A stretch of DNA of 64,000 bases. Origin: Symbiodinium natans. Lineage: Eukaryota > Sar > Dinophyceae > Suessiales > Symbiodiniaceae. Shown here piece by piece: positions 1-64,000 of the stretch; position 1 is the first letter of the stretch; each line of letters begins with the position of its first letter. The stretch is taken from positions 153,874-217,873 of the forward strand of contig CAJNDS010002098.1 of NCBI GenBank assembly GCA_905221605.1, given 5' to 3'. The notes below the pieces were generated by a model. The model saw nothing but the letters and a program-made list of their open reading frames with translations. It ran no database searches and was not told the origin of the DNA. Made by a program: the position numbers and the translations under genes.

Positions 1-13
1 AAGCAAAGCTCTC

Positions 14-143
14 TTACTGCGGTGCTCCCTGGCCTAGGCTTTATGTTCCCTTCATAATTATACTAGTAGAATAACCACCAAAACTTAACCCTATTCTAAT
101 TATTAAGGCCCCTATATTACTGTGGTGCTCCCTGGCCTAGGCT
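14..143. mobile_element. Introner-like insertion flanked by a 27-bp direct repeat
   Basis: Positions 14-40 and 117-143 are the same 27 bases with one mismatch (C at 20, T at 123) and contain GCTCCCTGGCCTAGGC. The 76 bases between them form intron 25-26 of UBA1. The CTAG in each copy supplies the AG|GC donor (minus strand, copy at 117-143) and the AG|GC acceptor (copy at 14-40). The insert ends in AATTATTAAGGCCCCTATA, shared with copies at 40 and 62 kb. Confidence 0.75.
18..33 (-). CDS. UBA1: UBA1 exon 26 (16 bases)
   Basis: Sixteen bases encoding QGAP between split codons, with acceptor CCTAG|GCC and a canonical donor GCA|GTAAGA. It follows a 103-base intron whose two ends are the same 27-bp direct repeat. 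The rest of the gene, including the ubiquitin-fold domain, lies left of the window. Confidence 0.75.
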
Positions 144-3100
144 GGTGGCATAAAGGTTGGCAGCCGCAAGGAGGAAGTCGACGTGCAGCGCGTCGTTGGC
201 ATCGAACTGCGGAGGTTCCAAGTGCGCAACTACGGCGACCCGAGAGCTAAGGCGAGAAACTGGGCACAACAGGGGCCTGTAATGCATCCTCATAAGGTCG
301 TATAAAGGTCCTAGTAAGGTCCTAATATCATTATTTGAGAGTGGCTTTTGCAGTTTGAGCGGTTTCAGGAACTACTGTGGGGCACCGGACTGCTTCCTTT
401 CCGGCGAAAGAGGCTTCCGTTGTTTAGCTTTCGCGGGCCTGCCTCTCAGTAGCATGAAAGCTCGCAGCATGATGTGGGACTGATGCGGGCTTGTGTTTCT
501 GTTCCCCAAGCAAGCCCTCAACATCAAACCTGGAATCTAAGAGGGCGATTGCAGCTCACGAAATATCTCGGAGAGTTCGGCTATGGTTTGAGGGATCGGG
601 GTTTGAGGGATCGGGGTTTGGGATTTAAGGTTCCGGATGTCGAAGCTTAGGGTTTTTTGCTTCTCAGGTTCAGTACAGCTTGCGAAGACCTCCTAAACCC
701 TAAACCCTAAACCCTAAACCCTAAACCCTAAACCCTAAACCCTAAACCCTAAAGGGCACTTTCAAGACTTTGCTTCGACGATTCAGCCCATGCCTTGATC
801 GGCGCCGGCGGACGCTTTGGTCCACTCCAGAACTTGGTGCCTTCGGACGTGACCTGATACTTGGGATGTTCCCCCTTATACTAACAGCTCCTTAATGGGG
901 ATTATAGTACCCCCCCCCCCCCTATAGTCCCTGTGAATAAGGACTGTTCGTATAAGGGGGAACATCCGACCTGATACCATCACGTACAATCCTTGCGATC
1001 CCAATAGCCCGACCCAAAGCCGAAAAAAACCCAAATCTGCCACCCACCTAGGTTCGACTTGCAGTCGCACTTTGGTGACTGGGGCTCCGGGTGATGCTTC
1101 TGCGAAAGCAGCCAGCTTCGGGCTCGGAATCGTTTGAGCTGGTTGGCAACTGGTTGACAGTGCTTGGAACATCTTGGAAGGATCTCGGTCATAGAAGTTG
1201 GACCCAGTCTGCACATCAAGGTCGCTCATGCGGGGTGCCTGCAGGGTGCTTCAGGCGCAGGCGCTGAGAATACCTTAAGCCACAGACCTGAAGAGTAGAC
1301 CTTCTAAAGTCAAAGAGAGTAGGACTCAGAATCATTTGCCAAAAAGGAGCCTATGCATCCTATGCCCAATGCCCGCATGCCTAGAACCTTGGAAGAGCCG
1401 TAAGAGCTTCGGCAACCCTTTTAACGCCATTAGCGTTTGTAGAGGCTTTCAGGAATCTGTCCCGTGAATCTTTCAAGTGTTCCGCCAATAAGGCCCCAGG
1501 CGTGATCCAGCGGGAAGGTGTGGAGCAGCTGCACGATGGAGTCGTGAAACCTTTGCTTCAGCTTCAGGGACTTTGAGCCTTCGGTTCTGAACTTCACGGG
1601 GGGGCGCTCCCAAAATGTTTCTAGGAAGCCTTAGCCTTATCGCAACCTAGGATGCCCCTCACTCAGAACACATACGGACGTCTGGAGCAGAACTTGGAAA
1701 CCGTATGCTACTCACATGAGTGCCGGTCCAAGAGCTACTCAATGGGCAACAAATCCAGCAATCATGTGCGACTGTTGTTGTCATCTTCTGAAACTAGAAT
1801 ACATAGGTAGGGGTCAGGTTGTTTACTCATGCTGTTTCTGGACGCTTGGGACGCAAGCCCGACCTGCCAAAACACAGCCAAAGGCCCTTGCTCGCGACTT
1901 TTTGCTATGATGCCGAGCTAGTACAGGGGCGACGGACCGAGAAACATTCCTCATGATGCTGGGCTTTCACAACCTCCTTTCGGCTAAAGTCAACCCCTCC
2001 GACCTTTTCGTGATGCTTTAACAAAATCCCAACACAACCCGCAACAACCCGCACCTTGCAGCGCTAGAAGACGTAGTTGCTGACGCATGCCTTGGGCCGC
2101 CACTTCTCCTGGAACTCCATCACTGCATACTCGGCACACGCGTCGAAGGGCTGCTTGCGCTGGCACGAAGCACGCTGTCAAGGTGCGGGGTTGGGGATGT
2201 GGAGCGTACAGTTATGGGGTCTGTGGTTCAAGCGGATTCAGTGGTTCTCAAAATAGTGACCCAACATGCATTTACCTTCGGCGAACCATAACCCTGCGAG
2301 AACTTCAGAGACATCGAAGGCAGTTCGTTAAGGGGTATAAGGAGGGACCCCTAGAAGGGACCCTTAGTCTTATTCAAAACCCCTACCTTAGATAGTCCCT
2401 AGAAATCTAAGAAGCCCCGAAGTAACCCCTAAAGAACCTCTCAGGCCCCTTACAAGGGTCCCTCCTTTAGTCCCTTGAGTTTGGGGCTTGGGGGAGGTTT
2501 GGGCCCTACCTTCTGCAGCATTTGCTGGAGGGAGCGCAGGCGCTGCACTTGTGACGTGCCGGAGCCCATGGAGGGCACCTTCTTCAAGTACCTCTTCAAT
2601 GCAAGAGAATCTGAGTTTAGGGTTTAGGGTTTAGGGTTTAGGGTTTAGGATTTAGGGGACTCTGGGGTTCGCGGGCTCAGGGCTTTAGGGTATCTTGGGG
2701 AACTGGCTACGGTTTCTTCAGAAAAAGACTTGAACAGGTCTGGGCTTTGACGATTTGAGAACTTGAGAGCTCGAAAATGCCCTGCGCGATTCGATAAAGC
2801 TTTAAAATCACTGAGAACCCTGCAAGCACGCTGCAAATCAGATTCAAGCTGCTAAATAGCTCCCGTAAAACACGGAAGGGCCATGCAATCAGTTGAAGTC
2901 GCACATACAAACACAAACCCTAAACCCGAAACCCCAGCCTCAAACCGCGAATCACAAAATCCTGCCAAACCTTCCGCGGCATCCCCTCAACACCTCGAAT
3001 CCAAAGCCTCAAAGGCACTATATTGACTATAGCCCCCAAGCAGATTGAATACACTGCGCAAACCGGTGCAGCAAGCCAATTATTCAAGACTCTTGATGTA

Positions 3101-4260
3101 AGTTCAGCCGCCGGGGCTCGGACAGGTTCAGGACGACTGGTGGTCGTTGTTGTGCCGGGTGGGCTATTGTTGGGTGCATGCCGGAACTCATGCCAAATTG
3201 CACTCGAAGCCCAAAGCCCTAAACCCCAAACGTCCTGAACACCTGAAGCCGGAACTCGACCCTGCAAAAAGAGGTTGAGGACGCATATGCCAACAACCGG
3301 CAGGGCACGACTCCGGGTCTTCGAGGAAGTTGTTTCCCTGCGCATCAGGAACTTGCATAATCCCTGCAGTACTGTGTTCAAAACTTAGAGTGCCTCGCTC
3401 TTCGGAATGCCAAGACGGAAGAGACAACTTAGAATCTTGGGCTGCGCAGTCGCTCGTCTGTAAGGCACCCTTCAAAAACCGCACGAATAGGCGCACCTAC
3501 GTGATTGCAAAGCAAAAACAGGTGCAAGAGGGTCGAACGCGTTTTTTCTGTGCGGTCGCTCATGTTTCGCGTCTTAGGCATCCGACAAAGCACCCGAATA
3601 GGCTCTATACGCGACCGCGGAGCACACAAAACACATTCGGTGATTATAGGGTCATGGATCGCCCATTCTAAAGCCCATGTGTACCCACTCAATTCCTCAA
3701 ATTAAGCTTGAGCTTGGCTTCCTAGTGGCACTGTTGCCGAGCACGCTGCAGATCCCAGTTGGCTTCATTGCTCCACTGTGGCATAAGCCCCAAAAAGCCT
3801 CAAGCCTTGAGGCCTGGATGCCTTAGCAAGAGTCAACCACTCAACTTGCGGCTCTCCACGAGCAGAAGCCGTGAACCACATCTTAACATACGCGGGGGCG
3901 CGGAGCTTCGGGCAATCACTATTGGAAAAGAGGACTCTCTTGCTTCTCTCTCCAGAGTCCAGTTTCTGGGGTCAGCATTCTGAAAAATGGTGGGCCGGGG
4001 TGGGGTGGGGGGGTCACACTACTTCAATAATATGCTGTTCCGGCAACAGTTCCGGCAAGATCTCGTGCTATACTGGGGCTTTGACAACAGGCCCACTTAC
4101 ACCGCACATTCACCCCAATACCTGAACCCTAAACCGCAGAACGAAACCTTGAAAACGCGCCAAAACAAATCCAAGGCATCCCCGGAATCTAAACCCTCAC
4201 ACTGTCTCTGTGTGTGTGTGTGTGTGTGTGTTTTCGTGTGTGTGTTTTCGTGTGTGTGTT

Positions 4261-4292
<32 letters not shown>

Positions 4293-4332
4293 TTCGTGTT
4301 CGTGTTCGTGTTTTCGTGTTCGTGTTCGTGTT

Positions 4333-4368
<36 letters not shown>

Positions 4369-7300
4369 CGGAAGATGTGCCGTCCTCGCGGGGGGTCTCC
4401 ACAAAGAGCTGCTCGAATGCCTCCCGTGCCTTGGTGTAAATTATTCCTGGGGTTTGGCGGTTTGGCCATTAGGGTTTAGGGTTTTGGGTTAGGGGGGATG
4501 TTTCCGGTATACTTTGGCAAGGTTTGAGGTCAATGTGCGGTGTCAGGACTCTAGAGGCCGTACGCTGGACCCATACAAGAAGTTATCGGACGGCCGAGGC
4601 ACCCGAGAGAAGCCTCAGCCCGAACTTGAGCTTGGCCCTCAAGCCTTAATCTTCTAACCCCAGACCCTCAAAAGGCTGCTTCCTGAACTTTCTATCCCCA
4701 GACTTCAGACATCTTCAAACTGCAAAGCTTCACAAGCTCAACAAGGGCTCTAAACCGCCCACGCCCTTGCACTTTATAGGATCTTAGGATCTGTAGTTCA
4801 GCATCATCGCTTCTTAAGCGCTGTCGTAGAGTAGAGATGCGCTGTCATCCTAACGAGCTCCTGAAATCTCAAGAAAATGAAGTGGCCGGGTTCGGGCTCG
4901 TAGCTGAGGGGTTAGGGTTTGGAGGTGTACGGTTTACTGCGAAGGCTTCTATAGACTCCTCACATTTGGATCCCAGAGTTCAGGATAAACCTGGCTCCCG
5001 CTTCACACTGAACATGGCCAGCGGCCCACTCGATGGTGTGCTCGATGGCATTCGGGAAGTGCTGGACGAGAGGCAAGAGCGTGTGGAATCAGTCTCAAGC
5101 TTAAGCTACTGAGTTGCATAAGCCGCAAGGTCCTCAAACTCAAAAGCACTCACAAGACCCAGAAGTCCAAATTCCTCAAAGGCCGCCGAGCCGGAGAACA
5201 GCCAAAACCCCAAGGCCTGAACCCAAAGTCGAGCCACCCCCTACACCCCTCAAAGGCTTCTAGTTTGTTTAGAGAGGGCTTGAGTCGCCCCTTTTGGTAT
5301 GAAGAATGCAAACATTCACATTATTAAACTCGCTATCATCCATCAGCTCATATGTAATATATATGTACGCTGCACGATATGCGCAGTATAAAGGTTCAGG
5401 GTACTTCGGGGGGTCGTGGTGGCACACGAACCCCCAGTTCGTGAGCAACACTCTCGCACAGGATGACATCGCCTAGAGCTTCCATGCCTGGGTTCGTGTC
5501 TTGGGAAAACATCGAAACGATCCAAGCCCTGAGCCCCACATAATTCTCGGTGCTGGTGGGGCCGAACCCTACGTCAGTCACCCGCTCTCAACATGAAGGC
5601 GCCTTGACGGTACAAAGCGGGATCGACTCCTCTGGAGGATCCTCCGTCAGTGATGCCAGATGCGGTGAGGCTTAGACCACAAACCAACTCAACTAGGACC
5701 TAAAACAAGGGAGGGTTTGAGACCGCTAATAGGGGTGCATATAAGCCACGGCTTTTGTTGGGCCCTCCGCTACGCCTTTGCTGCAGGAAACCTGGTGCCC
5801 CGAGCCTGCGAGTCTCCGTAGGACTGCGTCATCTTCGGCCTTTAGTGTCAAGCCACGGATGACAGGAGCTGCTGGGTCAACGTCCGCTTGTGCTAAGCTG
5901 CAACATGTTTCTGCATGGATGCGGGCCCGGAGCCCTTCTCACAAGCCTAATCCGCCTCGAAGTACTCAGAACCATGCCTTCGAGGGTTGAGTTGGTATGG
6001 CGTTGAAGGTTCTACAACACACAGAACATTGGACGTATCTGCTATATTGGACTATATCGCAGAGCCCGGAACCTAAACCAGGAAAATTAGCTAAAGTTGC
6101 CGCTGCCCTCCTACCACACACACCCAGATCTGGGGCTCACGCAGCACCACCTGCACATTGGCTTTTGTACCCAGCCTGCAGGAGACTACAACAAGCCGGG
6201 CAAGAAACCAAAACCGACAAAACAAAACCGGGAACTCCTGGAAACAATGCTCATTTATGTTCTGTCTGTCAATTGTTGTGTTGTTTTCTGGTTTTCTTTC
6301 TTTGTGCTGGTGGGCTTTGTGTTTTAAATTTCCATACCTACGTGAGACAAGTCATGAATGCGCAAAAAAAGGCAAGGGGGGATACCCGCATGCCCATATA
6401 AAAGGCATATATGTATATTATGTATACATAATATATATATATATATATATATGTATACATATGATCAGGGTGCGCCCGTTCCCCTCTCTCCGCCCCATGG
6501 TGCCCCTGGTGCTGTTGTATCCCCCCACCTGTGGTGCTTGTAGATTGGGATAAGTTCAGGGCTTTGAGTTTTGGGTGGAGGTTAGGATCTGGGACAAGGG
6601 TCTCGGGGGAAATGTGGTTGTGGGGTTCTGGGATTAAACTCAAGGGTTCAGGCTCAGGACTATGGTTGCAGGCTTTTTGGCAAAGGGGTTAGAGCTGGGG
6701 CTTTCGGGCTTCAGGGGGAGGGCCAGAACCTCCATTTGACCAAGTGCAGGTTTCCACGGCATCCTTCTGGTCTGAGGGATCTTGAAGGGCTTCGGTTTCA
6801 TTCAGTTCTGAATCCCACGCGCTAGACAGCTCTCTGCAGGTCCAGTGCTTGACATGCCCATCGCCAGAAGGCGCGCGCGCGCGCGCCGTTCTAAGAACTG
6901 CTGCAACTCCTGTCGAAACCTTCGAATTTTGGGGAGTTTTGCTCGGCGTTTGTGGTTCATGCCCCTGAGCCCTCAACATGCCCTAAACCCTAAACCCTAA
7001 GCCCTACATCCCTAAACCCTCAAGGTTTCCAACCTGGTCCATCCTGAAGCTTCCCTCCACAGCTGGCACGATTAGGGCCCGGGCGTCCCGGACTCCAGGA
7101 GCGGCTTACTAAACCACACGCAGCGGGAGTCCACGTACATGCGGGCCTGTGGGGGAAGCGGGGAACGGGGGTGCGCGCTGAAGTGGGTATGTTTCTTGCA
7201 GAGCATCATGGAGAGGAGGATGCATGGCAGGTTTTGCCGGTTGGAACGGGAAGAGGGGAAGCAGTGGATCGACATCCAGGACGCCATCTCCGAATGTTTA

Positions 7301-10300
7301 AAGGAGCCGAGGCTCCAAAGCTGTGAGCCTGGAAGCCAACATCTAAGGATATCCAAGGCCAGCAAAGCCCCCCAAGCCCCAGAGCCTAAACGCCACGCCC
7401 GAAACCCCCCAAGACTTTGACGCCTGGATGTTGTCGAGAGCATTGACCACGCAGTCCAGGCTATCCCAGAACTCGTCGTCAAAGGTGTCTTCTGTGTCTG
7501 GCCCCACGCCTCAGGCCGCTCAAGCCCGTTCAAGTGGACAGAGGATTTGATTAAGAAGGTTTTGAAGGTTTCAGGACTGGGGCTCAGTGGGACTGCTTAT
7601 GTCTAGGGCCCCATAGGGGCTGGGCACTCCGAGGGCGAGCATGTCATGCTTTCCGGACATCTCAGAAGCGCACCCGAGACAGAAGAGACCACATATGAGG
7701 CGTCGGCCCAAACCACCCCCCCTAAGCCTCAAATTGTTTCTCATATGGGCTGGCGGCGTCTTCTCTCTGCTTCGTATGCTTTTCCAGTTTTCTTCTCTTC
7801 CTATGCCTATTCCGCTCAATTCGTCCGGGTGCGTTTCAGGATAAGCAGAAATCCGAAGTGCTTTCCCAGCGGCCTGGAGCAATGTTACTTTAGAGCTTTG
7901 TAGGGTTGAACTGGTTCCAAAAGCTTAATAAAGTCGTGCGCGAATGTTCACAGTCTGGTGTTTTAGGGTCATGGGGCTTGGGGCTTGGGGGCTTAACCCG
8001 AAGCCCTAAACAACCACACTGAATCACTGAAGGCAAGGGGCGTACTTCCATAGCTTCCACCTTCAGGTCGGCGTTCATCGCCTGCTTTTTTAAAGCGGCT
8101 TCTGGGCTTTCAGGCGCATCTTGAGGGTTTGCAGGTGCAGAGGAAACCCTAAACCCTAAACCTCTTTTATCGATACAGAAACCTCTCTAGCCATGCCGTA
8201 GTCGTTGCTTTGGAGGGCACCTCGCTCCTTCAAAACGCCGTTGCAACCCATTGAGGTGTGGCCACCGTCTTACAAGCAGGCTCTAAGTGGGGCTTCTTCC
8301 GTGTGTGCTGCGTGTCCTTCCGACAAGACGTTTTTGCTTGGTAGTTTGCTTCATGTCTGCACAAACATCAATGCTACAGAAGACACTTTCGGGGCACCGA
8401 GGCAGAAACGTGGGAGAACTGCATTGAAATCTTAACCTACACACCAAGACCCTCATCCTCAACATTCAAACCCGAAACCCGAAACCCGAAACCCGAAACC
8501 CTAAACCCTAAATCCTAAACCCTAAACCCTAAACCCATGGGCGGAAGCATCCCAGAGGGCTCTCTTTGCAGGCTTAAGAGCACCCTGTCCTTGGCAGCCC
8601 GCGCCGCCACCTGCGATTTCGAGCTGCCGACGTCCGTCCTCAGTAGGGAATGGATGGGTTTTCTATAGGGCCCCTAATTCCCTCATTCCCTACTAAGAAC
8701 CAGGGGAAAAGGGCTCTCAGGTTTTCAGATGCACATAGGCGCACTCAGCTTAGCAACTTTGCCTGTGTGCTCAGCTTTGAGAGGCAGAAAGAATAGCAAT
8801 GCAGTGGTACCAGAACCAAGTGCAGGCGCTGGCATTAGCGCGTGCTCATAAGTCTTTTGAGCTCTCTGGCCAGGGAGCCTCTACAGCCAATCCTAAACCA
8901 CTCAAGTAGTTCTGGGCCTTCGGGCTTCCTTGTGTTTAGAGTCCCTAGGCAATCCCACAAACCCTAAACCCTCAACCCGCAACCCTAAAAACCCCTAACT
9001 TCGCGGCATGTTTTGGCTCGAGGTGTTCCGGGTCAGTGGTGCCCGTGAGGGATTTCGGGTTTTGTTCCCTAAGCCCTTAACGGTACTTCCAAACTTAGAC
9101 CTGGCACCACACCACATTCCACGCTGGGCTTCATGGGATCTGTCGAGGTTTAACAGTCTACTGGGGTAATCTTTGCATAGTCAGCAGGCTGTCGATGCAA
9201 GGCAGCCATGCTACTTGGCAGGTAGAACATTAAGCCCCAAAACCTGCTGCCCAGCGGTGCCGCCAGGAATTCCGGCGGCAGCCGGTCGTTTGCAGGCGCT
9301 CATTTTCTGCGGCGATCTCGCACTGAAAAAGGTTGGTGGCATGGAGCTTGGAGTTTTCGGCTTGAAAAGCGCGAGGGGGTTCAGGTTTTTATGACTTCAA
9401 GGCTGAAGGCTTAGCATTTTGGGGGTGCAGCCGGTGTTCTGGGAACTTAAAGACTAAAGTAACTAAAGCAGCATTACTTGAGGACCTCGGGTAGCCCTGG
9501 GGGTGCAGGGGGTGTTCTGGGAACTTGAGACTAAAGTTACTGAAGCAGCACTTTGTTACTTCGGCTGAACTCCAAGCTCGGCCACTGGTCGGAGGGCGCA
9601 CCCCCGTTCATCCTTGCTCTTGTGCCCAGCATTCTTTTAGCTGCATCCAGGCCTCGTCGGCGTGCAAAACAGCATCGTTCGATTCCTGCAAACTCTTGAG
9701 CAAATCACCACGGACCCCACGCTCGCCAATCTGTCGTTGTTGTTGCAGGCTGTGATCCGCTGAAGAGCTACGCTGAGCTCGGGCGAGAAGTTCATGGCAA
9801 CCTGTACGAAAGACAAGAAATGCGAGTTCTGCCGGCTTGGCGTCTGACATGCTGCGGCGTTACAGCTATAATTGAAAGCACCAGTGCATGACGGATGTGG
9901 CGACGCAATCCTTTGTTTACTGGGCTGCCATTCTTAGGCATCTTGAACCCCTGAGTCCGAGGCTGCCCTTCTCCAAGGCTTCCCATCCCTCTTGATCTGA
10001 ACAAACAAAGCCAACACTGAAAGAAACTGCGGGTTTGGGAGATCATGCACAAGTTCTGCATGTTGGCTCTCGAAATCTGCGATGCCTACGACGATGACGA
10101 CGATGAAGAGGAGTCGGAATCGGAGCCTGGGTCGACGGGTGCAGGCTTTAAGAGACCAATGCGCCGCACTACGCATCTCCTACGGAGGTTTACGATATTA
10201 GGGGGTGCCCTATTGGGGTTCTTATTATAAGGGGATCCCACTATCTGGGGGTGCAGATTAGGGGCCCCTTATTCTCGAAAATCCCCACTGTATACAGCAC

Positions 10301-12253
10301 CCGTGATTCCTTCAAAGAGGCCCCCCCGATTTGAAAGGAAATGTCGGTCTCGGTTCGGACGAAGGGTTTGCTCTAAGAACCTGAAAACTCGGTTCGGGGG
10401 GGGGGGGGGGCGGTAGACCTTCACGAACGGTGCCCCGCTGTCACACAGCAAAACTTCTCAGAAGTTCAGCTCGGTGGTGGAGTTTCTCAACCAGAATGGG
10501 GATCCTGCTTGGCATGGCTGTTTAAGTGATGAAGGGTCTCAGGAAAGGACCAGTCTTCCAACCAGAGTGTAAAAGATAAGAGGCCTACACTCTAAGCCCT
10601 TCAGCCAACACTCGCATGCTACAACCTTCAGCAATCGGCCACCAATCTGCGATTCTTCGTCGCAATGTCAAAATTTGCCGCAAGCCCCCAAACCCTCCAT
10701 TTTGAGACCGGGCTGCTAAACTACAAAGATCTGCGAAGCCTCGAAAATTATCAACGCCTCACCCAACCTTTCCACAACTCTCAGTCCGGCGCTTTCTGGA
10801 TCCGATGCGGCCTGTCCGGCGTAACACAAGCCCGACAGTAGTTACTTCAGTCTGAAGAGAACCTATTCTGTAGAATGTTTGAGAGCTCATGTTAAAAAAA
10901 CCAAAATAAAACAGGAATATCAGCAGGCTTGACGGGGATTAGGGAACAGGTTTTCAGTCGGCTTGAGTGGCTAGAGGGTCCGCGAAGCACGTGCGCACGC
11001 TGTACGCTGAAGGAAAAGGAAGCGTGGCTTAGGGCATGGGCCGCCACACTACAAACATAACTTCAAACACATCTCTTGCCTCATCCTTGGCGTCCTTCAG
11101 AGACAGCCTCGGATGACAAACAGTACTAGGCGGCAAAGCTATGGGTGCTGAGCCTCCCAATCCTGCTGAGTGGCACTCTCCTTGCAGTTGTGCCCATTCG
11201 TTGAAGCACTTCACGGGCCACCTGCCAGAGGTGCACTGAGCAACGGCTTAAGCGTGCAGGGCTTCAGCAAAGCTCAGCAAAGTGATAAGAGTAACCCCCC
11301 TCAACAAATAGAAGTCATGGGGGGGAGGCAACTTAGGAGGGGGGGGGGGGGGGGTGGCTTAAATAGGGTCTATTTGGAAGCTGAGAGTCGTGTTTTGGTG
11401 TGGTAGATAGAAAGGAAAGGGCATGATAAAGTAGCGAGAGGAGCTCTTCAATTCCCTTCCTTATCTCCTATGCTCTTTTCCTTCTTTATTGCAACAGGAG
11501 AAGACAGGAAAAGGGCTTCCATTCCCCACTTGTTCTTCCTTTCTTGTGTTTTTGTCATTTAGAGGGGAACAGGAGAAGAGGAGGGAGAGAGAAGGAGAGG
11601 GGAGAGAGAACAGGAATCCAATTTCAGTGGAATAGCAAAGAAAAGAATAGAAGAGAGATGAATAGAGAAGAGGGAGAGACAAAACGAGGCGCTGAGAAGA
11701 TGGCACTCTTCTTTATCTATCCTATCTCCCTTATCTCCTTTACCTTCCTAGGCTTTATCATTCAAGTTCTTTTCTTGTGTTTTATCAGTTAAACGGAAAC
11801 AGAAGGAGAGAAGGGAACGGGAAGTGAGAGAGGAGAGACAAAAAGGAGGCCATTTTAATTTTCTGGAAGGGTACTGAACAGAAGAGAGGAGACAAGAAAC
11901 AAGGAGACGGAGGAACACAACAAGGCGCAAAGAAGATGGCACTCTTCTTTATCTATCATCTCTCCCTTCCTTGTCTCTCCCTTTTCCCTCTATTATTAAA
12001 AAGGACAAGACCTCTTCGCAGATAGGTGCCCTCTCTCTTCTTCAGGAAGCCCCCTTGCCCTTATTTTGCTTGCCTTCTGAAACGACAAGGAAAACAACAC
12101 ATAGAAAGAGAGGAAATGGAATGAACCAATAGGCAATGGAGCTCTTCAATTTCTTTCCCTATCTCTTTTCTTCTTTTTTCATTCTTCATTCAACAAGGAA
12201 AAGAAGCTTCCTTTTGTGTGTTTTTGAGATTTAAAGGAGAACAAGAGAAGAGA

Positions 12254-12301
<48 letters not shown>

Positions 12302-15300
12302 GAGGAGAGATCAAAAGGAATGCAACTCTAAATGGAAGAGCAATGAAAAGAATGGAAGAGAAATGAGGACAGGCGAAATGCAAAAATCAGGCAAAGAGAA
12401 GACGGTGCTCGTTTTCATCTTTCCTCTGGTTCTTATTTTTCTCTTCTCTTGTTCATTTCCGTTAGAAAAAACAAAAGGAATAACAATGAACATGTAAGCA
12501 AACCCAGCTGATGCTCATGATTTTTTCCTTTCTCCCTCTCTCTCTCTCTCTCATATATGGGCGATGGAACGGGTGTCCTTGTTGGGCCGTTTCCTGCATC
12601 TTCAAGTGAGGAACCTAAGTGTTTTCTTTTGTTCGTTTGAAGACACAGAAAGCGATTAAAAGGGACGTCCATTTTGGATTGGCAGCCAACCTCTCTCTCC
12701 CTATATATGGGCGATGGAATGGGTTTCCTTTTTGATCGTTTTCTGCATCTTCAAGCGAGGAAAAGGGACACCCCATAAGAAAGCACTTAGGGTGTCCCTT
12801 TTGCTCGTTTGAAGACACAGCAAGCGATCAAAAGGGACGCCCATTTTGGATTGGCAGCAAACCCAGCTGATGCTCATGATTTCTCTCTCTCCCCATATAT
12901 GGGCGATGGAACGGGTGTCCTTCTTGGATCGTTTTCTGCATCTTCAAGCGAAGAAAAGGGACACCACAAAAAAACACTTAGGGTGTCCCTTTTGCTCGTT
13001 TCAAGAAACAGAAAGCGATTAAAAGGGACGCCCATTTTGGATCGGCAGCAAACCCAGCCGATGCTCATGATTTATCTCTGTCTATATATGGGCGATGGAA
13101 CGGGTGTCCTTCTTGGATCGTTTTCTGCGTCTTCAAGCGAAGAAAAGGGACACCACAAGAAAACACTTAGTAAGGGTGCCCCTTTTGCTCGTTTCAAGAC
13201 ACAGAAAGCGATTAAAAGGGACGCCCATTTTGGATCGGCAGCAAACCCAGCTGATGCTCATGATTTATCTCTGTCTATATATGGGAGATGGAACGGGTGT
13301 TCCTGATCGCTTTCTGCATCTTCAAGGGAGAAAGAAGGGCACCACCCAAGAAGGAAAAGTAACATCAGATATAGGGAGGGAAATTGAAGAGCTCCTCTCT
13401 TTACTTAGTCATTCCCTTTCATCTCTTCTTATCTGTTGTTTTCTTCGCTTCAAAAAGCAAAATAAGGGAAAAGAGATTTCCTGAAGAGGAGGGAGGGCAC
13501 CTATTGAAGAGCTCCTGTCTTTACTTAGTCATTCCCTTTCCTCTCTTATCCGTTGTTTTATTCGCTTCAAAAAGCAAAATAAGCGAAAAGAGATTTCCTG
13601 ACGAGGAGGGAGGGCACCTATCTGTAAAGAGCAATCGTTTAGAGGGGAACAGGAGAAGAGGAGCGAGAGAGAAGGACAGAGGAGAGATACAGGGAATCCA
13701 ATTTCAATAGAACAGCAAAGAAAAGAATAGAAGAGAGATGAATAGAGAAGAGGGAGAGACAAAACAAGGCGCAGAGAAGATGGCACTCTTCTTTATCTAT
13801 CCTATCTCCCTTATCTCTCCCTTCCCTCTTTCTTTTCGAAATAAGAACAACTAAAGAGGAAGAATTTATGAAAAGGAGAAGAGTAAGGAAAAGAGCAGAA
13901 GTAGGCCGAGAAGAGGGACATGATGAAGTACGGCAAGGTCCAAGCGCAAGGAGTCACCCTCTGCTTTACCTTCCACTGCTTTATCATACAAGTTCCTGTC
14001 TTGTGTTTTATCAGTTAAACGGAAACAGAAGGAGAGAAGGGAAAGGGAAGTGAGAGAGGAGAGACAACAAGGAGGCCATTTTAATTTTCTGGAAGGGTAC
14101 TGAACAGAAGAGAGGAGACAAGGAACAAGGAGACGGAGGAACACAACAAGGCGCAAAGAAGATGGCACTCTTCTTTATCTATCATCTCTCCCTTCCTTGT
14201 CTCTCTCTTTTCCCTCTATTATTAAAAAGGACAAGACCTCTTCGCAGATAGGTGCCCTCTCTCCTCTTCAGGAAGCCCCCTTGCCCTTATTTTGCTTGCT
14301 TTCTGAAACGACAAGGAAAACAACACATAGAAAGAGAGGAAATGGAATGAACCAATAGGCAGTGGAGCTCTTCAATTTCTTTCCCTATCTCTTTTCTTCT
14401 TTTTTCATTCTTCATTCAACAAGGAAAAGAAACTTCCTTTTGTGTGTTTTTGAGATTTAAAGGAGAACAAGAGAAGAGAAGGGAGAGAGAAAGGAGAGAG
14501 GAGAGATCAAAAGGAATGCAACTCTAAATGGAAGAGCAATGAAAAGAATGGAAGAGAAATGAGGACAGGCGAAATGCAAAAGTCAGGCAAAGAGAAGATG
14601 GTGCTCGTTTTCATCTTTCCTCTGGTTCTTATTTTTCTCTTCTCTTGTTCATTTCCGTTAGAAAAAAAACAACAGGAATAACAATGAACATGTAAGCAAA
14701 CCCAACTGATGCTCATGATTTTTTCCCTTCTCCCTCTCTCTCTCTCTCCATATATGGGCGATGGAACGGGTGTCCTTGTTGGGCCGTTTTCTGGATCTTC
14801 AAGTGAGGAACCTAGGTGTTTTCTTTTGTTCGTTTGAAGACACAGAAAGCGATTAAAAGGGACGTCCATTTTGGATTGGCAGCCAACCCAGCTGATGCTC
14901 ATGATCTCTCTCTCTCTCTCTCCCTATATATGGGCGATGGAACAGGTGTCCTTTTAGATCGTTTTCTGCATCTTCAAGCGAAGAAAAGGGACACCACAAG
15001 GAAACACTTAGGCTGTCCCTTTTGCTCGTTTGAAGACACAGCAAGCGATTAAAAGGGGCGCCCATTTGGATTGGCAGCAAACCCAGCTGATGCTCATGAT
15101 TTATCTCTGTCCCCATATATGGGCGATGGAACGGGTGTCCTTTTTGGATCGTTTTCTGCGTCTTCAAGCGAAGAAAAGGGACACTACAAGAAAACACTTA
15201 GTAAGGGTGCCCCTTTTGCTCGTTTCAAGACACAGAAGGCGATTAAAAGGGACGCCCATTTTGGATCGGCAGCAAACCCAGCTGATGCTCATGATTTATC

Positions 15301-18300
15301 TCTGTCTATATACGGGCGATGGAACGGGTGCCCTTCCTGATCGTTTTCTGCATCTTCAAGGGAGAAAGAAGGGCACCGCCCAAGAAGGAAAAGTAACATC
15401 AGATATAGGGAGGGAAATTGAAGAGCTCCTCTCTTTACTTAGTCATTCCCTTTCCTCTCTTCTTATCTGTTGTTTTCTTCGCTTCAAAAAGCAAAATAAG
15501 GGAAAAGAGATTTCCTGAAGAGGAGGGAGGGCACCTATTGAAGAGCTCCTGTCTTTACTTAGTCATTCCCTTTCCTCTCTTATCCGTTGTTTTATTCGCT
15601 TCAAAAAGCAAAATAAGCGAAAAGAGATTTCCTGACGAGGAGGGAGGGCACCTATCTGTAAAGAGCAATCGTTTAGAGGGGAACAGGAGAAGAGGAGCGA
15701 GAGAGAAGGACAGAGGAGAGATACAGGGAATCCAATTTCAGTGGAATAGCAAAGAAAAGAATAGAAGAGAGATGAATAGAGAAGAGGGAGAGACAAAACA
15801 AGGCGCAGAGAAGATGGCACTCTTCTTTATCTATCCTATCTCCCTTATCTCTCCCTTCCCTCTTTCTTTTCCAGATAAGAACAACTAAAGAGGAAGAATT
15901 TATGAAAAGGAGAAGAGTAAGGAAAAGAGCAGAAGTAGGCCGAGAAGAGGGACATGATGAAGTACGGCAAGGTCCACGCGCAACGTCTGCCCAGAATTAA
16001 ATAATTTAAATAATTTAAATCCGAAAGGGGCGTTTCGGATTTAAATTATTAAAATTATTTAATTCTGGGAAGGGGGGGGGCCCGGTCCTGCCCCCCCCCC
16101 CCCCTTTTCGGATTTAATTTATTTAAATTATTTAATTCAGGGGGTGGAATTAAATAATTTAAATAATTTAAATCCGAAAGGGGGGGTTCGGATTTAAATT
16201 ATTGAAATTATTTAATTCCCCCCCCCCGGAATTAAATAATTTAAATAATTTAAATAATTTAAATAATTTTAATAATTCAAATAATTTAAATAATTTAAAT
16301 AATTTAAATAATTTAAATAATTTAAATAATTTAAATAATTTAAATCCGAAAAGGGGGGGGGCCAGGCCCGACCAGGCCCCCCCCCTTCCCAGAATTAAAT
16401 NNNNNNNNNNNNNNNNNNNNNNNNNNNNNNNNNNNNNNNNNNNNNNNNNNNNNNNNNNNNNNNNNNNNNNNNNNNNNNNNNNNNNNNNNNNNNNNNNNNN
16501 GAGGGCACCTATTTTTTAATTATAGAGGGAAAAGCGAGAGACAAGGAAGGGAGAGATGATAGATAAAGAAGAGTGCTATCCGTCTCCTTGTTTATTGTGT
16601 CTTCTCTTCTTTCCAGTACCCCTCCAGAAAATTCAAATGGCCTCCTTGTTGTCTCTCCTCTCTCACTTCCCTTGCCCTTCTCTCCTTCTGTTACATTTTA
16701 ACTAATAAAACACAAGAAAGGAACTTGTGTGATAAAGCAGTGGAAGGGTAAGCAGAGGGTGACTCCTTGCGCGTGGACCTTGCCCATACTTCATCATATC
16801 CCTCTTTTCGGCCTGTCTCTTCTGCTCTTTTCCTTACCCTTCTCCTTTTCAAGTTCTTCCTTTTTAGTTTTTCTGTTTCGAAAAGAAAGAGGGAAGGGAG
16901 AGGGAAGGGAGAGAGGATAGATAAAGAAGAGTGCCATCTTCTTTGCGCCTTGTTTTGTCTCTCCATCTTCTTTGTTCATCTCTCTTCTATTCTTTTCTTG
17001 GCTCTTCCCATTAAAACTGTGTTCCTTTTATCTCTGCTCTCTCCTTCTCTTTCCCTTCTCTTCTCCTGTTCCCCTTTAAATGACAAAAACACAAGAAAGG
17101 AAGAACAAGAGGGGAATGGAGGCCCTTTTCCTGTATTCTCCTGTAAAGAAAAGAGGATAGGAGATAAGGAAGGGAATTGAGGAGCTCCTTTCGCTACTTT
17201 CTTATGCCCTTTTCTTTGTATCTACCACACAAAAACACGACTCTCAGCTTCCAAATAAACCCTATTTAAGCCACCCACCCCCCCCCCCCACGTGGGTGGC
17301 TTAAATAGGGTCTATTTGGAAGCTGAGAGTCGTGTTTTGGTGTGGTAGATAGAAAGGAAAGGGCATGATAAAGTAGCGAGAGGAGCTCTTCAATTCCCTT
17401 CCTTATCTCCTATGCTCTTTTCCTTCTTTATTGCAACAGGAGAAGACAGGAAAAGGGCTTCCATTCCCCACTTGTTCTTCCTTTCTTGTGTTTTTGTCAT
17501 TTAGAGGGGAACAGGAGAAGAGGAGGGAGAGAGAAGGAGAGGGGAGAGATAACAGGAATCCAATTTCAGTGGAATAGCAAAGAAAAGAATAGACGAGAGA
17601 TGAATAGAGAAGAGGGAGAGACAAAACGAGGCGCTGAGAAGATGGCACTCTTCTTTATCTATCCTATCTCCCTTATCTCCTTTACCTTCCTAGGCTTTAT
17701 CATTCAAGTTCTTTTCTTGTGTTTTATCAGTTAAACGGAAACAGAAGGAGAGAAGGGAACGGGAAGTGAGAGAGGAGAGACAAAAAGGAGGCCATTTTAA
17801 TTTTCTGGAAGGGTACTGAACAGAAGAGAGGAGACAAGAAACAAGGAGACGGAGGAACACAACAAGGCGCAAAGAAGATGGCACTCTTCTTTATCTATCA
17901 TCTCTCCCTTCCTTGTCTCTCCCTTTTCCCTCTATTATTAAAAAGGACAAGACCTCTTCGCAGATAGGTGCCCTCTCTCTTCTTCAGGAAGCCCCCTTGC
18001 CCTTATTTTGCTTGCCTTCTGAAACGACAAGGAAAACAACACATAGAAAGAGAGGAAATGGAATGAACCAATAGGCAATGGAGCTCTTCAATTTCTTTCC
18101 CTATCTCTTTTCTTCTTTTTTCATTCTTCATTCAACAAGGAAAAGAAGCTTCCTTTTGTGTGTTTTTGAGATTTAAAGGAGAACAAGAGAAGAGAAGGGA
18201 GAGAGAGAGAGAGAGAAAGGAAAGAGGAGAGATCAAAAGGAATGCAACTCTAAATGGAAGAGCAATGAAAAGAATGGAAGAGAAATGAGGACAGGCGAAA

Positions 18301-18827
18301 TGCAAAAATCAGGCAAAGAGAAGATGGTGCTCGTTTTCATCTTTCCTCTGGTTCTTATTTTTCTCTTCTCTTGTTCATTTCCGTTAGAAAAAACAAAAGG
18401 AATAACAATGAACATGTAAGCAAACCCAGCTGATGCTCATGATTTTTTCCCTTCTCCCTCTCTCTCTCTCTCCATATATGGGCGATGGAACGGGTGTCCT
18501 TGTTGGGCCGTTTCCTGCATCTTCAAGTGAGGAACCTAAGTGTTTTCTTTTGTTCGTTTGAAGACACAGAAAGCGATTAAAAGGGACGTCCATTTTGGAT
18601 TGGCAGCCAACCCAGCTGATGCTCATGATTTTTTTTTCTCTCTCTCTCTCTCTATATATGGGCGATGGAATGGGTGCCCTTTTTGATCGTTTTCTGCATC
18701 TTCAAGCGAGGAAAAGGGACACCCCACAAGAAAGCACTTAGGGTGTCCCTTTTGCTCGTTTGAAGACACAGAAAGCGATTAAAAGGGACGCCCGTTTTGG
18801 ATTGGCAGCCAACCCAGCTGATGCTCA

Positions 18828-18858
<31 letters not shown>

Positions 18859-20876
18859 CCTCTCTCTCTCCCTATATATGGGCGATGGAACAGGTGTCCT
18901 TTTAGATCGTTTTCTGCATCTTCAAGCGAAGAAAAGGGACACCACAAGAAACACTTAGGCTGTCCCTTTTGCTCGTTTGAAGACACAGCAAGCGATTAAA
19001 AGGGGCGCCCATTTTGGATTGGCAGCAAACCCAGCTGATGCTCATGATTTATCTCTGTCTATATATGGGCGATGGAACGGGTGTCCTTTTTGGATCGTTT
19101 TCTGCGTCTTCAAGCGAAGAAAAGGGACACTACAAGAAAACACTTAGTAAGGGTGCCCCTTTTGCTCGTTTCAAGACACAGAAGGCGATTAAAAGGGACG
19201 CCCATTTTGGATCGGCAGCAAACCCAGCTGATGCTCATGATTTATCTCTGTCTATATACGGGCGATGGAACGGGTGCCCTTCCTGATCGTTTTCTGCATC
19301 TTCAAGGGAGAAAGAAGGGCGCCGCCCAAGAAGGAAAAGTAACATCAGATATAGGGAGGGAAATTGAAGAGCTCCTCTCTTTACTTAGTCATTCCCTTTC
19401 CTCTCTTCTTATCTGTTGTTTTCTTCGCTTCAAAAAGCAAAATAAGGGAAAAGAGATTTCCTGAAGAGGAGGGCACCTATTGAAGAGCTCCTGTCTTTAC
19501 TTAGTCATTCCCTTTCCTCTCTTATCCGTTGTTTTATTCGCTTCAAAAAGCAAAATAAGCGAAAAAGAGATTTCCTGAAGAGGAGGGAGGGCACCTATCT
19601 GTAAAGAGCAATCGTTTAGAGGGGAACAGGAGAAGAGGAGCGAGAGAGAAGGACAGAGGAGAGATACAGGGAATCCAATTTCAATAGAACAGCAAAGAAA
19701 AGAATAGAAGAGAGATGAATAGAGAAGAGGGAGAGACAAAACAAGGCGCAGAGAAGATGGCACTCTTCTTTATCTATCCTATCTCCCTTATCTCTCCCTT
19801 CCCTCTTTCTTTTCGAAATAAGAACAACTAAAGAGGAAGAATTTATGAAAAGGAGAAGAGTAAGGAAAAGAGCAGAAGTAGGCCGAGAAGAGGGACATGA
19901 TGAAGTACGGCAAGGTCTAAGCGCAAGGAGTCACCCTCTGCTTTACCTTCCACTGCTTTATCATACAAGTTCCTGTCTTGTGTTTTATCAGTTAAACGGA
20001 AACAGAAGGAGAGAAGGGAAAGGGAAGTGAGAGAGGAGAGACAACAAGGAGGCCATTTTAATTTTCTGGAAGGGTACTGAACAGAAGAGAGGAGACAAGG
20101 AACAAGGAGACGGAGGAACACAACAAGGCGCAAAGAAGATGGCACTCTTCTTTATCTATCATCTCTCCCTTCCTTGTCTCTCTCTTTTCCCTCTATTATT
20201 ACAAAGGACAAGACCTCTTCGCAGATAGGTGCCCTCTCTCCTCTTCAGGAAGCCCCCTTGCCCTTATTTTGCTTGCTTTCTGAAACGACAAGGAAAACAA
20301 CACATAGAAAGAGAGGAAATGGAATGAACCAATAGGCAGTGGAGCTCTTCAATTTCTTTCCCTATCTCTTTTCTTCTTTTTTCATTCTTCATTCAACAAG
20401 GAAAAGAAACTTCCTTTTGTGTGTTTTTGAGATTTAAAGGAGAACAAGAGAAGAGAAGGGAGAGAGAAAGGAGAGAGGAGAGACCAAAAGGAATGCAACT
20501 CTAAATGGAAGAGCAATGAAAAGAATGGAAGAGAAATGAGGACAGGCGAAATGCAAAAGTCAGGCAAACAGAAGATGGTGCTCGTTTTCATCTTTCCTCT
20601 GGTTCTTATTTTTCTCTTCTCTTGTTCATTTCCGTTAGAAAAAACAAAAGGAATAACAATGAACATGTAAGCAAACCCAGCTGATGCTCATGATTTTTTC
20701 CTTTCTCCCTCTCTCTCTCTCTCCATAAATGGGCGATGGAACGGGTGTCCTTGTTGGGCCGTTTTCTGGATCTTCAAGTGAGGAACCTAGGTGTTTTCTT
20801 TTGTCCGTTTGAAGACACAGAAAGCGATTAAAAGGGACGTCCATTTTGGATTGGCAGCCAACCCAGCTGATGCTCA

Positions 20877-20912
<36 letters not shown>

Positions 20913-21086
20913 ATATATGGGCGATGGAATGGGTGTCCTTTTTGATCGTTTTCTGCATCTTCAAGCGAGGAAAAGGGACACCCCACAAGAGCACACTTAG
21001 GGTGTCCCTTTTGCTCGCTTGAAGACACAGAAGGCGATTAAAAGGGACGCCCATTTTGGATTGGCAGCCAACCCAGCTGATGCTCA

Positions 21087-21132
<46 letters not shown>

Positions 21133-24100
21133 ATATATGGGCGATGGAACAGGTGTCCTTTTAGATCGTTTTCTGCATCTTCAAGCGAAGAAAAGGGACA
21201 CCACAAGGAAACACTTAGGCTGTCCCTTTTGCTCGTTTGAAGACACAGCAAGCGATTAAAAGGGGCGCCCATTTTGGATTGGCAGCAAACCCAGCTGATG
21301 CTCATGATTTATCTCTGTCCCCATATATGGGCGATGGAACGGGTGTCCTTTTTGGATCGTTTTCAGCGTCTTCAAGCGAAGAAAAGGGACACTAAAAGAA
21401 AACACTTAGTAAGGGTGCCCCTTTTGCTCGTTTCAAAACACAGAAAGCGATTAAAAGGGACGCCCATTTTGGATCGGCAGCAAACCCAGCTGATGCTCAT
21501 GATTTATCTCTGTCTATATACGGGCGATGGAACGGGTGCCCTTCCTGATCGTTTTCTGCATCTTCAAGGGAGAAAGAAGGGCACCGCCCAAGAAGGAAAA
21601 GTAACATCAGATATAGGGAGGGAAATTGAAGAGCTCCTCTCTTTACTTAGTCATTCCCTTTCCTCTCTTCTTATCTGTTGTTTTCTTCGCTTCAAAAAGC
21701 AAAATAAGGGAAAAGAGATTTCCTGAAGAGGAGGGCACCTATTGAAGAGCTCCTGTCTTTACTTAGTCATTCCCTTTCCTCTCTTATCCGTTGTTTTATT
21801 CGCTTCAAAAAGCAAAATAAGCGAAAAGAGATTTCCTGACGAGGAGGGAGGGCACCTATCTGTAAAGAGCAATCGTTTAGAGGGGAACAGGAGAAGAGGA
21901 GCGAGAGAGAAGGACAGAGGAGAGATACAGGGAATCCAATTTCAGTGGAATAGCAAAGAAAAGAATAGAAGAGAGATGAATAGAGAAGAGGGAGAAACAA
22001 AACAAGGCGCAAAGAAGATGGCACTCTTCTTTATCTATCCTATCTCCCTTATCTCTCCCTTCCCTCTTTCTTTTCGAAACAAGAACAACTAAAGAGGAAG
22101 AATTATGAAAAGGAGAAGAGTAAGGAAAGGAGCAGAAGAGATAGGCCGAGAAGAGGGATATGATGAAGTACGGCAAGGTCCACGCGCAACGTCTGCCCAG
22201 AAATAAATAATTTGAATAATTTAAATCCGAAAGGGGCGTTTCGGATTTAAATTATTTAAATTATTTAATTCTGGGAAGGGGGGGGGCCCGGTCCTGCCCC
22301 CCCCCCCCCCTTTCCGGATTTAATTTATTTAATTTATTTAATTTATTTAAATTATTTAAATTATTTAAATTATTTAATTCCGGGGGGGGAATTAAATAAT
22401 ATAAATAATTTAAATCCGAAAGGGGGGGTTCGGATTTAAATTATTTAAATTATTTCATTCCCCCCCCCCGGAATTAAATAATTTAAATAAATTAAATAAT
22501 ATAAATCCGAAAAGGAAAAGGGGGGGGCCGGACCCGACCAGGCTCCCCCCCCTTCCCAGAATTAAATAATTTAAAAAATTTAAATCCGAAACGCCCCTTT
22601 CGGATTTAAATTATTTAAATTATTTAATTCTGGGAAGGGGGGGGGGGCCCGGGCCTGGCCCCACCCTTTTCGGATTTAATTTATTTAAATTATTTAAATT
22701 ATTTAAATTATTTAATTCCGGGGGGGGGAATTAAATAATTTAAATAATTTAAATCCGAAAGGGGGGGTTCGGATTTAAATTATTTAAATTATTTAATTCC
22801 CCCCCCGGAATTAAATAATTTAAATAATTTAAATAATTTAAATAATTTAAATAATTTAAATCCGAAAAGGGGGGGGGGCCAGGCCCGACCAGGCCCCCCC
22901 CCCTTCCCAGAATTAAATAATTTAAATAATTTAAATCCGAAACGCCCCTTTCGGATTTAAATTATTTAAATTATTTAATTCCTTGCCCCAGAACCCCCAG
23001 AAACGACAACAGGGTCTATTTGGCAGATGGCTTTTGTGAATAAGCATACGTTTTGGGGCCTTATTTCCTCTTTAAAACCCGAGTCTCAGCTTCCAAATAG
23101 ACCCTATTTAAGCTGCACACGGGGGGGGGTCTCTGGGAGCAATGGTGGCAATCGGTGAGTTTTATATAAGACGGCTGCCTCGCCAACTTTCTGACCCGAA
23201 ACCCTTGACTCAATGCCGTGGGATCCCGCTCAAGAACTTCGGAAAATTACCACAAGGCCTCACCACTAAACTTGACGCCCTAAATCCTGCAGCCCCCCGC
23301 AACCCGAAGTTCTTGAACATGTAACCCTAAAGCCCAATGTGGGCTGGGAAAGCGATCTGCTTGGGCGCGTGCACCGTAGCACCACAAAGAAAACAAAATG
23401 CTGCCAGAGGCGGTTACTTAAGAACTCGATTCTCTTCTGTGGGCTGTACTCCGTGTTCTGTGTTCTCTTGTGAACCCTTCTACAGTTCGGGTTAGGTAAC
23501 CACAGAGACCCAATTACGCAGTTCGCACTTCGGGCTTAGAACAAAACGACCGAAACCTCTTCAGAAGGCTGGAATCTCATCCTTTTGAGGCTGAACTCGC
23601 ACCGCTGCCTCCGTCACCAGTTGCTGACCCAGCTTTGCTGGACTGTGTGCCTTTGCTCAGAGCATGGGATGTTGTTTGGGTGGGTTGAAGAAGCAACAAT
23701 GAAATTATTCAATTTTGCCAGCCCATCGAGCAGAGGAACATCAGCTAGAGCAAACTCTAACCCTAAGCCATAAACCCTAAACCCTAAACCCAAACAGTGG
23801 CAAACTCTGCTTGCTTTGCTTGCTTGGCGAGTGGCAGCCTTCGCCTCATGCGTTCTTTGCTTCATTGCCCTGCAACGGTCCCTAAACCCTAAACCCTAAC
23901 CCGAAACCCTAAAAACAAGCGGGTGTGTCAGTCGATCTTCGCTTTCATATGTGGCTCGACATTGATATTTACAGGCCTCGTGTGTGAGAGGTTTGCATAG
24001 AAGGCCTAAGTGAAATACAGCTACCTTGCGCGACCAGCAACCCTAAACGGTGGATATAGGGGTCGGAATAACTACTAGAAGGATAGTATTCCCTCATAGT

Positions 24101-27100
24101 ATCCCCCCAAAACCCTTTTCGAATTGGTAAGACGCAGGAGACGCTCAAAGCTGCTAAAACCCTCTGAGATGAGGACAGGTGAGCTTCCTCAAACTGGGCT
24201 TTGGAGGCCCCTTGCCTCGGCGTGTCAAAAGAATCCACGCCCTGGCCCCCTACCACGTAAACTCATCCAACCCCGAATTGGGGCCGATGTGGCTTTAACG
24301 TCTAAGGACTTTATAGGGCTACAACAAGCGAAGAACTCATGAAGCCTTCTGAGCTCGGAATCAAACAGCTGAGGGGCCAGGGAAGTTCGGAGTTCTGGGC
24401 TGAAATGAAACGTTGGGGACGAAGTGTCTCAGGACCTTTTGGGGATTTAGGCATCTAGGCTTGGGAGCAAAAAAAACGGTACGCGAAACAGCACCATGCC
24501 AAGACACCCAAAACCATGCCAAGTTCAGCACCGGCCTAAACGCCGAATCTTCACGATCCCCAGGCCAGATCATGCTTAGATGTTGCGGAGAGAGAAGTCC
24601 AGGGAGAAGTCAGTTCAGGGCTCTACGTTCCACATCTCCGCCACACAGCCAAGGCACTGGACTAAGCGTTGAAAGGTACGCCGATCCTTCAGCACCTCCT
24701 CAATGTCGCTTGTGTCCCTGATTGAAGGCGGAGGCTCTTTCGCTCGGCGGGCTTAGGGCTTAGGGCTTAGGGTTTAGGGTTTAGGGGGTCTTGAACTGGT
24801 TTGGGGTTTAGGGCTTCAGGGCTTCAGGGCCTCAAGGATGCTGGGACAGATATCTTTGCATCAAGCGAGGGGCTTTGAGCTTCGGGGGGGGGGGGGGCTG
24901 GGGGGTGGGGGGGGGGGGGGGGGTGGGGGGGGGGGGCCTTGGGCCCTGTGGGGCCGTCTGGGGTTGAGGGCTGGATGCTTTTGCCGGGCGGTGAACAGTG
25001 CAGGCTCTACAAAAGATGAAAACGGCATCGAAGACTAAGCTGGCTAAGGTTGACCTGCAAGACTGGTCTTACCTTGCTCACCTTGTCAACTCGTTTTGGC
25101 TTAACCCGAAACACAGCCCAGGCTCGGCGTCATGTGGCGAATCGTCTTGTCGTGTCTAAAGTCGTAGCGGAACCTCGGGGCGAAACCCTACAGCCCTACA
25201 GTACATCTTTTGGACTTCTTATTGGGCTCAAGGTGTCGCAAGCCTCTATTTGCCTACTATGCCGTCAGCAGATCGGCCTAACAATCGAAACCCCTAAAAG
25301 CTCAATGGCGGAATGCTCCTAAGATCCGAAGAATGAGTCCCAGACCTCATAAAGAATATGGTGTCTTGGTCGGTGACACGCCGTTCCTGTACGGCAGCAC
25401 GCAGCCCACCTGGCAACAGGGGCTGAAGGTACTAGGATGGCCCTTAAAACCCTCTGAAGAATGTTCCTGAAGAGGATCCGCTTGAACCCAAGAAGGGAAA
25501 TTACAACATGCCCCAATGGGCCTACCCAGGTATTCAATTGTTTCGGTTTATCAAGTTCATAACGCATTGGGGCGTGGGGTCTGTTGCCTGAGGATGATCT
25601 GCAGAGCCTGCAAGCTTGTCTGGATTTTCGTCACGGCCCTCAGGCGCCTTCCAAATCGTCTGGGTGTCTTTTGACAATGTTTCGGATCTCTTTCCTCGGT
25701 AGCCCAGTAACCACAGTATAAACAAGGGTACCCTTCAAATTCTTGGGTTGGTTACTTTACAAGGGAACCTTGAACCAACAAAACGGGAAATGGCTACCAC
25801 TGGGTTTCCAAGCTTCAGAGCAATGCCCGCATCGATGGCTTCGGTGAGGCTGGCCAGCTTGGAGGTCACGCCTGGGCTCTCAGGTCGACTTGGTCAGCTC
25901 TGAAACATCTGGCTTTTGTTTGAGGTGCCCAAAGATTAGTGGCCGCCTTATAGCGGTAACCCCAAACCACTGTTTGCTGAAGAACCTCCCCCCCCCCCCC
26001 CAAAAAAAAAAAAAGTCACAAAGAACATGACCTCATACAATCTCTAAACCCTAAACACCATGAAATGGAGAAGTGCTCAGTTCAGGCTTGAAAGTTCAAG
26101 GGCTCCAGGCTTACAGTCGTGCAGTCCTGTGTCAAAAGTTCTCGGAACGCCTTGTGGTTTAGGGTTTAGGGTAGAGGGTCTGGGGTTTAGGATGGCGTCC
26201 GAGGGCGTGAACCCTGATTGCAACAAGGCCATCAAGCACGGAACCCTTGTAGCTAGCATCTGCAGATGGGTACTTCGGGACCCTAAACGGCTTACTCCAT
26301 GAGTCTCTTACCGACCTACAGCCGAGTTGCTTATGCCGCTCATTGAGATTTTCGCCATGTATGTGTTGCCATGACGGCAAATACCTGCTGCAGTGGAGAG
26401 TCGACATTTTGTTTGTCGTGTTAGGGTTGAGGCATCCGTCTGAACTGCGGGAATAGCTTCGGAGAAAGCCTCTCAGAGAACCCCTCACCCTGGAGTAGCC
26501 TTTCGATTCATGTCTGTCCTAGCTCAGTGATGCAGGAGTTTGTTTCCTTTAAGCTCTGGTGCCTAATTCCGAGCTTCTCCTACATTCTCCTACATCCGTA
26601 AGCCTCCAAGACTGAAAACCCGAAACCTGGCATCAATCCTAAAGCTGAAATCCTGAAGCCTCTTTGGCGCTCAACTCCAAACTGCAGTCAACCCCCGCCA
26701 CCCAAATTCGCTAGCAAAACCAAGAGCCTTGGCTTGCGCTTTCATCCCTAAGGAAGGCCTGGAACTCCCTGCCTGCTGTGCTGCGGCGGGAGCTTGCCCC
26801 GGAACTCCTGGCAAGGTTTTTTGGGATCCAGGGTCTAGGGTTTAGGGAGTAGATGCTTTGAAACGTGCTGAGGGGTCTCATCCGCGTTTTTTCGCTTGGA
26901 AGCTCAGGCTCCGAGCGTAAGTTCAGGGATAAGCTCGAGAGGCTCAAGAGCGCCCAGCGGACGACATCCCGGTACACCAAGAAGTCGAATACGTGCTTGA
27001 CAGTGGAACGGACAGTGCAAAATTGCAGCACATTTGTAGCGCATAGGCTTTGGCTTGGTCGACTGGGATGAATTAGGTTTTTGCGTAGGGCGGGGGGGTT

Positions 27101-30100
27101 GAGTTGACCTCACTTTTCACAAAAAGGCTCTATAAGCCTGAGCCCAGCACCACTACATGGCAGTGGGGAGAGGCAACGCACACCCACGAAGCCATACCGA
27201 CGAAAGGGGGGAACCTAAAAGTCAATAGCTTTCAACATATGCGGGCCCAAACACAATGCTTTGAGGTCAGGCGCAACTTTGGCCACCCTACTTACATACC
27301 CTGTAAGCTTAAGCCGAATCCACGCCACACGGAGGTCTAAACCAGGGTACGAGAGGCGTAAGCTAAACACCACTGCAGTGAACACCACATTCTGCGTGGC
27401 GTCGATTGGGCTGGGCTTGGGGCTTCTTTCTCTCTTTGTTTCGTTGAGTGGTCTACATCCTGAAAGCCCAGAACACACACTGAAACCAACTAAGCAGAAA
27501 CAGCCTGATTGCAGCTCCCAAGAGCTTCTCCTCGGCAAGAATGCGCTGCTCTTGCTGTGTGAGGCCGAGGAAATTCTGCAGCCTGGTCGGGCTTGGCGTT
27601 TAGGGTTAACAAGTGAAATACACCGTGCGTAATCAAGCAAACTAGCCTATCGGTTTCACCTCAAACTGACCCCCAAAATATTCTGCCAAAGCACGTCTTC
27701 AGATTTTCATCTGTCAGCTTGTCTAGCAGATAGGGCCAATGCTTTGGAGCGGTTCCTTGGATAGAAGACGGTTGCGTGGGTTCAGGGCTCAGACTACACT
27801 GATTCGAGACCTTTCGAACTGCGGCGGAAAAGCAGCTTTCAGCCATTCACAAGGGGTGAATTGAATCGAGAGGATACCTCGACTCTTGGTTTTTCGGCTT
27901 TGTGGGCACCTGGAGCGGAATCCGAATCCGACTGATAAAGCAGGGCCGACTTGTCAGCAGTAGTCTTTGGACATGAGGTTGCAATTGTCCGGAGCTTTAG
28001 GTCTTAGGGTAGTCACCCTGTATGTACCCCTTATACCCCATAAAAGCTAAGGGCCCATACCTCAGAACCCTTTCAAGGAGTTTAGGGACCAGATTAAGGG
28101 CCCATGAAACTACCCTCAGATAGGGCCTGACGAAGTGCTCCGATGCGAGGTGAGAAAAATGGCATGTTGCAGTATCTTGATGCCCTAAAGCCAACCGGCT
28201 GTTGGAAAACGCAAACTGGAATGTTCACCTCGCAGTGTCTTTCTAGAGGTTTCGGGCGTTCAGGCCCCGTTGGACTCGGGATCTCATTATTTTCGGAGTG
28301 CATCAGTTTTGCACATGCTTTCCCGCTCTTGCGCGCGAAACCAATGGCGAAGCTAGAAGAACACCCAAACCGTTGCCCAAACCTTTACACAACAGTGGTT
28401 TGCTCAAGCCTTGCGACGCCATGCCCGAACCACTTCAGAATCCAGGAGACTTTGTGGTTTTGTGAATTCAACGATCCACACGGCCGCATATCACGAACCC
28501 ACCCCTCAAGAATGCTCCCTGAAGGCCTGCAGCTTGAGTTCCTTCGCCCTCGAACATCGAAAATTCGGCAAGTCCTGAGACCCAGGCCAAGGCAGCTTCA
28601 GGGGTGGAAATTAGGGGGTGGAAATTAGGACTGCCCAGGCACCCATCAGCGCATCCCGCAGCATCACGGGCGAGGTGGCAGTGGGCTGCACAACGGGACC
28701 AGAATCCGTTAGACCATTGCCTGCGCGAGCTCAGCAACTTAAGGATATTTCCGATAAGGAGGCTCAAGAGCTTAGGTTACCTATGGCTGGAGTTCGGTGT
28801 AAGTCGGGTGCTAGGTCTTTCCTGAACGTGAACTGGGCTGGGCTGACTCTCAGAAACCTGAAGCGCAAAGACCATCTCGGAACTGCAAGGACTGTTTTCA
28901 GAGTGATACTTCCTCGAAATTTTGAAAAAGCTGGCTCGAGGGTGTGCTGACAACTGTCAAACACAGCCTTCGAGCCTGAAGCGAGGATTCAAGTTCACGG
29001 ATTGATTGTGAGACGTGGTTTCGAGCAGCTTCTCGGCTTCGGGCAGCTTCAGTGATGCAAGTCAGGCGCGTCAGCTCCATCTTTGGGACAACGTCATCCG
29101 CGCGGCCGGCCCATGTCATCACGCGCGTCCGCACCCCCACACACCTGAAGTCCCAAAATGTGAGCGATGTGAAGGCCGCTCTCAGGATTTGTTAGGGCGT
29201 GAGGCAAAAGATATATTTTATTGCATGCACGCCCAGTTATTCCATTAATGATTTTGTTCAGCATTCTTGTCTTCGTTCCCGCGCGAATAAACGAAGAAGA
29301 ATACCATTAGGGCACCCGTGATAAGAAAACCACGTAAAATATAATATCGGAGGTGCGCAAAGGAAGTCAACTAATTAGAACTTCCAGGATTTGTAGTTAC
29401 AACTACGAACCCGTGAATATAATGATACTAGTACAGGGACACATAAGAAAGATCTTTGTGTCTTCGTATTCGTGCCCCTATGCGCATACTAAATGATTAT
29501 AAATTGCGCAGAATGAAAAGAAGAGTGCACGCGCGACAATAATTAAATTGGTGCAAAACGAGAAAAGAAAAAGAGCGCCCAATTTTCGTCGTTCAAAGTA
29601 GATTTATTTCGCGTGTCATTCATATTGTTCGTTCCTTGACAGGGAGATGCAGGCGCTTGAGCCAAGGGATACCCCGCATGCCATGCGAGAGCAGGCAAGC
29701 TATGGGCCATGGAGCAATCATCGTCATCTCTTGGGATGCTCCCCTCTCATCCCTTCCCCCTACTACGCAACCCCACCCTAATGTTGAAAAAAACTTCCCC
29801 GGACCGGCCCGGACACTCTCGGCACCCAGCCCAATACTAAACCTGTTTGAGAATTGGGGGGGGGGGGGGTTGAGGGCCTCTGCCCTTGAGTTGAGCCATT
29901 GGGGTTTCGGCGTAAGGCCCAGAGGGTTTCAGGGTTTAACCCGAACTAAACCCGAACCCCTATACTCCCTCCTTCTCCCCCCATTTCAACTCCAGTCGCT
30001 CAGCTCCAGCCGTGCTTTGCCTCTCTCGCTTTTTGGGCTTCCCATTTCAGGCTTTGGGGCTTAGGTCCCCCTAATTTTAAATATTTTTTTGGCCGACGCG

Positions 30101-33100
30101 AATTTTAGAATTACGGGGGGAGGGGGGGTTTTAGCATTAGGGGGGAAGGGATTATACTAACAGTCCTTAATGGGGATTATAGTACCCTCCTGTTATAATC
30201 CCGATTTAAGGACTGCTAGTAGAAGGGGGAACATGCCAAGTCATCTCTGGCAAGACAAAGCATGTGTGCCTACTTGCCCATCGCGGCTCCGCGATGTCCG
30301 CAGCTCCCGGTCGTAGGCTTTCCTCTCCGCCTGGAAAGGAATGTTCTTCACCAGTTCAGTTCAACATTTTCATAATAGTTTCAGAAAGGTCACTGAGAGC
30401 TTTAGGGTCATGAGGGTTTGTTCTTCAGGTTGGACTCACAGTTCGGGGTTCAACAAGGTTCAGGCCCTTTGCAGAAACGTGTGCGAGCCGCCGCTGGGCA
30501 TGTGATCCGAGTGAGCTATGCACTTAGGAGCACTCTTGAACCCCCGTTGACGTTGTTTGAAGCACAGGACAACAGGGTTCAGGCTAGGGCATGTCGCAGT
30601 CTCCATTTCGAGCATCTGGGGCTGCAGTGTCTTCGGTCATACTGTTTGGGGGTAGCAGAGCTGTAGCCAAAGCAAGACGCTATGCATTTCAACAAGAACC
30701 CTCGAGGTACAAATGGGGGGTCTGCGCACGCTGCTCACAGCTTAGGCTTAAACTTTTGCAAGCCAAGAGCCTCGTCTTGAAGCACGTCGAAGGCTGCTTG
30801 CAGGGAGCAGAAAGCCTTACCAAAAGTCCATGTAGTGCGTGCGTCAAAGGTGGAGTCTTGTGTGATAAACGCCAAGCTGCAAATTACAGCATGTCGATGG
30901 CTAGACTGCTTCGTGGGGTTCCCCCCCTTTTCAGAATGAACAGAACCAGAAGTCATCATAGGAGGATCCCAAAGGGAGCAGAAGGGACCAGGCGAGAGGG
31001 CTCCAGGTCCAGGCTTAGCAAAGAAAACCCATGCAAACACGCAGCAAGGAAGCACAAAATCACGCGACACCCGCTTCTGACAATGATGCGGGATCAGTAC
31101 ACCTGCGGATCGACATTGAACTGGGGAAATGTTCTGTGCAACTTCTGTCAGATAAAAAACCGAAACCCAAACTCTTGAATCCCCAAGCTCCTGAACCCCG
31201 TCGCCGAAACCCCAAAGTGAACAGTTTTGAGTTGCCAGAACTCCAAACAAAACTCGCAAGCCAATAATACAGCTATAGCACAGCCACAACCCACTGCGAT
31301 CTTTGCAAGCTTCGAAACTTTGTGGTTGCCACCCTTGTCCGGATGCATCGAGATCGCCAGTGAACGGTATGCTCGCTTCACCTCCAAGCGGCTGGAAGCC
31401 GTTTCGCATCCGGTTTAGGGGCTTAGGGTTAGGGTTTGGGGGTTCAGAAGTTAAGCATGTCCACGACGAAATGCTGGATGGGCTTCATAGTTTGCAAGGT
31501 TTGCCGTCGCCGGTCGCCAGCTTTGATTGTTGCAGCAACTGTTTTGCGGTCTCAGACCTTCAGAGCAATTGGACGCCTTACAACCCGATACCTGTAGAAC
31601 TGGAGGTCTGGGGTTGCTTCCAGTCTGCAGAGTTGACATATATAGTCCTCCAACCGCTCAATCCGACGTCAGCTCTACGAACAAACTCTTCAAAGGTGCT
31701 TGGGGTTTAGGGTTTTTGGTTTAGGGTCTTCCCTGCCTGCTCCAGCGTCGCTTCCCTGTCGATCTTCAGCATGTCGTAGCAACAGTGCGCCGCCCGAGGA
31801 TCCTGTTTGTGGCTTCCTACGTAAGGTGCAGGCAGCGGAGGCTTTTTCAGTTTGGGGTGCAGGGCTTGCCCTCGAAGGGAATTACAGGATATCAAGGGAG
31901 GCACACCGGAACCTTCATGTTTTAGGCAGACCAGAACCTTCATGTTTGGGTGCGGCTTCAGAAGCTGGGGGTTTGAGGGAGGAGAATTGGTTGAGGAATC
32001 CTGAAGCCCTCAATTTCCGGACAGATTTTAGAGCTTTCAAGTAAGGGGAGCAAGAAGAGCAAATTTCATGAATTCACTTCCCAAAATCTCCATTTGAGAT
32101 GTAACTTGTAAGCCTTCCTGCGCGAAATTTTCCTGAAAGCTTCAATCGCTAGCAAACCTGACCCCACTGAGTTATAGGGTCGCGCAGCACACTTGTCAGC
32201 CCAAGCCACTGCTGGAATCACCTGGGCAGGGGCAACTGTTTGCGTGAGGTCAAGAATCTGGTCCCATGGGCTTAAAGCTTGGTTCAGCGGCGGTGGTTCG
32301 CAAGACGGCTTCGCCAAAGTGTCTGCCAGCTAGTTTGGGAAATAACAAAAAATGCCCTCCCTTTTGCAATCTCAGCCTGACAAAGCCCTCCAAAACGATC
32401 GCATCCATTTGCGTATGTAGTGCTAACTTCGGGTTTAGGAAGGCGGTGCGATCTTTGACTGCGAAGAGGCACCAGTCACCTGAAACTACTGTAAACGCCT
32501 GAACTTGGGATTTCAAGATTGGATGAAGAGATGCTCAGTTCTATGAGATGTTCCAGGGGTCCGGGTTTGTTTTGTACAAATCTTCGGGACTTTGGCCGCC
32601 CTCCCTCCCTTTTTAAGGGCGGAATGCTGCGGTAACGTTTAAAGCTTTCGAGTTTGCCTTGCGATGCCCTGCCTTGTTGGCAACATCCAGTGGCTCGGTC
32701 TTGCTCCCCCCAGGGCCTGTCAGACTGCTTCTTTTTGAGTCTTTCCCATGGGTTTAGGGTTTAGGGTTTTAGGGTTTAGGGTTCAGTGCCCTTGAAAAAA
32801 TCTAAACCCAACCTTCTTTGAAATCCTGCACCCGACGATGCACGATGCCATCCCGCCCTCAGCCAGAGCCTGCGGCGTTTTCCGCTTCCTGCTTTGCCGC
32901 CGGTGGCCTAAGGAATCACGCTCAAAGCTGAGATCCTTGATTAACATATTTAAGGTGCTTACAACGTGGTAGATGTCAACCATCTTTGCACAACTGAAAA
33001 ACCAAGGAAGTTGCATGTTCTTCAATGTAGAACTTGCTGAACTTTAAACTGTGACCTGATATAACCGGATATGAAGACTTAACAGATGGTTGATGTTAAA

Positions 33101-34720
33101 TGGCGAGCACCAAAAAACAGTTCTTGAAACTGCTCAACAGCGGTTCAAGCTTGTTCAAAATGCGTGCCTTCTCCGACTTCAACCCGGAGATCCGCCACGA
33201 AATGCTCTAGATAGGTGTGGCTCGCTTTTTGTTTGCCAAGGTGTGGCCGGGCCTCTGTAGAAGGTTTGTTAGTTTTTGCTTGTGTACGTCTCCGGCCTGT
33301 AGAATTTTTCCTAGCGGTGCACCTTTGCACTGTCACCTTCCGACCCTCGTGTCTCTGCAGAATACAGCGGTCATGGCGGTTTGGATGACGGTCCGCATGC
33401 CGGTCTTTAAGTGACTAAACCGATCAACCCTTATCCTAGACGCCCCCACCACAAAGGGGCTCCACAAGGGGGATATCTATATATGTATATATTATTTATG
33501 TACTTATTTGTAGATGTTTATAGATTTATATAGTACTGTATAGATCTGCAGAACCTGCGATGCGCGGCCAGCGGACCCTGAATGTTGCACCATGAACATG
33601 CTCTCAGAGGCGCTCAAAAAAGCTCTAAATCTTGCAACCTAAACGCTGCATAAGGAGCCTCTTGGCCAAAGCCCACAAAATCCCTTCCGTTGAAATGATT
33701 TGGTGAATGTCCCTGAAATATGGTCCTTTTTGGGGTCCCTATTGTAAGGTGGCCCCTCTTATTTAGGGTACCCAACGAGGACCCTTATTTTGAGAACTGA
33801 CCATGGGGGTACGCACGCTTCCCTCCCCCCCCCCCCTCCAGGGAACAGCCTTTATTCGGGAGCCCTGTAATGTCCGAACAACGGGCCGGGGATTTTTCCC
33901 TTATTTTTTTTCAGTTTTTTTTTTGTTTTTTGTTTTTCCGTTTTCTCGTCGGGAACCTCCTGGCTTCCCCCCTCTGTCGAGGGGGCGCGAAGAATGCGAA
34001 CCCTAATTCCGGCGCTCAGAGTTTTAGGAGCGTTTTGGGGGGCTTTAGGGGTTTTAGGGTGTTCCGTACGGGCCTTGCAGATTTAAGGGCTCGCAGGGCC
34101 CGAAAGCCTCTCAGGGCTCTAAGAGCTCTGAGGACTCTAATGGCTTCAGGGGTTAGCTGTAAGGGCTCTAGGGACGCGGAGCCCCCCAATTGCGAACACC
34201 CATTTGCAAACACAATGCTCGCATCATGTGCTTGAACAAGACTGCACGGCTTACAATGGGTGGCAGCCCAGTGGCAGCCTGAAAAAAACCGGGCGGTTGG
34301 GGGGGGCAAGCAGGGGGTCGGGGGGGGGGGGCAGCCCCCGTGCTTGCCTCCTTGCATGCCCGCTTGCTTGCTTGCTTGCTGTCTTGCTTGCTGTCTTGCT
34401 TGCTTGCTTGCTTGCCTGCCTGCTTGCCTCCTTGCCTGCTTGCTTGCTTGCTTGCTGTCTTGCTTGCTTGCTTGCTTGCTTGCCTGCCTGCTTGCCTCCT
34501 TGCCTGCTTGCTTGCTTGCCTGCTTGCTTGCTTGCTTGTTGTCGTGCTTGCTTGCTTGCTTGCTTGCCTGCCTGCTTGCCTCCTTGCCTGCTTGCTTGCT
34601 TGCTTGTTGTCGTGCTTGCTTGCTTGCTTGCTTGCTTGCTGTCTTGCTTGCTGTCTTGCTTGCTTGCTTGCTTGCCTGCCTGCTTGCCTCCTTGCCTGCT
34701 TGCTTGCTTGCTTGTTGTCG

Positions 34721-34752
<32 letters not shown>

Positions 34753-34830
34753 GTCTTGCTTGCTGTCTTGCTTGCTTGCTTGCTTGCCTGCCTGCTTGCC
34801 TCCTTGCCTGCTTGCTTGCTTGCTTGCTGT

Positions 34831-34867
<37 letters not shown>

Positions 34868-35108
34868 CTGCCTGCTTGCCTCCTTGCCTGCTTGCTTGCT
34901 TGCCCGCTTGCTTGCTTGCTTGTTGTCGTGCTTGCTTGCTTGCTTGCTTGCTTGCCTGCCTGCTTGCCTCCTTGCCTGCTTGCTTGCTTGCTTGTTGTCG
35001 TGCTTGCTTGCTTGCTTGCTTGCTTGCTGTCTTGCTTGCTGTCTTGCTTGCTTGCTTGCTTGCCTGCCTGCTTGCCTCCTTGCCTGCTTGCTTGCTTGCT
35101 TGTTGTCG

Positions 35109-35140
<32 letters not shown>

Positions 35141-35218
35141 GTCTTGCTTGCTGTCTTGCTTGCTTGCTTGCTTGCCTGCCTGCTTGCCTCCTTGCCTGCT
35201 TGCTTGCTTGCTTGCTGT

Positions 35219-35255
<37 letters not shown>

Positions 35256-35384
35256 CTGCCTGCTTGCCTCCTTGCCTGCTTGCTTGCTTGCCTGCTTGCT
35301 TGCTTGCTTGTTGTCGTGCTTGCTTGCTTGCTTGCTTGCCTGCCTGCTTGCCTCCTTGCCTGCTTGCTTGCTTGCTTGTTGTCG

Positions 35385-35419
<35 letters not shown>

Positions 35420-38400
35420 CTGCCTGCTTGCCTCCTTGCCTGCTTGCTTGCTTGCCTGCTTGCTTGCTCGGTTGCTTGCCTGCCTGCTTGCCTCCTTGCC
35501 TGCTTGCTTGCTTGCTTGCCTGCTTGCATACTTGCCTGCTGGCTTGCTTGCGTGGCTACAGGCCACAGGGCCGGAAAAGCTTGCTTGCTTGCTTGCCAGG
35601 CCAGAGAGCCGGAAACCAAAATAAGGAAAAAACAGGAAAAAAAAACAAGCAAAAAACACCGCCACCTCCGAACTCCTGGGGCTCTCGACGGAGCGGACTG
35701 CTCGCGGCTCTCCTGACACTTCCACCAATGAGATTGAGACACAGCTTGTTGCAGTTCACAAACTACGGGGGCTTTGGGCCCATCAATCCAAAAACGCAGT
35801 CCCAAAACCCCAAGCCCCAAAGCCCAATGCCCTGAACCTCCCCAGTCCGCAGGACCTGTGATGGATCGTCGTTGCAAGGAGGCAAGAGCCTGAGCTGAAC
35901 AAAGATTTTGCAAACCCGGCCCAGGCCCCTTAAGGCGGCTACTCCATCACCCTCTTAGGGTTGAGGGGAAATAGGGTTTAGGGCTGGGGTTAAGGGTTAC
36001 TCCTCATAGGCCTGTGATTCCACAAGCATTTGGGTCAACACTTGACGTGGCGACTCTTCTCAGCCGTCCCAAAATCCAGACACCAAGGGGCGCTGCGAGG
36101 CTTTTGGCCTTGGCTTTGGGCCGGCCTCAGGCATGTTTCGAAGGAGAAGGGCCGAGGATCTAGGAGGTCTAGAGGGTGGGTTTATAGGGTTTATAGGGCT
36201 TACAGGGCTTACGGCACGATATCTACAGAAAAGCGACACCGCAAGTGGCAACACCGGACTCAAGTCCGTGGTCTATTGAGCTCAGAAAAAACATTTGAAA
36301 ACAACGGCAAGTATGGTAAATTTCAGGGGTCTGCAGGCTTCAAATCCAAGCCTTAAGAAAATCCCACACTTGTTTCACAGACACCGAGGGTTTGCATCGA
36401 ACGATGACGGCCTGCAATGTAAACACCGAGAGACCCAAAGCTGGAAACCCTAAGCTTTGATTTCTAAACCCTAAACCCAAAACCCCTAAACCCCTAAACC
36501 CTCGACCTAAATGATACCGCCTTCAGACCTCACACTGACGGAACTTCGGTCCGGCGGCTCTTCGCAGCCGTGGGGGGCTTGGAAGCACCCTTCGCCTGCC
36601 AAAGCCAGGGATTTTGAAGGGCAGGAGGGTTCAGGGTTTAGGGTTTAGCCTTACATTTCGATCGCGGTTCATGGGCGGCTTTAAAAGCCTGCTCCCAAAA
36701 AACACACACTAACCCTTAAAAACTCCAAAATCATTAGCCCTAAACCCTGAACAACCCTAAATAATCCCCAAACCCTAAGCAACCCTAACCCCAAACCTAA
36801 ACCCAAACTTTTGCTCCCAGAGCCGACAGTGCCCCAAACGCTACGAGCACATCTCCCTCGAATGCGAGTCCTCAAACACCGAAGCGCCTACGAGCAACAC
36901 CTCTAAAGAGGGTTGGTGGTTTAGGGGTGGGGTAAGGGGTTGAAGGGGCAGGGCACCACATTACACCCTCAGCCAAAAACAATAATCCAGACTCTCGAGA
37001 ACCCTAAACCCGAAACCCTAAGCCCTAAACCCGAAACCCTGAACCCTCTCCCAGGGCCGGGAAACGGAGCTGACCTCGCGCTAGGCGGCACGTTCCCTTC
37101 GCCAGTGCGATTTATTCGGATCCTATCGGCTTGAGGGTGGTTGGGGTTTAAGGGTTTTGGGGCGCTGTTGGTGTTCTTAGGGTTTGGGGCGTGCTTAGAC
37201 AGCCCTAGTAAGTGTCCTCGCCCACCCGACAGGATTTTCATCAGCGTCGCGCCCTCTTCGACCGATTCACATGAACATGCTGGCCACCGCACTCTGTGCT
37301 TGTGGCGAGGATAGCTCTGATCTTGAAAACATTTCTCAAGCCCACATCCTCAATGCTCTTGCATGCTGGGAGGTCGTGGATGATGAGTTTGAAGTGCAAC
37401 TCAGCATGCCGTCGTTTGTAAGCCTCCTTGAGGCAGTGAAGGCGTCTATTCCCAAAGACAACATATACACGGCCTTGGAAACGGACCGCTACCAACGCTG
37501 GCACAGACTCGACCCATTCAGGTCCATCAACAAGCTCCTGAATCGTCGCGTCCAAAGGCTGCTTGCCATGTTCACCATGCAGAAACGCGGCGCTGATTTT
37601 GTCGTGACCGAAGCGAATATCCTCCCCAGCGCTCATCCAATGCATCTGCTGGTAGTACTTGTTCTCGACCCACCTCTGCTGCCACTCAACGCCCCAACGT
37701 GATGGGTCCAGATCTTTCAGGTGACGCTTCCAATCATCACCTTCTAGAATAGCGACCAGCATGCTTTTTTGCAGTTGCGTGAAGCTTTCTTTGCCCGGGT
37801 CTTGGGGTGACTTGGGCTGGTTCTCCTTGCAAACACCTGCGAAGCGAAGAAGGGCCCTGCTACAGAATTTCGCGTACGCTTGCAAGACCCGTGAAGCATA
37901 GCCTCCTGCTACACAGAACCCTACAATCCCTTTAAAGGGCCCCTTTAGAAAGGCTTAAAACCCTAAAACCCTAAAACCCCAAAACCCTAAAACCCTAAAA
38001 CCCTAAAACCCTAAAACCCTAAAACCCTAAAACCCTAAAACCCTAAAACCCTAAAACCCTAAAACCCTAAAACCCTAAAACCCTAAAACCCTAAAACCCT
38101 AAAACCCTAAAACCCTAAAACCCTAAAACCCTAAAACCCTAAAACCCTAAAACCCTAAAACCCTAAAACCCTAAAACCCTAAAACCCTAAAACCCTAAAA
38201 CCCTAAAACCCTAAAACCCTAAACCCAAACTGTGCCTGCAATCGCCTCATCGAAATCCAGCAGCAGCTCAGGCGCGGTTCTGCGGCGCAGCTGGTCCACC
38301 TCCGGGCACGTCGTGCGCGTTCTCAGCCACCGCCGAAAGCTGGCCGCCAAGCGTTCCGAAAGCTTCCACGCCTTAGAGACCCCTAAGCCCTAAGCCCTAC

Positions 38401-41400
38401 GCCCAAAGCCATAAACTCCAAACCCAAAATCCTAAACCCTGAACCCCAAAACCCTTCCAGTCTCCAGCTCGGTTCAAAGTATATAAGGGAAAAACACCCA
38501 AAACACGGAGGAAAGACAACTCCCCAGACAGCCTGCACCTCACCCTAAACCCTTAAAATCACATTAACTAATATTAGTTGCTATTCGGTATGGGGTTTTA
38601 TCGGAATCCATACAAGTATTCACTTAATTCCTAAGGAGACTATACAGGCACAGCGGTTCGCAGGAAACGGAAGACATCGGTGACCAGTGCTGGCTGTACG
38701 AGTACTGGCTAGCGGGTTCAACTCAGGATTATTAGCGTTTATAGGGTTGAGGACTTTTAGGGTTTAAAGGGTTGAGGCTTGTTGGCTTAGGGTTTAGGGT
38801 TTTGGTTCACTCGCACCTTTTACGTGATGCTTGAGGCCCCTGCGTGCTCAGTCGGCTCGTGGCTGATGGTCGGCGGAAGCAAGTCTCCATCGTTCCACTG
38901 CTGAATCGCGTGCTGCTCCTGATAGGCTCTTCAACGATTGTTGGAAGCTGTGGGGCTGCACCCCCAAACCATCTCCAGACCTCTAAACCCTCAACCTTTC
39001 CAGAACTTCATGAGCCCACACGGGTACACATGCCGGCGCCCCACACACTGTCCTTGAAATCCTTGATGAGATTCTTGAAGACGCCGTGCGCGTAGGCCTG
39101 CCATCGACCCTCAACCTTCCACTCCGACGCCATTCGAAATGCCAGGTACTCATCCTTCGGTAGACAAAACTGACGAAACGTTTCCTCCGTCCGTTCCAGG
39201 TCTGAGAACGTTGTAGTTGCCCCATTCACCTGCTCCACTCGGCAGAACACCAACGGCGCGTTTTCCTGGTGTGGATCCAGTTTTCTTTCATCTGATGCAA
39301 TCGCGAAACGTTGCACGCCCTGTCCTATGATCTCCTGTCGCATGGCGTGGCCTGCCAGGATGGACTGCCAGGGCCGGCACGAACAGGTTAGGTCGATCTC
39401 CGCGTAGCCACCGCGCGCTCGCAGCTCTCTGTGCAGCGCGGGCTGGCAAGTCATTCGGATGTCCTTCAGGCACTGCTTCTGCATTTTTTTTATCGTGCTC
39501 ACGTCAGTGACCGGCAACCTGGGTTGCGCCGTCGTCTCTTGCCATTGTGACAAGTTCTGCCAAAAGCCCTCCCCCTTCAAGTCATAGAAGTGCCAAAGCT
39601 CCTCTGATGGAATCCAGCCTGCTTCGGTCAACGCGGCGTTGATCGCCGGCTCCTTGCATCGACCACACCAGCCAGAGATCTGCGCCGCCAGCCCGACAGC
39701 CGCAGCTCGCCACCTCTCTTCCACGTTGCGACCGACGGTGACCACTTGCCATGGCTCGTTCTCATAGTCCATCTTCCACAGCCCCAGGCAGTAGATGTCC
39801 GGAAACACGGGAGCCAGGCGCTCCTTCCAATCTTGGGGCACCCGACCTTCCGCAACATCCTGGGGCCAGCTCTGTAGCTCAGCGACCTTTAACAGCCAGT
39901 TCTTGGCAGTCTGGAAAACCTCAACGGTGCGGTCTTCACAGAGCACCACCGGGGTGCCACGTGGGCGATGACCCAGCCACCAAATCCACGTCCCAGGCCG
40001 CGGCACCTTCAAATCGCTGCTGCTTCCTGCATCTCCATAGCTCTGGGCATCCTAGGCTGGCCCCTTAGAAACCCTCTGAGAAAAACAACACTCCTGAATA
40101 GGATCCGCTTAACCCCCAAAGAGGGAAATACAACATCTCCCAAAGGCCTGATCTAGGGCTCGGAAGAATTACCTAACATTCTTCCCCTAGGGTCCCTGTA
40201 TAAATATACTATCATACCGCGCCCCCTCAAAACAGTGTTCTGATTACTAAGGCCCCTGTAGTACCAAGTATCTTCCATGGTGTCGGGCTCCCTTCTCTCC
40301 TCCCTCGCGTCGGGCAAGTTGGGGTCTTCGAGGTATCGAATCTCCGTCTGCTGCGCAAGACGGAGATCCCACCGCAGCTCGCCTGAGGTTTAGGGTCTAG
40401 GGTCTAGGGTTTGGGGTTTAGGGTTTTGACCGAACAAGGACAGTCATCCCTGAAGCAAGAAGAAGAATCCCCGAGGTGGCAAGTCATAGCCGAGCTTTTA
40501 CATAACACCCCCACATTCCGTATCTACTTCAGGGTCCCTATACTCCTCAAGGCTGAGGCGCTGCAAGCTGACCGTTTGCAAAGCAGCAACAAGAACTCAA
40601 AATTTGACTTGAACCCTAACCCTAAACCCTAAACCCTAAACCCCCCAAACATTTTGGCTCCCACCTGGGCAAGGCCCACTCTGCTCCAGCAAAGCTGCCA
40701 AAGTCAGCGCCAGATACCCGGCCCGCTCACGGTTCTTCTTGTTGCCTTTCCGACATTAGGGTTTCAGGTTTAGGGTTAAGGGTTTAGGGGGTAACAAGGA
40801 GATCCTACTTGTTTGAGGGGTCCTTGCAAGGGTCGTGAGAATCGTAAACCTCCAGGTCTTACGGGGGTTCAGGGCCAAGTCTAGGGTGTGCTGGTTGGTG
40901 GCTTCAGGCTTTGTTGTTGGGTCTAGGGGTTGAAGGGTATTCAGGGTATGTAGTTTAGGGTATTTAGGGTATTTAGTTTAGGGCTTAGGGTATCTAGGGT
41001 ATTTAGTTTAGGGTTTAGGGCTTCGGGTTTAGGGTTAGGCCCTATAAGCCTAACCTCAAGAGCTTTGGGGTTCTCTCGCCTCCGACGCCCACTCCGTGCA
41101 GCCGCCCATGGCGCAGGTGCACGGCGAAGGACTCCTGGCGATCCGACCACGTTTAGGGTTCACGGTTCAGGGTTCAGGGTTCAAGGTTCAGGGTTTAGGG
41201 TACGGGGGGACAACCAAGGAAGGAAATCAACTCCCCTAATCGCCCTGAACTTATATTTCCCAGATCGAACCAAGAAACAAACAAGAACACGGATAAGAGC
41301 AACCCAGGGGGGAAGGAAAGGGGGAAGGAATCCACACCCTTACCAAACCCTAAGAACCCAGGCACTACTTTTTGAACTTGTGGCTTTCTGTTCAAGCCCA

Positions 41401-44400
41401 TCTTGAGCCAAACATAATTTCCGGGTTCATTAACCCTTCCAACTCTCAACACTAACTCTTTTCTACAATACCAATTGCAGCTCCGCACTCCCCCTGTCCT
41501 AGGATTTCCTAGGACACATTGGAGATGCAGATCTTTTGGCCAAAAACTGCCATTAAGGCAGCAGCCAGCTGCTTGAAATGCATGTTATGGTTTAACGTCT
41601 TCGAGGACGGAATTATAGCACATTGGCTAACCTACTACCCACAGAGAATCTCTTTTCACCATGATCCTCTCATTACTGAAGACTCCTTGGCCTTCTTCAC
41701 CACAAACCGTGGTCTTCGCTACGCGAAAAGCTACTGACTTCTACTATCAGGGATTTCCATACCCTTAATAGTAACCACCACATTGTCAGCACATTGGCTG
41801 TTCCAGCGCACCTGTCTCCAGAAAGAGAAAAACCATCCCTTCATCCATACCATCCAATCACTTCTTTTTCCGATTGTTGGCAATCTTGAGGTGAAGTTGC
41901 AGCAGAATATACTCCAGGTCCGAAACTGTAAGAACAGGATCCTGTACGCCCCTTTGAATTGAGGATACTTTTTTTTGGCGTGCGGCAGCGCTCGGAGAGC
42001 TCTAACTAGTGACACCGTTTCCCGAGGAGGGTCCCCGCCCGAGCTTTGGTTAGGAAGTACGTGCCTCCGCACCCGGCACACTTGAGCTTTGCACCCTGTC
42101 TCCGCAGCTTATGGCTTGGGTGGACTCCGTACGGAGTCGCGGCATCCTCGCCCTCCTGGCATGGGAGCGCAGCTATCCGTGCGAGCAGCTTATAGGGGCG
42201 TCCAGAGCTCATGGTGATTCCACACTCCTTACACCTCACTCCGCTTTTCATGGCAACCCAGACGTGGTCTCCGCCCTTCAAGTCTCCGCTCGCAAGTTTT
42301 GCCAAGTAGTCGCGTTTACTAGTGGCGTCTCGCGCTTCAACGGGGCCCCTTTTCCTTGCTTCAGCACCCTTGAGGTGTTTCTTCCTGTCAGCCATCCCAG
42401 CGACAGGCGGGTCTTTCCCACTCGGCAGGTTACTGATGAGCTCCGCCAATATAGCGGCTTGTCCAATCAGCGCCCTGTGGGTGTCCGAGTCCAGCAGCTT
42501 GAGTCTGGCCTCGTGTGCCCGGACTTTCTCCCGGCACCGCAGCCGGAGCTCCGTGCAGCAAGCATCAGCCATTGCGTTCACCTCACGTCGCCAAAGGCAC
42601 TGCCCAAACCGTGCGCGGAAAGCTTCAACTGACTGGTGCGACCGAATCCAGGTAGCTGCCAAGGTCACCGCCTCCTTGGAGTCCCAAATGGCGTTCCACA
42701 GGGAATCCTGGCCCGGCCTCCGCCGCTTGAGTTTCTTATGAACAGCCTGAGCATCCATGGTGAGGTCAACTATACCAGTGACCCGGGCAAGGAGCTCTTT
42801 TATGGCCCAAGCCTCACCACGTGGGACAGTTTGCTCACCAACAAGACTTCCCCGCAAAGTGGCGACCTGCACAAGCTGCTCTCCATCCCATCGACAGGCG
42901 ACCGCCGCCCAGAACACCCGGCGTGCTCGCGGGTCTTTGCCTATGGCGCCAGCGTCCGTGGCGAAGACGTAGTGCTCACCGGCAAGCACACCGGCTTCTC
43001 TCCAGAGACCGGTTTCCTCGTAGATTTGCGCGTAGGGCTCCGCCTGGGTCCATGCAGTTGGCACCATGCCCCTGTACCAAAAACAGGGGGAGGGGTAAGT
43101 AAACTGGTTTTCGTCCCTCCATCGCCAAGTCCCAAGCTTCGGACAGTCACGCAGAACGTGCTGGAGGCCACCCCTGGCTCCGCATCTGGCGCATCCCGCG
43201 TTGGCGGCAATTCCCATAGTTCCCTGCCATAAGGCACGGAGGGCATTGCGCTGCAAGGCATCGTCAACCCCTTTGAGAGTTCGTCTGGCCTGCGTCCAGT
43301 CAATTCCGGCCTCCGCGCCAGCAGCGCCTGGTGAACTCGCAATGAGCTGAATTGAGGATACCAATCCTTCTCTCTTTGCGTCCTCAATCGCCTGGCAAGA
43401 TTGACCCAGCTCTGCATTCGCAGTGGCAGACCCTGGTGCATCCGCATCAGATGGACGATCCTTTTCCTCAGGATCTTGCACCATTACCACCTCTTCTTTT
43501 TTGGGACTCTGACTTTTCTCCCTCTTCTTTGTCTTTCCACCGACATTTGACTTTGTGCGCGTCTTCGAGGATTTTTCCACTGCAGAAGCCACCACATTGG
43601 ATGTTGATCCACCCTTCTCAATGATCGTCGGCATCTTCTTCGGCTTTGGAACCATGAGAGTGTAAGGATCTTCGATAGCTGCAGCTTTCCTCTTCTTTTT
43701 ACCTTTTTCTTCTCTTCTTCAACGGCAACCTCCGTCTCCGAAGTCTCAACCACTCCTTTTTCGGCAGGAATATCCTTGCTGGACTCCCTTTCTAGGGACC
43801 TCTTTTTACCTCTTTTGGAATCCTTTTCCTCTCCCAAATTGGCTCGCTCATACCATATCCTCAGGTCATTGACCCATTCTTCCACCTCCGCGAGCGAAAC
43901 CTCATACGACTTCACTACTTCGAGAAGTTCCAGCACGGTCAACATTTCAGTGGTCCACGAAACCCATTCTTGATCCATTTGGTCAGCATCTCCAGTGAAC
44001 TTCAGGAGTTTGAACAATGGGTCCGCCTCTGCTCGAGCCAAATCTGGCTTGCCACCGGACAGAAATGAAATCGCCTCCATCAACAGTTCCGTCATCTTGG
44101 TCTCTTCGTCATAAACCATAAAATCCTCCTCATCATCATCGAACTGTTCAGGAGAGATCTCCTTTTCTCCACCATTTGCACCAGACTTTCTCCTTGGACC
44201 ATCCCTTGGGGGCGTCCTTGGAGACCTTGGCCTCTGTTCTTCCAGCGGAACACCATGCTCGAAGACACACCTGTCACCAAACCGACACTTCCCAGACCGA
44301 GCAAACTGGACGCACCTCACACCAGTTGCATCATGCGAGAACCCACAATCCTTTCCAGCGAAACATTCTCTCCCTGCCACATAGTATTTACACCAATACG

Positions 44401-47400
44401 AATGTAGCACCACATCATCTTCGGAATGGATGAATTTGCAGTCGTCACCAAATTTGCAGCGATCTTTCCCCTTGCCGAACCAATAGCAGAAGCCCTTCTT
44501 CCTCTTCTCCAAGCGCTCTGCCTCATACCGGTCCATAGGGCGATTGTGCTCTACATGAACATTGCCATGTACCTGGGGACTGCTCCCTTCACCCGACGTG
44601 CTATCAGTATTTGGTGCTTGGAGTACAGCTGGAAAACCTGGCCTTGGTCCTACCACCTTCATGATCGGTTTTCCGCCAACTCCTGAGCCATGCTGAGACG
44701 ATCCAAAAACATTGAACATCTTCATGAAGGCCTTTCTAGTGCCAATCTTCTGCACCCTTTTGATTGGACGTTTCATTGCTCCAACCTTGCATCCAGATGC
44801 GTTCAAACGACACAACCTCCTATAACCAACTCTATGTCCCTTCTTCCAAAGAGCCATAAGAATTTTAGAGGCAGTAACATTCTCCACCTCTACCTTTTCC
44901 AATGGTCCCTCACTTCCCGGAACAAACCCATCCATATCTGAAGACCTTTCCATCTTTTTTGACACCACTTCGTCGAGGTAGTCTTCTGAGATCCAGGGTA
45001 AGTTCCCCTTAGAGGAAGGATTGTCATCATTGTTTGGTCCTTCACCAGGATACCCTTTTGTGCTGTCAAAGATCTTACCAGTAGTGCGGTCCTGCATAGA
45101 GAAATTCGAAGCCACGCGGGAGTACACTGACCACAAGAAAATCCTTGTGTCCGCCAGTCTTGATGACCCACTGGATGTCTCCTCTTCCGGAGAAACCTCT
45201 GGCGCTTTGCCATCCCCTCCAGTGTCACCACTTGTCTCACCTCCAGCATCTTCAATGGGAATAAGGGATTCATTGTTCCCTTGATCAAGTACCGCATCCT
45301 CTGGTCCAAGAACTTCCAGCACCGCTGTCGAAGGATCCACCTCTTCATCAGCATCGTCGTCCATCCTTCTCCAGAGAGCCTCCAATTGGTCTGCACAAGT
45401 CGCCGCTTGAAGGAACTCCATCAACCGGGCCCTCCCGCGCTGCCAGAGAAATTCCGAAACCATCACCGACCCCTGGGCTCCAAGACTCAGGAACGGGTGA
45501 ACCATTTTGGCTACCCTCGCCATAAGTTCAATGTGAACTTCCATGCCTGGACTGCGACTCCAATCATAGGCAATTGCCTCCATAGCAGTTCCAAACTTGT
45601 CAGTATTCTTGAATTCCCCTTCCAGACCAGGAGACAACAAGGCACCCATCACCGAAAGAGGGTAATTTCCCACCGCCGGCAAGCACGGGTTGTCATGGAA
45701 CGAATGATGCAGGTCACTATAATGTCCTTGATCTCTCCTTTGAAAAAGGAGTGCTCCAGTCCCTAGCTGGGCATTCATTTCATCCACTTGAACCATTTTT
45801 TCAGCACATATCCTCTGTGCCATGTACGCCATTGCTGGCCAGACGGAACGATCGGTAAGACCGCGACGCATAACCCAATCAGTTGTTGGCGACTGAATCA
45901 GCGTCCTTGGATCATACACCAGAACTACCATCGCACCGTCACCCATTGACTGATCAGCATCGTCCTCCAGTGCCAGGTTCTCATCCTGTTCGCTTGCACC
46001 CTCGGATGACATGCTAATAACCAAATTTCGATCCATCTTATTGGACCCTTTTTGGCAGTCTCTTTGCCCCACCGGCAACTTGCCAACTGCAACCTTCCAA
46101 TAAATCCGAGTCAGAAGACCTTTAACCAGCAATTGCTGAAGGTCATTCCTCACCGGACAAACATCCAATATCTTCGCACCATCACCACGGAGTTCATTGC
46201 TCCCACCTTCTCCTTCTTTTTGGTCAGTCTCCTCGCCAGAAATTTGTACTGCTCCTTCCAGCGCCGTCCCCTGTCCAGCCACTTCTTGCCCAGGAAGAAC
46301 TTGAGCGCTTTCAGATACATTCACCTGTCCAGCAACACCTTGCCCAGGTAAAACCTCATCCGTGGAGCCCACCGCCAGCGAACCAACCATAACTGAACCA
46401 TCCCTTGCTCTTTTTTGAGACCGTTCAGCTCGACGAGAAGGTTGTGGTAGCGAAAAAACTTGCGAAGTCACTTCTTGGCGGGTCTCCCCCCGCGACGCTT
46501 TGTCGCGCCCTTCGCCAAGGTGAACCGATTTTTTCGGCCCGTCATTGGAGCCTGAAGAACCACTTTGCGGAACATTGCCACGATTCGCAGTTCTCTGTGA
46601 ATCCCTTTCTTGCAAAAAGATTTCCTTCAGGCGTTGCGCAGCATTGGTCTCCTCTTCGCTTGAATCGCTTGAGGAAGCGGCGTACGAGACCAAGGCCTCC
46701 GCCTGTTCATCATCATCCACCACATCTGCCCACGCTCTGCTGAACCGATACGACAACCCACCACGAGGCTTCAGTTCCAGTGGCTTCGGCTTTTCCACCA
46801 CTTCCGCCGGTTGCACTCGTCGTTGTGACCGAGAGCGTGGCACCTGTCGCACTTGTTTTTTGTCCAGCAAGGGCCTTCCCCTTCTCACAGGGTTTGATCT
46901 TGACCGATATTTTTTTGTTGGTGGATTCACCGGCGGCATTCCAACTCCCACCAACCGCAGCTTCTGTACGCACAACGGAGACCTCTGCGCAAGCGTCCAA
47001 CCATCACGGTACCTGACCTTATCAAAAAGCTCCCGATAGGAGCCTCTCGGCATGGTTTTTGCACCGGAGTCTTCAGCTTCACGCACCTGAGTGAGGGTTC
47101 GCACCGCCGCTCTTCCAGTTCCTTTGTTCCCAGAAGATTGTTGTACCCGTACGGATGCATCAGAAGGAACTGCTTTTTCCGGTCCTCCCGGGCGATATCG
47201 GACATCACCAACCAATTGCAGAATTTTGCATGCGGTCACTTTGTTGATCCCTTTGTCAACCAAATCTTCCACAAAGATGAACTCTTGCAAGTCACATTGG
47301 TCACACCAAGCGTAATCATCACCTCACTTACATGAGGGGTATACACCCACAGGTGTTCGTTGCGAGCCATCCAATTTTCAATTGGCTCCTCCGGATTTTG

Positions 47401-50400
47401 AAGCCGAGTACCAGTGGATGCAGCCACCGAATTCTTTTGTTCATCAGCTTCTGCTTCATCCAGAATACCTTTTTCACCTTCTTTTTGTGACACATTGGTC
47501 ATTTGCAGCGCTTTTGGTGCCGAGGATGAGGAAGATTCAGCTCCCCCACTCGCAGGTGGCTGAAAAGTGCTTCTATCCGTAATCTCCCATCCTCTCTCTT
47601 TTTCAAACCGGGCCTGATTGGCCACCTGTACCAAGTGTTTCAGGAGCGTCAGCCGCTCCTCTGACATCTCGTCATGGGAGTACTTGCAGAAATTTGACCC
47701 TTTCCGGCAACGTCCTCTGAGGTAATAATCGAAACAGCAATGGTGGAACCCTGCGTCCCTTAGTGCCTTCCTGGAAGCATTGTCCCAAGATTTGCCGGGC
47801 TCCCAAGTCCCTTCCAATGCTATGTCATCGTTGTGAAGATACCTGCATGTAGTCCCATATTTACAACCACCTTGATTGTAATACAGACACAGACGACCTT
47901 TTGGCTCACCCGACGTAGGTTCACCCTTTGATGCACCTTTGCCAAAATTGTACCTGGCCCGGAAGGCCAAATCCTCCCGCTCCTGCTGCGCCTCATCCAC
48001 TGTACCTTCCTCTGTGGGAGGGTCACCGATGTTCCCATCCTCATCATCAGCTTCTTGGCTATTCTTTGGATCAGTTGACCCTCCTCCTGGCCAACCTTCA
48101 CCATAACGACGATGCTCATAGGGACAACCATCACCGTTGCGACACCTTCCCTTATTGAAGAACTTGCACAGTTTGCTGTATCCAGGTGACACAGTCTGTG
48201 GAGTCATGTGAGCCTTTTTGTACTGGTCAGGGTCCATGTAGGCTTCCATTGGCTTGTTCTCCCTTTTGCTCATGGATTGCACTGCACCATCAAGCTCCTG
48301 CAAAAATAGCTTGGTGTCCAACCAAAGCGCGTTCCAAAACTCATCTTCCCCTTGATTCAGCACCGTTGCCACCGCTTCACCCACAACTGGTCGAGTAAAT
48401 CTCCTTTTTCTGCATGCCAGTTCGAAAAGCGCGTTGTGGTACTGTTTTCGGGAAAAAGTGGTTAACTTCCCCAAGCCTGTGCTTTCTGTACCATCAGGCT
48501 TCCAACCATCATTTTGCAAGATGCCATACGCGCGCCGAGCTTCCGCATTGAGGAATGCCTGATCTGCAACACACTCCTGTAAATCTTCCATCGGGCGACC
48601 CAACAGCATCCCAGTAATTTTGCCAACATAGGCTTCCTCTTCGTTTCCATTCTCCAGAAGAGCTTTGTAGATCTTTTCTCCATAAAGTTGCCTTTCTTCT
48701 CGTTCTTCAGAGGATAACTCCTGTACCACAAGCTCTTCATCGGATTGCTCTTCCTCCTGTTTCCAGTCCCATTGACCGTTGGAATCTTGGTACCATTGAC
48801 CAGCATACCATGAATCCGTCCACCCCGTACTCCAGCCGCTGGGTTTCCATTTCCGCAGCGTCGAAGAAGAGTCCTCCACGTCCTCTTCCAAAACCAGAAA
48901 GGTGTCCAAGATTATGGTACCATCATCTTCCACTCGTTTCACTGTTCCATTGACAGTATCACCAAATTTGAACTGATATGCATTGTTCCCTTCTGCAGGA
49001 ACCAATACATTCATATCACCATGGTCCAAAAAGGCTCCATACCCATTGATGCAGCGCACTAGACCCATGATCTCATCTTCCTCTTGATAGCAATGTGTCC
49101 CAGGTGATTCCAAGGCTCCCGCTCGGGGCACTTTCTTTGCATGCTCTTCAGAAACCACCTCTGTATCATCGGCTCCTGGCGCATCCTTTGTCTTCACCTT
49201 TGGGTCACACTGCTCGTCCTGCTCCACGAGTCCCACAAGCTCATCTTTTTTGTGCTCCTGGATTTCAGGACCTCCCTTTTCCTCCGCCAAAGGCTTTGCC
49301 TCATCTGCTGTAGTTTGCTCGGTGTCGACTTCCGGCGAACTTCCAGACGGCAACACTTCTCCCTTCATGGGAGTGGACCCATCATTGGAGTCCTTTGTCA
49401 CACCTTCTGCAGCAGGCAAATCTTCTTCCACTGCAGGGCGATTGAGTCGATCATCCACGGCAGGCACGCTTTCTTCCACCGCAGGCTCCTTTGGTTCCAT
49501 GGCTTCCAAAGGAGAATTTCCACCATCGTTGACCACAGCTGCCTCATCGGCTCCGGTGTAGCCCTTGCTATTCCGTTCCTCGCGGCTAACTTCAGGTTGC
49601 ACCAGTGCGTCCACCTGTGAACCTCCATCATCAGCTGCTGCGGAGACCTGTTGCAATCGCCCGTGGAACGTAACACCATATGCACCTCAACCCGTGCTTC
49701 CTTCGCACTCCAGGTAATATCTGGCGCATCGACCCGCGCATCATTGGCGCTCCAGGCCTCATTTTTCAGATCTTCCGTGTCTCCAGCTATTCCAGAAGCT
49801 TCTTTTTCCCCTTGAATGGCAGGAATCTTGGCACCAAACGAAGAGACCTCCTCAGTCGCAACACACGACCTTTTCCCTCCGTCTTCCGAATCTCCAGGAC
49901 CGCATTCCTGAACGACAGGTACCACATCCACCACTCGCTCTTCTGCAGCCGACACAGTTCCGATCTCCACATTGGGAATTTTTCCTTCTGGACCTACCGA
50001 TTCCACCTGCCACACCCTCAGAAAGTGCTCCCATTCCTTCCCGATCCAGATGTTGAGCTCCAGCGATGTCTGCTCGGTTTCCAGGAATCTCCTCCTCATC
50101 AGGAGAACCCGAGGTCGGGGCGTCACCACCAGCCCTAGGACCGCTATCCCTGATAGTAGAGGAAAAATCTTTTTCACCTAAACTATTTACACTACCCTGG
50201 AATGCCCTCGTAGACTCAGTCTTCGGAGTAGAGGATGAAGAATCCAGTGCCGCCTCCATTTCCAGCTCATTGCCCGAAGGAGACCCAACCACCTCGTCAC
50301 TCTTCATCTTTTCACCTACCACCGGCAATGTCCACTTGCTTTCCTGCGTATCCAGGCAGTAATAATATTGTCTCCCATCTTCATGGAGGTGCCATTCCCA

Positions 50401-52864
50401 CGTTGTCCCATCGCACGCTTTGATCAGATGCTCATCTTTCCGAAAACCATCCCTTTCAGAGACCTGACGCATCTCGTCCTCTTCTTCTGACAACTGTCGC
50501 AACCTCTCAGCCTCCATCTGTAGGATCTCCTCCTCCCCCATGGCGTATTCAGCAGCAGGTGCAGCTTCAAAGCTGTCCGCACCCTTCTGTTCGTGACCGC
50601 TTCCACCACCTTGGGAACTCGAAGATGGATCCCTTTTGATCTTGTTCAGAGGCCTCCTGGCCGCTTGCAGCACTTCTCCAATCAGATCGGTCTGAGACTC
50701 TTGGTCTACCATTCGACCCGAAGTCGAAGTCGACGGCTGATACCCGTGTTTGTGCAACACTCGTAAAACAGTCACCTCCATTTCACGATCTATACCACCA
50801 GTCGCGTCCCAGTTCCTTTTCTCACCAGGCTTTGGCGATACAGAGACAGCACGTCCTTCAGCTTCAGTATTGCTAACCATATCCACATTGGGATTCATAC
50901 CCACATTGGGGCTTTCTGCAACCAAGGCTTCTTCCAGATGTTCTTCAGCGCCGGGAATCACCTCTTCCAACACCGATCTTTCACCCAGAGACTCAGCTGC
51001 ACCATTTCCAGCTCCACCATTTTGTCCACCATCCGAGGCAGGTTGGAGCCATCGCTTCGGAGAAGGCATTGCTTCTTGATCCCAAAGATCTTAAGACAAC
51101 ACTCAACCGCAGGGAACCTAATTTGGGCTCATAACCTACGGGGGGACAACCAAGGAAGGAAATCAACTCCCCTAATCGCCCTGAACTTATATTTCCCAGA
51201 TCGAACCAAGAAACAAACAAGAACACGGATAAGAGCAACCCAGGGGGGAAGGAAAGGGGGAAGGAATCCACACCCTTACCAAACCCTAAGAACCCAGGCA
51301 CTACTTTTTGAACTTGTGGCTTTCTGTTCAAGCCCATCTTGAGCCAAACATGATTTCCGGGTTCATTAACCCTTCCAACTCTCAACACTAACTCTTTTCT
51401 ACAATACCAATTGCAGCTCCGCATAGGGTTTAGGGGTTTAGGGAATAGGACTTGGGGAAACACCAAGACCTTCAACCTCAACCAGGAGGCCCTCCTGGGC
51501 CTGAAAACCCTTAGGTTGGCCCTGGAAAATCTCACCAATATTCCCAAGAGCTAATCACCATGTAGACGCTAGAAAAACATGTAACTCAGGAAGCTCTAAA
51601 TTTATTCAACCTAAACTGCCAGGGGTTTGTCGAGTTGTCGCAACAGCGACCAGGGAGCCTCTTAAACCCATTCAGGGGAAATGTAAAAACTTGAAGGGCC
51701 CATCCAGACACCCCAAAGCCTAAATGCACACCCTAAACCCTAAACCCTAAACCCTAAACCGCTTTGGGGATATTTAGTAAAGTACCTTGGGGGTACCAAG
51801 TTGATGAGCAGTTCTCTGCCCAAGCGAGGGCGGCGACCCAGTGACGCCGCCAAAACCTTACCGGTGCTTGGGGGAGGGTGGGGCGGGGGGGGGAGGGGGG
51901 GGACTTTAGGTAACATTTTAAGGTGTAAATATGGGGAGTATATATATATGCGCCTGAGACCTTTTCGGGTTCTTTCGGCTGTTTTTACAAAGGTATCTTA
52001 AAATATACGATACATGAATCTTATTCTATTTCTCTTGCCTATATATTCCTTCATGGTTCTCGTTTACTGGATATGCATCCTAACAGAAAACATCTCTACA
52101 GTGCTCGCTTCAAATTTTTAATGCTTCTTGATGAAAATGTTTCTGTAAATGCTGTTCTGTTTTCCCCCGCCTATATATTCCATAGTGATTCTCGTTTATT
52201 CGATATGCATCCTAGCAGAAAACATCTCTACAGTGCTCGTTTCAATTTTTTAAACCGCAGCTGGGAGGTTGCACTGGGGCTCCTCTGCCTGACAAGTTTT
52301 TTTTTAATGTAAAAATCGTGAGCCGTGAGGCTGCTCTTCTCCTTAGACATTCGTGACGACTCATCACGTTAGTACATGTTACCTTGTTTCATGCCCAACC
52401 TCCATACCCACTCGACAGGTCATCGTGGCTGTGCGCAGCATAGACTCGTACATCGAGCAACAGAATATATGCTCAGTGAGCTGCGAAACAAATAATAATA
52501 GGTATGTCGATTGAGTAGTCGACCCTGGTGAAAACATCATCGCGACACACTGGGCAGCGCATAGCTACCACAGTTCTAAGATGGCTTGTGAACTGATCAC
52601 TTCGAGCAACAGAATATACATTGTTTAAGTTAAATTCATGGGCCCCGAAAGTAAATCAAATAATTTAGATAATTCGATTGCGGTATTTAAAGTACTTAAA
52701 TTCTAAGGCTCGGAAAATAATATAAATGACTTAAAATAATATAAATGACTTAACTGTTTTAATTCTTCAATGCGTTCTATAAATATATAAAGAAAACAGG
52801 TAGCAACATAGCACATACAAAGGTCCCTCCCTCTCTCTCTCCCTTTTTTTATATATACACATAC

Positions 52865-52895
<31 letters not shown>

Positions 52896-55800
52896 TATAT
52901 ATATATGAAAGAGCAGCCTTTCGGGTCTATTTAGCTCATTCCTTTTTTTAAGAAGTATTTAAACGATTTAAACGATTCAAACGATTTAAACGATTTAATT
53001 GAGTCCAATTAAATCGTTTAAATCGCCCAGGCCAATTAACTTATTGAATTCAGGCGTCCGGTTTAAACGATTTAATTGGACTCAAATAAATCGTTTAAAT
53101 CGCCCAGGTCAATTAAATTGTTTAATTCAGGCGTCCGATTTAAACGATTTAATTGGACCCAATTAAATCGTTTAAATCGCCCAGGCCAATTAAACTATTT
53201 AATTGGCCTGGGCGATTTAAACGGTTTAATTGGTTGGTTTATGGCTTGACTGGGTCTCCCCCCCAATTAAATCGATTTAAACGATTTAAAAGATTTAATC
53301 GATTTAAACGATTTAATTGAGTCCAATTAAATCGTTTAAATCGCCCAGGCCAATTAAACTATTTAATTCAGGCGTCCGATTTAAACGATTTAACTGGACC
53401 CAATTAAATCGTTTAATTTGATTAAATCGTTTAAATCGATTTAATTGGGGGGGGAAACCCAGTCAAGCCATAAACCAACCAATTAAATCGTTTAAATCGC
53501 CCAGGTCAATTAAACTATTTAATTCAGGCGTCCGATTTAAACGATTTAATTGGACTCAATTAAATCGTTTAAATCGCCCAGGCCAATTAAACTATTTAAT
53601 TGGCCTGGGCGATTTAAACGATTCAATTGGTTGGTTTATGGCTTGACTGGGTCTCCCCCCCCAATTAAATCGATTTAAACGATTTAAACGATTTAATCGA
53701 TTTAAACGATTTAATTGAGTCCAATTAAATCGTTTAAATCGCCCAGGCCAATTAAACTATTTAATTCAGGCGTCCGATTTAAACGATTTAATTGGACCCA
53801 ATTAAATCGTTTAAATCGATTAAATCGTTTAAATCGATTTAATTGGGGGGGAAACCCAGTCAAGCCATAAACCAACCAATTAAATCGTTTAAATCGCCCA
53901 GGCCAATTAAACTATTTTATTCAGGCGTCCGATTTAAACGATTTAATTGGACTCAATTAAATCGTTTAAATCGTTTGAATCGTTTACATCGTTTAAATCG
54001 TTTAAATCGTTTAAATCGATTTAATTGTGGCGAGACTCCACCCCCTCCCCCCTCCTCTCCCCTCCACACCCCCCCCCCTCCCCCACCCCCGCTGCCCCCA
54101 CCCCCCCACACCCCCCCCCCCCCCCCCCCCACCCCCCCCCCTACCTCCCCCCCCTACCCTCACCCCCCCCCTCCAACCTTTCCCCAACCCACGCGCCCTT
54201 CCCACAATTCACAACATTCACACCACTCGCACCTAACCCATCCTACCCCTCCTCTCTCACCCTTTCACTCCAAGCTATTAACCTGAAGTTATCATAACTA
54301 TGATAACCTCAGCTTCCCCATCATGAGTTATCATAATTATGATAACTTTAACTTCCCCATCATAAGTTATCATAATTATGATAACTTCAACTTCCCGATT
54401 TGAATTATCATAATTATGATAACTTTAAGTTCTTAATCTCAGAGTATGATAATTATGATAAGTAACTTTTCATAATTATGATAAGTTATCATAAGTTATC
54501 ATAATTATGATAAGGTATCATATAGGGCGTCCGCCTATTGCGGTTCCCCTTATTTTTTTATAGGTTACATAAATGTATATAGTTTAAACCCTAAACCATC
54601 GTCATAACCACGGCAACAAGTCGATGATGATGTAGGCGCCCCTAACCTATAGGGTTAAGTTTGACAGGTTTAGGGCTTAAGATTGAGGCATTTAAACGTA
54701 AGCCCGCAATGAAACCTAAACCCTATCCGTTCAACCCGATAGAGTTAAGGTTAAGCGGTTAGGGTTTCAGATTTAGGTATTTTTAAACTTTAAACCTAAA
54801 CCCATAGAGATTTAACCTTAAGGGTTTAAAGTTCGGGCATTTAGACCTTAACCCTGTTTTCGTTTAGGGTCAGAACCCTAAAGCCCGATAGGGCTCTGCA
54901 AGGAACAAAGGTTTTGACCCTAAAGGGTGCTGAAGGTATACATGCCCAGACCTTATGTTTTCTTGAACCATTGAACCCTACAGGGTTTAAAGGCTTAGGG
55001 TTAAAGGTTTGGGCATTACCAATACAATAGAACCTTAAAGCCCTATAGGGCTTCGGGCTTAAATCCCTAAACCTTAAATCCCATAGGGTTATGCCTACGT
55101 TTGTAGGGCTTTCGTCCCGGTGACGCGAGAATACTGTGAGCAAACGTCCTTTCACTACTTCCTGGGATTCAAAATATACACAAACCATATCGTCATATGA
55201 TAGAATTCAGGTTTTGCTTATCGGGGGATGGTTGCTTGGGATATCTTAGCCTACGTAAAGTTTTTAGGATAGAGGCTTTGTTTTGCTTATTGGGGCGTGA
55301 TGGGGTTACCCTCATTGTCTTATAGCTTATTTACATGGATATAAATCAAACCCGGAACCCTAGTTATAACCGCAGCAAAAAGTTATAACCTTGTCATATA
55401 CAAAAACCCAAAGCTAAATACACCCTAAAGGCGGCGGGCTCATATATATATATATATATACATACATACGCACACACACACACACCATTTTAGGGGTGCA
55501 CTCCCCCACTCCCCCCTAAGCACGAGTAAGAGAAAAAACAGAAACTCGGAGTACACCCATTGCACGTCTTTAGGCGCATGGGTTGAGGGGTCTACAAGGT
55601 GCAGGGCTTCGGGTACCCTACAATAAACCCTCAATCTAAACCCTAAAAGCACCCTAAACCCTCAAAAAACCCTAAACCCTAAAACAAACCCTAAAAAACC
55701 CTAAACCCCCCAATCCCTTCTCCTGCAGGGACGCCTCGAGCTGCCCCAGCAGCTGGGAGAGACCTTTTGAGCCACCGAAGGGCCATGGCACTTCGAGGTC

Positions 55801-58800
55801 CCTGCAGCTTGGCAGATTCAGCACCTCGAGGGTTTGAGAATGGAGGGGGGGGTTAAGGGTTAAGGGTTTAGGGTATTGAAAGTTCAGGGGCTGAGGGTTT
55901 AAGGGGGATTCCGGGTTTACTTAAGGCTTTTCGGGGGCGTTTAAGGTTTCATTGCGCCAAAGGGAGAGCTTGAGGGTTTGGGGGTTGGGGCCGATTTGGG
56001 GCTTCAGGCCCGCGATGTATCACAAACTTGGCTATGAGCTGATTTGCGGACAGACATGGAGGATTCCCACACCGCCTATGTTCTGCAGGCCCCATGCTGG
56101 CGCAACCCAAGAATCCAGCACCCTAAACCCAAAACTCTTTGAAGCCCTTAACGGGGGACTTTGCCCGCATGTGTCACACCTACCTGCCTGCATGAGGTCG
56201 CTGCTACATCGGGAGAGTCGATCCTTCTGGCTGTCATCCGCGAGCACCACCACCACGGGCGTGTCACGAATGCAAGCCCGCCACAGCCTAGACGCCATGG
56301 CTGCACATCTGACTGTTCTGGACAAGCACTGAAAGAGTTGGAGTGCTGGCGTCTCCTAGAGCCATGGATACGATTTGTGATTTGCTTTAACTGGCTTCGT
56401 GGCAGTTCAGGGCCGGTAGGACTTAATGCGTGGCTTCGTGGCAAACTTCCTTTGGTGAGTGTGCTTCTGCCCGACATTCGTCTGTCATGCAATGACCTAC
56501 ATCCACGAACAGATCGTCTCCTAAGCTAGCAGAGTCCTGAGCCAAACGGAGAAGCAATGCCAGGGGCATCAGGTGCCTCAAATACGCGTAACATAGAACA
56601 AAGGCTAAAAGTATGCTTGGGAGAGATGATCCCCCCACCATGCTAGACGCAAATGGAGGAACCAATTGGGGCAAGCACCGTCTAGGCAACAGAACCCAGA
56701 GCTTGGAAGCCGGCCCACGCAGAAAGTGTTCGTGATCAAACCGTGCCATACACTACTTTCCTACCCTCCGCCATCCCCGGCAACCTCCTGGGATTTGGTC
56801 GCGAGGGCGACGACACTAGCCGAAACTGGTAGCGGGCGAGTCGGAACCCAGGTAAACCAGCTCGCTAGTTCCATGTCTTTTCACACTCATCTTGCACAGG
56901 GCTCAACTCAGCTAGCACTTGGACCGAGCAAAAGGGAACGACAACATATTAATGCCCTTCATGAGGGTACACTGGCAATGAGCGGGAGCCCCCATGAAGT
57001 TAACCCCTAAACCCCCAAACCCCTAAACCCCTAAACCCCCTAAACCCCCAAAACCCCTAAACCCCTAAACCCAAAAACCCAAAGCCCGAAACCCTGAAAT
57101 TTCCACAACGAATCCGAGCCAGGCCTCCGGGGGAGGTGCCTTGATCGAGCTTGATGTGGGCCTTTTACCCATTGCGGGGCTTTAAGCAGGGAGGTTGGGC
57201 TAAAGGGAGGTTGAGGGTTTAGGGCTGGTATGGGGTTTTGGGCCTGGAGTTGAGTTTGGGATGTATACAGGCCATGCTTTTGACACAGCCCCCGAATTTG
57301 GCGGATTTGGAACCCTCAATGCGCCCTGCGATAGCCGAGTCTCGTTTTGCTTTTGTTCGCCTTGGCTCGCTTCTTAACAGGCTCCTGCGCAAGCTTTCGT
57401 GGCTAAGGGCCAAGAACTGATTCGTTTTGTTTGCAGCTGGAGGATTTGTGGCTAAGGGCCAAGACCTGATTCGTTTTGTTTGCAGCTGGAGGATTTGACA
57501 CTGCAAGTGTTTTGAAGGGCGACAGCTGGGCACAAGGGAAGGAACCAGCGAGGCATCGCTGAGATTCAAAAGTCTCTGAAGGTCCAATCATAGATCCTTC
57601 CAGTCGCCTCCAAGGCCGAGGCAATTATTGAAAGCCTGGCTTCGGATTAGTGGAGTTTACCTTCCGAGAGCTTAGCATATTGGGCTGAGGATCACTGGCT
57701 AGGCTCCTCATTCTCCTGCAGCTTCCTCTTCTTGGCCTTCTCTTCTTTCTTCTGCTGTCGGTGCTCCTTCCACTTCGCCTGGGTCAACAGCAGGGGAACC
57801 CGAGAAATGTAAGGCCCTCGAATGTCAGCAGAGGCCCTGGCTCTCCACTTCTCGAGCTTGGCCAGGCGCGCGAGGATGTCGCTAATCACCTGAAGTCAAG
57901 ATCTCGGCATCCCCCAACGCCGGGCTATCTCCAAAGGATCTCCCCAACCCCAGGCTAAGGTACCGCTCACCTTCCAAAGAGCCCAGCCACAGGAAATTGA
58001 ATGGTCCCAGCCCTCGCCCGCCTGGACCCGAGCTTCTTTTTGAGGGGTCGGGGGGGGAGGGAGGGACACTTGCACCGGACATGGGGTTTCCGTATTTAGG
58101 GGTATCTTACTGCGGTCCTTATTCTAAGAGGCCCTGCCATTTGAGGGTCCATCTATTTGGGAATGCGGCAAGGATTACTCTTCTAGGCATTGAGCTCGGG
58201 ATGCTGGTTTCTGAGCTGTAATTGAGCCTGCAAGCCTCTTAGGACCTTGCGGCGGAAAGGAGAGGGCTTTGGACGCGGTATCAATGTGCCTCCGGATCCA
58301 CTGCCGGGCTTTTCTTCTTCGGCGGCATCGTCGCCCGCGCCGTGAACGAACAAATGAGGGATACAAACTTGAGCTATGATAACCATGCTGGGACTCAAGC
58401 TATGACATGAGAAATGGAACAGGCAAGCCCATCAGGCAAACCCTTAAGACGAGCTTAGAGCGTTGACCACATGAGCTTCTCATGCGGCTCACTACTGGGC
58501 AGCCGAAACGGCTATTGCTGCAGAGCGTGGCAAGAGCATTCACAACCCTGCGCCCTGAAACCCACAAACCTAAACCGCCTGAACCCTTGAAACGCCCCTT
58601 AATACATGAGCCGAATCCCACAAAGGATCCTACAAAGAGACAACTCCCGAGGTTAGACTTGGGTCTCAGGGTTCGATTGCCCAAAACAACCCTAAGCCGT
58701 GTCGAAACACGGAAAGTCGCTACGCGTGATCGCCATCTCTGTGAGCTGGTTGTACGCCTTTGGTCTCCGGGTATCTGCCTTTATATGTGTGATCATATGC

Positions 58801-58990
58801 CTTGGCTGGCTCTGGGCTATGGACCGCTGTCTTTCGTATGCCTTTTTGTGGCAACCATTGTCCCAACACACCCTGCTGGCTCCCCGACCTTTGACAGGTC
58901 TTTATGCGACACCCTCCCCAGCCAGCCAGCCAGGCAGCCACCCACACACGCGCAAACGCGCGCACACACGCACACGCGCACATGCACATG

Positions 58991-59027
<37 letters not shown>

Positions 59028-62000
59028 CTGTATATATGCATATACACAGACATACATACATACATACATTCATACATACATACGAACAGACACACACACA
59101 AACAAAACCAGATCCAGCAAGAATCACGTAGCCCGCCGCAAAAAGCAAAACCCTCCGATCTTGAACTCCAAAAGTCCGAACGTGGCAGCCCTTGAACAAG
59201 AAATCCCAAGCTCGCTGCTGGCGGAACAAGAACTGCCGGTTCAGGTTGGAGATCTGCCAACCAAAGCGGCTTGGTTTGTTGGTCAGTTAAGCTTTGCAAA
59301 GTGGGTGTTTCTCCCAACGATCCCTAACAGATATCTGCAGTTTCCTGGAGTGCCCCCAGATCTTGTGCCCACCTGTCAGCATCCCACGAGATTGAACCTA
59401 TTGAACACCGCATGGGTACCGGACAAGTGAAAGATCTGCTGCTGCAGGGCACTCCAAAGCACACCCGCAAAAACTACGATCACATCTGTGATGTCTATGC
59501 GCGTCGTGCTGTTCCTTGGAAGCACCATCTCCAAACGATTCCTGGCACTCCCACGCCCTGAGGACTTTCGGAATGCACGTCACGAATCCGAGAGTGCGCA
59601 TGGCCTATCAAAAAATGGGATTGCAGGGCATGGCAATCTTTCTCCATCGCACTTTTGAACCCCAAGAGGAAAGCGCTTCATCGGGGGCTTGCAGCTTACA
59701 GGAGGGCTTCAAGGCCTTCTGCTGACTACAGGCCGAGCCTGAACCTTACATAAACATCAGACGATTGAAGCCCACGCTGCGCCTCTATCCTGTCCATGTC
59801 AGTGACGACGACTTTGCCACTTCCGCAAGAAGCTCCGATCCTGGGCATCACCACGGGCTGCGGGTTTGAGCGGGGTATTGCTGGCCAAGGCCCCCGAAAG
59901 GAGGTCCAGCAGCAAAGGAGGTCCAGCAGTATGCTGAAGTTATAGCTCCACCCTTCACTTCTCTGCATTGCACCGCATGTCACGAGTGCTAATATGCTAC
60001 ACCGAAGGAGGATGAAGCAGTAGCAAAGAAATCCCTCTGAAAGAGAAACGTAATACATAATATATAATGTACAATATAAAATGTAGAACGTAAAATCTAG
60101 AATACATAATACGTGATATATAGCATATACAGCATAATGTATAGTACAATACATGAATAGCATAAAACAAACTACAATACAGATATCCAAATGTATATTA
60201 TATAGATCTATTCACTCAATAAGATAATATTCTAGAATACCTTCAGCAAGTGCCAAGTCAAAGCCTCCTCGTTGGGCAACCGCTCTGACAAGGCCATGCC
60301 GTGCTTGAGATCGCACGTACAGCGACGTTTCCCACGTGCACACACACACACAAACAAACATACGCACAGAAAGCATGCACACAAACAGCACATGCTGAGC
60401 ATTGCTGAGCTAACTCTTGAGCTGAATGCTTAGCTAATCTCAGCCAGGTCTCATCGCAAAGCTCTTCAAGAACTCGCAACCTAAGGCCCCCGCACCTGGG
60501 CTAAGTACGGTGAAGGTCAAGGGCTTCAAGCATGAGACTTGAATCAGATCGATGGTTGACGAAGCTTCCGTAGCTTGTGTCTGCTCATCTCTGCTCTCCT
60601 CCTCTCGCTCCGGGGTTAGCGATGCCTGCAAGCACGGAAGAGCTAAGAATGTGAAGGCTTGAGATGACTCAAGAGGTCTGCGTGGCCTGGGTGAACTGAA
60701 GGCTCCGGGATTTGAGGGAAAGCCATTGCCCTGCAATCTCTGAGACCACGGCCGACCAGGAAAAGCTTCATGTTCGAGATCGCCTCGGGTGGATTGAGGA
60801 CAAGACAATTCGATTTGTGGCTTTGGGGGACAGGTTTTCGTCGTTTGGGTCGCACCCGAAAATGCGACGCACCACGTCAGGAAACTGAACCCCAAGACTC
60901 CATGCTCGTTGCAAAACATATCTGCGCCTTGACCCGCTAAACAGCGCAAGCCTATGCATCAGATTCGCATCGAAAGTGAATCTGCAGGTTCAACCGAAGT
61001 CTCAGAAAAACAAAAGACTCTTTGCCCAGCCTGCTGGATGGCGGACCCAAAGATGGCAATCTGGTCGTCGAAGCGCGTACCTAGAGGCCTCGTGCTTGAA
61101 TGGCTCCCTTCAGTATAGCTCTCAAACCTGAAGACTGATAGGATTGGGAGGCTTTGGTTTCAAAAGCGAGGGTTTAGAGGAAGGAGGGAAAGGCGGCTAG
61201 GGATTTGCAGGCGTTGTGCATGGGCGAGAGCTGCAGGCCAAAGCTCCAGCGACCCCAGGTTTGTGATCGGGGGGTTTGGTGCTCTGGATTTTGAAGTTCA
61301 GGCAGTTGTGGCATTCCTGATGCGCGGGCTTATCCTTCGCCTTAATGCTTACGCCTGGCTTGACACACACGCCAAGCCTCAGAGCCTAACATCTCAAGAT
61401 GCTCGGAGCTTCACGAAACTCGAGCTGTCAACTCCCCAGATGAACACCCAGCCTAAGCCCTAAACCCTAAACCCTGAACCCTGAACCCTAAATCCTAAAC
61501 CCTCACTCAACCCTGAACCCACCCTATCAGACCCACAGCGTGATCGGGCCCCTTGCTGCCAGTCCGGCGGCTCTGAAGGCGGACAAAGCTCAAACCTCGG
61601 GGGAAACGTGAAGCCGCGAAATGGGGCAAGGACTTCTTTGTCCCTAGGGTTTAGGGTTTAGGGTTTAGGGCCTAAAGTGTAGGGTTAGGGTTTAGGGCTT
61701 AGGGCTTCTGCATCCCCTTCCTGCCTTTCTTCGTTCTTAGATTCTTTGTCCAGAAGCCCGCTCTACCCCTAAACCCTGAAGAAGGGCAAGCAGTTCCTGC
61801 CTGTCCCCCCGGAGCTTTACGGCTCCGAATGTCAGTAAAGGTTTTGGGGTTCAACTTCCACACTGAAGGGTTTAGAAGTTGAGGCTTTAGGGCTTTCAGG
61901 ATCCACGCTTTAGGGTTTAAACAGGTTTTTTGAACCTTCGGCTTGAGGGGTTGAGCAAGTTCGAGGCAGTTTGGGGATCGGAGGGCTTGGTCTTGAAGCC

Positions 62001-64000: not shown

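Follow-up and report, generated by a model that had tools for sequence, protein, structure and literature searches.

A probable ~50-kb intron in the UBA1 gene of Symbiodinium natans and an LTR-type element family found at one register of TTTAGGG arrays

TRAS and SART are non-LTR retrotransposons of the silkworm that are directed to telomeres. The elements from Symbiodinium natans described here are likewise found at telomere-type sequence; unlike TRAS and SART, they are of the LTR type and come with a 5-bp duplication. Among LTR elements, Ty5 of yeast is likewise tied to telomeres. According to PMC4700185, it is Sir4, not a DNA sequence, that directs Ty5 to silent chromatin, and the yeast LTR elements treated there are guided by host proteins, not by DNA sequence. 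The S. natans family instead occupies a base-precise register of interstitial TTTAGGG arrays. A literature search (titles and the beginnings of abstracts) returned no earlier report of an LTR element with such a target. We consider this family, apparently unreported as far as that search shows, to be the most interesting thing at the locus.

The host gene is conventional in its product. The predicted S. natans protein and the UBA1/Ube1 family (PF00899, PF10585, PF09358, TIGR01408) have the same domain order, nucleotide-binding motifs and catalytic cysteine. Gene structure alone differs, with 56 small coding exons and one intron of ~50 kb or more. A paper search found no paper on UBA1 in dinoflagellates. 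According to Table 2 of PMC10666404, S. natans has on average 15.7 exons per gene, exons of 106 bp and introns of 486 bp; its donors are GC (58%), GT (23.6%) and GA (18.4%), and 97.1% of acceptors are AGG. The review PMC11453091 gives a likewise very long dinoflagellate intron, of 26,372 bp, from Crypthecodinium cohnii. The giant intron of UBA1 is about twice as long, in a host whose introns average 486 bp (PMC11453091, PMC10666404). No longer dinoflagellate intron was found by title or abstract in our literature search, which left subscription papers mostly outside; genome tables may hold such introns. The giant intron sets this locus apart and is notable, though probably not unique.

We analyzed a stretch of 64,000 nt of S. 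natans DNA (the window). It contains the middle of the canonical ubiquitin E1 gene, UBA1, on the minus strand, from exon 14 through exon 40 in gene-wide numbering. Our joint reading of the locus, to which we give a probability of roughly 0.88, combines the UBA1 exon chain, a giant intron that is spliced in cis and has grown by insertion of transposons, and an LTR-type family that uses one register of TTTAGGG arrays.

We identified the exons with a custom spliced protein-to-DNA aligner that accepts GT, GC and GA donors and AG acceptors in three phases, penalizes stops and disallows frameshifts. The guide was P0122, a 1,030-residue E1 from a relative that carries a transcript-collection (MMETSP) name. 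The alignment gave 27 UBA1 exons on the minus strand, from 63993 down to 137, in one frame. All of the following come from the spliced alignment; additional evidence is given in parentheses.

63942-63993, minus strand: exon 14 (start hand-set at AG)
63618-63649, minus strand: exon 15
63394-63430, minus strand: exon 16
62815-62861, minus strand: exon 17
62301-62346, minus strand: exon 18
62025-62080, minus strand: exon 19
61557-61595, minus strand: exon 20
61031-61088, minus strand: exon 21
60753-60783, minus strand: exon 22, strand leading into GxGxxG
60453-60495, minus strand: exon 23, GAGALGCE (motif)
59783-59840, minus strand: exon 24, TDMD (motif)
59219-59253, minus strand: exon 25, upstream border of the giant intron (motif)
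8590-8638, minus strand: exon 26, downstream border of the giant intron
8042-8081, minus strand: exon 27
7424-7509, minus strand: exon 28 (genome DNA search)
7085-7146, minus strand: exon 29
6143-6175, minus strand: exon 30
5806-5839, minus strand: exon 31
5603-5641, minus strand: exon 32, cysteine of SIPLCTVK
5026-5061, minus strand: exon 33
4385-4429, minus strand: exon 34
3309-3337, minus strand: exon 35
2510-2591, minus strand: exon 36
2104-2159, minus strand: exon 37
1502-1550, minus strand: exon 38
794-853, minus strand: exon 39
137-206, minus strand: exon 40

The start of exon 14 (63993) was set by hand at an AG because the aligner continued into Ns, and the readable part of this exon was kept for the window. 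Exons 12 and 13 and the N-covered portion of exon 14 are aligner fill-ins, and the end of exon 11 is doubtful. Exons 12 through 14 are therefore omitted from gene-wide statistics, which cover 55 exons and 54 introns.

Joined and translated, the 27 exons aligned without gaps to P0122 over 434 of 434 residues, with 412 identical (95%). The segment of P0122 scored 1742 on the minus strand compared to 103 on the plus strand and 120 for the reversed protein. Five shuffled proteins scored 106, 132, 147, 144 and 114. The strong evidence for the predicted exon chain is this gapless identity together with the seven controls. The joined translation had no in-frame stop, which is weak evidence on its own, as is the donor mix, because the aligner avoids stops and rewards known splice dinucleotides. 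An earlier model of 26 exons, guided by human UBA1, had one non-AG acceptor and several wrong small exons and was replaced by the dinoflagellate-guided models. A plain tblastn search with human UBA1 was swamped by noise at such exon sizes, and the spliced aligner was used instead.

The product is most similar to UBA1. E1 motifs occur in order on the minus strand (GAGALGCE at 60496, TDMD at 59803 and SNLNRQ at 59250), and the window product covers about residues 343-777 of the 1058 in human UBA1. The first joined version, a chain of 431 residues, matched solved human UBA1 over residues 342-777 (482.9 bits for the whole match; phmmer). Among solved structures, UBA1 (457 bits) scored above UBA6 (385) and UBA7 (380), a ranking by bit score and not by a tree. 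The active adenylation domain matched Pfam ThiF with E=1.8e-54 in the first joined version and 2.7e-60 when downstream exons were included. Similarly, PF10585 (SCCH) was matched with E=1.5e-48 and, over its full profile with downstream exons, 2.9e-85. The 434-residue window part alone scored 535.9 bits against TIGR01408 (Ube1; NCBIfam), covering 431 of 1008 profile positions of a model whose cut-off of 750 bits is for whole proteins. The cysteine of SIPLCTVK aligns with that of human SIPICT, which we take to be the catalytic cysteine of UBA1. The window exons encode the active adenylation domain, together with the stretch that precedes it, and run into the beginning of the catalytic-cysteine domain. 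By inference from sequence, the gene would be functional as a ubiquitin-activating enzyme.

The gene extends beyond the window on both sides. On the same contig we recognized 11 upstream exons (to the right) and 18 downstream exons (to the left, ending in FQFR). With those in the window this makes 56 recognized coding exons gene-wide, and the recognized coding span is ~86 kb. Exons 1 through 11 contain the N-terminal inactive adenylation domain (ThiF, E=5.7e-17), and exons left of the window contain the C-terminal ubiquitin-fold domain (PF09358, E=4.1e-21, 93 of 93 positions). On the contig a run of Ns separates the window from the upstream exons, at the expected place of the FCCH domain. Neither a start nor a stop codon was found in the recognized UBA1 exons; the frame continues past FQFR, so the final coding bit must be in a further exon.

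These results partly confirm a first-pass annotation of the window, made from the letters alone, that had proposed 26 minus-strand UBA1 exons, forming a complete run and hidden below ORF detection. A run of UBA1 exons on that strand is borne out by the E1 motifs, the Pfam matches and the 95% gapless match to P0122, although it has 27 exons and not 26. Phase is indeed kept in one frame, across 26 junctions rather than the 25 claimed. The run is not complete, given the exons recognized on either side. The exons are 29-86 nt long, about 10-29 residues, and not 4-33 residues as had been stated, and in the window no UBA1 exon was found left of 137, whereas the run had been placed from position 18. 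The assignment to UBA1 with its nucleotide-binding motif and catalytic cysteine agrees with the ThiF and SCCH matches, the structure matches and the aligned cysteine. The estimate that about 2% of the window is coding was accurate (1,304 of 64,000 nt, or 2.04%). So was the description of exon borders as AG and GC, GA or GT: all 27 acceptors are AG, and the donors are GC (19), GA (4) and GT (4). Joining, translating and comparing the exons, as the annotation had proposed, matched ThiF and the E1 SCCH domain, with 434 gapless residues against P0122. This match to E1 spans the whole window part, but not an entire E1 (about 343-777 of 1058 in human UBA1). In this species GC and GA donors are the norm, as are exons of around 100 bp, so hidden exons are by themselves unsurprising. 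The annotation says nothing of the single intron that fills most of the window.

The donors, together with the AG|G acceptors in 23 of the 27 window exons, are broadly like those of the species, a likeness to which the bias of the aligner applies. The sizes and numbers are untypical of S. natans. Gene-wide, exons average 49.4 nt (55 exons), about half the species mean, and their number exceeds the mean more than threefold; introns average 515 bp (53 introns, excluding the giant one). The pre-mRNA would be spliced in cis, mostly at GC-AG introns that are about 0.5 kb long.

One intron is of a different order. It and the assembly gap that it contains are:

8639-59218, minus strand: giant intron 25/26, 50,580 bp on the scaffold including 100 Ns of unknown true length, with a GC donor and an AG acceptor
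16401-16500, no strand: assembly gap of 100 Ns, inside the giant intron

The intron takes up 79% of the window (50,580 of 64,000 nt) without a recognized UBA1 exon and is ~100 times the species mean. It splits a glutamine codon (CA|G) just before TDVG, and the flanking residues are identical to those of P0122. We infer that it is spliced in cis.

The gap affects how this length is to be read. According to the description of the S. natans assembly, it was scaffolded with transcripts by L_RNA_scaffolder, which, as its method is described, inserts 100 Ns where the intron implied has at least the median length. UBA1 is the only gene known to bridge the gap, so the join probably rests on a UBA1 transcript. 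If the join is based on a transcript, the argument for one gene is partly circular, and the length of the intron is a lower bound.

Several other explanations of the locus have to be weighed against one cis-spliced gene. The halves could lie at different loci, with the giant intron an artefact of the 100-N join; the gap does lie inside the intron, with repetitive sequence on both sides. However, the two halves share a strand, are collinear and phase-compatible (CA|G), and meet in the protein with no overlap or lost residue. The gap is also of the type that fits a transcript-guided join, which would itself be evidence of one transcript. Even unjoined, the contig sides of the gap have 42.7 kb and 7.8 kb without UBA1 exons. 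We consider a misjoin to be very unlikely. It is more improbable still that the 5' and 3' halves are separate transcription units, either joined in trans or making two proteins. What points in that direction is that two public proteins of relatives begin one exon past the giant intron: P0010, from Symbiodinium sp. CCMP2592, with MNADLK, and P0036 with MEVRVG. These starts might reflect gene finders stumbling at large repeats. In contrast, 1,030-aa E1 proteins of relatives, at least one of which (P0122) has a transcript name, are 94-95% identical to the gene product, and P0122 and P0003, which both bear transcript names, are continuous across the giant-intron junction. (The query that returned these proteins included a few residues from an older upstream model.) Moreover, neither half alone is a full E1, because the nucleotide-binding motif and the catalytic cysteine are encoded on opposite sides of the intron.

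We give the least credence, next to none, to the idea that this is a decaying copy of UBA1 with a working copy elsewhere. One intron is heavily loaded with transposons, as might be expected of such a pseudogene, but the match over 434 residues is gapless at 95% and key residues are kept. In addition, a DNA search placed the 86-nt exon 28 (7424-7509) at a single site in the genome. The other E1-like loci that were found, one on each of two other contigs (C1764 and C2) and each in small exons, are diverged, distant paralogues. A single cis-spliced UBA1 gene with a giant intron would be a clean test case of how exons of 35 and 49 nt are paired across ~50 kb by a spliceosome able to use GC, GA and GT donors.

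The giant intron would owe its length of ~50 kb or more to mobile insertions, of which we recognized an AT-rich tandem element and an LTR-type element. The AT-rich element was delimited by self-comparison:

11352-22981 (bounds approximate), no strand: AT-rich block of nested ~2.26-kb tandem repeats

It is a dispersed, high-copy element: scoring 24 of 686 candidate places gave at least 396 matches genome-wide, the best of which are 95-97% identical. Elsewhere it often occurs as neighboring copies.

The LTR-type element lies at 41201-51423 in the same sense as UBA1, and has the following parts.

41196-41200, no strand: target site duplication TAGGG to the left of the element, within ...GGGTTTAGGG (from the flank sequence)
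41201-41487, minus strand: LTR copy A, the 3' LTR in element sense, 287 nt with 1 mismatch to copy B
41969-43347, minus strand: LINE-like insert of 1,379 nt nested in the element, with a T run at 41969 on the plus strand
43484-51090, minus strand: remains, in several pieces, of a long CCCH/MLLE frame, which in another copy (locus L064) is open without a break over 2,617 aa
51137-51423, minus strand: LTR copy B, the 5' LTR in element sense (from self-comparison)
51424-51428, no strand: target site duplication TAGGG to the right of the element, at the start of TAGGGTTTAGGG (from the flank sequence)

The LTRs are direct repeats that lie 9,936 bp apart and are identical at 286 of 287 positions. 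In several other copies the two LTR starts are ~8,557 bp apart; the 1,379-nt LINE-like insert accounts for the greater length of the window copy. This insert is flanked by a 14-bp duplication (41955-41968 and 43348-43361) and is missing from the three other copies compared. One of these three, on contig C1745, carries a separate large insert. A frame in the LINE-like insert, 42006-43718, presumably resembles RNase H; neither Pfam nor PDB supported this, and the 14 proteins found match 19-22% of the frame. Beside the 5' LTR, GGGCTCATAACC resembles what we take to be the anticodon arm of initiator tRNA-Met and is a candidate primer site.

The element has hallmarks of LTR retrotransposons, that is, near-identical direct LTRs and a 5-bp target site duplication. 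Its termini in element sense are TG...TA; the window element lacks TG...CA. The intact 2,617-aa frame has an MLLE domain, and a simple scan picked out six CCCH-type motifs; neither Pfam nor a simple motif scan found a reverse transcriptase or integrase in this frame. With no recognizable reverse transcriptase or integrase, the family looks non-autonomous, and we call it only LTR-type. Genome-wide, 40 LTRs were scored of 1,321 candidate places, and all 40 are 99-100% identical; judged by its sequences, the family is young.

We found that members of this family sit in a single, base-precise register of TTTAGGG arrays, TT^TAGGG, in either orientation, with a 5-bp duplication. The 40 scored LTRs represent 28 elements, 12 of them as pairs and 16 as single ends. 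The outer ends of 38 of the 40 LTRs, from 27 of the 28 elements, abut repeats of the TTTAGGG or CCCTAAA type; one element lies outside such arrays. At least half of the flank was telomere-type for 34 of 40 LTRs, compared to 3.1% of 41,930 28-mers drawn at random in and around the window. At a threshold of one quarter, the numbers were 38 of 40 and 9.4%. The duplication was exact in 10 of the 12 pairs (TAGGG nine times and CCCTA once). The other two pairs had TAGGG/AAGGG and, at a non-telomeric site, TTCGA/TCCGA.

The same register was apparent genome-wide with exact patterns. The start of the LTR occurred at 429 places, 214 of which were preceded by inner sequence of the element, leaving by subtraction 215 outer left ends. 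Of these, 187 were at the exact register (124 after TTTAGGG and 63 after ACCCTA). From the other 28 we picked six, and all six lie in degenerate TTTAGGG-type repeat in the same register. The right end of the LTR was followed by TAGGG at 162 places, a raw count without a denominator. Backwards control patterns for these LTR-end searches gave no matches.

These arrays are plentiful in the window and in the gene. We counted 80 matches to TTTAGGGTTTAGGG with at most one mismatch in the window, compared to 0.09 expected, and TTTAGGG or CCCTAAA is present in 25 of 54 UBA1 introns. Because they occur in many UBA1 introns, the arrays can act as landing pads.

It is likely, in our judgment, that this is a young, non-autonomous LTR-type family (~215 copies by exact LTR ends) with a CCCH/MLLE gag-like protein, that it inserts with base precision at TT^TAGGG, and that it inflates genes such as UBA1 through arrays in introns while leaving exons unharmed. 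An integrase supplied in trans by an autonomous partner would act on a TTTAGGG array, either reading TTTAGGG directly or being tethered by a protein that binds telomere repeats. Cuts staggered by 5 bp around TAGGG would give the duplication. In UBA1, the LTR-type element would have landed in a TTTAGGG array of the intron and later taken the LINE-like insert. Alternatively, the element might make or carry the arrays instead of choosing them as a target, since arrays lie beside nearly every copy examined. We think this unlikely. Array length and repeat variants differ between copies, some copies lie in degenerate repeats, and both orientations occur. Furthermore, the 5-bp duplication fits the register of the array, and many introns without an LTR element also have arrays. 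If insertion at TT^TAGGG is correct, the family links interstitial telomere-type arrays, safe havens for transposons and the growth of introns in dinoflagellates, and it offers a sequence-addressed integration system for study.

Similarity between UBA1 introns is largely due to the TTTAGGG arrays. We also considered an origin of the introns from introner elements and rejected it: an 8-nt inverted repeat near the ends was found in 1 of 54 introns, compared to ~0.7 expected from mismatched ends.

The giant intron contains other frames and repeats. Scans of the window for tRNAs and Rfam families found none, and there was no Pfam match to two minus-strand frames in the intron that were considered as possible nested host genes, of 237 residues (37241-37954) and 347 residues (39008-40051). 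The first of these adjoins 33.5 copies of TAAAACCC (37956-38223, 99% matches), a telomere-like 8-mer. A 1.2-kb array of TGCT-type repeats at 34341-35551 is open in several frames on both strands (SKQA and LLAC repeats). Finally, 52957-54024 contains AT-rich, self-complementary repeats (TTAAATCGT units, with a 397-bp tandem at 97%), followed by a C-rich run to 54174.
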